Origin: Dysidea avara | Lineage: Eukaryota; Porifera; Demospongiae; Dictyoceratida; Dysideidae | Direction of reading: 5' to 3' | Length of the DNA: 64,000 nucleotides | Assembly: GCF_963678975.1 (NCBI RefSeq) | Contig: NC_089277.1 | Coordinates: forward strand, 25,556,672-25,620,671 | In this document: one piece after another, positions 1 through 64,000 of the stretch | Layout of the letters: each line of letters opens with the position of its first letter | How positions within the stretch are numbered: the stretch's first letter is position 1 | Notes under the pieces: model-generated | Seen by the model: only the letters and a program-made list of their open reading frames with translations | What the model was told of the DNA's origin: nothing | Databases searched by the model: none | Translations under genes and position numbers: made by a program

Positions 1-621
1 ATTTGAGTTAGATGGTGTTGTCTGCCTTCCAAAGATGCTTTTTACAGTAGGCAGCAGTAGACAATCTTGCTCACAATCGTACTGCTACAACAGCAAAAGA
101 TTCATTTCATGGCACTGGCATTTCACTCATGCAGCATCCTTCCCACACATTTGGAGGCCTTGCATTGATAGAGGTGTGCTGATTATTGACCAAAAACCAT
201 GGCTCATGGTGTCCCACTTCCTCAGAAATATACCAATGTGATTCCAGCTGCTTTTAAGAAAAAAAGAATTTAAAGTGCCCTCTGTCAGTAATCCTTTGCT
301 GCCTACTGATTTCCAATGTGCTGATGAAGGAACAAAAGCAGAATGGAAATGGCTTGAAACAGTAAAAATGCAGCTCAAAAGAAGCCTTCTGCAGAAAGGT
401 TACTGGATAACTTGGTCTGCTTACCATTCCAATATGCACACAGCAGTGATTCCACCACCTGCTATCAATGCATTGTTAGCTTATTCCCGGACAGTGCTCA
501 TTCAATAGCAATGATTAAACATTTGATGGAAGTTGTCAGAGCTGCTGTTCAGCATCTCAACCCTGGTCAAGTTCCTGTTCTGTCAGCTGACCAGCCATTG
601 TTACTGTCTGGTGCAGCATGA
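1..621 (+). pseudogene. Degenerate relic of a multi-copy coding repeat
   Basis: Open stretches in different frames line up as one broken protein running rightwards. The piece at about 275-400 reads FKVPSVSNPLLPTDFQCADE and the piece at about 500-600 reads VQHLNPGQVPVLSADQP. Stops and frame changes separate them, and there is no complete start-to-stop frame. The phrase LNPGQVPVLSADQP is one I associate with a recurrent uncharacterised protein found in many copies in invertebrate genomes, but I cannot name the family. The left side runs off the window. It may be a mobile-element passenger or a dead host gene. Confidence 0.4.
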
Positions 622-984
622 TCCGGACTGAAACTACCAAGGTGTCTCATCTATGCACTGGAGAGTTGATGAGGGAATGGGTGGACTGTATGCACTAATG
701 ACAACTAACAGTGAATGGACAACTAGCTAGTGTTTACAAGTTGATTATGGCCTCAGTACATGTACATGTGTGAAGTGTGAATGTACGTAAAAAGTGTGCA
801 TATCTCTTGAACAGAATATCCAATTTGATTCATTTTTAAGGTGTAGACCCTTTGTCATGTTAGTGGTTAAATTGTTAGCATAATTGTATTTCTTGTGCAA
901 ATTCATAGCAAGTTATGCTCCACAGTTTCGGTCGATAATTGGTAACTAATTGAAATTCGTATCGAATAGTATATTGACACTTTG
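622..984. other. Spacer upstream of the F-box gene
   Basis: AT-rich sequence between the relic and the F-box gene. No coding frame or repeat was recognised. It should hold the F-box promoter, but no convincing TATA box or initiator could be assigned. Confidence 0.5.
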
Positions 985-2925
985 ATGCTTAATATGGATA
1001 AGTGCAGAGGGGATAGGACGCCACTGATTACTTTGTTGACTCTTCCAACTGAATTGTTGGTGTATATAATGTCATTTCTGACAGCAGTTCGTGACAAGGC
1101 AAGGCTACGATATGTTTCACAGAAATTACGAGATGTTAGCGAAACACCGTCACTGTGGAGAGAGTTTGCGTGGCCTTATTATCACAATGGCGATGAAGGT
1201 TGTGTGAATAACGTGTTGAAGGTGTGTGGACAACATGTGAAGCGACTATTCTTCCCCCATCACGTGATACCATCAAAACTAATAAAGATGTTAGAACATT
1301 GCAGCAATGTGATAGAACTTCGTCTGCCAAAAACCGACTTGAGCCATAAGCAACTAGGAAACATTTTATTGAACATGGCACGTCTTCAGAAGCTAGATGT
1401 ACACTGGGATGGCACCATTATAGAAATTCTGCTACTAGTGAGAACGGGTCTAACAGAATTGACAGTCAGAACCACTTTAAGTCAACCCTATTTCTTTTAT
1501 AATATGCTACACTATTGGATGTCAAGCTATATGGTTCCAAAGACGTTAAATATCTTTCATGCAACCCGGTATCTCCCTTATCCTTTAATGCATGAATTGT
1601 GGGATTGTTGGGTTAACTATAACTCAATATCACCAGTTGGTCACACTGGTTATATTAAACTTTATTGTGCGGTTTTAGGAAATCCACTGAATTTGTATCC
1701 TATTAGGCCAGATTTTCAGTTAACCTTTTGTCAACCAGCTGTTTCACCATTTATCACAGTCAGCGACATGTTCAGTCATGAACTGTTTGGATTAAGTGAC
1801 TTGTTATTGACTGATTGTACTCATGGGGATGATATAGCGTACAAGGCAAGATTCAGACAGGAAACCAATTGTAGACGTATTGTAGATAAGGGTCGACTAA
1901 ATTGTGACAGTACCTGTCTTAAGTATGTGACTGAGTTTATTGTAAGCTTTGCTGGATTTTATTCTGAACACCTAGAACAACTTGCTATTGCGTGCCCTAA
2001 TCTACAGCGACTTAACTTACGGTTTACCAGAAAATGTTTGAATAGCTTACAAGGTTTACGTGCCATTGCCAGTTCCTGTAGAAACCTACAAGGACTAGAC
2101 CTGTTTAACTTACACATCGAGGAGTTAGAGAATCAAACACAATTTTGGAAAATATTAAGTGATATGAAGTTGACCCACCTAGCAATATGTCTGTGCATAG
2201 TACAGCCATCTGTAAGAAACATACGGGAACTGATTGCATTGTTTAAGAAATGTACAAGTCTCCAAGCACTGGAGTGTAATTGTGAGTGCAGTGCGAGGTA
2301 TAAACGCATGTCTGTGTTATCTTATTTCTCATCACTTGTACACTGCATTATTACTGCTACGATTGTTAAAAAGAACATTAATATAGAGGACATACTGACC
2401 AGCTGTAAGAAAATAAAATGTTTGGTATATCGTCATGATCAAAAAACATGGAAACCACTGTCATCAATGACCTGTACTAACTTGCAACAATTGTTTATCA
2501 TGTCAACCCATTGTAGCATCCCTGATAATTTTATGAGTACAATATCAGCTCATGGTGGACTGGTACATGTAGTATTGTGTGTGAGATCTGTGACCAGAGA
2601 AGGTATTGCTGTACTTGTAAGGAACTCTCCTAATCTACTGATACTTCATGCTGTGATTGATGATGACAAGATCTATGATTGCAATAATCATATTGTTAAA
2701 CCAGAAGTGTTGACAACCTATCTGAAACAAGAATTCTCACATAGGCACCTATTTTCGGCAGGTAGTTACATAGTGACAAATGTAAGGCATCTACATGCCT
2801 TGGAAAGGGAACGATTAGATAGTACTGACTTTCTAGATTTATTTGATTTATTGGGCTTGGAAAGGGAGCAATTAGATAGTACTGACTTGTTTTCATTGTG
2901 GTACCCTGATCCTCTAGCCAGGTAG
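985..2925 (+). CDS. F-box / leucine-rich repeat protein, single exon
   Basis: Intact 646-residue frame. The first ATG is at 985, with another in-frame ATG at 994; the codon at 982 is TTG and is not needed. Residues ~17-62 form an F-box: LPTELLVYIMSFL, then VSQKLRDVSETPSLWREFAW. From ~100 to ~580 there are irregular LRRs with repeated L..L.L..T and C.NLQ.L.L patterns, for example CPNLQRLNLRF and CRNLQGLDLFNLHIEEL. F-box proteins recruit substrates to the SCF (SKP1-cullin-F-box) ubiquitin ligase and the LRRs usually bind the substrate; that role is inferred from the family. The C terminus has a short internal duplication, LERERLDSTD then LEREQLDSTD, visible in the DNA at about 2800-2890. No introns and no lesions. 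Being single-exon, it may be a retrogene-like family member. The substrate is unknown. Confidence 0.85.
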   Translation: MLNMDKCRGDRTPLITLLTLPTELLVYIMSFLTAVRDKARLRYVSQKLRDVSETPSLWREFAWPYYHNGDEGCVNNVLKVCGQHVKRLFFPHHVIPSKLIKMLEHCSNVIELRLPKTDLSHKQLGNILLNMARLQKLDVHWDGTIIEILLLVRTGLTELTVRTTLSQPYFFYNMLHYWMSSYMVPKTLNIFHATRYLPYPLMHELWDCWVNYNSISPVGHTGYIKLYCAVLGNPLNLYPIRPDFQLTFCQPAVSPFITVSDMFSHELFGLSDLLLTDCTHGDDIAYKARFRQETNCRRIVDKGRLNCDSTCLKYVTEFIVSFAGFYSEHLEQLAIACPNLQRLNLRFTRKCLNSLQGLRAIASSCRNLQGLDLFNLHIEELENQTQFWKILSDMKLTHLAICLCIVQPSVRNIRELIALFKKCTSLQALECNCECSARYKRMSVLSYFSSLVHCIITATIVKKNINIEDILTSCKKIKCLVYRHDQKTWKPLSSMTCTNLQQLFIMSTHCSIPDNFMSTISAHGGLVHVVLCVRSVTREGIAVLVRNSPNLLILHAVIDDDKIYDCNNHIVKPEVLTTYLKQEFSHRHLFSAGSYIVTNVRHLHALERERLDSTDFLDLFDLLGLEREQLDSTDLFSLWYPDPLAR

Positions 2926-3127
2926 GACCACTATAATTTTTTGAACTTCTAAGTAAACGTTGTTTTTGTACACTGTGTGACACACTAAAATATCATATTG
3001 TATTTTTGGAACATCTTTAGTAGCTGTACAGTTTGTTTTTTTGGTTAGCACACCTAGTCTTGTAAGTTTCTTCAATTCTTTTCTTTGTACAGCTTCAGGT
3101 GTGAAATGTGTAACCACAAACAGGTTA
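2926..3127. other. 3' flank of the F-box gene
   Basis: AT-rich sequence between the F-box stop and the next MITE. It probably holds the 3' UTR. The only clear AATAAA nearby lies at about 3137, inside the MITE. Confidence 0.35.
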
Positions 3128-3492
3128 GGCCACTCCAAATAAATTCTCTGTTTCCCGTCCGCCGCCCGCATCTGGTTACTGCCAGCTCTAAATATTCCGT
3201 ATTCATCCATTATTTTCCGGTTATTCTTGCATACTGATAGGCTCTTAAAACAGTGTCAGCAGTGCTATCAAGTCAGCACAAACTTCACGTTTGTGTTATT
3301 TTTGCAACTTACAAAGGAAGGAACAAGCTTAAGCATGCTTTTATGCAGCCTTTTTGGCTGTGCCAGGCAAATAATGGCTTGAAAAGCTAGCCAATCTTAT
3401 AATGAAATGATAGAAATGGATCGCCCGCCCGCATGCAAATATGCCTGAGTCCAGGACGGGAAACAGAGAATTTGTTTGGAGTGCACGTGGCC
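3128..3492. mobile_element. Harbinger/PIF-like MITE, TTA duplication
   Basis: The ends form an imperfect ~38 bp inverted repeat. The left begins GGCCACTCCAAATAAATTCT and the right ends with the reverse complement of GGCCACGTGCACTCCAAACA; both continue into CTCTGTTTCCCGTCC. Each side is flanked by TTA (3125-3127 and 3493-3495). A TTA duplication with GGCC-starting ends is typical of PIF/Harbinger DNA transposons. No transposase is present, so the element is non-autonomous. Confidence 0.7.
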
Positions 3493-6024
3493 TTAGCTAG
3501 TGGCTTCCTATGAATACATTAGTGGCAAAAGAAAGATACCATAACTAGCCTTCTGAAAGGATTGCTGCAGCGATTTTGTGATATGAAGTACCTGTGGTAT
3601 ATGGAACGCCAAATGCGACAAAAAATTAGGTAAAATTTTATTTAGCTATAACATTGATATTTTGAATTCGATAAAAACCATCACATCGATGTTTTGTAAT
3701 CCAAGTTACAGCATCGATGTTTTTATATCGATCTGATCGATGTTTTATAGTCGATGTTACAACATCGATAAAAATATCGATGCAGAATCGAGGTGTAAAT
3801 TCTTGCAAATATTTAATCGCGAATTTTAAAGTATCACTTTAAGCGCCCTTAAAAATAATCCAGGAATACAAACATGTGTGAGGTGCACGTGTAGGCATGC
3901 AACCATAAACTCAGCCAGAGTGTGCGAAGATTGCACAAACGGGTACGAGAGTTTAATGTCGTTATCAGGGTTGTTATGTATTGGGTGGTAATATTTCTAA
4001 ATAAAGAGTGCCAAGTCATCACCATGCTAGTTGGTCCAGGTAAGCCGGGGTAGTCCTGATATAATTGCTGCTCATTAAGTGAGGTGAAGAAGCTGAAAGC
4101 TGTGGTGTGCACTTGGTAGTGAGTCTCATGTGACCAGACATTGGGCAGGAGAAGAAAAAGGACAATCATATTAATTTTAGTGGTTACATTACAAGTATGC
4201 AATAATACAGGACTCCTTCAGTTTTGATAAGACTAATGACCAAATACTCCACTTACCTGTGAATCATAACTGATTTAATCATTAGTAGACTTCAAAGCAG
4301 CTTAGATTAGTTTGTTTGTGATTCATAAATACAAATGACAACTGTAAATGCATCATGTTTCTTTGGTTAATGCACCTATCAGTCTCAAACCCATCTCCAG
4401 CATCTCCCATACACCAATTGAAGATTTAACATCCATGCTTTGCCCTATTCGTATGGCTTTTGACGGCTGTAGTTCGTTAAATTGATTGTTTCTGTGTTAT
4501 GGTCATTGGTTTTGATACTGTATAATATTTTAACTTATTGCACTAGTTTGTTAACTTCTTTTGTTAGAGGATAGCAATGACACATGTGGCTGTGACTACG
4601 TTTATTAGATAGAGTCTCTCAATCTTCCCTTTCAGCTATACAGAAGATCAATCCAGTGGATATGGCACAACACTTTGTTTTTCTACTGATCTAGGTTCTG
4701 TGGCATGTTCTAATCATTTAAAGTAGCATGACAATTTTTAAAAGTGCAACTATGCTGCTACTCAATACTACAGTCTGTTAAGTACCTCAAATACTTTTGT
4801 GGCATCTAAATACAGGAAAGTGTCAATACAGAAATGCCTTGGTATGGTTTTCTTGAATAAAGATGGCCATTTAATTGAAGATAAAAGGAGTGGCAAAACA
4901 CAGAAGGAAGACATACATCAGAACTACAAAAGGCACATCCACCAGTGACTTTGTTGCTGTGGTGTAAAATGGTGGTCATGCGCTGCTTCAGCTGACCTCT
5001 AATCTTGTTACAAAACCTCTGAAGGTTTCAAAGCTTCTGAACTTTCGCTCCAGCCCTATTTAGTACAGTAGCAAGTCCATTTTCCAGTCTATTTCATGTT
5101 TCTGTCCTGCTCACTTGCATGGATGAGATATTCAGTAAGAAACAAACAAAAACTGAAAACCTTAAAAAACGTTGATATGTGACTCAATCATATGCTATCA
5201 CAATGATTAAAGCATACGTACCTGACATCAGTTCTTCACTCAGCGTTCATGATGGGTGAAGAATTCCAATAAGCCATGGCAAAATCACCTTTATGGAATA
5301 GTCTTACTCTGTAATTACAGCAATAAATTTTTTAAAACAATAAAATATTTACAGGCACTTGGATATTGAATTTTAAAAGAAAATCACCATAGCTAACTCA
5401 AAATTATGTCTGCCAGTCAGCCAGCCTTACAGCAGTCACATTTGAAGTGGTTTTATTCCTCCAAAGCTTTGTAACTATGGATACTGCCACGTCTAATCCG
5501 TCAAAAGTCATGTGCTTCTTTTAAGCATTCAAATATCATTGAAAAGATCAGTTGCAACAAAGTGTGAGACCATATGGGTGTACCCATCAGTTACGATCAA
5601 CTAACGTGACATAATCAACTACCTAGCTTCAAAACTTCGGTCTTGCAAGAAGCTTCGAAGTTTGAAATTTGACCTAAATAAAGTTTACAAACAATACTAC
5701 AGCTTAAAAACATGCAGTATTAGACACATCTTACACAAACCTATGAATCTCACTCTAAGTGCAGTATGTGCTCAGTAAGCTTTGTACTTTACCAAACCTT
5801 GAGTTAGCTACATACAGCAGTAACCTTTTGAAATTATAAAAGTTTCCCTATTGACAAGTCTCTTCCAAGTCCAACAAACAGCATAATATTTACATGAAGA
5901 TGTGATTTCTGAATATGCATGTCATTAAATTGATTGCCTGTTCTGAATAATATGGATATGATATACATGATGTATGTGCATTTCTTCATACAGATTTACA
6001 TATTTTGCTCATTAAATTTATCAG
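3493..6024. other. Gene-free spacer with an ATCGAT-rich patch
   Basis: No credible exon seen on either strand. At 3656-3800 the hexamer ATCGAT recurs many times within TCGATGTTTT-like units of alternating orientation, suggesting a decayed short tandem or inverted repeat. The stretch could include lost upstream exons of the USP pseudogene, but none of the sequence corresponding to the intact paralogue's exons was found. Confidence 0.45.
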
Positions 6025-6139
6025 AATGCCTTCAGGCAGCAAACAGAGGTGTAACTTTAATAGATCAAAATATTGGTGGAAAATGTGTTAATACTATCAT
6101 CTGCCGAGAATGTTTAAAAGTACGTGTATAAAATATTGA

Positions 6140-6360
6140 GTGAAGTGTGTGTGTGGGTGTGTGTGTGCATTGGGGGTGTGTGTGCATGGGGGGTGTGTGT
6201 GCATGGGGGGTGTGTGTGCATGGGGGGTGTGTGTGCATGGGGGTGTGTGTGCATGTATGGGGGTGTGTGTGTGCGTGTATGGGGGTGTGTGTGCATGTAT
6301 GGGGGTGTGTGTGCGTGTATGGGGGTGTGTGTGCATGGGTGTGGGTGTGTGTCCGTGAAA
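6140..6360. repeat. GTGTGTGTGCATGGGGG minisatellite
   Basis: About a dozen units of ~17-20 bp alternating a GT run with CATGGGGG or GTATGGGGG. It starts 20 bp after the pseudogene exon donor. All frames stay open through it, which gives spurious Cys/Val/Gly-rich or His/Thr/Pro-rich frames on the two strands. Confidence 0.9.
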
Positions 6361-6720
6361 GGCAGCATATAGCAAGTGGCTAGAGCATCATTCTGGTAAT
6401 GATTACCAGGTATGATGCCTAGCTATGCTAATTTGGTGTTGTTGTTGCAAGAAATTTTGCTCACATTGCTTTAGAATACCCAAATATATTGGGTAACTAG
6501 TGGCCTGGTGTCAACTGGGGTAGCAGCCCACCCAGCTGTAACATCAATGGATCCCTATTGTTTACCGGTGAAGCAAATACCCAACTGTCCTTGTCTCGCT
6601 TAGCAGTGTTGGGGTTGTTGTGTAACTTCAGGAGGATTTGCCTGCACAAGGCTCAAGTGCCTGAGTGGTGCACCAGTGCTGGTTCACTGGGTGGCGATAG
6701 CTAAAGGCTTGTGTCAGGGT
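6361..6720 (+). repeat. Possible tRNA-derived SINE
   Basis: The start carries GTGGCTAGAGCATC and then GGTATGATGCC about 40 bp later, loosely like RNA polymerase III A and B boxes. A GTTGTTGTTG stretch and a non-coding body follow. The B box departs from the GGTTCRAANNC consensus, so this is a weak call. Confidence 0.3.
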
Positions 6721-6796
6721 TTCTGATAAATATTTTGACTCTGAGCCAAACTGGCCCAACCCAGACATCTACTGTTCCACCAGTAATATACCACTG

Positions 6797-9700
6797 GGCC
6801 TGTAACGAAAATTTTGGTCCGGGGCAAAAATCGGTCCGGCCGGACCATTTTCAGTCGACCAAATTTAGTCCGCCCGGACCATCTTTAGCATCCGAAATTG
6901 GTCCGACCTGACCAAAATTGGTCCGGCCCAAACCTAGTTGGCCACATGCACTCCTGACCACTCGGACCAATATTGGTCGACCAAAATGGGTCCGGGTGGA
7001 CCACTAACGCATGCAGCCAATGATGCATGCATAGCTATAAGTTGTTTGTGACGGAACACTGTAGCCGACTTAGCTATAGCTATATTCTCATTTATCAATC
7101 TCGAATAATGAGCATTGCAGGCATTATCACTGCATGGATTTGTGCTTAAAAGGTTATCCAACAAGGGCACGAATCATTACATGCACGGGATCAGCTAGCC
7201 GCATTGGAGGTGCTTAAGATCGAGATACTCTAATAGAGCAGTCACCTATAACATTCATCACCGGGCACTGATCCAGAAATAAATGAAGGTAGGTGGCTAC
7301 CCAGCCTAGCCCATGCAGATTTTAAGTTGAGAGTCCTAAATGTCTTAATATTTATATATACATCAGGAAAAGCTGACGCTGTTATTGTTTGGCTTGTACA
7401 GTGAAGTGCATGCACAGTAGCATGTGTACTGTGCTCTTATGCACATATAATGTCTGATCATGAGTTAACACTAATGGTTAGAACAATACATCTGTAACAC
7501 CTAGCTACATGTGTACATACTGCACATTCCTCTCTTGTATGTGATATGTAGGAGATGATAGCTTAGGTTTGCTCCATTAAATAACTAAATGTGAACTATC
7601 ATCTCCTACTGATCACATGTTCCTATATACTGGTATAAACATTTCCTTAAAAGTTATAGCTATATAATATTCCCTGTATGCTTTTCACTACTTAACCAAC
7701 TTTTAAAATTTTACTAATTTTCACCTGTGCACATATACCAGTAGGAGCTAGATGCAAGCACTGATCCAGAAATAAACCAAAGTGGGTGGTTGGCCCAGAT
7801 TTTAAGATGAGAGTCTTGAATGTCTTGGTAGTTACATCAGGGAAGAAGGACTGAAATATTATCATCTAGCTTGTAGCACATAGATATAGTAGCATGCCCT
7901 TGTGAACATAATAAGGCCGGACAAAGTTTATTAATTGATTCGCATCCCTGCCCACATCCCTTTTTACCCCACCGCCTCTAATTTCATTATTGCTGTTATC
8001 AATCACGTGCACACGTATTTTGATGTTAGGAAGGCTGGTTATCATTTTACAGCACAGCAAATGTTACTTGCACCTCAGAAACGGTGGTAGCTAATAAGTA
8101 AGTAATAGTTCTTAAAAGGTTTTATAGTTAACCTTTATAACAGACTTGCCTGATTTGGAGTATTTTCTTTACTAATGAATAATGAAAAATGACCTCCCGC
8201 CTGCATGGAAATCTGAATTTTTGTGGATGAGAAACTAGTAATCAAGTTTTCTGGCTAATGTATTTTGTAATCCCAGTATACAGGCTGCATCATGAGTTAA
8301 CACCAGTGGTTAAAACAAACTGTAATACACCTGCTATGTAACACCTGTGCACATACTGCACATTCCTCTCTGTCATATGTGATATGTAGGAGATGATAGT
8401 TTAGGTTTACTCCATTGAATAACTAAATGTGAACTATCATCTCCTACTAATGACATGCCCCACAGGAAGAAACATCACCTTATAAAGGTTATAGCTATAA
8501 TATTCTCAGTATGTTTTTTACTACTTAACCAACTTAAAATTTTGAAGCATGCAGTCGCATTATTCCACAGCCTTAGGGTGAGTTGTTGCAGACATAAAAG
8601 TAAAATTGACTCAATCCTAAAGCAGACCCCATATCTTCCTTCAAGAAGTTCTCTGCCTGGTAATAGTTAATATACTACCCATGATCATAGATAAATTCAT
8701 GTATACTGCTACCATCTACTGTAAGGTTATAGCCAGCTAGCATTGGAATCTGATGCAATGTATAGGGATTTAGTTCATATTGATATAACAAAAGAGTGTT
8801 CATGATCAGTAATATTCATTATTAAATAATGCATGTCTGAGTGGCTACAAGGCCATGCATGGTGGGTGGCTAGCCACCTCATCCACCCCTCTGGATCAGT
8901 CCCTGAAATAATATGTGTATCTGTTTATGACAATGCGTGCATGCATGCATGGGTATTCCCAGATTAATAAAAAACTGACCATGCAAGGGTCAGAATTAAC
9001 AAATTAAATTCTGAGCTATATAATTATGCAGAAGTTGAAGATAAGACATGTTTTAATGGTATATTTTATATATTGTCTACCATCCTCAAGTATAAGTGAT
9101 CCAGCATAGGCTGGTGATTTCCATCATGTTGCTATAGTTGTTTGTCATAATCAACACAAACAGGCTGGATGAAAGATTCAACCAAACACTGCAGAGCTGA
9201 TGATGCTTGTGAAGTTTACTGAACATTTAAAAAAAAATTTAATTGGTAATTTATATCAATAATACAAGAAAAGGTTTTCACATTCAAACATGGTTGAACA
9301 TATAAAAACGTACTTGGGAAGAATATTTTGTTACTTGTGTTTTTGTATGCAACATTGACCACCATGCATGAATCCAGCATTGGCCATGCATTTGAGTTGA
9401 TGTAGCTATGCCGGAAGAAAACCTCTACTTCCCAGCTAGCTATTGACATGGAGAAGAAGAATACAGGACTTTTATCATACCACACTGCTTTAAATCAAAA
9501 CAGCATTAATTTTGCGACTGTGTTCATCGGCTGCATATATATAGATCGTGGAATTTAGTTTCTAGCTACTACATGCATTTTCCGTAAATCACAGAACTCG
9601 GGAAATTAAACTACGCTACTCATTTATATAGTTTCCAGGCTAAGTCGGCTGCAGTGATCCATCACAATATACTTTACCTGCCACACAATGCCGGGTACAC

Positions 9701-9939
9701 CCGCGGACCAACCCGAGCCCGGACCAACCAAAATTGGTCCAAGTGGTCAGGGGGTGCATGTGGCCAACAAAGTTTGGGCCGGACCAATTTTAGTCAGGCC
9801 GGACCAATTTTGGATGCCAAAAATGGTCCGGCCGGACTAAACTTGGTCAACCAAATTTGGTCCGGCTGGACCAGTTTTGGTATCCAAAATCGGTCCAGCC
9901 GGACCGATTTTACCCGGACCGATATTTCCGTGACAGGCC
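6797..9939. mobile_element. 3.1 kb element with long GGTCC-repeat inverted ends
   Basis: The left end (6797 to ~7005) and right end (~9695-9939) are inverted copies of each other over about 210-250 bp. The left starts GGCCTGTAACGAAAATTTTG and the right ends in the complement of GGCCTGTCACGGAAATAT. Both are packed with TTGGTCC and GGTCCGGCCGGACC blocks, the latter a perfect palindrome. The interior has no long coding frame, so the element is non-autonomous or dead. I found no clear target duplication. Foldback-type or other long-TIR DNA transposons look like this; the superfamily is not assigned. Confidence 0.65.
7259..8545 (+). repeat. Two tandem copies of a ~0.5-0.8 kb segment with an inner hairpin
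   Basis: Copy 1 starts at about 7263 and copy 2 at about 7758, both with CACTGATCCAGAAATAAA, and both continue through GATTTTAAG.TGAGAGTC. Each later contains the inverted repeat GTAGGAGATGATAG / CTATCATCTCCTAC (7549 to 7608, and 8386 to 8448), then TATAGCTATA and ACTACTTAACCAACTT. Copy 2 carries extra sequence. The duplication lies inside the long-TIR element. Confidence 0.7.
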
Positions 9940-10109
9940 AATCAACTTATATTTGATGTGTATTAGTCAGTGTCACAAAGCTGAATAAGTGCTGAGAAAA
10001 TTGGAGCCAAAGCCTGTGCGTCATTTTGTGCTCACGCTGGGCCAACTGAGTGCCATATTGCCTTAACAAATGTGTGTGTGTGTGCAATTACATATAGTTT
10101 GTTCTTCAA

Positions 10110-10950
10110 TCTTCATAAATAGCCTGCACAATTAACACAACCATTTTTTGATATATCATCAAGACACACGGTAGTGTGTCGTGCGGCCCAAGAAGCCGGC
10201 GCGTAACACCCGTGAGTATATTGACAGGAAGAAAGAAAACGCAATTTTCGCACCTCCGTAGCTCTGTGCTTCCTTGATGAAACAAGATGATTTTTGCTGT
10301 GAACATGCCCTCCAACTGCAGCACTCCACATTCCAAATTTGAGCGAAATCGCTTCGCGCGTTCCCGAGATATGCGACTTCAAAAATTGGCTCAGTTTCTT
10401 CGTTTTTCTTCTTATTTTTCTTTTTCTTGTCGCACACTTACAAAAAGTGCTATAAAACTCGAACGCCATATCCGATTGCCTTGAAATTTGGCACACAGAA
10501 GGGGGATATAAAGGCGCATCTCGGTACCAACGTTGGCTGGAATACGATAAACAGGCAAAGAGTTATGAGCGATTATTCACGAAAAATAACACCAATATGT
10601 TGTTACGCCTACAGGGTAAACCGCGTATGGGAAGAAGATGAAAATCGGTGGGTGAATAGGTTAACTATTGAACCTCAAACCTTTTGTGGTTTGAAAGAAA
10701 TCGAGCTAAAAAACAGGAAGATACAACGAAAAAACCAACAATGTGTAACAATTACGCAATCGAGATTAGCTAATAAAAAAAACGACTGCTTGCCACGCCT
10801 ACCAGATAAAGCGCTTGGGGTAATGCTTTGAAAATCGTTGTACAGATGGAGTAATCATCTTAGAAAGGCTCATCAATGGTGTAGAAGAATCAGACTTAAA
10901 GCCACGGAGTTATAACACGAAATCCAACTTGGTGCAGCAAGTGCGAGATC
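10110..10950 (+). repeat. Leader of a composite satellite-bearing repeat
   Basis: A ~0.8 kb block precedes the satellite. A diverged relative lies at 56160-56790; both share TATTGACAGGAAGAAA, CCAAATTTGA, and CAAACCTTTTGTGGTTT. The block here is less decayed and richer in CpG. Several short frames open on both strands, but none resembles a known protein. It is probably the unique part of a non-autonomous element whose other part is the adjoining satellite. Confidence 0.5.
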
Positions 10951-10954
10951 GAGA

Positions 10955-13900
10955 TACTCTAATAGAGCAGTCAGCCTAATAGAGCAGTCACCCTGAAGAG
11001 AATTCAAGAGATCAGCTAGAAATAAGAAACCTGTATAGAGATCAGCTACACACAAGTCACCCTGTAGAGAGATCAGCTACAAACAATTCACCCTGTAGGG
11101 ACATCAGCTAGAAGAAGTTACCTTGTGGGGAGTTCATGCAACTATGGAAAGAGATAGTTCACCTAGAAGAAATCACCTTGTAGAGTTCAGCTACAAGGAA
11201 ACCACCATGTAGAGAGTTCAGCTACAAACAAATCGTCCTGTAGAGAGATCAATAGAAGAAGCTACCTTGCAGAGAGTTCAGTTACAAAGAAACCATCATG
11301 TAGAAACAAATCTCCCTGTAGAGAGATTAGCTAGAAGAAGTTACCTTGTAGAGAGTTCAGCTACAAAGAAATCTCCCTGTAGAGAGATCAGCTAGAAGAA
11401 GTTACCTTGTAGAGAGTTCAGCTTCAAACAAATCACCCTGTAGAAAGATCAGCTAGAAGAGGTCACCTTGTAGGGAGTTCAGTTACAAAGAAACCTCCAT
11501 GTAGAGAGCTCAGCTACAAACTAGTAACCTTGTAGAGACATCAGCTAGAAGAAGTTACCTTGTAGAGAGTTCAGCTACAAAGAAACCATTATTTAAAGAG
11601 CTCAGCTGCAAACAAATCACCTGTACAGAATTCAGCTACAAATAAATCACCATGTAGAGAGATCAGCTAGAAGAAGTTACCTTGTAGAGAGTTCAGCTTC
11701 AAACAAATCACCCTGTAGAAAGATCAGCTAGAAGAGGTCACCTTGTAGAGAGTTCGGTTACAAAGAAACCACCATGTAGAGAATTCAGCTACAATCTAGT
11801 GACCCTGTAAAGACATCAGCTAGAAGAAGTTACCTTGAGAGAGTTCAGCTACAAAGAAACCATTATTTAAAGAGCTCAGCTGCAAACAAATCACCTATAC
11901 AGAATTCAGCTACAAACAAATCACCATGTAGAGAGATCAGCTAGAAGAAGTTATCTTGTAGATAGTTCAGCTACAAGCAAATCACCCTGTAGAGAGTTCA
12001 GCTAGAAGAAGTTTACTTGTAGAGAGTTCAGCTACAAAGAAACCATCATTTAGAGAGTTCAGCTTCAAACAAATCACCTGTAGAGAGTTAAGCTACAAAC
12101 AAATCTCCCTGTAGAGAGAAGAAGTTACCTTGTAGAGAGTTCAGCTACAAACAAATCACCTTGTAGAAAGATCAGCTAGAAGAAGTCACCTTGTAGAAAG
12201 TTCAGTTACAAAGAAACCACCATGTAGAGAGTTCAGCTACAAACTAGTCACCTTGTAGAGGCATCAGCTAGAAAAGTTACCTTGTAGAGAGTTCAGCTAC
12301 AAAGAAACCATTCTGTTTAGAGTTCAGCTACAAACAAATCACCCGTAGAGAGGTCACCTAGAAGAATTTACCTTGTATATAGTTCAGCTACAAAGAAACC
12401 ACCAAGTAGAGAGTTCAGCTGCAAAGAAATCACCCTGTAGAAAATTCAGCCACAAACAAATTGCCCTGTAGAAAGATCAGTTAGAAGAAGTTACCTTTTA
12501 GAGAGTTCAGCTACAAAGAAACCATTCTGTAAAGAGCTCAGCTGCAAACAAATCACCTGTACAGAATTCAGCTACAAACAAATCACCCTGTAGAGAGATC
12601 AGCTAAAAGAAGTTACCTTGTAGAGAGTTCAGCTACAAAGAAACTACCATGTAGAGAGTTCAGCTGCAAAGAAATCACCCTGTATAAAATTCTGCCACGA
12701 ACAAATTGCCCTGTAGAAAGATCAGTTAGAAGAAGTTACCTTGTAGAGAGTTCAGCTACAAAGAAACCATTCTGTAAAGAGCTCAGCTGCAAACAAATCA
12801 CCTGTACAGAATTCAGCTACAAACAAATCACCCTGTAGAGAGATCAGCTAGAAGAAATTACTTTGTAGAGAGTTCAGCTACAAAGAAACCACCATGTACA
12901 TAGAGAGTTCAGCTGCAAAGAAATCACCCTGTATAAAATTCTGCCACAAACAAATTGCCCTGTAGAAAGACAGTTAGAAGAAGTTACCTTTTAGAGAGTT
13001 CAGCTACAAAGAAACCATCCTGTAGAGAGATCAGCTAGAAGAAGTTACCTTGTAGATCGTTCAGCTACAAACAAATCACCCTGTAGAGAGATCAGCTAGA
13101 AGAAGTTACCTTTTAGAGAGTTCAGCTACAAAGAAACCACCATGTAGAGAGTTCAGCTGCAAAGAAATCACCCTGTATAAAATTCTGCCACAAACAAACT
13201 GCCCTGTAGAAAGATCAGTTAGAAGAAGTTACCTTGTAGAGAGTTCAGCTACAAAGAAACCATTTTGTAAAGAGCTCAGCTGCAAACAAATCACCTGTAC
13301 AGAATTCAGCTACGAACAAATCACCCTGTAGAGAGATCAGCTAGAAGAAGTTACCTTGTAGATAATTCACCTACAAACAAATCTCCCTGTAGAGAGATCG
13401 GCTAGAAGAAATTACCTTGTAGAGAGTTCAGCTACAAAGAAACCACCATGTAGAGAGTTCAGCTGCAAAGAAATCACCCTGTAGAAAATTCTGCCAGAAA
13501 CAAATTGCCCTGTAGAAAGATCAGTTAGAAGAAGTTACCTTTTAGAGAGTTCAGCTACAAAGAAACCATTCTGTAAAGAGCTCAGCTGCAAACAAATCAC
13601 CTGTACAGAATTCAGCTACAAACAAATCACCCTGTAGAGAGATCAGCTAGAAGAAGTTAACTTGTAGAGAGTTCAGCTACAAAGAAACCATCATTTTAGA
13701 AAGTTCAGCTTAAAACAAATCAACTGTAGAGAGTTCAGCTACAAACAAATCTCCCTGTAGAGAGATCAGCTAGAAGAAGTTACCTTGTAGAGAGTGAAGC
13801 TACAAAGAAACCACCATGTAGAGAGTTCAGCTACAAACTAGTCACCTTGTAGAGACATCAGCTAGAAAAGGTACCTTGTAGAGAGTTCAGCTACAAAGAA

Positions 13901-14270
13901 ACCATTCTGTAAAGAGCTCAGCTGCAAACAAATCACCTGTACGGAATTCAGCTACAAACAAATCACCCTGTAGAGAGATCAGCTAGAAGAAATTACCTTG
14001 TAGATAGTTCAGCTACAAAAAAATCACCCTGTAGAAAGATCAGTTAGAAGAAGTTACTTTGTAGAGAGTTCAGCTACAATGAAACCATTTTGTAAAGAGC
14101 TCAGCTGCAAACAAATCACCTGAACAGAATTCAGCTACAAACAAATCACCCTGTAGAGAGATCAGCTAGAAGAAGTTACCTTGTAGATAGTTCAGCTACA
14201 AACAAATCTCCCTGTAGAGCGATCAGCTAGAAGAAATTACCTTGTAGAGAGTTCAGCTGCAAAGAAATCA
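10955..14270 (+). repeat. 3.3 kb satellite of ~31 bp monomers with higher-order structure
   Basis: About 100 diverged monomers of 30-31 bp. The two main types are GTAGAGAGATCAGCTAGAAG + AAGTTACCTT and GTAGAGAGTTCAGCTACAAA + CAAATCACCCT. Type order is itself periodic: the marker TTCTGTAAAGAGCTCAGCTG recurs near 12525, 12770, 13260 (one mismatch) and 13565, giving a higher-order unit of roughly 245 bp in part of the array. The array opens out of a CTCTAATAGAGCAGTCA motif pair at 10948-10990. Confidence 0.9.
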
Positions 14271-14385
14271 CCACTGCCCAAATTTCAAGGCAATAGCTCT
14301 TTCCAATCTGAAGTTATCAATTGTCAAAGTTGGCAAATTGGATGCGTGGAAGGCCCCTTTTCGCAAATCCGGTCACATATGTATT
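14271..14385. repeat. Right end of a TGTGACC-type element
   Basis: The satellite gives way to unique sequence ending CTTTTCGCAAATCCGGTCACA and then TA. This is the inverse of the TGTGACCGG...GCGAAAA ends of the TA-flanked MITEs at 33387 and 42793. It may be the right terminus of the element that carries the satellite. I found no matching left end near 10.1 kb. Confidence 0.4.
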
Positions 14386-14540
14386 ATATATATAATTTGT
14401 ACATTTACTGATAAAATATTTAAAGTACATCTACTTCATCTTTTCTTCTTCCTGTAGTAAAGAAAAAAAAACATAGGTTAAAAAAGTCCTAAAGCTGGCC
14501 ATAGGCCGGCTTTGGGGTATACAAATACAAAAAGAAGTGA

Positions 14541-14866
14541 AATCTAATCCAAAACAGCCAAGCTGTAAAAAAAGTGTGCGGCCCTCAGAAAGGCTATGGT
14601 GAAAAAAGATGTGAAATCCAAGGTGGCGGCCAAGAAATGGCTGTGATGGTAGGTTAATGGTAAAAATTTTAATAACGACAATTCAGGTGAATTTTTGTGC
14701 CGCTTCACAAAATTTACCTGAATTGTCATTATTAAAATTTTTACCATTAACCTACCATCACAGCCATTTCTTGGCCGCCACCTTGGATTTCACATCTTTT
14801 TTCACCATAGCCTTTCTGAGGGCCGCGCACTTTTTTTACAGCTTGGCTGTTTTGGATTAGATTGTC
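14541..14866. mobile_element. Hairpin MITE inserted in the USP pseudogene
   Basis: A near-perfect inverted repeat with ~155 bp arms: AATCTAATCCAAAACAGCC at the left, GGCTGTTTTGGATTAGATT at the right, and a short central spacer near 14700. It can fold as one long hairpin. Its right edge abuts the last 16 bases of the DLSLSIPDQ exon, so it has displaced the 5' part of that exon. A diverged relative lies at 57700-57960. Confidence 0.85.
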
Positions 14867-16047
14867 TATACCAGATCAATTGGTAAGTATATGCTTCCCA
14901 TTACGTTTATATTGTTAAGACCACATCAAATTCTTTTCCAGACTAAAACTGAAAAAAAGAATGAAGTATCTCTTATAACAAGAAGACACACAGCCATTGC
15001 TGGCACAGATTTATCTCGTGCTATGGAAGTTCAGACAGACAGACAGTAGTGACTGCATCAGATTTAAGGTCACCACCAATTCTGGAAGCTTACATAAATC
15101 CCAAAGTAGCAACTGAATTCACCACACTGCAGCAGTACTTGCATAATGAAGGACTTCACTACCATCCACCGTCACATGCAAGATCACCAAGTGCACTTGG
15201 CTTGCAACAATCGCTGCACAACTAGATGTCTTAGACGATGACAACCGATTTATTTGTAATAACTGCAATAGAAATAATTGTAAGAATTTATAGTAGTTTA
15301 GGCACCACATAATTATGTGTTTTACTTTAGGCTTGGTGAGTAAACAGACAATGATCCTACAGTTACAGAATGTGTTGATTTTGCACATTAAAAGATTCAA
15401 TATTGGTGACATTGCAGTTTCTAAAAACAACAAATTTCTATCATTCTCACAGTTGTTGGACATGGCACCCTACTGTTCTGATAAATGTCTACAGGTTTGT
15501 AGTATGTATAACACTGCTTCTACGATATTGTGTTTTCTCATCCTATAGCAACTGAAAGATAAAAATGATCAAATTTTATATGGCCTGTACTATGCTGTGG
15601 TGGTCCACAGAGGAAGAAGACTTAGAAGTGGTCACTATGTTGCTTATATACGAGTTCGACCAAACCGATCAAAAATACCTCCACTTCCACAAGACTCAGC
15701 TGCAGAATATGACAAGAGTGTGTCACATTATAGAGTTCCACAAGGGTTTGAGTATGATGAGAGAGCAGCTTATGATGGAGTGTGGTGCTACACTAGTGAT
15801 CAGACCATCAACAAGTGCTCCAGAGGATTTGAGGATGTCAAATGCCAACATGCTTACCAGTTGTTTTATGAGAAATTGCCAACTAAATAAATTAGCTAGT
15901 TTGCCAGCTAACTTTGTTTTATATTCTATAAAGTGTTTAGCTGTTTCTCAACAGCCATGAGTAGATTTTGTATAATTTTTTGTTGAGTTGATATTTTTAT
16001 AATTCATTTCATCGCACTGTAGACTTCACAAGACTATAGGCTATCAT

Positions 16048-16243
16048 TGTCGATATCGGGACGTTTAGAAGGAGACCAGGTTCCTTGTTGTACACGATTG
16101 ATCGGGAAGGGAAGGATACCACAACACGCACACTCGATCTAATAACACACTACATACTCCAATTATAGCACATCATTACATCATACTAAATATAGCGTTA
16201 CTTATAATAGCTAAAGTACAGTAACAGTTAACTATCTATGACA
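16048..16243 (-). repeat. 3' LTR of the BEL/Pao element
   Basis: 196 bp, running TGTCGATATC to ATCTATGACA on the plus strand. The pol frame runs 16 bases into it (pol stop at 16228). The minus-strand sequence just before it, CCCCGGAGGA, is the likely purine tract for plus-strand priming. Confidence 0.95.
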
Positions 16244-19200
16244 TCCTCCGGGGCCCCCGAAAGAATGTTAGCCCACTGTGTTAATCTTTCTCGAGCCTTA
16301 CTAGCTGAGCTCCTTGTAGGACGCGTTTCAATAACTTCTTCGGGGATATCCACTTGACTATTACTCGTTGAACTTGTCTTCTCGACCTCACAATCCAGTT
16401 TGTTGTCCTTACTACAGACAGTGTCCTTGCCTTGAGCAGATACTTCAAGTGGGACCAGCCTGACAATAGGTCTATTTGTTTGACCTGTACTGGTCCTAAT
16501 GTTTGCGGCTCTCACCAAACCGTCACCTCCATATGTCAATTCCTCGACAACAGCCAATCTCCATTTGACGCGAGGCCCATCATCGTGCACAAGCACAACA
16601 TCCCCCACAGCAATTTTGCATTCATTGCTTCCAGACGTGCGATGAAATTCCCGGAGGGAAGTTAAATATTCATTCCTCCACCTCGTTGTAAAGTGTTGTA
16701 ACAGCAAGCCTTGAGTCTTTGCATCTTTGGAGAGACGATCGTGTTCGTTGTAACTTGGATCACTAACCTCATCCATAGTTCTCTGTTCATGTGGTAAGCT
16801 TGTGATTCTCCTTCCAGATAACAAGTGGGAGGGTGTTAATGGTTCAGGATCCTTTGGGTCATCAGACACGTATGTCAAAGGCCGATCATTCATCAGGGCC
16901 TCCACTTCTACCACAATTGTTTGCAGAACCTCTAGAGAAATGTGGGCTCTTCCAAGCACTTTCTTGATTGCGGATTTTGTGAGGCCTATCAGGCGCTCCC
17001 AAAATCCCCCAAACCATGGGGCCTTTTTCGGGATGAATTTCCAGGTCACTCCTTCATGGCTTAGCACTGTTCTTATTTCCTGAGACAAATATAGGGCCTT
17101 TAACTCTTCAGCTGCTGCCTGGAAGGTGGTGGCATTATCGGATATCATCAGATGAGGTGTTGACCTGCGTCCAGTAAAACGACGAAAGGCCAGGATAAAT
17201 GTCTCTGTCGACAAATCAGCAACTACCTCCAGATGTACTGCCCTACTGGTAGCACATGTGAATAAGCATACATATACCTTGATTTCCTCGCCTCGGTTGT
17301 ACACATAGAGAGCTCCGGTGAAGTCCACCCCAGTCACTGAGAACGGCTGTACATTCTGCAATCTTGCCTTTGGTAAAGGAGCTGGGTCTGGGGCTGTGTA
17401 TGGTTTGCCTGAATGTTTTCTGCATATTACACATCGACGGAGAAGTGATCTCACGTACTGTCTGGCTCTTGGTATCCAATAGGACTGGCGCAGGGCTGTT
17501 ACTGTAGTTCCAACTCCCGAGTGGTAGAGTTTAACATGTGCAGCATACACTACTAAAGCTGTAAACGGATGTTTTGGAGGTAATAGATATGGAAATTTGG
17601 CTAGTTGTGTCAACGGAGCGTTATGGATTCTCCCACCGCATCGAAGTAGGCCATTACTGTCGATGAACAATCGTAGTTGACGTACTAGTGTAGACTGTTT
17701 GTTACTGGAGTTAGGGGAATTAAGGTTGGATATCTCAGTTGCATAAATCTGATACTGGCTGTTCTTTATCCACTGTATTCTGGCAAGGTCAATTTCTGTA
17801 GCTGTAAGTTGCTCACACTGGCAGTCATTGTGTTTCCTGATGGCTGTAATGAACCTGTAAACATAGGCTGAGACTCTTAGCAATTTTCCCAAGCTGCTGT
17901 AATTGTTGGGATCGATGATGTTGTGAAGACTGATGGTTGGGGATGATGACAATGGTTGTGGAGCTGCAGGTATAAATTCCTCACAGGTGATGGCTGCCAC
18001 ATGTAAGTGGAAGGTTGAGGAAGGGGTCCATTGTGGCCAATTGCTGTCATTAGTTAACCATGGTGGGCCTTTGTTCCAGAGTAAAGAAGATGAAAGTTGA
18101 CTGGTACTGGACCCTCTAGTGATCATGTCAGCAGGGTTATCAGCTGTCGGACAGTAGTGCCAAGTGGCGTCATACTTCTGTGTAATTAGTTGGATTTCAC
18201 TAACACGGTGTTGTACAAATGGCTTCAGCTTTTTATGTCCCTGTATCCAGTACAGCACTATTTGACTGTCAGTCCAAAAATGTGACTTGAATTTGTGTCG
18301 TGTGAAGGAAGTTTGAAGATAATCACTAAGTCGTGTTGCTGTGAGTGCTCCTAGTAGTTCAAGTTGTGGTACTGTAAGAGGTTTCAAAGGAGCCACTCTT
18401 CCTCTTGCCATCACAAAGGTGGTTTCATCCTTCTGACGAAAAAAGGCGATGGTGCCATAGGCCTTGATGTTAGCATCACAAAACAGATGTAGTTCAGCAT
18501 TGGTCATTTTAGATTCACAGCTGTAGTACTGGCGTGGAATTGCTAGCTCACTAACAGAGACTAAATCTGTAAAAATTGAGGACCATTCTTGACATAGGAT
18601 ATCACTCAATGGTTCATCCCAGTCCACACTCTCCTTCCAGAGCCTTTGAATGAGCATTTTAGCTCTAATTGTAACAGGAGTAGCAAGCCCTATGGGATCA
18701 AAAACTTTGCAGGACTGCTGTAAGATTTCACGCTTGGTGACTAAGTTATTGATGTTGGCAAGTTTGCTAGGAGTAAGGTGTAGTTGATCATCATGAGTTG
18801 ACCACTGAATGCCAAGGATGTTAACAGTTGTATTAGGGTCTGCGGTAGCATCCTGTGCAGCAAGAGTGTTCAATACAGAACTGTTGGATGCCCAACTGCG
18901 TAAGTTGAATTTTGCCTCTTTCATGATTTGTCGAGCTTGTTGGTAGTACTGTGTAGCAGTCTCTGCTGATGAACAACCTGAAATGATGTTATCAACATAA
19001 AGGTTTTGAGTGATGTCATCTGCTACAGTTGTTTGATACTGTTGCAAATGATGACGTAGAACTGCATTCAGGATGAATGGGGAGGAGGTTGCCCCAAATA
19101 ATACTGCTTGAAAGCGGTATGTTATGAGTTCACTGTTGGGATTACTTGTGTCGGAGAGCCACAAGAATCTTGTGTAATCTCGATCATTATGATGTAGTTT

Positions 19201-20871
19201 GATTTGGAGAAAGGCCTTCTCGATGTCTGTAGCAAATCCGTAATTGTGTAGACGAAATCGGAGGATGATTGAGCACAGATCATTTAGTAGCGTAGGACCT
19301 GGTTCAAGACAATCATTGAGACTTGCGGAGGATCTAGACTCACTGCAGCTGCAATCAAACACAATACGAATAGGCGTAGTCACCGAATCCTTTCGCACAG
19401 CATGGTGTGGAATGTAGTGGACGCCAGTGGATGTATTAGATGCCTGTACTCTTTCAATGAATCCACGTTTTAACTGGTCAGAAATGATAGCATCATACGT
19501 TGATAGCATATGTGGTGTTTGGGCTAGTCGTCGCACTAATGAGGTGGTTCTCTTCTGAGATATGTTGAAATTAGTTGGTAGCGGAGGATGTTGTTCTTTC
19601 CATGGGAGCCTTGCCATGTATGAGCCGTCAGCACACCGGGAAATAGCGGTTGAAGAATAATTCTGAAAAAATTGTTCGTCGGGATCAAGTGGGGTTGATT
19701 GAGAAATACCAATAGATTCAACAGACCACATGTGTTGCAGTTCCTCCTCTTCTTGTCTGCTATTGGTTATCATACACATTAGATTGGTGATGTTCCTTGG
19801 TTGCTGTGGGTTTGTAATTGAAAGTGGACCTGACAAGAGGTATCCAAGTTTAGAACTGATTGCAGTAGGCCCACTGCCACGAACAGTGTGGTCACCCACG
19901 AAGTCCCAATAGTGGTTAGCACCAATTAACAATGAAATTTCAAAGCTGTCAGATCTGGTTACTGGATGTGCTAACTGAAGTCCCTTGAGGTGAGGTAGAT
20001 CAGTCAAACAGGATGTTTCTACTGTGTTCTCCAAGGGTGTGGCTATGGAGGGAACAATTAAAACAGTTATGGAGATAGGTGTACCTGATTTAGTGATCAC
20101 TTGAAGACTTGCGACATTCAGTTTCTTTACTTGTGGGTTAGGAGATCCAAATGTAGAGAGTTGTATTAATTCTGTCTGATGAGGCTGCAATCGTAGCTTG
20201 TCGATTAATATTTGTGTTGCGAAGGAACGTTGGGAGCCTTCATCGAATAGAATGTTTGCGTCCACTTGAGTGCCTTCATGGGCGACTGTAGCAACTGCTG
20301 TCTTCAGCAGACAGATAGGCTCCTTTGTCAACTGTATAGATTGTAGAGTTGCAGTTGTTGATATTGTCAAGGATGCTACTGGCGGTGTATTTTGAGCTGG
20401 ATTGGAGTTGTTAGCCGACGGATTGATAGTTGGTGGATTACTAGTAGGATTGGTGGTGGCCGGACTTTGAAGAGTTCCACGTGGTGCTGTCTGGTTGGAT
20501 GCTCTACTAGCTGAATCATCCGTGTTATTGGTGCAGAGGCTGGTATGATGTTTCCTTCTGCATAGCCGGCAACGTGTCTTTGAAGTGCACCTAGACACCC
20601 TGTGATGGCCCAGACAATTGAAACATAGGTTATTTTGTTTGATGAAATCTACTCTTGCTTGTTGCGTCTTAATTGTATCACAGTTGCTGGAATTGTGTGT
20701 AGTGTTCTTGCAGTAGCTGCAACTAGGGCGTTGACTGTGGTTAGTTGATGTGCCCTTAACATTTGCATGAAAGGCAGCTGTTGGAAGAGTTGAGGCACCT
20801 TCAGAACTCTTCGATCTTCGGGGTATGACGCTATGGAGACTGGTTTCAAATATTCTGATTTCCTTAAGTAG
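16228..20871 (-). CDS. pol: BEL/Pao pol polyprotein, with gag-type zinc knuckles at its N terminus
   Basis: Open for 1547 codons in the +1 frame relative to gag, with no suitable ATG near its start (the first M-like codon, at 20598, is GTG). In order: zinc knuckles CSYCKNTTHNSSNC and CFNCLGHHRVSRC plus a third Cys/His cluster; protease-like DUF1758 near 20240 (FDEGSQRSF); reverse transcriptase with LYVDNIISG near 19000; RNase H near 18475 (FCDAN) and 18265 (WTDSQ); integrase zinc domain H..H..C..C near 17500; integrase core with VTGVDFTG, MISDNATTF and GGFWERL; then DUF5641. It encodes the enzymes for copying and insertion. The RT box has YVDN where YVDD is usual. All frames are otherwise intact. 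Expression needs a +1 shift or the break is a one-base error. Confidence 0.9.
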   Translation of the reverse strand, partial: LLKEIRIFETSLHSVIPRRSKSSEGASTLPTAAFHANVKGTSTNHSQRPSCSYCKNTTHNSSNCDTIKTQQARVDFIKQNNLCFNCLGHHRVSRCTSKTRCRLCRRKHHTSLCTNNTDDSASRASNQTAPRGTLQSPATTNPTSNPPTINPSANNSNPAQNTPPVASLTISTTATLQSIQLTKEPICLLKTAVATVAHEGTQVDANILFDEGSQRSFATQILIDKLRLQPHQTELIQLSTFGSPNPQVKKLNVASLQVITKSGTPISITVLIVPSIATPLENTVETSCLTDLPHLKGLQLAHPVTRSDSFEISLLIGANHYWDFVGDHTVRGSGPTAISSKLGYLLSGPLSITNPQQPRNITNLMCMITNSRQEEEELQHMWSVESIGISQSTPLDPDEQFFQNYSSTAISRCADGSYMARLPWKEQHPPLPTNFNISQKRTTSLVRRLAQTPHMLSTYDAIISDQLKRGFIERVQASNTSTGVHYIPHHAVRKDSVTTPIRIVFDCSCSESRSSASLNDCLEPGPTLLNDLCSIILRFRLHNYGFATDIEKAFLQIKLHHNDRDYTRFLWLSDTSNPNSELITYRFQAVLFGATSSPFILNAVLRHHLQQYQTTVADDITQNLYVDNIISGCSSAETATQYYQQARQIMKEAKFNLRSWASNSSVLNTLAAQDATADPNTTVNILGIQWSTHDDQLHLTPSKLANINNLVTKREILQQSCKVFDPIGLATPVTIRAKMLIQRLWKESVDWDEPLSDILCQEWSSIFTDLVSVSELAIPRQYYSCESKMTNAELHLFCDANIKAYGTIAFFRQKDETTFVMARGRVAPLKPLTVPQLELLGALTATRLSDYLQTSFTRHKFKSHFWTDSQIVLYWIQGHKKLKPFVQHRVSEIQLITQKYDATWHYCPTADNPADMITRGSSTSQLSSSLLWNKGPPWLTNDSNWPQWTPSSTFHLHVAAITCEEFIPAAPQPLSSSPTISLHNIIDPNNYSSLGKLLRVSAYVYRFITAIRKHNDCQCEQLTATEIDLARIQWIKNSQYQIYATEISNLNSPNSSNKQSTLVRQLRLFIDSNGLLRCGGRIHNAPLTQLAKFPYLLPPKHPFTALVVYAAHVKLYHSGVGTTVTALRQSYWIPRARQYVRSLLRRCVICRKHSGKPYTAPDPAPLPKARLQNVQPFSVTGVDFTGALYVYNRGEEIKVYVCLFTCATSRAVHLEVVADLSTETFILAFRRFTGRRSTPHLMISDNATTFQAAAEELKALYLSQEIRTVLSHEGVTWKFIPKKAPWFGGFWERLIGLTKSAIKKVLGRAHISLEVLQTIVVEVEALMNDRPLTYVSDDPKDPEPLTPSHLLSGRRITSLPHEQRTMDEVSDPSYNEHDRLSKDAKTQGLLLQHFTTRWRNEYLTSLREFHRTSGSNECKIAVGDVVLVHDDGPRVKWRLAVVEELTYGGDGLVRAANIRTSTGQTNRPIVRLVPLEVSAQGKDTVCSKDNKLDCEVEKTSSTSNSQVDIPEEVIETRPTRSSASKARERLTQWANILSGAPEDVIDS

Positions 20872-21994
20872 GGGCTGCTTGAAGTTCCTCTATAGTCCAA
20901 TCACTGTTATCACGAGCTCTAGCTATGTTTCTGATGGTGTTGACTGGTAGCTTTCTTAGCAGGAAGGGGACAAGCATTGCACTGTAAGAGTCAGTTTTCT
21001 TTCCTAGGGAAGCCAAGCTACGGATGTGGCTTTCAATCAGGTCATGAAACCGTCTTAAGCCCTCTAAGGTGTCTGTTGGAGTTGAAAGGTCAATTAACGC
21101 CTGGATGTGTGAACTAACCAGTAGGTGATTTTGACCAAAACGTTTCTGTAAAACTTCAACAGAGTGCTGGTAGCTAGAAGAGGTAAGCGGAAGTCCAGCA
21201 ATAACTTGGGCAGCATCACCACGTAATTGGGCACGTAGGTAAGTTAGCTTCTGTGCACCAGTTAGCTGTGAATTATTGTGAATTGCTGCTTCATAACTAT
21301 CCCAAAAGGGCTGCCAGTCTAATGGATCACCTCCAAACACAGAGATTGTAAGCTTTGGTAGGCGTATAGCTATTCCACCTTCACTGTTAGTAGCACCCTT
21401 GCCAGGGGCAATAGACCTGTCTTGTCGGGTAGCACCCGTGTCAGAGGCAATAGACTTGTCTTGTAGGGTGTGCAATGTTACCGCTGCTTCCTTATCAGTG
21501 GAACTACTGTCACGGACAGGGGCAGGTAGTGAAGCACCAGTCTCCAGGGTCATGGACAAGTTACTTTCTGTGTCGCCAGTGGCTTCTGAGTTTGTAGCTA
21601 GTGTTGGCTGTGAGTCCAGTAGTTTTGATCTAGGTTGCTCTGAGTGAGTAGGCTGCTGAATGCTGTTCTGCAAATATGTTTTGATGAATGACTTAATGTT
21701 TCCAACTGTCTCTGTTATTTTACACTGAACCTCTTCGGTTTCAAGAACTTCCGTCTCTAATTCATCCTCGTTTTCAATGAGTGAGAGGATCTTGGCGTCT
21801 AAATCAGTAAGTAACTTTTCCTTACGATTAAGTTGATGAATTAACGACTCCAGAGCTGTAGAGGTTTTAATCCTTGTCTCTTCGGTAAGGTCGGTAGTGA
21901 CCGTGTTCAGCAGTTCATCAGAATTAGCGAACAATCTCGTGAGGTGTGAGCGGTAGCCTTTTCGTGAACCGCGGTGCCGTTGAATGTCCTCCAT
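20864..21994 (-). CDS. gag: BEL/Pao gag
   Basis: 376 residues from an ATG (MEDIQRHRGS). Residues ~25-100 are charged and helix-prone, likely a coiled coil. From ~215 it matches the gag-like DUF1759: FGGDPLDWQPFWDSYEAAI, then LTYLRAQLRGDAA and LQKRFGQNHLL. Gag assembles the particle that packages element RNA. The frame stops at 20864, where the same sequence continues as pol in another frame. The zinc knuckles, usually at the end of gag, lie beyond this stop in the pol frame. Confidence 0.9.
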   Translation of the reverse strand: MEDIQRHRGSRKGYRSHLTRLFANSDELLNTVTTDLTEETRIKTSTALESLIHQLNRKEKLLTDLDAKILSLIENEDELETEVLETEEVQCKITETVGNIKSFIKTYLQNSIQQPTHSEQPRSKLLDSQPTLATNSEATGDTESNLSMTLETGASLPAPVRDSSSTDKEAAVTLHTLQDKSIASDTGATRQDRSIAPGKGATNSEGGIAIRLPKLTISVFGGDPLDWQPFWDSYEAAIHNNSQLTGAQKLTYLRAQLRGDAAQVIAGLPLTSSSYQHSVEVLQKRFGQNHLLVSSHIQALIDLSTPTDTLEGLRRFHDLIESHIRSLASLGKKTDSYSAMLVPFLLRKLPVNTIRNIARARDNSDWTIEELQAAPT

Positions 21995-22152
21995 CCTGAC
22001 CTAAGGTAAATGAGAGCAACAACAAGTGTTCGCAACAAGGTATCGCTTGCCTTTAGTGGTACCGTTAGGTTTGCCACGGTACCACGACGTCTAGGTGAGT
22101 GGTTAAAAAATAATGTCGAAGGACAAGCGAAATCCTGGAGTAAGGCAACAGA

Positions 22153-22170
22153 TCCTGGGATACAGCACCA
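22153..22170 (-). promoter_or_regulatory. Putative tRNA primer-binding site
   Basis: Two bases inside the 5' LTR the minus strand reads TGGTGCTGTATCCCAGGA. The leading TGG would pair with a tRNA CCA tail. The tRNA species is not assigned. Confidence 0.65.
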
Positions 22171-22172
22171 GA

Positions 22173-22368
22173 TGTCGATATCGGGACGTTTAGAAGGAGA
22201 CCAGGTTCCTTGTTGTACACGATTGATCGGGAAGGGAAGGATACCACAACACGCACACTCGATCTAATAACACACTACATACTCCAATTATAGCACATCA
22301 TTACATCATACTAAATATAGCGTTACTTATAATAGCTAAAGTACAGTAACAGTTAACTATCTATGACA
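22173..22368 (-). repeat. 5' LTR of the BEL/Pao element
   Basis: 196 bp; no difference from the other LTR seen by eye. It should hold the promoter. Internal to it, the minus strand reads TCTGGTGCTGTATCCCAG. Confidence 0.95.
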
Positions 22369-22649
22369 ATCATCAGTATAGCTTTGTTGTCATTGTGTGA
22401 ATTTTTTTAAGGATTCAGAATGAAATAACTAAATAAACAGTAAAACTATACACAATTAAGTGCATGGTGTGCGGTAATATGAACTGTTGATGATGAGTGC
22501 TGGTATTAAGGCACAGCCTATTGTGTATACCAGATCAGCACATTCAGTATTGAGGCTATTATTATTCCACTAGGGACTTAAGTTTTATAGTAATAGGTAA
22601 GTGCTTTATGTTGAACCATGACAGAGTTTAGTTTAGACTGAGCATAATT

Positions 22650-22835
22650 ATATTTTATTTATTTATTACTGTGTATAGGACTCCATCAAGGAGTATAACA
22701 CACAGATACAAAACAAAATCAAAGTAAATTCAGATGCTTTAACAAAACGTCCTTAAAACAGTTTATAGATGGCTGATTGATCACATCTTCTGGCAAAGTG
22801 TTCCATAATTTAATAGTGGATGGTAAAAAGGAGAA
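22650..22835 (-). mobile_element. LINE 3' end fragment
   Basis: The minus strand reads LWNTLPEDVINQPS then FKDVL, the C-terminal signature shared by many CR1/Jockey-like RT proteins, and ends in a TAAATAAATAAA tail at about 22650. Stops surround it. It lies just upstream of the next gene's candidate start. Confidence 0.6.
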
Positions 22836-23080
22836 TAAGTATTATTAGTCAGTGAATTCCCCCTTGCGCAATACACTGCAATGATATACAGTAGCTATAT
22901 ATAACCGTCACCCTATAAGGCGATAATGACACAGTATTTCGGGGAATATCATAGGGGAATTTATAGACTGGAGCCATACATGCTTCACGAAATTCTCTAG
23001 GGGCATGTCGGATGTTGGTTCAGTTCTCTATAATGATCATCAACTGTAGCTGATTGATTAAAACCTCTCTACCACGCACC

Positions 23081-23916
23081 ATGTCTGAAGATATTGGCGA
23101 GCTATCAATACCACTCCTGCTTCCCGAGAAGGTACGATAAACAAACGTGCGAAAACTGAAGTTCATGTTGATGTATTTTGCGTCTTTTCGTTTCAGTTAT
23201 TATAGATAGCCCCACCTGCTTGGCGTGCACGCAAAACATGTACACATACATCATTCTGCAGCTGCTTCCGTATATTATTTGTTACTTTAAGAATTTATTG
23301 GCATTATTATGGTGCATAGAAACTGTGTTTTGTTATGATAGAGATTAGCCACAGCACATCAGGATGATCAATCAAACCTGACTCTATCTGGCTGCATCTG
23401 CTTGTGTCTAACAGCTCTCTGGTATGTTGCAAAAAATTAAATGAAATTGTTTGAGACAAATTATGTGATAAACATAATTGTTTGTTCTGTATGGCAGCTC
23501 CAAATTGATTTTGTACTTCTCTTTCAATGTAAACAACTGATTATCCATACCTACAGTATTTCAAAAGTTGTTAATTGAATTTTTTATAGCAAAATTGGTC
23601 AGTTGATTGGTAGACACTATGCTATCATGTCAATACCTTTTAATTATATACAAACCACATAAACGTATTAGCTACATACATAGCTCAATGAACTTACCAG
23701 ATGTTTTGGTATTCATGGGGGATGATAGTACTGGCCGGATCTACATATACCTACAGATAATGTTTATTTTATCTACTGACTGTTCTATTAGAGTATCTTG
23801 ATTTTTGCAACAATTCACAATTAATTTTGTGATCTTTTTTTCTTTTCTTAATAATTAAGGAAGGTCCTATGAACTACCAGTTTCCATCATCTGCTTTGGT
23901 TGTCCTTCAGCTAAAA
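23081..23916 (+). CDS. Candidate 5' exons, unrecognised
   Basis: Three exons join in consistent phase. 23081-23131 starts at ATG (MSEDIGELSIPLLLPEK), donor GTACGA. 23342-23421 contributes RLATAHQDDQSNLTLSG and a hydrophobic CICLCLTAL. 23864-23916 follows a strong pyrimidine tract and contributes SYELPVSIICFGCPSAK. The third ends in phase 1 and I could not find a compatible next exon. They could be the N terminus of the downstream USP gene or a separate small gene. No zinc-finger UBP domain, expected at the N terminus of USP16/45, can be read here. Confidence 0.35.
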
Positions 23917-24142
23917 GTAGTTGTAGTCCCATAATAATTATGCTTTACTGATACCATGAATTATCAACTGCCAATACTTCTTGTTGGCTACATGCATATT
24001 TTCCATAACCAGCTACAGGTGCTAATATGTACTATATCTGAAAAATCTGCTCTATTCTGCAATGGATGTTGCAATGCAGTGTACACTCCCACCATGCTTC
24101 AGATCAATCACATGATTGACACACAATATATACACAAGATAA

Positions 24143-24599
24143 CAGAGGCGTAGGCAGGATTTCCAAAAGGGGGGTTCTGCCCTAAGTATAGAATCTCCAC
24201 AGCGGGGGCCGTGTACACGTGTACACGTGTAAACATGTGTATTCTAGTCCATTCGCAATAGCGAGTAGAGGCAGGGGCGGATCCAGAGTTTGGAAAGAAG
24301 GGGGGCACCTTTCTGAAAAACAGTTGAAGACCAAAAAAACTTGCTGAAAACCAGTTGAAGACCAAAAAAAAAAAAAAAAAAAAGAAAGGTCACGACAATA
24401 ATAGCTAGTTATCCTTACCAACTATATCACGTCTGTTATGTAAAATAAAATCCTATTTATAGCTTCATAGGTAAGCTACACTGCCTCATGAACATTGTGA
24501 CTGCTTTATTAGAGTAATTGACTGCTCTATTAGAGTATCTCTTAACTCTGAAAAGGGGGTTCGTCCGAACCCTTTGAACCCCCCCTGGCTACGCCCCTG
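24143..24599. mobile_element. 5 bp-TSD MITE, family copy 1
   Basis: The left end is CAGAGGCGTAGGCAGG and the right end is CCTGGCTACGCCCCTG, which are inverted copies with two mismatches. GATAA flanks both sides exactly. Inside are a second CAGGGGCGGATCCAG start at 24272, an A-run, and two CTCTAATAGAG-type motifs at 24499-24543. About 300 bp of the inside is the inverted counterpart of the copy at 60476-60843. Confidence 0.85.
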
Positions 24600-24747
24600 G
24601 ATAATCTTATATCAACAATGAAAACCACAAATCTTTTAGATGGGTCTTTGTTTTTAACCTTAAGACTAACTTGGCTGTTTTTGCCAGTTCATTACAATTA
24701 AGGATGAACAAGGTCACATTCAGAAAATCATGCAGTAACTGATCCAG

Positions 24748-25065
24748 CTTATCAATCAGACATCGTCATCACACCTCCTCTCCACTAAGATGTTCAAGCT
24801 TCACTTCAGAGAGAGAGAAAAAGAAGATATTAAATTTGTAAACCGAATGATTTTGTAGCATGCCATGTTAAAGATTTTCTTCAAGTTGGCTTACTGTATT
24901 TGCATATATACCACTTTCAACAAAAACCCTATGAATGAGGTGACCATACACATAATAGCTTTGTTGTTTAATCTGATCAATGCATGAATGTAAGAGTCCT
25001 AGTTAGACGTATGTGTGTTATATATTTATTAGGAGTGGCTTGAAGCAGTTAAGAAAACAATTCTT
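24748..25065 (+). CDS. Candidate exons resembling the end of a PH/GRAM-type fold
   Basis: 24748-24837 reads KMFKLHFREREKEDIKF and 25033-25065 reads EWLEAVKKTIL; both are phase 0 to phase 0 with GT donors and AG acceptors. A strand-rich piece followed by an EWLEAVKK helix is typical of the end of PH domains. Read this way they join the USP exon at 26932 directly, also phase 0. A competing model uses 25466-25503 and 26085-26116, which join each other and 26932 in phase (KPGQPAEEPPDCEKGRK) but do not fit this reading of 25033-25065. Only transcripts can decide. Confidence 0.35.
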
Positions 25066-26931
25066 GTAAGTGCTAATTGTTTGAAGCAATGTTTGTGTGC
25101 ATGTGCATGTGTTGTAGATATAACACATTAATTTTATAATGATTTTATTGCAAAGATATCTGAATGATTAGATTGTAAATACTGTAACATCGAAAAGTAA
25201 TAATAACAAACTCTTGTGAGGGTCTGATTCTGATTAGTTGGGTGATGATCGAGCAACACTAACACAATAAATTAAACTTTTGTATTTTGTCACTGCTAGG
25301 TACTCCATTGAGATATCCACTATGATAGCATCACCTTGATAATCCAACATCGGACATAAATGTCTTGTGTGTTGGATTGCACGTATTACTGTACATATTT
25401 GTAATGCCATACATGTATACTTTAAATAGGAATATTGTTTTATGTGATCTTGAATTTCTTTATAGTGTATACTGCATACTGTGGAAACCAGGACAACCAG
25501 CAGGTATAAAGCTCTGAGTTGGATATGTCTATAAAAATGTACATGTAATTCATTACATGTTGCTCATAACTTCTAAATAGTACAGTGCACTACATTTACA
25601 CTGTATATCTTTGAAAAATTAGATTGCAAGACTAAATTCAAGCTGACAATTTACAACTACAATTGACACCATTCTCATGTACTACCATAAAAACAGTATC
25701 AGTATCATGGCCTCAAGGACACTCCTCATAAGTATACCATAACTTCAAGTTGTACATGCTTGTAAGTACCGTAACGTTATCTTGATCCTATACAAATGTT
25801 CACAGGCTGGATACAATGCACATTAAAGAAATAACGTGTTACAATTTCTGGAGATACTTGTTATTGCTACAGTAATAATTATGAGTAATAAGTTACTATC
25901 AATTCTGTACACTTTATATAATCACAAATGTTAATACTGTACTGAGCTGTTGCACAAATAAAGTTTACAGGCTGTATATACATAAAACTTTATAGCATGT
26001 TCATTATGTCTTAACACTATAATATTAACAATTGTTGTTCTGTATTTTTGGCCTTTAATATCAGTTTGTATTGTGTTTCTGTAGAAGAACCACCGGATTG
26101 TGAAAAAGGACGTAAAGTATGTAGCCAAGTATTTTCATCTGACATACTTATGGCATGAGCATATGTATGCATGATGTCACCTCCACACTACATTATACTT
26201 AGTTTGAGTGACCATAGTTACAGTCCATGTGATGTACATGCATATGGGTGCATAAAGTTCACAGCAATACTGGAAGAACATATAGGAAGACAAAAGAATA
26301 GAGAGGACAACATTCAAACTTATTGTGCTTGTACTTGAGAAGGCTACGACATAAAAGGGCACATACTTCCTTCAGGATGGTACAAACACTAGAGATTGAG
26401 ATACTTACAAATATTAAATAATTAGAAGCAATCATGTTCAGATGCTCTAGTGGAGCAGACGTCATGATGGACAGCATTATCAACATGGACGTGTTGATAA
26501 TGCTGGTGTTGATAGTGTTGATAATAACATTGATAGTGTTCTTACTCTTCAGCTTTACTAGTTTACCAGTTCAGCTATAGCCTTTTAATCATTTAGAAAA
26601 TAACTAGTGTGCTCTGTAAATGTGACCCATCAAGTTTAATAACTCAAACTTTTCTTGCCTTTAACCTACATGTAATTTTGCTGCGTTATAGTGCTATAGT
26701 CAACTGTTTTATATTAAGTAGCTACTGTTTCTTATTCACAAAGTAAGTTATGTATGATTGTCGAGTCATGCTAATTGGAAAAACTAATCAACTACTCTTG
26801 TCACACTGGGTCACAATTATTGACAATACATGGACATTTAACAAGTTATACTGTATGTCTCTTATTCATTAGTACATTTAATACATGTGTATATTGTGTG
26901 TTATTTTATGTAAAATTTCTTTGCTTTGCAG

Positions 26932-29900
26932 GAAGGAGAAAATAGGACTATGGAGCCAAGTACATTTTGGTAAATACAATAAACCTTATTCCAAATGATG
27001 TCACTTCTACAAATGACAGATCCTATTTGGGGGACTCTAACGTACATATCAAAGTGCAAGTTTTAATGGGGCTTAGTAAAAATTGATTTACTGTTAAATC
27101 AAGGAAAAAGATATCAAGCTATAACTAATAGGTGTGGTTATAAAGGTAACGTTAATTTTATTTACTTAGAAAATATTATGAATCTTCAGATCTGAATAAC
27201 AACAATACTTGAGTCCCCCAAGTAAGACATCCACATGAATTTATTTGGAATAAGAATTTATACCATTTTTTCTGCATATGCAGTACAGTAGGATCTCCAT
27301 TATTTGAACACCTGTGTACCAGTTAAATTATGAAAATGTTCAGATCTGTGAATTTGTTCGGATAATTCATTAATGTACAGGGTTCTGAACTACTATAATA
27401 GAACATACACTTACTCTAATAGGATAATGACGAAATACTCTAACAGAGCAGTCGCTTGTACTGTTCGAATAATAAAGGGTTTAGATAATTGAGATTCAGA
27501 TAACTGAGGTCCTACTGTATTAGCATTGCGAGTACATGTATACGTGTCTCCTTAAATTATAATAAATTTACATGGGAGGATCAATACCTGTTTTTGGAGA
27601 CCCGGTCACATTGACAAAACTAACCCATCTGGTGGGTAATAGGCATGTTGTTTAAATGCCAAACTGTCCTAGCTGTTTGTTTGTTGTTTGGCTATAAAGT
27701 GATTGTACGGACCGCTATATAGTTATAACCTGACAACATAAAACTGTAGTAGTTGATTACTTAATTGAGACAAATGTGACCAGCTGAGCAACAACCGGTC
27801 ATTCAAATTCTATTTTGTTGCTCCTCTGCATGTTATCTATAGTAGCAAAGAAGTGGACTGCAAATGCTTCAGTCTTTTATGATGAACAATCTTGGAGTTA
27901 TAGCGATAGATATTTGGAACAGCAAGAGATTCAATTATTTTATACAACAATATTTGCCAAATGAATTACAGGTGCTTACTTAATCAATCATAATTCCCAA
28001 CTGAAACAAACTATGAAGATGGGACTTGGCTCAATCTGTTCACCATGAACTGGCAAATCCATCAAAGTATTAATGCATTTCCCATATGCACAAAGAAGAA
28101 GGCTATTTCAGTAATAGAATGACAATAGTAAACTCTAACTCTACTTCTACAATTTCTATTATTAGAGTATAGTATGCTTTGAAGTTTGGCGTTAATGAGG
28201 TATTTAAATCCAATAGATACTCAAGGGTAGGTATCTAAACTGGTTAGATACCAGTGATAATTTTTGTCATGTGCGTCATGTGTTTTGCTGGATTCCAGTC
28301 ACAACAGCCATCAGAAATCATCGCTAGAGTATAAAGAAACATCGCTGGATGATAAAGATGATTGTATTCATCTAGGAAGCTTACCGGGTAGTTTTAACAC
28401 TAATTCGATCAGGAAGCCACGACAGTGACCATAGCCACACAGGCCATAGTCTAAATTGGTTATTGCCCAAATCTGTGGTATCTTTGCTACTTTAAAGACC
28501 TTCGGAATGGCACATAATCACCTCAGCTTCCCCCTCGGTGATTATTGTACCATTCCTCAGGTCTCTAAGATAGTAAAGATACCTGGATTTGTGCAATAAC
28601 CTACACTTGTTATTACAAGATTGAGATATTCTAATAGAGCAGTCACTTATAACAGCATTTATATAAATATTCTATAACGTCAACAGATTTATTAATCAAT
28701 TTGATGGTCAAAATGATGTAGAGTGTGGAATTTCAGCGGAATATTTCTATACTTCTTGGTGATACAAAACTGATTATGGGCATAACTATACAGTAACTGC
28801 TAATCTGCAGTTTTTTAGTTATAGACCTCCTGTATTTATATCATACACTTGGGTGTATATACAAGCACATCCTCAGTACACTTAATTGTAGTTGAGGCAG
28901 AAATCAAAAATTAATAATGTTTTGCTAGTTTACATTGCCATTCCATTTTGTCAGTGGCTTCATGTCTGTATGTATGGGCTCACTCATAGGAGGATCTGAG
29001 TGAGGGCCAAGGGGTGCTGTGCCCTCCCCAGCTCTTCTATTGCCCCACTCACAGTATTATACTGATACCAGAAACTGGAATCATGCATTCACACTGAATT
29101 CAGAAGTATACTATAGAGAGACAATGGGCAAATAGAAGACAACAGTTATAAATGTACTTTACAGTTATACTGTACATTGTAAAGAAAGTGAGACAAATAG
29201 GTTTGATTTTTTGTACCAATATCGAGATACTCTAATAGAGCAGTCGCTACTCAGTAATAATTCTAATGTCAGAACAATACTAGTTATACTTTTATATTTT
29301 GATTTAGTACACTTTACCATCAAACAGGTTTTATCTCAGATAGGCTAACTAATCTTTATATGTATTGCTAGCATGCACTTGGAAGCTAAATGCTATCAAA
29401 ATGCTCCCATATTCAAACCTAGGTCTAATTTTTAAAAATTGTCACAAGCTACAGTCTTAGCTACAACTGTACGAGTGTCTATCGTTGTACTGAATAAGGT
29501 TATGCAACTGAATATAACTTGTGTACTAGAATTCCTCTTAGTGGAATAAACACTGTTGCACACTAAAATTTCTTGCCCCCCCCCCCCCCCCCCCCCCCTG
29601 ACAATACCTCCTAGATCCACCTATGGGCTCACTAGCTAACTGATGCATTAAAATTAGTATAATTATTATATGAAATGAAAAATAATAAATGCCAAGCATA
29701 CAGTAAGCATATATTATACATATACCTATTCACTTATTGATTTCTACTTCCCACAGGAGATTGGTGGATAACTGCTTGTGTTTGGAAGATCATGAGACTC
29801 TACAAGAACATAATCCTGATTCTTCAACTAGTGGGATACCACCTCCTGTATGATAATTTGTTTTCATGTATTTAAGTACTTTGTATAGGATTTGGCACTA

Positions 29901-32900
29901 ATTATTATTAAATTCTGAAATGTCAAATGTTTAAATCCTACCCACTAAGTTAGAATACTACAAGAATTCTAATTACAAGGTACATGTAATACTAGTAGAC
30001 AGAATATTCAAGCTGGAGTATGATTCTTTAGGATTCAGAAATATTACACTGTTTATGTTTAATATGACCCTTTTGTAAAGTTGCCTATTACCTAGACCCT
30101 TTTGTGGTGGATTTTTGGGGTATGTAAGTTACTTAGACCCTTTTCATGTTTATTATGTGCATCTATTCTGATAGTACTGGCAACGCATTGCTACCTGAAA
30201 TTAAACCCATAACTGTTGTTACGGGTGGAGTGATGCTTGTTTCTGCTAATTAATGCTACATTTCTCTGTTACAAGCAGCTGTCAAGAGTGTTAAAGTACA
30301 ACAGTTACATAAAGGGTTTAAATAAGTTCTATGGGGTCTGCATAATTTTGTAGCCCGATGGCCCTGTGTTGTGGCATCTCTCCTTCGCTCAGGCATTACT
30401 ACAGGGCCTGAGGGCTAAATTACGTAAACCCCTGTGGTTTGAAGTCTAACTATTACACATATTAACTATTTTCACATGTATGTACTAGTGTCTTTGTATT
30501 TACGTTTTCCATTTTATAGCCACTACCTAATGATGGTTTTAAGTGCTACTGCAATGCTATTGTACAAGTAAGGAGTATTCTGTGTTATTTGCAAGGGTCT
30601 ACTGTAGTTCCAAGGTTCACCACTCGATCTAGTTGATATAGTGAAAAGGATCTGGGGTGCAATGTTCTAGAAGTTTGTACTCTAATTTTTGAAGTAGAGT
30701 TTCAATTAATAAATTTACATGATCCTCTTGAGTTATATTTATCAGTTTATGTGGTGATTAATTTCCATGAACAGTTGCCATAGCTACTCATTATTAATGC
30801 TACAGCATCAACAACATCATGCTTTAGGAGTACAATCACTGTGTGAAATTTTGCTACATGGTATGCACCTTACTTTGCATTCTGCAATTATTCCATATGG
30901 TCAGGAATATTTGGCTGTTATATTAGAGTATCTCGATCTTGTAGACGGTTTTGTTTGGAAGGGAACATGCCCCCTGTGCTTTCTTCTGGGTCTGTCATTG
31001 AGGTGCCATTAAGAGATTTGGGTACCTATGTTTTGAAAGAAATTTGTTGCAAGTCACTTGGCTACTAAGAAGGTGTTCAATACGAAAATACCTTCTGCCT
31101 ACTACCCACAAATTTGATTCCTTTTTATTATTCTATAGTCTTGAAACAAATGTACCATGACTGTTGGAGATTTATAAAGATATTCCTTTTCCACCTGCCT
31201 ACTATATTTTGTGTGTTAATATGTACGTATGTTGTGTGGTATGTATATACTTTATTTATATGACAGGCTATGAGTCATGTACAAGGATTTCATCAGATGT
31301 TGGAAGTGCCTCAAAAAATTGCCCTAAAATCTAAAACTGTGAGTATTCCTCAAGTAGCTAGCATGTTTATTAAGCGTGTATTTACATGTAATAACAATAC
31401 AAAAAAAATTTATTTTGCACTTACCATTTCTGTTTTGTGTAAGCCTTGTATATATAAAGATATTATATTTACTTCTATCCCACTGAAGCCCTAAATCAAA
31501 GTAAAAAACTGGAAGCATATGGTAGTTAAACCCCAGTGCATATATGGAAGACACCATATATTTACACATTCAATTGAAAGAAGTGTAATCAAAGCAAATT
31601 GAAGCCTAACACATATAAAATACAAGCTCAGCAAAAATTAAAGCAATACACATTGTAAAACTACAGTCTTGTCCCCTGTCGCCCACGCGCTCGATCACGT
31701 GAAGGGCACATGATCAAGTGTGTGGGAACATGGGGACAAGACTAGACTGTATAGTAAACCACAAGTTCAACAAAAATTGAAGCCACACAACTGTCATGCT
31801 TGTCTAGCCTTATTGACACGTTGTTTGTGAACTTGACTGCTTCAAAGTGTGGGATAGAAGCCAGTTAAACCCCACCATGAGTAGGACATCGTAGTTATCA
31901 ACCGGAGGCTGACATGTTGAAGCCTAGATATCCTACTCATGGTGGGGTTTAACTATAACTTACATATCCATGTATAATATATATATATATAGTTGAGTGA
32001 TGCAAATGCAAATTTTTTTGGCAATTATGTATACTATATGTGGCTGGATTTTGGAAAGAATAACCAAAATTACACATCAACAGTTTTGAAATAAATGGTT
32101 GTACAAATATCAATCCTATTAATATACTGTAACTAAAGGGTATTGAACAAAATTAATGTACATGGTAAATATGCTTATTTATAAGCGCTGCACCATAGAG
32201 TCGGGTTGTTAAGCTCATGTCTCTATTAGGTGCATGTTATTTGTTAAGCACATACAAATTTCTTGTGATTAACCATAGCTGATAAACTCACGTGACCCAA
32301 TGCGATACTGAACACAACGACAAAGCTACACACAGGAAGAAATGCTGGAAGTACTGGAAAATTAATGTCTCCTGGAGCACTCACATCTCTCTTGAGGTCT
32401 CCCTTCACTATGTATACAGCAAATCATCCTTCTGGATTGTAATATTCTTGTTCATCACTAAGGATTTCACCCTGAAATGGAGTCAAATATCCTAATACAC
32501 TGGCGTAATGACCACAAACTACTCTATTACAACATAGTAATTCCGTGTTAAACACACCTTAGGCGTATGCACCTAACAAATAGTGCTTTTTCCAAAAAAA
32601 AATTTCTGACTTTATGGTATTGAGAAATGTCACATTTTAAGTATTTAGAGTATTGTAAATGTAGTTGGAGATACAGTATGTATACTGTCCTTGGTAGACT
32701 GTAGGACTAGTGCGCACAACACAATACACCAACAAGTAATTTGAATCACTATCATTGGAAAAATCTGAAAAATACAGATTACAACTACATTTATATACAC
32801 GCAAGCAATTACATAATTTTAGATTACATCATAATCATAATAAATTTGTCCAGTCACTACAGTATGTGTACCAGATATTATTTTTTGTACAAATACAGTA

Positions 32901-35900
32901 GATGACTGCCAAGTTTTCAACCATTTTTTGTAAAGTCTACTATATCAAACCAACTCCTATAGGTGTGGTGGGGGAAGGGGGGATAGTGGTAGCAGTCTAG
33001 TAAGATATGTGAAAAAGTTTTACATCGTTCATTATATATTTTATAGGGACGCCAATTAAATACCGTAGTTCATCAACTTGGTCCAATCAGCACAGAATTA
33101 TGTGATCTTCTCTGCAAAATCAATCCCACAGAAAACAGTACTTCTAATAGGAATAGTTCAGCACACCAGGATATTAATACCAGACGTTTGCTGTCTAAGG
33201 TTAATCAAAGGTCAGTTTGTGGCAATCTATATTAAATTGTATAATTTTAAAATTTTAATTGTCACAATGCTGTCGATAATAAGCTTACGAAAATGCAGTG
33301 CATGTTGTATAACATGTTTAAAGCTATTATTTATTATATTAATTGTAGCAAATCAAATTTGAACACCCTACTGTAGCATCTGTATATATGGCTGGGCCTG
33401 CAAAAACAGGGCATGTGGATACATGATTTTTGCCTACTTTATCAAACTTTTCATAACATTTTACACCATTATGCTATTGCAATGAAACTTGTAGCCCTCA
33501 GTATAAGCATTTAGCATTTAATTGGCTTTATGATGCAACTAACAAAATACAAATATTCTGTTCCAGTACTGAGATGCAACCTGTAGTGTGACGAGGCGTA
33601 GTTTGTGTCCACATGCCCTGTTTTCACAGGCCTGATCACATATTGATATATACGTAGAAAGCCAAACTAGCATTCAATGGCATGATCAGGATGAATTACC
33701 AGATCACAGAGTGGTTGCAGCTATTCTGGATTATGTGATGAATGCAAGGTGAACATATCAAATTGTATGGTCTAGTCCAAACATGTTGAAATATTCAAGC
33801 ATTCCGAAATGTAATACATGTAGGAAGAATGGTTCCAGCCATACCTCACCTTGCTAAAATGTTATACCTACAGTGCATTAAGTTAAATGACAACAAATTC
33901 TTTCAGAGATTACAGATGCAGATAGTTAAGTAATACTAAATATCATGCATGCATAGAACTCAACAATAGGATATATGAATTGGATAAATACCTATTAACA
34001 AAGTACCCTTCTCTTAAAATTTGTTTGTGGAGAGAAGAGCTTTGTTATGAGTTCAACAAAATACCAGAAAATGAATGATATAGCTGAACATTTGGTTTGT
34101 TCTTTAGGACATCTCCTATGTGAAATTGCATAAGTTGCAACATACCTGTTAAATATTCATGGTTTTGGTATCTGATTACTCCCAGAGTGATCAATACGCA
34201 TCAGTTAGTAATTGGTTTGTATGCTAATGTATAGATGGTGGTATGTAGGCAAATAAGCACATGCTGTATCATGTACATACTGTGCTATACTGAAATCTGA
34301 TCCTGATACTATGCTTATACTATACTACTCACGAAAATTATAGTGCACACATGGGTTTTGGTAACAAGCACATTTTTGCGTACAACTACATACATACTAT
34401 TAATATACTTACTGTACTATACGTGAGTGCACTTGATATGAAAATTCAAGCAATGAACATCCCATTCCCAAAATGCTTATATATGCAACGTCAGAGGGTA
34501 TTATATGTAACTCCACACTCATGGTCTCTAGCGTACTCAGTAAGTATCTTCACTACAAAAATTTTAATAAAAAATATTTATGTGCATGATACAAATAAAG
34601 TGAAACTTACTTATTGTTTTGTTTTAGAGATAACCACAATAACAGATTCAATGGAAGCACTCAGCAAGATTCCCATGAGTTTCTTAGATGTTTACTGCAA
34701 TATATTAAGGATGAGCAAGTACAGGTACAGTGTGTATAACACTTTAGAAAATTCAGAATACTATATACATTTATTTTGGATTATTAAATTAGTAGGGAAG
34801 CATAATCGAAACTGTGAGGAGCCATTTGTATATTTGTAAATTGCATGCTCCTTGCCTTCAGCCAATATTTGATCACAAAATCAGCACAGTTATTTCAAAC
34901 TGACATCTTGTATTGTCAGCAAAAATAACTGGGAGTCTTGGACACAAAGGATGACAAAGGGGAGTCCATGACGCATGTATTGTACATGCTGAGGTCATTG
35001 AAAAGGCACATCTTGGGGCAAAGTGAAATTGAATGGTGAAGAAATAAAGCCCATAGCCTTATCCATCATTGAGTTATTCTGTTATAGAAAATCTTTAAAA
35101 ACTTGTTGGAAGGGTTTAGGGTCACTCTGAAGATGTTTATGGGGATTGGCTATGCGTAACAAATACTGCCAAGCTGTAAGGTGAGGCTGGTTTTTGGGTG
35201 ATACTGTTGGTAAAGAAAGCCCAAACCACACATGATCCCTAATACACAAACTTTGACAGTATAAAACATATGTTAGCGGCATAAAATTATGATGAAATTA
35301 ATGTGGCTAAAAACTTTGGCAAATCGTCATGTTTTGTCACATGTCAAAACACATTAGCTAATGATGACTGGAAATATACACTTTTGCAGAAAAAGTTTTG
35401 CAAACTGAAGAACAATTTGCTAATTGAAATATATAAATTCCTACTATTATATGGTATAGTGGTCCCTACTAGCTTGCAAAATTCCAATTTTTTTCTTATA
35501 CTTGTTTGCTGTTTGTTAACATTTTTGTAAAATAATTTCTCATTATTTTTATAACACCTCACCATTGAGATGCATTCAGACACATGAGGGTATAGTTGTT
35601 TGAATAATTAAACGTGCACCCATATTACTAGGAGTGTATATAATCAATGTAAGTATGTTATACATGAAGCTAGATCTGATCACTTCAGCTTGGTGTAATA
35701 AACATTATGATATGATTTTCATTTCTTCACACATAGTAGATAGACTATTAACCGCAAGCCATTCGCAAGCTTCTGTGAATTGACACCTTCACACTGCATG
35801 CACAACTGAAATGAAATGGGATGACAAAGGTAAGTGTAGTGTATGTACCACAGTATACATAGAGGCACCTGTTGGGCAGAAAATTCACATATAACTGAAA

Positions 35901-38900
35901 AAAATCAACCCTATTTCCAGTTACGAAGCTGCACTTGTCTGAAGGCATCAATTAGCAACAAGTCAACAGGCAAAAAGTTGAAAGTGTCAGTTACAAAGAA
36001 GTCAGTCATGGGCTTGGATCATATAATAATTGGTACTGCTAAGACATCGCAAAGGTATTGTGAAGCTGGTTTCTAATCAATGCGCTAAGTGCACACCTTA
36101 ATGATCTCTATTATACAGCATTACTGTAAGATTAATGTGTTATGTAATTCACTTCATTCTAGTGCATTAAAAATGAAGTTGAGAACTGTAGTGCTCCTGA
36201 ACTTACTGATGAAATGAAGTCAGGTATGATTTAATACATGGAGATGGAGTGAAGTGGTGTATGGTGTATTATATATGGTAGTATGGTGCATAGGCAAATC
36301 AAAGGCTGCCACCGCTGTTACACATCGTGGTTGCAACATACTTCTTTTGGTCCCACAGTCAGGCCATCAAAGGTTACAGGATAAGTGGAATTTTAGAAAA
36401 GTTGGAATGGATACAACCAGCAAAAACTGACTGATAAATTTCATCACCTCAATGTGGGTTGCATTACAGTATGTAAATTCTTCATATAGCATTGTTGTAT
36501 CCTTCCACTACAATGATCAGAATGCTCTAATAGAGCAATCATGAGCATTGAAATGCTCTACTAGAACAATCAAGAATTTGTGAGAGACTACAGGATAACT
36601 GACCAATAGTTATGTGCCTGTGTACATGTAAAAATTGGATAATGGAGTCAATTAACACTGAAATTCATCTGGCCTTTTCTTTTAGTCAAGCATATGTGAC
36701 CAACTGAGCAAAAATCTGCCGTTCTCACAAAATTCCATTTTACTATAATAAGTGTGATACGTACACAAAAATTACACATGTTTAATCACTTTGGTGTGCA
36801 TTATAAAAACCCATACACCGTTGGATTCAACTGTTCGTGAAAGCTTTGTTTTGTATTTGTTTGTGCAAATGGCACATGAGTTATGGGTGTTTATTTACAA
36901 TGCAGTAGAAATAAAAGTTTACCATCATCATTTGTTTATTGTAATGGCCTTCTTCTTTGTCTACATGGAGGAGTACAGGGAACACACTATACATTGATGG
37001 ATTTGCCAGTTTGTGATGAACAGATTGAGCAAAGTCACATCTTTGTAGCTTATTTTAGAAATGAGTTATGATTGAACAAAAAAGTACCTGTTTGCCATAT
37101 AGTTGCTGTACAAATCAAACTTATTGCTGTTCCAACTGTCTAGCTGCATTATAACTTCAACACAAAACACTGAAACTTTGACTCTCCATTCCTATGTTAC
37201 TATAGATAACAGAGAAGCAATAAAATGGAATTCGAGGAATGTGCAAGAACACCTGGTATTTTACTTAGCCAGTCACATATAGCTACCCAATGATGGAATC
37301 AATCATAGATTAACGATGCAGAGCATGGTCATAAAAATAAAGGCACGTAAGGTCCTCAGACATGTATGACCAAACAGGACCACAAAATTTAGAAGGGACC
37401 AGTGTGGGCATGGCAAGGAAGGCTTTATCCAACACTTTAAATACACATGCTATCACATCCGTATACTACTGTATGCACACTTTTGTACATAGCTATGAAT
37501 TAACAAGCCTGAGTCATATCTGGTTGTTGAGTTGATTTGGGAAATGATATGGGTTTCAGAACCTGTACAGGGGCATAGCCAGGATTTTCTTGAAGGGGGT
37601 TTGAATTTTAAGTAGAATGTCTTTAAGGGAAGGCCTGAGTGCTTCCCCCTAGACCACATTTGAACAAAAATGATACATACACAAAATGTGCCCTTAGGCA
37701 GTAACATTAAAAGGTGCTATTTGTGCATCTAGCTAGCTAAAACCTATACACTGTTATTTATGCAGCTTATAGAAACTATAAACCTTTTTGTAGCTAACAA
37801 TAACTTAATCTTCACTTCCAGACAACATACTGCCGACAGCCAACTTCAATTTCTTTATCACATGTATGGGAGCCCTATACACTTGAGTCCCTTAATTGGT
37901 AACACTTTCTTCCAGGTAGACATTATTCTCAGTCAGTCCTCCTGTTGATGGTCAGTTACTTCAGACTTGGCTTGTACTCCAATGTATTCAACACATTGTG
38001 TGCCCGCAACTTGTGACAAATAAATAAACCATTCATCAAGTAAATATACATCAACTATTTACAGTTTGTGTTCACCTGACACATGTATAACACAACTACT
38101 CAAGTTTATCACAGCTGCTGCCTTGTAATATGTCTCAACCAACCAACAGTCCTTCCATGCATCACGTGTGCTACTGATCACATGATGCATTAGATCTTAA
38201 TGATTTGCAATAGTTCAGCATTACACTAATGAAATGTGACCCTCAAGAGTATTACAGAGGAGTGCCAGTGTGCAAAGTAGCTACCAGAGAACTCCAGGGT
38301 TGTAAGATTTGATGTGATTTTTAAATTTAAAAAAAATGCTTCTGAAAGTGAGGTTCGTCTGAACCATCCGAACCCCCCTGGCTATGCCCTTGCTGTAGAG
38401 AGCAAGGAAGAGGTAGAGATTTTAAAGAATATTCATGTATGAGAACAGTGGGAGAGTTAGGTCCTGCTCAACAAACTATGTATAAGGGACTTGCAAATCA
38501 TGCATGTCCATGTGATTGATGGGGACACTAGTGTGACATAGTGGCATCATGCATGCCAGGGAGCTTGAAACATTGCTGATAACTGATGTAAGTACATAAA
38601 ATAGGTCTGCAAGCACACGTACAAATCATCTAGTACAAAAGATCATCACTTATTTCAAATGCAAAAGTGTACACAGTAAAAACTACACGTGAAAGCTTCA
38701 TGTGCAGAATGGATAACTGGCTATAGTATGTTCACGTTGAGCTGAATCCTGAAAAACAGCTAAAAATTAAAAGTGGACTTTTTCGCAACAGAGTTAACAT
38801 TTCAGCCAACCAGATGATTATTGGTAACAACAAAGGTGTCAACAACAGACATGTATGGTTTGGCTCCATTACAAGTTTGTGAAAGGGCTGTAATGGACAC

Positions 38901-41470
38901 TGTACTTTTATGGCTTCCCCTAGGAAATGTATTGTGAAAATTTTGATTGGCCGTAAATACTATGTCAAGCATTTGAACAAAAAGATTTTGAAGTATTTTT
39001 AGCGGGTCAAGCAGTACTACAAATGAGCCAAATTTCAAGATCATGTGTATTTGCATCCATGAGTTATTAGATGTTTTTGAGGATCCAGCTCAACGTGAAC
39101 ATAGTATAATATGTACCTACAACTGATTCACAAATGTAAAAGTAATTAACATGAAAATTAACAACAAGAAGTGATCTGGCATCTTCAACAACATAGCAAT
39201 ATTAATCTTATCAACAAATGTTTTCAGTCTTATAACTTACAGTAGTTAAACCGTCATTCACAAACAATTCTCTTGATTGCTCTATTAGAGTAATTCAGTG
39301 CCCGTGACTGCTCTTTAGAGAGCACCACAATTGTTTTAGTGAAAAGATATAACAATGCTATGAAGAAGCATATAGGTGTAATTCAACCCACATTGAGGTG
39401 ATGAGTTTATCAGTTGCTTCCGCTGGTTTTTTTCCATCCCTCTCTCTGTACCCATTCACAACTTCAGTTTGCACTTACTTGTCTGAATGAATTGAAATTA
39501 CACTACTCAGCAATGAATTTCACTCAGCTACATGTGTGAATGTGAAGCAGTACAATGGCTGGACTGATTGACATTGTGCTTGTACGTGAGAACTGCCCTA
39601 ACCACCAATAAATTAACTAACCATCAAGGCAGCAAGTATAGTGAGCAAAATCATTCCTCGGGCTCAGCGTTCAGTGATAGCCAATATATGAATGGATCTG
39701 CAGAAGGGGGTTTATAGCCTTTCCAATTGCATGTACTTGGCAATGCATAACTTCACCAGTGAATAAGGTACCAGCTTGAACTTTGGTCACTTTACACCCC
39801 CTAATATAGCATTATCCCCAGGTGTTATTTTATGGTGATAGATGAAACACATGAAGAATTATGATTCATCAAACTTGGAAATTTTGCAAGGCTGTAGTTA
39901 AGATCCCTTTTCACAGATCTGGTCATATATATATACCTGCTTCTTCCATGTTGCAAATGGGTGCTTTTGATCAATGCATACTCCATACTGCAAAACAGTT
40001 ATAATAAACCATAATTGAATGTCTCTTATTTTACATAATCCCAGGAGAAAGTTCCCTCTGTAAAGATAATCATTACTGAAATTGTTAGTGAAAATCCCTT
40101 TTTGTCAATAATATCACTATAACAATAGAGGCATTTACTCAATGGTTTTTGCAGTGAATATATCCATATTGTATGAATGCATGTCCATAGAGTTCAGTGA
40201 ATAGGTTGTTTATTTACTGGTTAGAATACCGTCGAGCAGCTGACAGAGGTGTCACTGTGCTAGAAAGAGAGATTGGCGGAGCAAACACTAGTACCATTAT
40301 ATGTCGACAATGCTTAAAGGTAGAGATATTCAGTGTGTTACAGGATGCTCTATTTTACTGTTTTTGATGATCTTTCAGCCTTCACAATTAAAAGAACCAT
40401 TTTTTGATTTATCACTATCTATCCCAGATCAGCAGGTAAAGTTTATTAGCCAGTTCACCCTGCTGTATGTTACATTACTTACTACAAGGTTCAGGTCACA
40501 GTTCAAAGGAGTGACCCAAGAAGAGAAACACCTGATTTAGTAGAAAGGCATGAAAGTAGTACCATTTCCTATTGTTTACCAGGTGCTATCAATGAAGAGA
40601 ATACAAACCTCACAGCTTCAAATAGACAGGAAATTGTGGCTTCACCAGTATTAAATCTATCTTCAAATCCAGGAAATAGTGATGACTCCAAAAATTCCAA
40701 TGTAAATCCTAAAGTGGCAACTGAATTCTCTGCATTGCAAGAGTACTTGCGCAATGAAGGATTTCACTACCATCCACCATCTTTAGAAAGACCACTGAGC
40801 ACAAATGGTTTAGAGCAGTCACTGCTTGATTACACAAATGTAGATGTTTTAGGAGATGATCAACGATTCATATGTAACCACTGCAATAATGATCACAGTA
40901 AGTTGCAGGAGAAAGGAGCTTTAGTAATGATGTATGTGCTTGTGGTATAGGTTTAGTGAGCAAACAGGCATTGATCATGAGATTACAAAAATTGTTGATT
41001 TTGCACATTAAAAGATTTGAAATTGGCAATGTAGCAGTGACTAAAAATAATGAGTTTCTCTCATTTGCATTATTGCTGGACATGGCACCCTACTGTACAA
41101 ATGGATGTCTACAGGTTTTCAGTCTTTTCATGCACTAGCTATAATTGTTATGTATATACTTCCCCACCTACAGGAACTACAAGATAAACATGGCAGAATC
41201 TTGTACGGCCTAAAAGCTGTTGTAGTGCACAGAGGGAGGAAACTCAGCAGTGGTCACTATGTTGCGTATGTGAGAAGATTTAGAGCCCAGCAAAGCACAT
41301 CAGAAAATTTACCACCTTCACAAAACTGGGAGTACGATCAGAATGCTGTTCATACAGGAGATTGGTATTTATGCAGTGATCAGATAATCACCAAGTGTTC
41401 TACTGGATTTGCTGAAGTCAGAAGGGAAGAGGCTTACATACTGTTTTATGAACTATTACCAAAAGTGTAA
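26932..41470 (+). CDS. USP-family ubiquitin-specific protease, USP16/45-like, 13 exons supported
   Basis: Exons: 26932-26969, 29757-29847, 30520-30567, 31267-31338, 33047-33210, 33662-33748, 34628-34724, 36163-36223, 40225-40319, 40379-40435, 40489-40897, 40951-41114, 41174-41470. All join in phase with GT-AG ends, giving about 560 residues, 5' incomplete. It should be a cysteine protease that removes ubiquitin. The Cys box is LPNDGFKCYCNAIVQAM (exons 3-4), followed by FNGSTQQDSHEFLRCLL, REIGGANTSTIICRQC, KEPFFDLSLSIP, LILHIKRFEIG, the His box LSSGHYVAYV, and WYLCSDQ with the Asp. The order and spacing match USP16/45. Odd points: the usual GNTC reads GFKC, losing the oxyanion Asn; no N-terminal zinc-finger UBP was found. 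The acceptor of 33662-33748 (AAAG) is weak, but the exon keeps phase. The first exon is uncertain. Confidence 0.85.
27286..27517. mobile_element. Pogo/Tigger-like MITE in a USP intron
   Basis: The left end is CAGTAGGATCTCCATTATTT and the right end is the complement of CAGTAGGACCTCAGTTATCT. TA flanks both sides (27284-27285, 27518-27519). Such ends and a TA target fit the pogo/Tigger group. It is 232 bp with no coding capacity, and contains a CTCTAACAGAGCAGTC variant near 27440. Confidence 0.75.
28458..28601. repeat. Hairpin repeat
   Basis: GGTTATTGCCCAAATC at the left and GATTTGTGCAATAACC at the right; the arms pair almost continuously to a small loop around 28530 (ATAATCACC / GGTGATTAT). 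Probably a foldback MITE in a USP intron. Confidence 0.7.
28985..29625. mobile_element. hAT-like MITE with an 8 bp target duplication
   Basis: The inverted ends are CATAGGAGGATCTGAG at the left and the complement of CATAGGTGGATCTAGG at the right. GGCTCACT is repeated exactly at 28977-28984 and 29626-29633. An 8 bp duplication is the hAT hallmark. It is 641 bp, holds one ACTCTAATAGAGCAGTC motif at 29229-29246 and a run of about 22 Cs near 29577, and has no transposase. Confidence 0.85.
30341..30427. repeat. Short inverted repeat
   Basis: CATAATTTTGTAGCCCGATG pairs imperfectly with CCTGAGGGCTAAATTACG around a ~40 bp centre. It lies about 90 bp upstream of the catalytic-Cys exon at 30520. Confidence 0.5.
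31665..31743. repeat. Foldback repeat 1
   Basis: AGTCTTGTCCCC at the left and GGGGACAAGACT at the right are perfect inverted copies, with further pairing inside around GATCACGTG and CATGATC. Confidence 0.7.
31864..31953. repeat. Foldback repeat 2
   Basis: GTTAAACCCCACCATGAGTA at the left pairs with TACTCATGGTGGGGTTTAAC at the right; both are 20 bp and perfect. The central spacer is about 45 bp. Confidence 0.8.
33387..33640. mobile_element. TA-flanked MITE, 254 bp, abutting a USP exon
   Basis: The left end is TATGGCTGGGCCTGCAAAAA and the right end is the complement of TGTGATCAGGCCTGTGAAAA, both leading to CAGGGCATGTGG. TA flanks each side. It ends 21 bp before the exon at 33662, so the MITE now supplies part of that exon's upstream splice region. 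Same family and size as 42793-43045. Confidence 0.75.
36385..36600. repeat. Left copy of a diverged inverted repeat pair
   Basis: It contains TTTCATCACCTCAATGTGGG, then TAGCATTGTTGTATC, then two CTCTAATAGAGCAATCA-type motifs. The same order is found inverted at 39245-39450. Confidence 0.65.
36695..37277. mobile_element. TGTGACC-ended MITE
   Basis: The left end is TGTGACCAACTGAGCAAAAA and the right end is the complement of TGTGACTGGCTAAGTAAAAT; both continue to AATTCCATTTTA. TA flanks each side. No coding content. Confidence 0.65.
37568..38392. mobile_element. 5 bp-TSD MITE, family copy 2
   Basis: The left end is CAGGGGCATAGCCAGG and the right end is the complement of CAAGGGCATAGCCAGG. CTGTA is repeated exactly at 37563-37567 and 38393-38397. 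Subterminal GAAGGGGG and CCCCCC runs match the other copies. It is 825 bp and non-coding. Confidence 0.85.
38722..39107. mobile_element. MITE with ~40 bp inverted ends
   Basis: The left end is TATAGTATGTTCACGTTGAG and the right end is the complement of TATACTATGTTCACGTTGAG, continuing into CTG.ATCCT.AAAAAC. No coding content. Confidence 0.75.
39245..39450. repeat. Right copy of the diverged inverted repeat pair
   Basis: The reverse complement reads CTCATCACCTCAATGTGGG, TAGCATTGTTATATC, then CTCTTTAGAGAGC-like and CTCTAATAGAGCAATCA motifs, in the same order as 36385-36600. The pair encloses two MITEs with different ends. Confidence 0.65.
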
Positions 41471-41559
41471 GCTTTGCATGATAGGTCAAGCTATGCATGA
41501 ATGTTGTTTAGCTAACAAAATTATTTATGAAATCATTTTTAATGTATCAGTGCAATCTT

Positions 41560-41831
41560 CATAGGCATAGCTTAGATAGTGAGGCTCTGGTGTCCAGGTT
41601 GTTGTAAAACCAGTCAGCATGTGAAGCATGATTTCTTTAGAGGGGTCTGGAGGTATATATGCATCCACAGGAATATTTTTGAAGATTTAGCTTTCTCAAA
41701 TCAATTCTGAGGGCAATCTTATTTACTGACTGCTCTATTAGAAGAACTGACTGTTCTATTAGGATATTTCACAAATTAAAAGCAGAAAATCGTTAGGGGG
41801 CCCCTTTGCCCCCTGGGTTGCTACACCTATG
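41560..41831. mobile_element. CATAGG-ended MITE-like repeat
   Basis: The left end is CATAGGCATAGCTTAG and the right end is the complement of CATAGGTGTAGCAACC. Two CTCTATTAGA-type motifs lie at 41726-41767. No convincing target duplication. It begins 90 bp after the USP stop. Confidence 0.5.
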
Positions 41832-41879
41832 ATTTAATTATATTGTGTCATCCCCAGCATCATCAAAATAGCTAATCAC

Positions 41880-41938
41880 AGCACACTGACATGCAGTGAG
41901 AGTCTTGGCCCACGACTTTCACTGCATGTCAATGTGCT
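41880..41938. repeat. Strong short hairpin
   Basis: AGCACACTGACATGCAGTGA pairs with TCACTGCATGTCAATGTGCT around a short loop, with one mismatch in 20. It lies between the convergent USP and kinase genes, where it could affect transcript ends; that role is speculative. Confidence 0.75.
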
Positions 41939-41955
41939 GGGATTCTTGAACATGC

Positions 41956-42454
41956 AGTGTTGGGGATAACACGTTATTGTGTAATATAACGAAATACGCT
42001 ATAAAAACAGGTAATATAACTCAAGTTACTTTACTTACAAATGTAACATGTTACATAGCTAAATAATGAAGTTACTGTAATGAGTCTAATATGAAGTAAT
42101 CTATTTACTACATACAAGTAAAAATTACTAATCTCATTTGTACTCCACTGAGTAATGCCTAACCACAACAAAGTAATGAAACCTACATAATACTGAATGA
42201 AGCTTATTCACCAGCTTCTTACTTATAATCAAGATTTGCACATTGTCCAGCACCACAATCATGTCACGTGATAAAGTGGTAGTTTCATACGTGACAGATT
42301 AGGCTGTGAACACAAACTAATAATATTGTAATATTAACATAGTTACTTTATTTTATGGGTAATTTTATGTAACTGTAGCTAAATAGTTTGGTTGCAAATA
42401 ATACAGTATGTAATATGTAATGAGTTACTTTTAAAAAGTAATTGCCCCAACACT
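41956..42454. mobile_element. MITE with AGTGTTGGGG ends, rich in GTTACT
   Basis: AGTGTTGGGG at the left and CCCCAACACT at the right, with an interior of many AAGTTACTT and GTAAT words in both orientations. No clear target duplication. Confidence 0.6.
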
Positions 42455-42792
42455 AGTACTGATCATGACCTTGTAATAGCAATGACATTCTACAGGGGTG
42501 GTGGATCCATGGCTTGGAAATTCTAGTTTTAGGATTTGAAATTCTTCTACCGCTTCTGGGGGGCTAGCCCCTGTAAACTACTGATCTTTTGCAGAATGGT
42601 TTAAAGGTTTTTGTGCACAAATTAGTAGTAAAAATGAAGTTTTAATTCTGAATGGCCTTAATTTTAAAACATGAGTTGCAGGGATATGTGACATTTATGA
42701 GTGGTTTATTATTGTGTGGCATTATTACAGTAGTTATGGTATACTATACTGTACCATTGCTCAACATTACAATTAGACTGTTATCTTACATA

Positions 42793-43045
42793 TGTGACCG
42801 GGACTGCGAAAATAGGGCATGTGGGCATAAGCTACACCCCGGTCATGTAGCATGTCATATCTCAGTAATGGGATAGAATATTTTCATTCTGTAACTTGTA
42901 TTGTAAAGCCAACTAACTAACTGTTGAATAAGTGCTGAAAAGTTCATGGTTACAGAGTCATGGAATACAAAGTTATGACACAAAAGTTTGAAAAGTAGGC
43001 AATTTTTATGTTCCCACATGCCCTATTTTTGCAGGACCAGTCACA
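42793..43045. mobile_element. TA-flanked MITE, 253 bp
   Basis: The left end is TGTGACCGGGACTGCGAAAA and the right end is the complement of TGTGACTGGTCCTGCAAAAA, both followed by TAGGGCATGTGGG. TA flanks both sides. Same family as 33387-33640. Confidence 0.8.
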
Positions 43046-43255
43046 TAATCATATTCAACATCTCTCTCTGGCATTTTTCCACGCAGCTTATATATATATT
43101 TCCGATAAGTTAAATACTTATGTGTAGCTATTGTAGCTATAAAACTCATTAAGAAGTTAAAATAGTGTAGTGTGAGTATTGTAACAATTACAACTACAAG
43201 TCACTGTTTCCTAGACACTAAATGCCACAGTTTATAACCATATGGACATCATTTC

Positions 43256-46200
43256 TTATGTAGTATTATTTAGTTGTGTGATCACTCTATCCATACTGGG
43301 ACGTCTCTCTATCACTTTATCAGCACAAACAGCAATGAGGGGTATCACATTACTCTCTGGTACTCGCCAGTTAACTTGTTGCAACATAGACACAGTGAAA
43401 TCACCAGTGGGTAGCTTCCGAGAACACATTTCATACAGCAACACTCCAAAGCTGAAAGTATCCAGAGCTGGTGTGTGGGGACCCTTGCTTGAATCAAGAG
43501 CTTCTGGAGCAGCATAAACTGGATTTCCTGCATTCACAGTTTGACTTTCTCTCACAAAATTAAAAGAGCCAAAGTCGGACAACTTGGGAAACCACTGGTT
43601 ATCTGGTAGTGGATTGAGAAGAACATTAGCACTGCTAACATCTCGATGGAGTATGGGGGACGGAGAGGTTTTGTGGAGGTAGTTTAGTCCACATGCTATG
43701 CCAACAGCAATAGGAATAATCTGGTCACTGGAGAGTTGACCACATTTCAACACTTTTCTGAGACTAGTGTGCATCATCTCTGTCACAATAAGTGGAATCC
43801 CCTTACCTGTTGCTCCTATGAACTGCAGCAAGTTAGGATGGCGACACCTTGCAGCCATGGTCATTTCTCTATCAAACATGGATAAATTGTAGTCAGAGAT
43901 CAACTCATTATGAAGACATTTCACAGCCACTTTACAGCCACGAAAAGTCGCTTCCTTTACCCAACCATATGCTCCTCTCCCTACCTCCTTCTCTGTCAGG
44001 CTTATCTCATTTCTGTCTACAATCCATGTCGGATACTGTTGCAATGAGTTGCAATCCTGCTGTTGTTGTAGATGCTGAATTTCCTGTCTCAGCAGTTGGA
44101 CTACTCTTTGATGTTCTTGTTTTTCTTGTCTAAGATTATGCAATTCTGTTACTTTAAGAAGTATCTCTTCTTGAAGGTTTCGATTTTCTTTCAGTAGTTG
44201 TTGCTTTTGTGTATTGTTTAGATTGTTTTCTTCTCTTAACCTCCGCAATTGTCTCTCAAGTTGCTGCACTTGTTGATACAAAGATCGATCTTGCTGATGT
44301 AGCTTTAACTGTGGATATCTTAAGGTATTCTGTATAAATGAACATTAAAGTATTAAAATATATGCTGACAATAATGTAAAAAGTTGAGAAATCTCAGCAT
44401 TGTCATAAAGAGTTTGGAAATAAAACTACACCCACTATTAACAGTAAATTTTTCAACGCTAAGTACTACAGTAAACAGTACCCATATAATATTTGAGTAG
44501 TCTTTGCTCGCTATATTGAGAGTTGTTGTTTTAACTGCACAATTTTACGAAACACACATAATACTTCAGTTAGATGTAATAAATTGAAGTTAACATGCCT
44601 AGGTGTGGGTATAGAATAAATACAGTGCAAACCTATGTATCGTACCACAGTAAATGAAGCCAACATGCTTTAATGATAAATAAGAGAATATAAACTAGTT
44701 TTTCAGGTGAAGGAAATTAAATTCATCAGCACAGACTGCATGTAGGCTTGCACCAATTATGCTGGCATAATTTCGAGCATAATAGGCTAGCAAAAGCATC
44801 AAGCATTACGCCAGCATAATAGGACAATTCTCAAACATTTTAATTAAAACGTGCAATGCATGCACCAAAAATACTGCACAACATGAACACACTGCACATT
44901 ATTACTGCATTTCATATCCAAAAAACCTTGCAGTGTTACTATATAGTAGTCAGCCAATATATAATAGCACACTTTATAGAAACAAGATCGAGATACTCCG
45001 ATAGAGCAGTCACTTACTCTAATACAGCAGTCAGGAATGCAGATATACTCTAATAAAACAGTCAGCTCTCGAGCATAATCTTGATTTTGAGAGCATCATT
45101 TTGAGCATAATAGGCTGGATTTTTGAGCACTGCTCAAAAACATAATAGGCAATTTTCAAAGCAAAATTGGCTCAAGCCTAACTCCATGAGATGAATGCAA
45201 GGTCCATTAGAGCATTGTACATTAGCATAGTAACCTACTGTTAGCACCATGAATTAAATGAATCCTATACATTTGATTCAGGTTAAGCGTAAATTAGGAT
45301 CCTGTAATATTAAACCTGTCAAACTAACAAATTATACAATGAATCATTATGATGCCATTACATTTCACGTATCCAACAAGATTGGCAGCTCCTATAACAA
45401 AATAATGGTGTGTTAGACAGTAGACAACTACACTACTAGTTTTAACCTCAGCATTACTCAAGGTACTTGAGGCTAGTTTTGCAGATGTCTTTTCTGGGTG
45501 GTGTGGAAAGTTTGATTGGTGGTTTCAGGCCTAATAAAGGGCCTGGCTTGGTGAGAATCAGTGGTTTACTCATGGATGGCATGATAATGATGGCCAAACA
45601 AGTGTTTTTTTGATTTTGCTGCATATCAGCCACTAAGAAGCCAGTACAGCCCTGTAATCCCATGTCTGGACTTCAATCATGGTCTGCCTCTATTTTGATG
45701 TCCACCCCACCATCCCCCACCCTCCTCCCCTTTGTGAGTACTTGTGATACTGTACTACTTTGCTTGTCCAACTGCTCACAGATTTTCTATCTTATTTGGC
45801 AGGAAACTCTATACAAGCAGCTACAAGTACTGGAAATGGTCTGAAACGTGATTGATGCACACTTTGTGTAAATTTCATACACGTACTTGCTATCCTTGGT
45901 GAGTTATGCTAACTTGAATTCTTTAAAATTGTTTATCTCAAAACTTTCAATGTGCAATTTGGAACGTTTTCCCAAAACTCAGTCACATATACATGCATTG
46001 CCTACACAATGGAACATTTCTAATTAAAATCCTGCAACATTGCTTTGCAAAACAATCACTTTGTACTGATTTATTTTTTGCACAATCTGTCAAAGGCAGG
46101 TAGTGTTACATACACCTGTATGTACACGTATATACATAGCCACAGGTTAAATATACTACTGCTCCAGCAAATATTACACCAAAAGTTTGCAGTAAACTTA

Positions 46201-49200
46201 TAGAGAAGAAGGTCAAATTGAGGTTGAACGTGTAACTGTGAGATTCACCACAGTGTGTGAAACAGACTTCTAAGTGTAAGCCTCCTAGAAAGATGTCTGG
46301 GAGAATGTCTCCCAGACAAAACTCAAAAAATCAATGCTCATTGATTTAAAAATCAAAACCCATGCAGACAAAACTTAATTGTGACAAATTATACACATTT
46401 GTACACAGATAACATTACAATCATAGTAGTGCTTGTAGTTACAGTACAGCATGTAGGTAATGTCTGTAGTAATTTTATTGCATTGCCACATGTTGGTCAG
46501 GCTGTTATAAGAGGAGAAGCCACAGGTGTGACTTTAGTGACATTGGTTCTGGTTGTGGACATATCCAATTGCAACATGCATATATGTATGGTTAAAATGA
46601 TAAGATGGTTTAATATACTCATAGGAGATCTCTGTAAATATGGAACACAAATTCAGCCAATGTAACAGTTTAGAGAATTTGGCTAATGTGGCACTCACGG
46701 TAATCAAGAGCCTGTGGGAAAAGCTTTTAAGTGCATGTGCAAGAAAAATTACCATCATGAAGCTGATTTAGCAGCTAAATTGAAGATTTGCACTTTCCTG
46801 TGATAGAATGTCACCAAAAACCAAGTCTTACCTTTCCATCATGACAAATTGATAGTATTGGTTAGGTACAGTATAATCAAGCTCAAATTTTCTGACGAGT
46901 CTACAGAATTTTCATTTATTGAATTTATTATCTGAATATTCTTCCTAATAATGGAGTTTTCAGCCATGCATAACTCCACTAAGGTAATGCAATGTGCTTA
47001 ATTTTACATTGATTAGTCCCATTTTTGCCTATGTACCACCACAACTGCAATACAAGCATGATGAACTTACCTTTATCTTCCTTTGTATCCCATTTCTTTC
47101 CCTACTACTGCTCCATAGGTACTGATTCATGGGTAGCAGGTTAGTGCATGGCTTTTTGTGTGGCTGTCACAAGTATCATCCATAATTTTAAGTGAGTGAT
47201 TTATTGTAGAGCACTTCTCGTATGGTTCTCCATTAATTTTGTGATGCCATGTAGCAGGCAGAAAATGAAGCAGAATAACCACTTTGCTTAACAGTAATTG
47301 ACAGTAAAGGCATGCATTCAGTCATGGAATTATAGTAAGTCTGCATGGAACCATTCTTTCCATTGAACCAGTATGCACCAATTCATCAGTCATAAATTGC
47401 AAAATGTAAACACCGCTTACAGCAGAAACATCCATCAATCATAGTTTAGCAGCACAAGTGTGCAGAAGAAGACACATACTGTATGTGTAGTATGTAGCTT
47501 TAGCAGAAAGCTAATACAGCACAGTGGGTTTTTCCGAGGGAAACTTTCGTGGATTGGTTGCTATCTATGAAAATTTCCCCCAACAAAATAATCAAAAATG
47601 GCATTTTTAAGTGTTATATTGTATCCTGAAGAAGAAAAAATTTCCCCCTTTGAAATTCTATATGCAGAAGTGGATAAAGCAAGAACAAGAATATACATGT
47701 AATCCCTAAAGATAGAGTACTCTAATACAGCTGTCAAATGTATTCTACATAATTTTAGTGGTACATATATCTTGATCAATTGAAGAATTTGGATATGCAT
47801 ATCTCCACTAGTACCAATTCATGACCACCTATGTATAAGGAATTAAGGAAATTACAGAGATCCAAGCTATGAATAGAAATAGGTTGTATCAATCATGCAT
47901 GAAATCATAGAATTCTGGACCATTTTAATTTAAATATATCAGCATCTGACACATTTCTGCCACTTGTGACTCAGTACCAAATTGAAAACCCACTTTGAAC
48001 ATTGCTAGATATGTCCCTGACCAAGTATAAGGCGTTCTTTTTTGCAGCTGAGTAGTGATCATAGAAATAAAACAATCAATGAACCAAGGAAGGTCACCTA
48101 CACCTGCAGCTTAAACTAGTGGGCTTTAAATCCTTATTTCCGTCATTTTTATACTATTAACAGGCTGTGTAAGACTGAAGTGGGAGTTAAATGTCCACTA
48201 GTAAAAGCTGCAAGTAAAGATGCTGCCTAGGTCTAAGCATGAATGTTTTCTCCTTTCTCCACCTTTTCAAACACACTTTCTGTAACAACTTTAAAACAGG
48301 CTGTAGGACCAGGCGTCCTACAGACCTTCAGCACTTGTGCTGTAAATGTAAAGCATTAATAAATAAATAAATAAATGACCTCCCTCATTTTATTTCTTTT
48401 AATTTGTATCATAGTTGATGGTCACTTCTATTGTTTATTTGCATTGTACAAAAAAATAACCTTTTGGTGATTTGTCTCCAGCAACTGTAGAACCTTAAGA
48501 TGTCCTCGTCGTTTAGCTATGTCTAGTGGTGTTTCATTGCCCTATAAAATAAAACAGTCCCATTTATTGAACAATATCATATTAAGGCTGATTGTAACAT
48601 GTTCATGTAATTATACTTAGCGGTACTGACCTCTATGGTTCAAGCAGAGAATGTATTTGAATAAAGAGAGACAACACAACAAGTTATATGTTTTTATTAC
48701 AGTTTTGATAAATGTTAAACCTGGCTTATCAATAATATCATGTTACAGTAGCATAAAGAGTTAATTATTAGTGGGGGAGAGTGTCAACCCAATATAGGGT
48801 CTCTAAATTTGAGCCCAAGTAATTCAAACTTTCAAAAAGATTTGGTCAGAAGTGGATAACATTCACACTGGTGCAAGGAAATATGATGATTGTACACTCA
48901 CAGAACAAAGAAATATGATGATTTAAACAATCTTCAACTATTATGAATACTACAAATTACATAGTTTTGCAGAGAGAATCCTCACTAATATGTTGGACAC
49001 TCTCCTTTCCACTATTATTAACTCTTGGTAGCATGGTGCTTACTCATGAGCTATGTTTTAATGTTGCAAAATTTGAAACTACTATTTATTCACGATTATA
49101 ATAGTAACTACTTACTTTGCGACACTTATTTAACTCATGGTGTGCTTGAAAAGCCATGATTATAGTTTTATCATTTGCTTGTGTCAGTAAAAGTACTTTT

Positions 49201-52200
49201 GAATTCTCAATAAGAGAAGTTATTTTTATCCATTATCAAAATTTTCATGTCCCATTATAAGTGTGTTCACAATTTACTACATGAATGATATAAGTTACAC
49301 CACAGGTATATAGGGCCTGTGGTATACACATAATACGTACAACCATGTACAGCTGCAAGGGATTGGCTGCTGAGGGTGTATATATAATATATATCAGCAA
49401 ATCCCAAGCAGTTATGGTATAAGTGATATATACCACTCGGGAACATTCACCTAATAGGCAATGAACACTACACTACCAATATTATAATTGATCGTGGGTT
49501 TAAATGCAGGCCTAGGGCTAATAACCCTCAGAATTTTATTGATAGATTGTGGGATTTATTATTTTTTAATGGCATATAGCTGATTTTGTATTTTAGTGTG
49601 CTAACCTTTGTTATTAGGGTGAAAAATATTACATAATGTATTTTAAATTACTACACTTTCTGTGGTCTACTCATTGACTGACACATGGTACACAGAAATA
49701 CACATTCATATATCATCTAAAGAAGTAGTGATGGGGTGATGCTTTGCAACAGAACATATTATTATGTGTTTGAATAATAACTATATTAATACTTAAAATT
49801 TTATGACTACAATCTCCCAGTCAGTAAATTCCCCCACAATATACTAGCCTGTCATGAAAGACATGTGCAAACCACTTTCCCAGTACGGTCCACATACAAC
49901 TTCACATCGCCATGCATTGGTTGATGCTGCCTGGACTCATGCTTCCTGCAGCTGGATGTATGGTACACGAGACCAGGCAGTATAGGTGTTACTACAACAC
50001 AGGTCATGTGTGTTCCTAAGACTAATGCCGTGTCCTTATTGCCCAGGTGTTATACCCCAAGCAACACCTTTGTATGTCTACACAAAAGAAGCTGTCTACA
50101 CAAAAGAAGCTGTCTACACAAAAGAGGTATATACAGTACACACAGTAGTTATTTCCCACTGATGCTACATATATATAGACTACAGGCCAAACCATATGTT
50201 ATCGAGAAGCAGAGGTTTAGCAATGTTACTTAGTTAAAATATTTTGCAGGTTTGCAAACACTCTGTATTAGATTATATGAAGGTCTAAGGATTAAATTTT
50301 TGCTGGTACAGTAACTCCAAAAACCGCGAAATTAGCAAACAATTTCCACCTCAAAATATTTAGGCTATACAGTATATGATAGTTATTACTTAGACAGTAA
50401 CTATACATTGTGCCATATATACACAGCACAGTCTAGTAAGGTGTTAATAAGATCTCAAAGGACGGTGTTAAAATTCATTATAGAAGAAATCTAGGTGCAA
50501 TATAAGCCAGTTAGTTACGTACATCACTGTAGTTGTGACCTAGTTATTGACTCTGCCCTCTGTCAATTACAACCAAATACATAATAACAGCTGCAGATGA
50601 TAATTGTACTACTTACATGATCAGTAATGGATGAATCAGCTCTGTTATCTATTAAATGCTCAACTATATCCACATGTCCATTATAACTTGCTCCATGTAG
50701 AGCAGTCCATCCACCCTATGTTAAACACATGGTTTACGAGCATTATATAGAATTTACCATATACTTAGTAGTACGATAGTGTAGCTATCCACTGGAGGTG
50801 TTAGTTTAATTTTGCCTGATGTGCTATTTGGAATGGTTTTGTAAAACCAGGTCAAATATGTATTCAGTATATATGTGCAATATTAAGAAGCTCATATAGC
50901 TGTAAGTACCTGAAATAGCTAATATGGGCTGAATAAATAACTGTTCTGTGTTTTGAAAAAGTTATTACTGTTAGTTACTATATCTGATTGTAATGTTAAA
51001 GCAGTCCCTGCATAACTGGATGCAGTTGATACAATGGGAAGAAATGTCAAGGGTATGGGTTCAGGTCCTGTACATTTTTTGATTTACAACAGAAAATGAT
51101 TAATTCCTTCAAGCACTATCAATCTATGGATACATGAAAACAGTGTTTTCTTGGTTCCATAAAATGAGTATATGTTGCCCACCCACACCAGTGTGTTGTA
51201 CTTGGCCACATGACACACTTGCTAAAAAAAGTCATAATTTTTGTAGTACAGCATACAGCATACATTTTTCTGAGCACTTTAATACAAAGCATCAGAATTT
51301 TCCACTGATTAATCTATGAGTTAACATTCTAGTATACTAAACCAGAACTTTCATTTAAATTAATTGAGGTGAGTAACTGACAGCAGTAGTGGCAGAGTGG
51401 TAAGGGCTTGGGTATATGGGTGTGGAGGCCCCTGGTTCAAAATCTGGAGATTTTTTCCATTTTTTGCTCACCTTTTTTGCATCTCAGTGACTGTTCTATT
51501 AGAGTATCTCGATCATGCTTTTTTCACATGTTTGATTTTGCTTTATATCTCCTTAGCTAATACTTTCAGTGCTTTCAAACCACAAAAGGGTTGCACTGCA
51601 ATAACAACTTCATGTACAGACCTATTTTCAAGTTATTCCATCCAGCGGATTACCTTGTAGGCATAACAGCAAATCACTTTTGCCATTTTAAAAATCACTA
51701 ATAATTCCGTTGTTTTTACTTTGATCGCTATGTAAAGTGGACTGTAAATTTGCTGCATTATGCTCTTACTGCCCTCCAAATTTAAAGTCAATCGACTAAA
51801 GCATGCGCGAATTATAGTGAGTGGAGTGAAAAGAATAAAAAAGCAGCAGAAGATGAAGAAAATAAGACAAACTTTGAAGGTGCATATCTCAGTGATGGTT
51901 GGGCAGCTTTAATTCAAATTTAAAATAGGAGATGCTCTACCCCAAGGGAGTTTCAAATGCATGAAAACAACATTTTCTTGGTTCCTGTAAAATACACACT
52001 TGTCTGTTGTACATCCGATCTGTGTGTGTTTAACATGCTGGCTTGTTTGACTATTTTTTCTTTACTTTTTTCAGAAATCTCTATTCCCATGTTTTAATTT
52101 TTTTAAATCATTGTGAATTATTAACCATCTGTGAATCTTGAACTGTTATGATGGTAAACTCTTTAAATGGTTAACAATTGCTACTCAAATAGGGAAAACC

Positions 52201-55200
52201 AGTGGATGCTCAATAGCTGTACTCGGCCACGATTATGTTGTCTCCCTTTAATACTCATCACTGTGCCTGTAGACAAGATGAAATGTGTGTAAAACAAGCC
52301 CTTAAAACTGCCATATGTATGGTAAGTTTTGAGGTATATAAAATGCAATCGTTGCAAAACAACCAAGCTGTGGAAATGGATGCTACTTTCAAAACACTAC
52401 TAGGTGAAAGAAGCTGTAGAATCAAAATTGGAGGAGTGTCAAGAAATGGCTGCAATGCTATCATGCAATGCTATCATGTAGTGGTTCATAATAGAGATCG
52501 CCTATGTTTTTTGCCAAAATTCTAATAGAACACACAACTAAACACCACTTTAGGAAGCTCCTTAATCACAAAAGAAGCCTTAGAAGTGAATTTGGAAGAT
52601 ATACAGGTCCACTGGAAAATCAAAGGAACCAAAGGAACCAATAAAAGTATTTTTTGAACAACTGAAATATGCCATTTTGTTTATCTTATTATTATTATTA
52701 TTATATTATCTTTTTTCCACAGAGCTAGAGCAAAATGTGAGTGCTTTTGCAGATAAAAACTACATAACTTTCCTTCCTATGTCTTTTTTCACATCCATGA
52801 CCTATTTTTAAATGTATATTACAATGATAACACCCATTCTCAAGCAAATTTGCTTCTTGTAGGTTCACTTTGCCATTGATCTTCTGACTTAAAGTAGTCT
52901 CTACAACGTGTTAATTGTGTTAACACATTCATTAAACCTTATATCATAACATACCTAGTTTATCTTACCGTCGAAATCGTATGGACTTAATTATGACGTA
53001 TAAAATTTTGAATGGAGCAGTATTAGTAGATACAGAATATTTTTTTACAATGAACACCAGTTACAGTGCTAGATCTAATGGATTTAAGATTTATAAGAAA
53101 TTTAATAAGACTTCAACACTACGCTTTGCCTTTTCACAGAGAATAATTAATAACTGGAATTCCTTATCCTATGAAATTGCCACTTCTCCCAATGTACTAA
53201 GTTTTAAGACTAATTTAGATCATTTTTTGTATAATCAACGTTCTTCATTTGTATGATTTAATTGAGATTGGTTTTATAAGACTCTGTCTTCTTTTTAACC
53301 AATTATACATAATAATATTATATTTAATACAGTGTATTAATTTCATACCAGAGCAATAATGTACATTGTTGTGTACCACTGTGTACTTGACTTACTGTGA
53401 TCACATAGCTGCACAAGTGTTGCATGCCTATACGAAGACTATTGTATGCTATACACTACTTATAGTTGGATTATGTCAAAAGCTGTATAGTACAAAGTAC
53501 ATTCAATAGTAAGGAAACAATACTCTGGTGTTTTGCTAACTCTGATAATATTAACTGACTACTCAACAGCTACTGTACATGATGACTGATTTGGTTGTGT
53601 AATATCAAGCACCACCAGCTTGATATTTTATACTAGTTTGTTTAATTTTTGTTAGTCTATTTGTGACCAGATTTTACAAAACCGATCCAAATCGCACATC
53701 AGGCAAAATCAAACTAACACCATCAGTGGATAGCTACACTATCATACTAGTAGTTTTGACACTCAGTACTACTCAAACTACTCAAGGCTGGTTTCAACAG
53801 ACATCTTTTCTGGGGGTGTGTAGAGCTCGAATGGCAGTTTTGGGCCTTGTGAAGGACCTGGCTTGGCAAGGATCAGTGGTTTACTGGTGGACAGCCTGAT
53901 AATGTAGGCCAGACTGGATTTTGCTACATATCAACCACTAAGGAGCCAGCACAGCCCTGTAATCTCATCTCTGGACTCCAATTATGGTCTGCCTCCATTT
54001 TGAGGTTTAATCCTTGCCCACCCCACCACCCATCACCCCTTTGTGAGCACTTGTAATACTACTTCTCTGGTCCAACTGCTCAGACTTTCCATCTTATTTG
54101 ACGGGAAACTCTACAAGCAGCTACAAGTACTGGAAGTGGTCTGAAAGGCAACAGATTGATGCATCTTTAGTGTAAATTTTGTTCATGTGCTTGCTATCCT
54201 TGGAGAGTTATGCTGGCTTGAATTCTTTAAAACCGTTTATCTCAAAACTTCTAATGTGCTATTTGGATCTTTTTTCCAAAATCCAGTCACAATAATTATG
54301 GATTGCTTCTTAGCTATCCATAAATGGATTTATAAAAGTAAACAAATTAGTATAAGAATAATTGAAATTAAAACGTTGGAATAGAGATCGATGAAAAAGT
54401 GAAGAAACAAGAGTCAAACTAGCTAACATGCAAATACACAGTGATCTCTATTTGGAATCAAATAAACAGTTATACGGAAGTATTCTCAGTGCTTATCTAC
54501 CCCTGATTTATGGAGACACTAATGTTTTTGCCTTAGTTTGTACCATATCCATTGAGTCCAAATAGAGATCTTAGCATGCTGGCTTGTTTGACTCTTGTTT
54601 CTTTACTTTTTCAGTGATCTCTATTCCCATGTATTAATATTTAACTTAATAATCATTGTGACCATTTGTGAATCTTGAATTGTTATGATGCTAAACTCTT
54701 TAAATGGTTAGCAATTGCTACTCAAACAGTGGAAACCGGTGGATGTTCAGTACATTGCATTTACATGTTACTGGTCGGAAATATCCCCTTTATCATGGAA
54801 GTTTTATACCATAGGCAACAGAAGCAGTTAAATACCACTTACAAAGGAACAAAGATTTGGTCCCAACAGATCTATCTCAAAACAATTTTTAACTCAAAAA
54901 AGGAAAATCTCTATATTACACCAAATAATGGGCTAAAAATTCTGTGTCCATTTAAACTGTCTGTAATTTCTTTTTACAGAAACCTTTGCAAATAGAAATC
55001 TTAGCCTGAAGAAGAAACAAAGCAAAACATGACAATGCATCTCAAGAATGGCTAGAGTGATTTTGATCAAGTTTGATGTGTGACATGCCCTATAGCAAAA
55101 ATGATGCAATGCCAATTAGATACCATGGAACTTTGCACGTGTGAATATCACATATTCATTCATCTTGTTAATATACATGCATGGTATAGTGTGCTGGACT

Positions 55201-55433
55201 GCTGGTGTTCTTGGCCACATGATACACTACCAATGGGGAGCTAATCATTATGTAGGTAGTAGTTGCTAAACATGAACTATTATGCAATGGCAATTGGTTT
55301 ACAAGTATATATATATTATGTAACTCACAAAGCTAGCACTCTTCCCATTAACATCAACACCATTCTGTAGGTGTCGTCGTACATCACTAAGTCTGCCAAG
55401 AAGAGCAGCATTTACTAATCCTTTAGTGGTATA
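43256..55433 (-). CDS. Ankyrin-repeat / coiled-coil / protein kinase
   Basis: Four exons, all phase 0: 55329-55433, 50617-50715, 48461-48541, 43256-44329, giving 452 residues; the first (ATG) exon is missing. Exons 1-3 encode three ankyrin repeats: GLVNAALLGRLSDVRRHL, GGWTALHGASYNGHVDIV, GNETPLDIAKRRGHLKVL. The last exon starts with ~80 residues of Gln/Glu/Leu-rich coiled coil, then a kinase domain: glycine loop GRGAYGWV, VAVK lysine, HRDVSSANV with the catalytic Asp, DFG, YAAPE, and the RRPS arginine. All catalytic residues are present, so activity is expected. The HRDxxxxN loop and overall style suggest the TKL group. The ankyrins probably bind a partner and the coiled coil dimerises; no substrate is known. 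The donor of the 48461 exon (AAG|GTTATT) is weak. The gene is convergent with the USP gene. Confidence 0.85.
44743..45180. mobile_element. MITE with TAGGCTTG ends and GCATAATAGG repeats
   Basis: The left end is TAGGCTTGCACCAATTATGC and the right end is the complement of TAGGCTTGAGCCAATTTTGC. The interior repeats GAGCATAATAGGCT several times and holds three motifs of the ACTCTAATAGAGCAGTCA type (44985-45064). It lies in the last kinase intron. Confidence 0.65.
45421..45987 (+). repeat. Dispersed ~0.6 kb repeat, copy A
   Basis: Aligns along its length with 53661-54292: GATGTCTTTTCTGGG, GAATCAGTGGTTTACT, CAGCCACTAAGAAGCCAG, AAGCAGCTACAAGTACTGGA, and an end of CCAAAACTCAGTCACA. Short open frames inside do not agree between the copies, so it is judged non-coding. 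Its left end appears truncated. Confidence 0.75.
45988..48269. other. Kinase intron sequence, nothing further recognised
   Basis: No exon-like frame or repeat family was recognised apart from one CTCTAATACAG motif variant at 47709-47734 and a perfect 10 bp hairpin, GTCTGGGAGA / TCTCCCAGAC, at 46293-46315. Confidence 0.45.
48270..48374 (+). mobile_element. LINE 3' tail
   Basis: GGCTGTAGGACC...CACTTGTGCTGTAAATGTAAAG followed by a TAAATAAATAAATAAA tail. This resembles the 3' ends of CR1/L2-type non-LTR elements. No coding part is attached. Confidence 0.5.
48542..50616. other. Kinase intron 2, nothing recognised
   Basis: AT-rich, with a triple AAAGAAGCTGTCTACAC direct repeat at about 50083-50135 and the dispersed repeat starting at 50235. 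No other exon was found, consistent with the phase-0 join across this intron. Confidence 0.45.
50235..50385 (+). repeat. Dispersed ~150 bp repeat, copy A
   Basis: Shares TTTGCAGGTTTGCAAACACT, TATATGA.GGTCTAA, AACTCCAAAAACCGCGAAAT and ATACAGTATAT with 58665-58800 at lower identity. Non-coding. Confidence 0.6.
51386..51450 (+). repeat. tRNA-like SINE head
   Basis: GTAGTGGCAGAGTGGTAAGG provides an A-box-like TGGCAGAGTGG, and GGTTCAAAATC about 45 bp later is a near-consensus B box. The region does not fold as a full cloverleaf by eye and no tRNA identity is given, so a tRNA-derived SINE is more likely than a working tRNA. Confidence 0.5.
52025..52215 (+). repeat. Segment shared with 54560-54760
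   Basis: Both carry ACATGCTGGCTTGTTTGACT (one mismatch), ATCTCTATTCCCATGT, then TGTGAATCTTGAA.TGTTATGATG and AACTCTTTAAATGGTTA in the same order. Here only the right arm of the inverted-repeat element at 54378-54627 is present. Confidence 0.7.
52960..53256 (+). mobile_element. LINE RT C-terminal fragment
   Basis: SYRRNRMDLIMTYKILNGAV, later FAFSQRIINNWNSLSYEI and FKTNLDHFLYNQ, then a stop at 53254. This is the C-terminal tail of a CR1/Jockey-like reverse transcriptase protein. The catalytic part is absent: a 5'-truncated copy. Confidence 0.75.
53661..54292 (+). repeat. Dispersed ~0.6 kb repeat, copy B, with both ends
   Basis: Full-length partner of 45421-45987. The left end TTGTGACCAGATTTTACAAA matches the complement of the right end, TTGTGACTGGATTTTGGAAA. 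It is therefore another TGTGACC-type DNA element; a TA duplication is not clean here. Confidence 0.7.
54378..54627. mobile_element. MITE with ~50 bp inverted arms
   Basis: GGAATAGAGATCGATGAAAA at the left and the complement of GGAATAGAGATCACTGAAAA at the right; both run into AGTAAAGAAACAAGAGTCAAA-like sequence. It sits in kinase intron 1. Confidence 0.75.
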
Positions 55434-56159
55434 CTATAGTACACATAATAATGAAGCATGTCAAGTACAATATACATAGCTGCTACATACACTACTGGAC
55501 ACAATGCACAACAAAGTGGTAAGAATTTTACAACTGTAATTTTTACCCTACAACAAGTGGATGACTATCACATACTTAATATAATACAGTAATATATGTG
55601 TATTGAAAACGCATGACCAAGGTGTCCAAATGGAAAAGTATGCAGTAGCACCTAGCTACTGTACATTAGGCCAACAATTGTATATTGCTTGTTTTCCGTC
55701 CTAGTTAGGAAAATTACCATGCGGGTGGGTGGCTATTATAGCTAAAATCTATTATTTAAATATTATAGGGAATCCATTAACTCCTAATTGCTTTTTCTCT
55801 CAGATTTAGCAGAGATGTAAGATTTGTTGTGATTCCATTGAGATTCATCGAGGTTCAAATTTCATAGAAGGTTAGATCCAAAGCATTGCAGCTCCCTCAT
55901 TTTCTCTGAGCATGCAGCCACCAAATCTTGAAGGCTTTTATCTAGTAAAGTTTGCTGGCTGGGTGTATCACGCTTGTGGTCATAACATTAATTTAGCCAT
56001 CAACTGCAACAGTACAAATTTTCCATATCTTCCACACATGTAATAACAGATTGTCAGATGAGTGTGACTCCTAGCTGTTCATTAATCCATATAATCACAT
56101 GACTATCAAATGTAATGTATGCGGCACTAAAATTACCAAGTGGGTGGGTGACACGAAAC

Positions 56160-56890
56160 AAGGACTACAATTGGTGGCCTTACTGTTGTACATTCAGGCT
56201 ATGTACATATGTATCAAGACCACAGTAGTGTGTCATGTGGCCAAGAAAGTTGGCACATCACATTATGAGTATATTGACAGGAAGAAACAAATTTCAGTGT
56301 TCACACATACGTAGCTTCATGCTCTCTTCTCGAATTGAAATCATTTTTATACTTCAACATTCTCCACCTTCAGCACCCTACTGTACATACCAAATTTGAA
56401 CAGGATTGCCTAACACAATCATGAAATATGGGCCTTCAAAATTAGGCTTAATTTCTTTGTTTTTTTCATTTAAGGGGTTTGGGGGGCTTAGATTATTTTT
56501 TGCATGCTTTACAAAAACCATTATGAAATGCAAATGCATAGCTTGATATTCTTGAGCTTTGGAACACTTGAAGAACGTAATGTGGCACAATCATGTACCA
56601 AGTGTGGTGCTAATCTGATAAGCAGTCATAGAGCTATAGGCAACTATTTGCATTAAAAAAGGCCACCTTGTTGTCAAGCCTACAGGGCAAATTGCTTACG
56701 GAAAAGACTTATAACTCTGTACGCATATAGGTTAACCATTATAACTCAAACCTTTTGTGGTTTAAAAGAAATCACATTGATAGCTATAAAGTAACAAAGC
56801 AAAAACCAAACAACAGTAAAATACAAGGACAAAATATTCTAATGGAGCAGTCACCACAGGGTAAAAAACATGCATGAAGAATTTTGAAAA
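56160..56890 (+). repeat. Decayed relative of the 10110-10950 block
   Basis: Shares GTATATTGACAGGAAGAAA, TACCAAATTTGAACAGGATT and CTCAAACCTTTTGTGGTTTA with the satellite leader, in the same order. It ends at a TTCTAATGGAGCAGTCACC motif and has no 31 bp array. It therefore appears to be the array-less form of the composite repeat. Confidence 0.6.
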
Positions 56891-56901
56891 AAAGTTAAGC
56901 T

Positions 56902-56970
56902 ACCAGCATTCAAACCAGACCTCCATACTGAACACCCAAATCCTTAACCACTGAGCCTTGCTATTATGGT
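56902..56970 (-). repeat. tRNA-like SINE head
   Basis: The minus strand reads GGCTCAGTGGTTAAGG (A box) and, about 40 bp on, GGTTTGAATGC (B-box-like). Probably a tRNA-derived SINE rather than a functional tRNA. Confidence 0.5.
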
Positions 56971-57699
56971 TGATCACTTCACCTAATTTCTACTTTATAA
57001 ATAAAAATTCTAGCTAAAATCTACTCAATAGTAAAGTTCATTTCATAGATCTACCGATGGAATATCTGGAACATTCTATGTGTGTGTTCTATTAGAAATT
57101 CTCTAGAATTCCATCAGATCAAAGCCAATCGATATTATAGCTATTTTGGTACAGATCAGAGGGGTATATTATATACTACTATTGAGACCTACTCATGCCA
57201 ATCATCATCATCATCATCATCATAATAATAAGTACTATGCTAATAAAACTTGTAACAACAGGCTGTAAATTGTATTCTAGCATAACAGCTGCAGGGTTTA
57301 CTTTGCTAAAAGTTGAGAAACTGCATTGTATCACATTTTGCATGAAAAACTGAGATACTCTAGTAGAACAGTAACTGCAAAAACCCTGATAGAATCATGT
57401 ATACCTAATTTGGAAGGAATTACTTTACTAAAGCAAATAAATACAGGCACTATAATGCGCCTTTTAATAACAATGAACTTGCAAGCAAGCACAAAATTAT
57501 ACAGCAATTATAAGGGCAGCAATTATACATTGACTTTGGTATCAGCTGTAGATTGGTAGGTATTTTTCTATACTGGTGAGCACTAGTTTGTCTTATATCA
57601 GATCATTATCATTGCATCTGTGGATAAGAAGAACAATGATTTATGTAAAAACAAACCTCAAAGTTTGCTTTAGGGGTATTTACAATACAAATATAAGTG

Positions 57700-57960
57700 A
57701 AATCCATGCAAAAACTGTATTAAAAAGGGTGCGGCTTTCAAAAAGCCTGGATGAAAAGCTGTGAAATCACAGGTGGTGGCCATGAAATGGCTGCAATGAT
57801 GCTAATGATAATAAATCTTAGTAATGCACAAAGCCATTATTAACATTTATCATCTACATCATTGTGGCCATTTCATGGTTGCCACATTTGATTTCACAAA
57901 TTTTTACCCAAGCTTTTTGAAAGTTGCACCTTTTTATACAGTCTGGTTGTTTTTGCATGG
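57700..57960. mobile_element. Hairpin MITE, diverged relative of 14541-14866
   Basis: Inverted arms of ~110-120 bp (CAAAAACTGTATTAAAAAGG to CCTTTTTATACAGTCTGGTT). Inside, TGTGAAATC, GGCCATGAAATGGCTG and their complements correspond to the TGTGAAATCC and GGCCAAGAAATGGCTG words of the other copy. Confidence 0.7.
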
Positions 57961-57993
57961 TAACTACACATTTACAGAAAATTATATAGAAAA

Positions 57994-58411
57994 CAATGGT
58001 ACATCCAGGATGAGCATTTGAAGTAAATGCCCCCCCCCAGGAGCAATGTCCCCCTCCCCTTTGTGGAGGAACATTTTTTGATTGAAATACAAAGTCATTT
58101 ATATAACTCTTGAAAACTGCATTATTTTTTAGCTAACATTTATTGCAAACTGACCTGAAACCAAACTCAAAACAGCTGTCAAACTGTCACCCAGCACCTT
58201 CGTGCATACTAAAACTTTCATAGCCTTTTAGACAGCTTTAAAAATTTCACAGCCGTCTACAAAGTCCAAAATGGAAAAAATCGACAGTGAGTCAGTGCTA
58301 AGAGTTGATAGTTTACGGCTTCAACAAATTATGGAGAATCTACTCCCCCCAACCACCTACAACTTAGCCTGTTTGTGCCCCTCCCTTTGCCAGCTTCTGG
58401 ATCTGCCCCTG
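57994..58411. mobile_element. 5 bp-TSD MITE, family copy 3
   Basis: The left end is CAATGGTACATCCAGG and the right end is the complement of CAGGGGCAGATCCAG. GAAAA is repeated exactly at 57989-57993 and 58412-58416. A subterminal C-run follows the left end. 418 bp, non-coding. Confidence 0.8.
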
Positions 58412-60475
58412 GAAAATACTGAACAGCTTTGCACTTGGCTAGTGTGGTCACTGACAAGTATACAGTACAAAATTTAATAAAATGGAACCTTCCTCATCCG
58501 GACCTCTATTATCCAGGCGCCTCCATTACTTGGCTTGTAGTATATTGACCACAATGAAGTTTGGGTTAGAGGAGAGAGCCTAAAGGTTGCTGTTTACTTG
58601 TTAGATGGCTTGTACTGTATAGCCTAACTATTTTGAGGTTGAACAAAATATTGATAAAAATAATTTTTTTGCAGATTTGTAAACACTCCCAAAAACTATC
58701 AAACTATATGAGGTCTAAATATTTCAAGGCTAAAATTTTCACTAATAACCTCCAAAACTGCAAAATCAGCAAAACTTTTCTCCCTTGAAAGATACAGTAT
58801 ATTCTACTAATAATAACTACCACTTAGTTGCTAGGTGATAACATATTTTACAGCCCAGGAGAGTGACCATAACTGCTGTGTAGTAACTTCCTCCTCTGCT
58901 CACAACACTGTGTAGTACTTACTGATAGCAAAAACAACATTACTGGTATTTATAAATAAGTCAGTTACTTAAGCACATTTGTGCTATTTAAATACATCAC
59001 ACTTGGAGTGAACAGAAAAAAAGCAAACTGAAAAAAAGTGAAAAGAAAGATGTTCCCTGCTGTGGACCTGTACCCTGGAAAAAATGTCACTAATGGGTGC
59101 CATTTCATCTTGGGAAGTCCTGATTGCCCCCCAACTACATGTGGACTTGGTCATAGGCTTTGCTAGTGACTTGGCCAAGCTAACCTACCAAAAGAAAGAT
59201 GTTAGGATAAAGGAGGAAATTAGCTGCTGATCCTAGTCCGATGATCAAACCTCCAATGCCAGCACCACCCGCATGTTTCCCAAGTAGTCTCCGTTATGGA
59301 CATTTCTGAGATATGGACAGTAAGGGTAGGTAGGCAATAATTTATACTGATTTTTAGTTGTTGTACAATATTTTTTTAAACCGAATCACTAAATATTTGA
59401 CATTTAGTAATACTGCATACTGACACTGGGAGAATACCAGAAATTACCGGTTTTTAAATTATTTTAACATTACTATAATTATTATTATATACGGCAGAAC
59501 TTCTAAGAGCAAAGAACATAGCATAGATCTACTAGTAAGGTACGTACTAATGGGAGACCAATCAAATATGAGAGTACTATTTGTGACCTCAGTCATGCAA
59601 ATAGTTTGTTGGCTCTGTCTAAAACATTTGTTGGCTAACACCTCCAGTTTATTTTTTTTCACTTGAAGAGCATGCACTGTGTAGTCTACAATGGGGCTAT
59701 TGATGCAATGGAAGTTTATACATAATTTAGTGGGTATTTAGTAACACCGCAATATTTATAATGGTATGATATTGATCAATACTGCCTTTAAATTTGTGTA
59801 CCAAATGCTTCTGATCCAATTAATTTTACAGGCTTTAACTTACTGTAACTAAATTGCTATTCTGTCTGTATTTCACCTGACATAATATTTTACCTCACTG
59901 TACTACACACATGGTGCTACATAGGTACGGTCTAGAATCATTGCTGAAAGTAGAAAAGTGAATAATTGCAGAAGGAATTTCAAGTCACCATACCAAATTT
60001 CATGGTTTGTTCATTTGTCTGGGTAATGCATGTACCAAAATGAAACTGAAACACACAGTGAGTTTTATCTTAAAACATACCAAAAAGTGACAGCTTTGCC
60101 ATTTACAACTGCACTCATGCACAAACACTTCTATAGCATGCAATATCCCAAAATTTAAAAATGGCCTTATTTAAGCTTCAAGGGGTGCAGCTGTACACTT
60201 AATGCTAATACTGAGATTAATGGTCAGTTACTTATTTCAACAATATTCAAATTTCAGGGGCCATCAAATTTCTTAGGGCCACCAGGATTTTATTTTTATT
60301 TTTTTGTTGCTATTTTATACCACGGGGGTGAAAGTTAGCTAATAATTTTTATTTTTGCAAATTTGTAATAACTCTGTTCACGGAGCGACTGACCCTTCGA
60401 TTAGACAAAATAAACTCTCACAAAAAAACAAAAAAACAAAGAAAAAAAAACAACCCGTTTACTCGCCATGCTTTG
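58412..60475. other. Spacer, nothing coding recognised
   Basis: Contains the ~150 bp dispersed repeat at 58665-58800. Otherwise AT-rich with no exon-like signals on either strand. The missing first exon of the kinase gene could lie here or closer to 55.4 kb. Confidence 0.4.
58665..58800 (+). repeat. Dispersed ~150 bp repeat, copy B
   Basis: Partner of 50235-50385; see the shared words there. Confidence 0.6.
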
Positions 60476-60843
60476 CAGTGGCAGATCCAGGATGGGGCAT
60501 TTGGGGCAAATGCCCCCCCCTTCAAGAAGTTGCATACAAGATCGAGATACAAGAAGTTGCATACAAGATCGAGATACTCTAATAGAGCAGTCAATTACTC
60601 TAATAAAGCAGTCACAATGTTCATGAGGCAGTGTAGCTTACCTATGAAGCTACAAATAGGATTTTATTTTACATAACAGACGTGATATAGTCGGTAAGGA
60701 TAACTAGCTATTATTGTTGTGACCTTTTTTTTTTTTTTTTTTTTTTTTTTTTGGTCTTCAACTGGTTTTCAGCAAGTTTTTTGGTCTTCAACTGTTTTTC
60801 AGAAAGGTGCCCCCCCTCTTTCGAAACTCTGGATCCGCCCCTG
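60476..60843. mobile_element. 5 bp-TSD MITE, family copy 4
   Basis: The left end is CAGTGGCAGATCCAGG and the right end is the complement of CAGGGGCGGATCCAG. CTTTG is repeated exactly at 60471-60475 and 60844-60848. It has a T-run at 60725-60752 and two motifs at 60568-60615. About 300 bp match the inverted copy at 24272-24543 at high identity. Confidence 0.9.
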
Positions 60844-60856
60844 CTTTGGAAGGTAT

Positions 60857-61418
60857 TTGTATTTGTATTTGTATTTTAAGGATAAAGGCTTATGCCTGTA
60901 CATCCATAAACAAAATTAATAATTATTATGTACTTAGCTATTCTAATTACTATACAAAATCAAATAAGCAATTACTATAGTGTCTGTCCAGCAGTGTTTT
61001 AAAATCATTGACAGAGGGAGAATCAACAATAGATTGGGGTAATGAATTCCAGTCATTGATTACTCTGTTACTATAAAAATTAGATCTTGTATACGAATTA
61101 GTGTGATGTTTGAATAATTTCCTTGTGTGACCTCTTGTTACAGTAGAAGTGGATGGGGTAAATAAATGATTTTCTATATCATAACTGCCTTTGAGAATTT
61201 GGTACAAATATATCAAATCACCCCTTCGTCTACGGTGTTGTAAAGATGGTATGTTTAGATGTCTTAATCTGTCGTAGTATGATAAATGGTTGATAGATGG
61301 AATCATTCTGGTTGCTTTACGCTGCATTCTTTCAAGTTTTTGATTGTCAAGTGTGTAAGAAGGTCCCCATATGACATTGTTATATTCAACAATTGGGCGG
61401 ACAAGTGTTTGTAGCTAT
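60857..61418 (-). mobile_element. LINE, 5'-truncated, 3' end intact
   Basis: From 61418 the minus strand reads LQTLVRPIVEYNNVIWGPSY, then QHRRRRGDLIYLYQILKG and FYSNRVINDWNSLPQS, stopping near 60950. The 3' UTR ends in AAATACAAATACAAATAC at about 60857. This is a CR1/Jockey-type RT tail. No stop or frameshift within the kept part, so the truncated copy looks young. Confidence 0.8.
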
Positions 61419-61726
61419 TCAGGACTGGAGCTTCACGGAAAGTTATGTCCAGGTAAGTGTCCAAATGTTCCAGTACGAAGAAAATGCTCGCCCTCCAGTG
61501 TTAGCTGGTAAAGCAGATAAAAACAACAAGTCAACAACCATAAAACAAGTCAGCAAACTTTCTTGGGAATGCACCACGCCCATGATCACGTGATTCATCC
61601 AGAATTCCGTGACACATGCCAACATAGATAATATACCCTGAGGCCTGACATGGGTTATTATATATGATGATGCCAATAATTCTTTTCTATTTATGATAAC
61701 GCGTCAGGGCAATCTCGCGGTCATGA
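61419..61726. other. Unassigned stretch with an exon-like patch
   Basis: CAGGACTGGAGCTTC...GTCCAG|GTAAGTG near 61423-61459 has a strong donor, and the plus frame AIQDWSFTESYVQ is open. No continuing exon was found and the sequence is not recognised. Confidence 0.25.
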
Positions 61727-61822
61727 CTTTGGAGTGGCGCTTATTGATTAGAGATTATAAAGTATAGTAGTATATATGGTATAATGCGGTCTCTATTCCG
61801 AGAGACTACTAATAAGCGCCAA
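61727..61822. repeat. Short foldback repeat
   Basis: TGGCGCTTATTGATTAGAG at the left pairs with TACTAATAAGCGCCA at the right across ~50 bp. Possibly a small MITE. Confidence 0.6.
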
Positions 61823-61925
61823 GGGCTGCAGCTTTCTCGAATGTCTGGTGACGCAATTATGCAAGGCTATATAGCTACATCTAAACGCAGGAGCTTTTTT
61901 AAAGACTTCCCGGTGTCACAGTGAT

Positions 61926-62107
61926 ATATGTTTCCCCGGGTAACGTGTTTCCCGCACACATATCCCTAGGGATCCGTGTTTCCCACCAAAAGCTATCAGT
62001 GATATGTGTTTCCCGTAGCGATTTTAAAAAATATTTCACCGCACACACATATCCCTAGGGATTCGTGTTTCCCTGCGCATATATCACCAGGGATCCGTGT
62101 TTCCCAC
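61926..62107 (+). repeat. Minisatellite with embedded ATCCCTAGGGAT palindromes
   Basis: Repeats of GATATGTGTTTCCC and CATATCCCTAGGGATCCGTG + TTTCCC, about six GTGTTTCCC ends in 180 bp. ATCCCTAGGGAT is a 12 bp perfect palindrome, found twice, with a third degenerate copy. Confidence 0.8.
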
Positions 62108-62299
62108 TAAGATATAGCCATCGTGCAGTAACTCCAAGGTCCTATGGCTAGTTGCAAACAGTACGCGATCCAACCATTCAGTAGATATATATATTGCTAT
62201 ATCTAGCTAATAGACACCCATGCATATTGCATGTATTTAGCTATAGTTAGCTAACTAGCTATATAGCTACTATATAAGCTAATACAATAATTATACTAG

Positions 62300-62388
62300 C
62301 TAGCTATACTAATAATCAGAACTATAGTCATTTAAAATAAACTTTGTTGCTCTTCTCTGGACCTGCTCAATAAGTGTGATGTTCTTGA
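62300..62388 (-). mobile_element. LINE RT fragment, downstream part
   Basis: The minus strand reads ITLIEQVQRRATKFILNDYS. It continues, in the same frame, the fragment at 63860-64000 once the intervening MITE and one copy of its CTTGA duplication are set aside. A stop follows. Confidence 0.75.
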
Positions 62389-63859
62389 CAGGGGCGGATC
62401 TAGGATTTATAAAAGGGGCAGGCTAACTCAAGGTACTAATCTCTTGGGTAGAGGTGTGCAAAGCATGCTGGAACTAGGGGGGTCAGGAAATTTTGAAAAA
62501 TAAATGTTAAAATACTGCAATTTGGAGACATTCCCACGTAAAATTCATAATATTTTCTGCCTGTAGATTATATATGTGACCCTATTTTGGAAAACCATAC
62601 ATCTGGGCACATTGGCCAATTTTGTTTTTTTATAGCTACAATGAAGCACTGAGTGGTTATCTACCTTGTGTGAAAATTTTGTGACGATACGTTGAAGCAT
62701 TCCAAAGATATGGCCAATTTACTGTCTAATACATTACAAACTAACTTTCATTATCAGTTTATAGAACTGAATAGTGATCAGATGTGACAAATTGATGACA
62801 AATCACTTTGTTAACAAAGATCACCATTCTTACAATCTAAAATTAATGGAAAGAGATTCTTGAGAGTTTAATCATGTGTTCTTTGTGCTTTTTCTCAATT
62901 AAATCACTTGTAATATTGTGTAAAGACAGGAAAATGTTTGGTTTTGGGAATGAACAAATCATCCAATTTGTAAGTTAATTGTTGTCCCACGCATTGTGAA
63001 ACTACTACATGGTCTGATATAATTGAGTATATCACCTAGATAAAAGAAGCTATGGGTGTGAAATTTCACAGCAAGAAGGCTTAATACGTAGTTGCTTTAT
63101 CAGAATATGTAAAAAATTAATTTAAAAAAAATCACTGAAATTTTCAATTGAGAATTCCCACAAATTTTGCATGTGCCTAGATGTATGGTTTTCCAAAATA
63201 GGGTCACATATACTGCTTTTAGATTATAGGTATGGCTCTCTGAAGCATTTTGTTAATGGAAAAGTTTGGGTAGGTACAGACAACCAAGTACATGATGCAC
63301 CCCTCTCACAATTGCACAACACTGAATAGGTGCATGTTAGAATAATAATGTTGAAAGAGGAAAATTTTGAAATTTGAACAATACAAGATTGAATCTGAGA
63401 GCATTTTCAATGGAAATTGCCTACCTGAATTAAGTATTGCCATACATATTAACTACACAAGTGGATGAATGAAGCCCTTTAAACAGACCAATGCACTTCA
63501 TTGTATGTATAGGTGCAGGCAGATTTGGAAAAATTTCATAACAGAACAGACTACATGTTTCCAGTGAATGCTCTATTAGAGTAGTTAGCTGACTGCTCTA
63601 TTAGAGTATCTCGATCTTGTACCTCCAATGCTGATCCAGGTCCTTGTTGTATAAAATTTAGCATAAATCCACTGATAATACCTTGGAAAGATGTTTATAA
63701 GGTGGTTTTATGAGTATTTGCATTATTAGTGATCATATAATTATGCTAAGACAAAATTTTATCATTATAATTCTCAGCATCATATTGATCAAGTAAAGCC
63801 TAAATATGAAGGGGGGCTTCAGCCCCCAAAGCCCCCCCCCCTTCCTGAATCCATCCCTG
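62389..63859. mobile_element. 5 bp-TSD MITE, family copy 5, nested in a LINE
   Basis: The left end is CAGGGGCGGATCTAGGA and the right end is the complement of CAGGGATGGATTCAGGA. CTTGA is repeated exactly at 62384-62388 and 63860-63864. It is 1471 bp because a second MITE (62575-63208) sits inside. A C/G-run flanks the right end and paired motifs lie at 63569-63620. Confidence 0.9.
62575..63208. mobile_element. TGTGACC-ended MITE nested in the 62389-63859 MITE
   Basis: A ~35 bp inverted repeat: TGTGACCCTATTTTGGAAAA at the left, its exact complement at the right, followed by CCATACATCT. TATA flanks each side (62571-62574, 63209-63212), consistent with a TA target. 634 bp, non-coding. Confidence 0.85.
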
Positions 63860-64000
63860 CTTGATATGGTTAGGTTTCCAAATCACTGAACAGTATATAA
63901 CTTGCAATCTCACTAAGGAAATATACAAAGTTCTCTTGGCTGTCACTGTTTGATGCTTGCTAAAGCTGCGATGGAGCAGTCCTAGCATTCTGTAGGTCTT
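63860..64000 (-). mobile_element. LINE RT fragment, upstream part, cut by the window edge
   Basis: The minus strand reads MLGLLHRSFSKHQTVTAKRT then LYISLVRLQVIYCSVIWKPN, a conserved stretch of CR1/Jockey-like RT thumb regions. It is interrupted at 63860 by the MITE. Confidence 0.75.

Follow-up and report, generated by a model that had tools for sequence, protein, structure and literature searches.

The 18-bp core ACTCTAATAGARCAGTCA is a putative protein-binding cis-element, found in several unrelated kinds of non-autonomous transposon, that would be kept by transposon lineages rather than at single insertions; judging from sequence comparison, we give this reading close to an even chance. The core is abundant, sharply bounded and present in several transposon types, where it forms mostly family-specific arrays. 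In addition, it changes slowly in SINE-R elements and mutates in an ordinary manner in young copies of family E.

A sharply bounded and abundant motif

In the 64,000-nucleotide stretch of DNA that was analysed (the window), the repeated unit consists of the core, frequently with the arm AAGATCGAGAT ahead of it, and is frequently multiplied into a short array. The original prediction named a dispersed motif at 18 places, and a ACTCTAATAGAGCAGTCA search at up to three mismatches finds a copy at each, with 25 window matches against 0.11 expected. Similarly, CTCTAATAGAG at up to one mismatch gives 27 window matches on both strands against 1.02 expected, and a weight matrix built from the 18 loci gives 26 window hits scoring at least 14 bits, where 0.03 are expected, with noise below that score. 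Among 12-base words of the window with the satellite masked, motif words occur at 17 separate loci, compared with 7 for the best unrelated word and 7 in a Markov control. The motif had been described as palindromic, which is true of the central 11 bp, whereas the whole core is asymmetric and its positions 1 and 11 vary without matching changes (symmetric half-site check, by eye). The arm, thought often to precede the core, stands exactly ahead of it as GATCGAGAT at 7 of the 18 window loci and is not exact at the other 11, and the supposed pairs 20-35 bp apart are in fact same-strand cores spaced 17 to 31 bp, counting the degraded core at 27413.

Genome-wide, there are 11,425 exact copies of the 27-mer (0 in the reversed control) and 39,567 of the 14-mer ACTCTAATAGAGCA (14 in the reversed control). 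Sampling 200 kb at fixed positions gives 57 cores (control, 0), which over a genome of 550.8 Mb corresponds to approximately 157,000 cores; the same 200 kb hold 48 sites, or about one per 4.2 kb. The unit edges are sharp both in the window and genome-wide. Each site has 1 to 4 cores at a mostly family-specific spacing, and the differences in array spacing among families (17, 20, 21, 23, 25, 27 and 32) point to repeated local multiplication.

Host elements in the window

The expected location in MITEs holds for some loci, whose ends can be checked, while others lie in a SINE, a Helitron-like element or unplaced DNA. The loci and their hosts are as follows (strand as + or - where one is assigned).

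7216..7244, +: unit with arm and single core, 0 mismatches; flank family shared with L050
10158..14867: Helitron-like host element, from ends and homology extents; copies at L018:2747-5950 and partly L015
10945..10990, +: unit within the Helitron-like element, 2 cores, spacing 17 (mismatch search)
11304-14272: 31-bp tandem array inside the Helitron-like element
23777..23805, -: unit, single core (mismatch search)
24143..24599: MITE A, 5-bp TSD GATAA, with a nested C-type piece bearing the unit
L034:8451-8755: MITE A copy without the nested piece, TSD GATAT
24498..24547, -: unit, 2 cores, spacing 21, degraded arm (mismatch search)
27286..27517: MITE flanked on each side by TA, Tigger/pogo-like (superfamily by eye)
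27392..27454, +: cores, degraded at 27392 and 27413 and clear at 27437 (weight matrix)
28617..28645, +: unit, single core (mismatch search)
28985..29625: MITE with perfect 8-bp TSD GGCTCACT; relatives L051 and L076
29218..29246, +: unit within the 8-bp-TSD MITE (mismatch search)
30912..30940, -: unit, single core; degraded MITE end nearby at ~31010 (by eye)
36513..36572, +: 2 cores, spacing 31; element shared with 39274
39274..39322, -: core and degraded second core; element shared with 36524
41727..41776, -: 2 cores, spacing 21; old degraded MITE by eye
44743..45180: TAGGCTTG MITE, 8-bp TSD agreeing at 7/8
44984..45064, +: unit, 3 cores, spacings 21 and 31 (mismatch search)
47708..47736, +: unit, single core, degraded arm (mismatch search)
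51395..51900, +: tRNA-headed SINE-R element, approximate limits; A and B boxes by eye
51488..51516, -: unit in SINE-R, antisense to the tRNA head (mismatch search)
56395..56965, -: second SINE-R copy, approximate limits
56825..56853, +: unit in the second SINE-R, partly decayed (mismatch search)
57346..57374, +: unit, single core; relative L020:3287
60476..60843: C-type MITE, 5-bp TSD CTTTG
60565..60614, +: unit, 2 cores, spacing 21 (mismatch search)
62389..63859: E-type element, 5-bp TSD CTTGA
63565..63618, -: unit, 2 cores, spacing 25 (mismatch search)

MITEs A-E have terminal inverted repeats and, in all five, a perfect 5-bp TSD (GATAA, CTGTA, CTTTG, GAAAA and CTTGA); the unit is carried by A, C and E and is absent from B and D. 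At the 5′ end of the Helitron-like host, 3/3 copies read A and then TCAAGACACACGG, a TC start inserted after A, and the element has the 3′ hairpin ACAGCTTGGCTGT, ending in GGATTAG rather than CTRR (2 copies). The tRNA-like head of SINE-R rests on A and B boxes seen by eye in two copies, and ARAGORN gives no tRNA in the window.

Spread of the unit between element families

The 136 sampled sites, many of them fetched for their core and mostly from one contig, fall into 18 flank families and 41 unplaced sites after removal of repeat entries for the same place. Together with the element ends, the TSDs and the SINE head, these families confirm that one motif crosses transposon types. A flank is shared with another site at 95 of the 136, which gives most of the sampled sites the look of transposon copies; when neighbours inside one locus are not counted, 50/73 sites have a flank in common with a site elsewhere. 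Within families, the copies thus agree with internal fragments of one ancestral repeat, the outcome that would have refuted the original prediction, but between families they do not. This transposon-like context bears on another reading, in which the site would serve the host as a regulatory or chromatin element, such as an insulator, a promoter element or a silencer target, and would have been spread by transposons. The site density and the long specific core would suit such an element, and known insulators also form arrays. However, so many sites in transposon-like copies and single E insertions without a clear sign of selection speak against it, and we consider a host element improbable.

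The one worked case of how the unit entered an unrelated family is element A, where it came within a nested C-type element that is exact at its left end and truncated on the right by a deletion inside the unit. In addition, left and right flanks are joined at the unit in several ways, R-left with satellite or tRNA right and C-right with several lefts. Both observations would be expected if nested insertion, deletion and template switching had carried a functionless unit between families, each of which then amplified it, as would the behaviour of single E insertions, which are without clear constraint beyond a CpG effect. Recent transfers of this kind should bring longer common flanks, yet perfect units occur in unrelated flanks, and SINE-R keeps the core but not the arm. 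We regard neutral hitch-hiking as unlikely, although it carries appreciable weight. Homology breaks off at or beside the unit three times (A/C, SINE-R/Helitron-R and E/7227), which would also fit a break or recombination point for the exchange of transposon modules. Such events are few, however, A/C is accounted for by nested insertion and deletion, and the places inspected were those that hold the unit, making a recombination point scarcely probable at all.

Mobility of the unit

The sharp edges and the many unrelated contexts would suit a small mobile unit that inserts by itself into transposons and other DNA. No target duplications are seen at the unit edges of the 18 loci, where the match averages 2.67 bases and that of shuffled pairs 2.80 (P=0.74). 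Family C has 954 copies with the two-core gap and 19 short-gap copies, which show a 21-bp contraction and each have one core; no precise empty site occurs among these 19. Likewise, none occurs among the 5 short-gap copies of family E, in each of which a core or some of the arm is still present, next to 666 full-length copies. The searches used exact anchors in these two families, with 100 copies of each full-length set among the matches listed, and diverged copies and other families lie outside them. In families C and E, the unit has no independent mobility, and the self-spreading unit of the original prediction is very improbable.

Preservation of the core

Across seven SINE-R copies, 5/126 core positions (4.0%) are changed, compared with 365/1619 flank positions (22.5%; P=2.5e-8), although core identity is inflated because sites were first gathered by core match. 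Without the copy that was fetched by the exact 27-mer, P is ~9e-8, with the flank total approximated. Flank profiles again picked out the six SINE-R copies of the window and the fixed sample, with 0, 0, 0, 0, 0 and 2 core mismatches, a test only partly free of core selection since the profiles were built from core-selected members. A near-unchanged core in an old, drifting family suggests recognition by something in the cell, and it is from this difference between core and flanks that we infer a functional site, as had been proposed. The SINE-R arm, by comparison, is changed at 16/77 positions (P=0.78 versus flank). This lack of constraint on the arm is not found everywhere: it applies to SINE-R and not to Helitron-R or TAGG, whose arm identities are 0.99 and 0.97 versus core identities of 0.96 and 0.93.

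Two further families agree with SINE-R: core identity is 0.94 in R5 and 0.96 in R6/L4, with flanks at 0.50-0.63, in copies that were core-selected. The cores of the pair 36524/39274 are no better preserved than the flanks (by eye), and one Helitron lineage retains a ruined core, with 8-9 mismatches in 4/4 first-R copies. A wider flank search gave 122 hits, 52 with a core (0-3 mismatches), 70 without (7-11) and none at 4-6; a TAGG-profile flank hit in L023 has a core with 4 mismatches, which shows that intermediates occur. The cores of family E are changed at 38/3196 positions versus 23/1504 non-CpG positions of arm and spacer (P=0.34), counted over the 100 copies among the matches listed less four with indels or cut text and two duplicating a neighbour's string. 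When CpG positions are included, the cores change less (versus 36/1692, P=0.013), which we read as CpG decay rather than constraint. The control interval of family C, with 942 copies and 100 among the matches listed, comes from a family too young for a rate comparison.

Other candidates considered

Several further identities for the unit were rejected. A pair of Helitron or transposon ends finds no second motif at a distance within the window, and the idea that each single core has a hidden second one next to it was a by-eye reading that failed its control. The satellite at 11-14 kb matches the unit no better than shuffled sequence (P=0.40), no RNA family has a window match at gathering score, and helical phasing of the cores was dismissed as spacing varies by family. 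Spliced-leader relics were considered because second cores are without an arm, and were set aside with the unit antisense to the SINE-R head and within DNA transposons. Matches in other collections number 0, 0 and 5 in viral scans and 2 in prokaryote genomes; none of these 7 has the arm, and they are therefore taken as chance. A search for related loci that used the BEL/Pao frame found no relative. Literature searches for CTCTAATAGAG, CTCTATTAGAG, GAGATACTCTAATAGAG and ACTCTAATAGA returned nothing judged related at the level of titles and listings, and topic searches nothing apparently relevant besides PMC2800124 and the VANC papers.

A putative binding site kept by transposon lineages

For the preferred reading, a binding site kept by lineages, the putative binder would be a sequence-specific DNA-binding protein, encoded by the host or by a transposon. 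Stronger expression, weaker silencing and easier access to replication are examples of how lineages whose copies keep the site could become more numerous, so that the site would be kept in active lineages and decay after insertion. Entry into unrelated families probably proceeds by nested insertion and subsequent deletion, as in the one worked case, element A. Our first guess for the effect would be help against silencing, because the arrays resemble VANC targets. It is interesting to speculate that the site acts as a shared 'passport', which DNA transposons, a Helitron-like element and a SINE each took up and kept and through which one binding protein helps carriers to escape silencing or multiply, though we think this rather unlikely.

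Transposon families are usually thought to rely each on signals of their own. If cut-and-paste, rolling-circle-like and retroposed elements share one long specific site, at about one per 4 kb, they would depend jointly on a single cellular factor. The core would offer a direct handle on transposon persistence in a repeat-rich animal genome, and would bear on how a single factor could control very many sites together, while being short enough for family-by-family repeat annotation to overlook.

Relation to known systems

Elements that share a short conserved stretch or carry arrays of binding sites are known from other systems. The central domains of SINEs (CORE, V, Deu and others) are likewise conserved across families with different ends, but they are longer and confined to SINEs, whereas the present core is 18 bp and also occurs in DNA transposons and a Helitron-like element. 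The Su(Hw) insulator of Drosophila gypsy likewise has repeated copies of a long specific site within a mobile element, and is bound by a host protein; it belongs to one element family, while our cores are found in many families and number of the order of 150,000. Sponge mitochondria contain repetitive hairpin-forming elements with conserved stems and variable loops, which resemble our unit as short dispersed palindromic repeats that also occur in tandem and differ from the nuclear, transposon-borne and asymmetric core described here (PMC2800124). A likeness in array form is to VANDAL21 of Arabidopsis, in which short same-orientation motif copies lie in non-coding transposon parts and vary in number via tandem repeat change (PMC5735166). 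Our sites have the same features of a VANC/VANDAL-type array, with 1 to 4 cores per site and 19 family C copies contracted by 21 bp. However, the 9-bp VANC motif YAGTATTAY is of high density, confined to VANDAL21 and bound by a known protein (PMC5735166), whereas the core here has 18 bp, lies in several unrelated kinds of element and has a putative binder.

The unit and its abundance

A motif predicted from the sequence of the window to be dispersed along it proved real: ACTCTAATAGAGCAGTCA, at up to 3 mismatches, has 25 matches in the window compared with 0.11 expected. Alignment of 18 window loci shows that 29 bases, AAGATCGAGATACTCTAATAGAGCAGTCA, are conserved, with sharp edges and no conservation outside them, and a weight matrix from the same loci yields 26 window matches at or above 14 bits, below which only noise is seen. 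Within the window, no other word has comparable dispersal, no companion word within 500 bases of the motif does better than at random positions, and single-core sites hide no second core.

The eukaryotic genome hosting the window comprises 550,814,596 bases and contains the exact 14-mer ACTCTAATAGAGCA 39,567 times (reversed control, 14) and the exact 27-mer GATCGAGATACTCTAATAGAGCAGTCA 11,425 times (reversed control, 0). In twenty sampled 10-kb stretches, placed at fixed positions across ten contigs, cores at up to 3 mismatches number 57 and reversed cores none, which extrapolates to ~157,000 cores genome-wide; position 11 of these cores is near-equally G (31/57) and A (26/57). Allowing up to 4 mismatches raises the count for window and stretches together to 111 cores (reversed control, 7), which fall into 69 separate sites, and the 48 sites in the stretches alone extrapolate to ~130,000. 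For the motif strings tried, listings of open-licence papers name no element of this kind.

Host elements and flank families

The unit, an arm with an 18-bp core, lies in the window in MITEs A, C and E, which have perfect 5-bp target duplications, and in SINE-R, an element with a putative tRNA-like head; elements B and D have the same end type as A, C and E and are without the unit. Its other hosts, and further features of the window, are as follows.

28985-29625, MITE with a perfect 8-bp duplication; carries the unit
44743-45180, MITE with an 8-bp duplication, 7/8 matching; carries the unit
27286-27517, Tigger/pogo-like MITE; carries the unit
10158-14867, Helitron-like element of ~4.7 kb that contains a 31-bp tandem array; carries the unit; other copies at sampled loci L018 and L015
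16228-22000, minus strand, open frames of a BEL/Pao-like retroelement (Peptidase_A17, RVT_1, integrase, DUF1759)
970-2922, plus strand, F-box protein frame, probably a host gene
43259-44344, minus strand, protein kinase frame, probably a host gene
60950-61414, minus strand, frame close to MITE C and resembling, by eye, the C terminus of a LINE reverse transcriptase; no Pfam match

The element at 10158-14867 is called Helitron-like because it starts with TC after A in 3/3 copies and ends near a hairpin. The Tigger/pogo-like MITE has no relative in the sample. The F-box, kinase and BEL/Pao frames have an animal look, and the genome may be that of a sponge.

A flank is shared with a site elsewhere at 50 of 73 sites. 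Eighteen flank families of at least two sites take in 95 of 136 sites and leave 41 without a partner, though many of the 136 were fetched for their core, so these proportions do not carry over to the genome. The largest family, C (22 sites), consists of several MITE subfamilies joined by a common right side, and the second (21 sites) of SINE-R and the Helitron-like host joined by a common left side. A region of 350-400 bp, seen at 56395-56823, 51517-51900 and 10366-10745, is ~65-70% alike between the SINE and the Helitron-like element. On contig G000:C2, two pairs of E copies with identical unusual strings, at ~5.93-5.95 Mb and 6.09-6.11 Mb, suggest a segmental duplication, and at G000:C1:49274606-49277327 three same-strand C copies at 1322-base intervals form a tandem array containing the MITE.

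With weak cores within arrays included, 44, 74, 16 and 2 of the 136 sites have one, two, three and four cores, respectively. Core spacing is mostly fixed inside a family and differs among families.

Core spacing by family
Helitron-like host: 17
C: mostly 21
E: 25
TAGG flank family: 21 and 31-32
8-bp-duplication family: 20

In a TAGG-type element at L034:9698-9782, units in both orientations flank a short centre.

Transfer of the unit between elements

The original prediction allowed for a small unit that spreads on its own. We searched family C for empty sites by requiring exact flanks and leaving the gap free. The gap has the two-core length in 954 copies, with the unit, sometimes altered, in every one of the 100 listed; the 19 short-gap copies all keep one arm and one core, and none is empty. 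Family E has 666 long-gap copies (100 listed) and 5 short-gap copies, of which 2 keep one core, 3 have an internal deletion retaining part of the arm, and none is empty. Because none of these short-gap copies is empty, the unit in C and E is part of the element and does no more than contract or decay. Independent spread is thus not borne out in these families, and no target duplication was found at the edges of motif sites in the window.

A different route is visible in element A, which has both ends in common with its relative at L034:8451-8755. In A, a C-type element replaces the 98-base middle of the relative, beginning exactly at the terminal CAGGGGCGG and ending abruptly within the arm of the unit. 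This exact start and the break in the arm indicate that nested insertion followed by deletion brought the unit into another element. In two further cases, SINE-R/Helitron-like and E/7227 type, one flank is common and the other differs across the unit. A serious rival explanation, in our view less likely than the one favoured below, is that the unit spread neutrally through such nested insertions.

Conservation of the core

At single E insertions there is no clear sign of selection on the core. In 94 usable copies among the 100 listed, cores are changed at 38/3196 positions and non-CpG arm plus spacer at 23/1504 (P=0.34); with CpG counted, the comparison is 38/3196 with 36/1692 (P=0.013). The arm CpG (in ATCGAG) is changed in 13/188 cells, several-fold above other positions, as would be expected if E copies were CpG-methylated.

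Between lineages there is a sign that the core is held in SINE-R, the best-testable family. Seven copies differ from their majority at 365/1619 flank, 16/77 arm and 5/126 core positions (core versus flank, P=2.5e-8; arm versus flank, P=0.78). Flank profiles recover six SINE-R copies in the window and stretches, with 0, 0, 0, 0, 0 and 2 core mismatches, and no further copy with a ruined core. The profiles also match Helitron-like elements, where the core of the first copy of the shared region is ruined in 4/4 and that of the second intact in 2/2. The TAGG profile gives one match with 4 core mismatches, and others, in different contexts, that are without a core. When the test was widened to 122 flank matches, 52 have a core at 0-3 mismatches, none has 4-6, and 70 are without a core (7-11 mismatches), many of these being, by eye, satellite or other context. 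Ten diverged matches carry 11 core changes versus 23.4 expected (P=0.004), a weaker count, for which only matches with up to 3 changes were used.

Within families, identity is 0.93-1.00 in the core and 0.50-0.94 in the flank, a comparison favouring the core, by which sites were chosen. The arm has drifted in SINE-R (0.70) and in flank families R5 (0.76) and R6/L4 (0.68), but in the Helitron-like host (0.99) and TAGG (0.97) it is as uniform as the core. On this pattern, every family compared has kept the 18-bp core, and the arm may have a role in some of them. The likeness of arm and core in the latter two, together with the recount of shared flanks, led us to grade neutral hitch-hiking slightly higher and a retained cis-element slightly lower.

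A retained cis-element as a tentative explanation

The simplest account covering these facts, which we favour tentatively, is a cis-element recognised by a putative protein. Active lineages in several transposon families would retain such an element, and in dead copies it would decay. Its conservation suggests that the core is what the protein would recognise, and binding would presumably bring a benefit. The repeated origin of arrays with different spacing would fit a benefit from several sites. A benefit of this kind is described for VANC targets in Arabidopsis (PMC5735166), which resemble the arrays here in having several sites.
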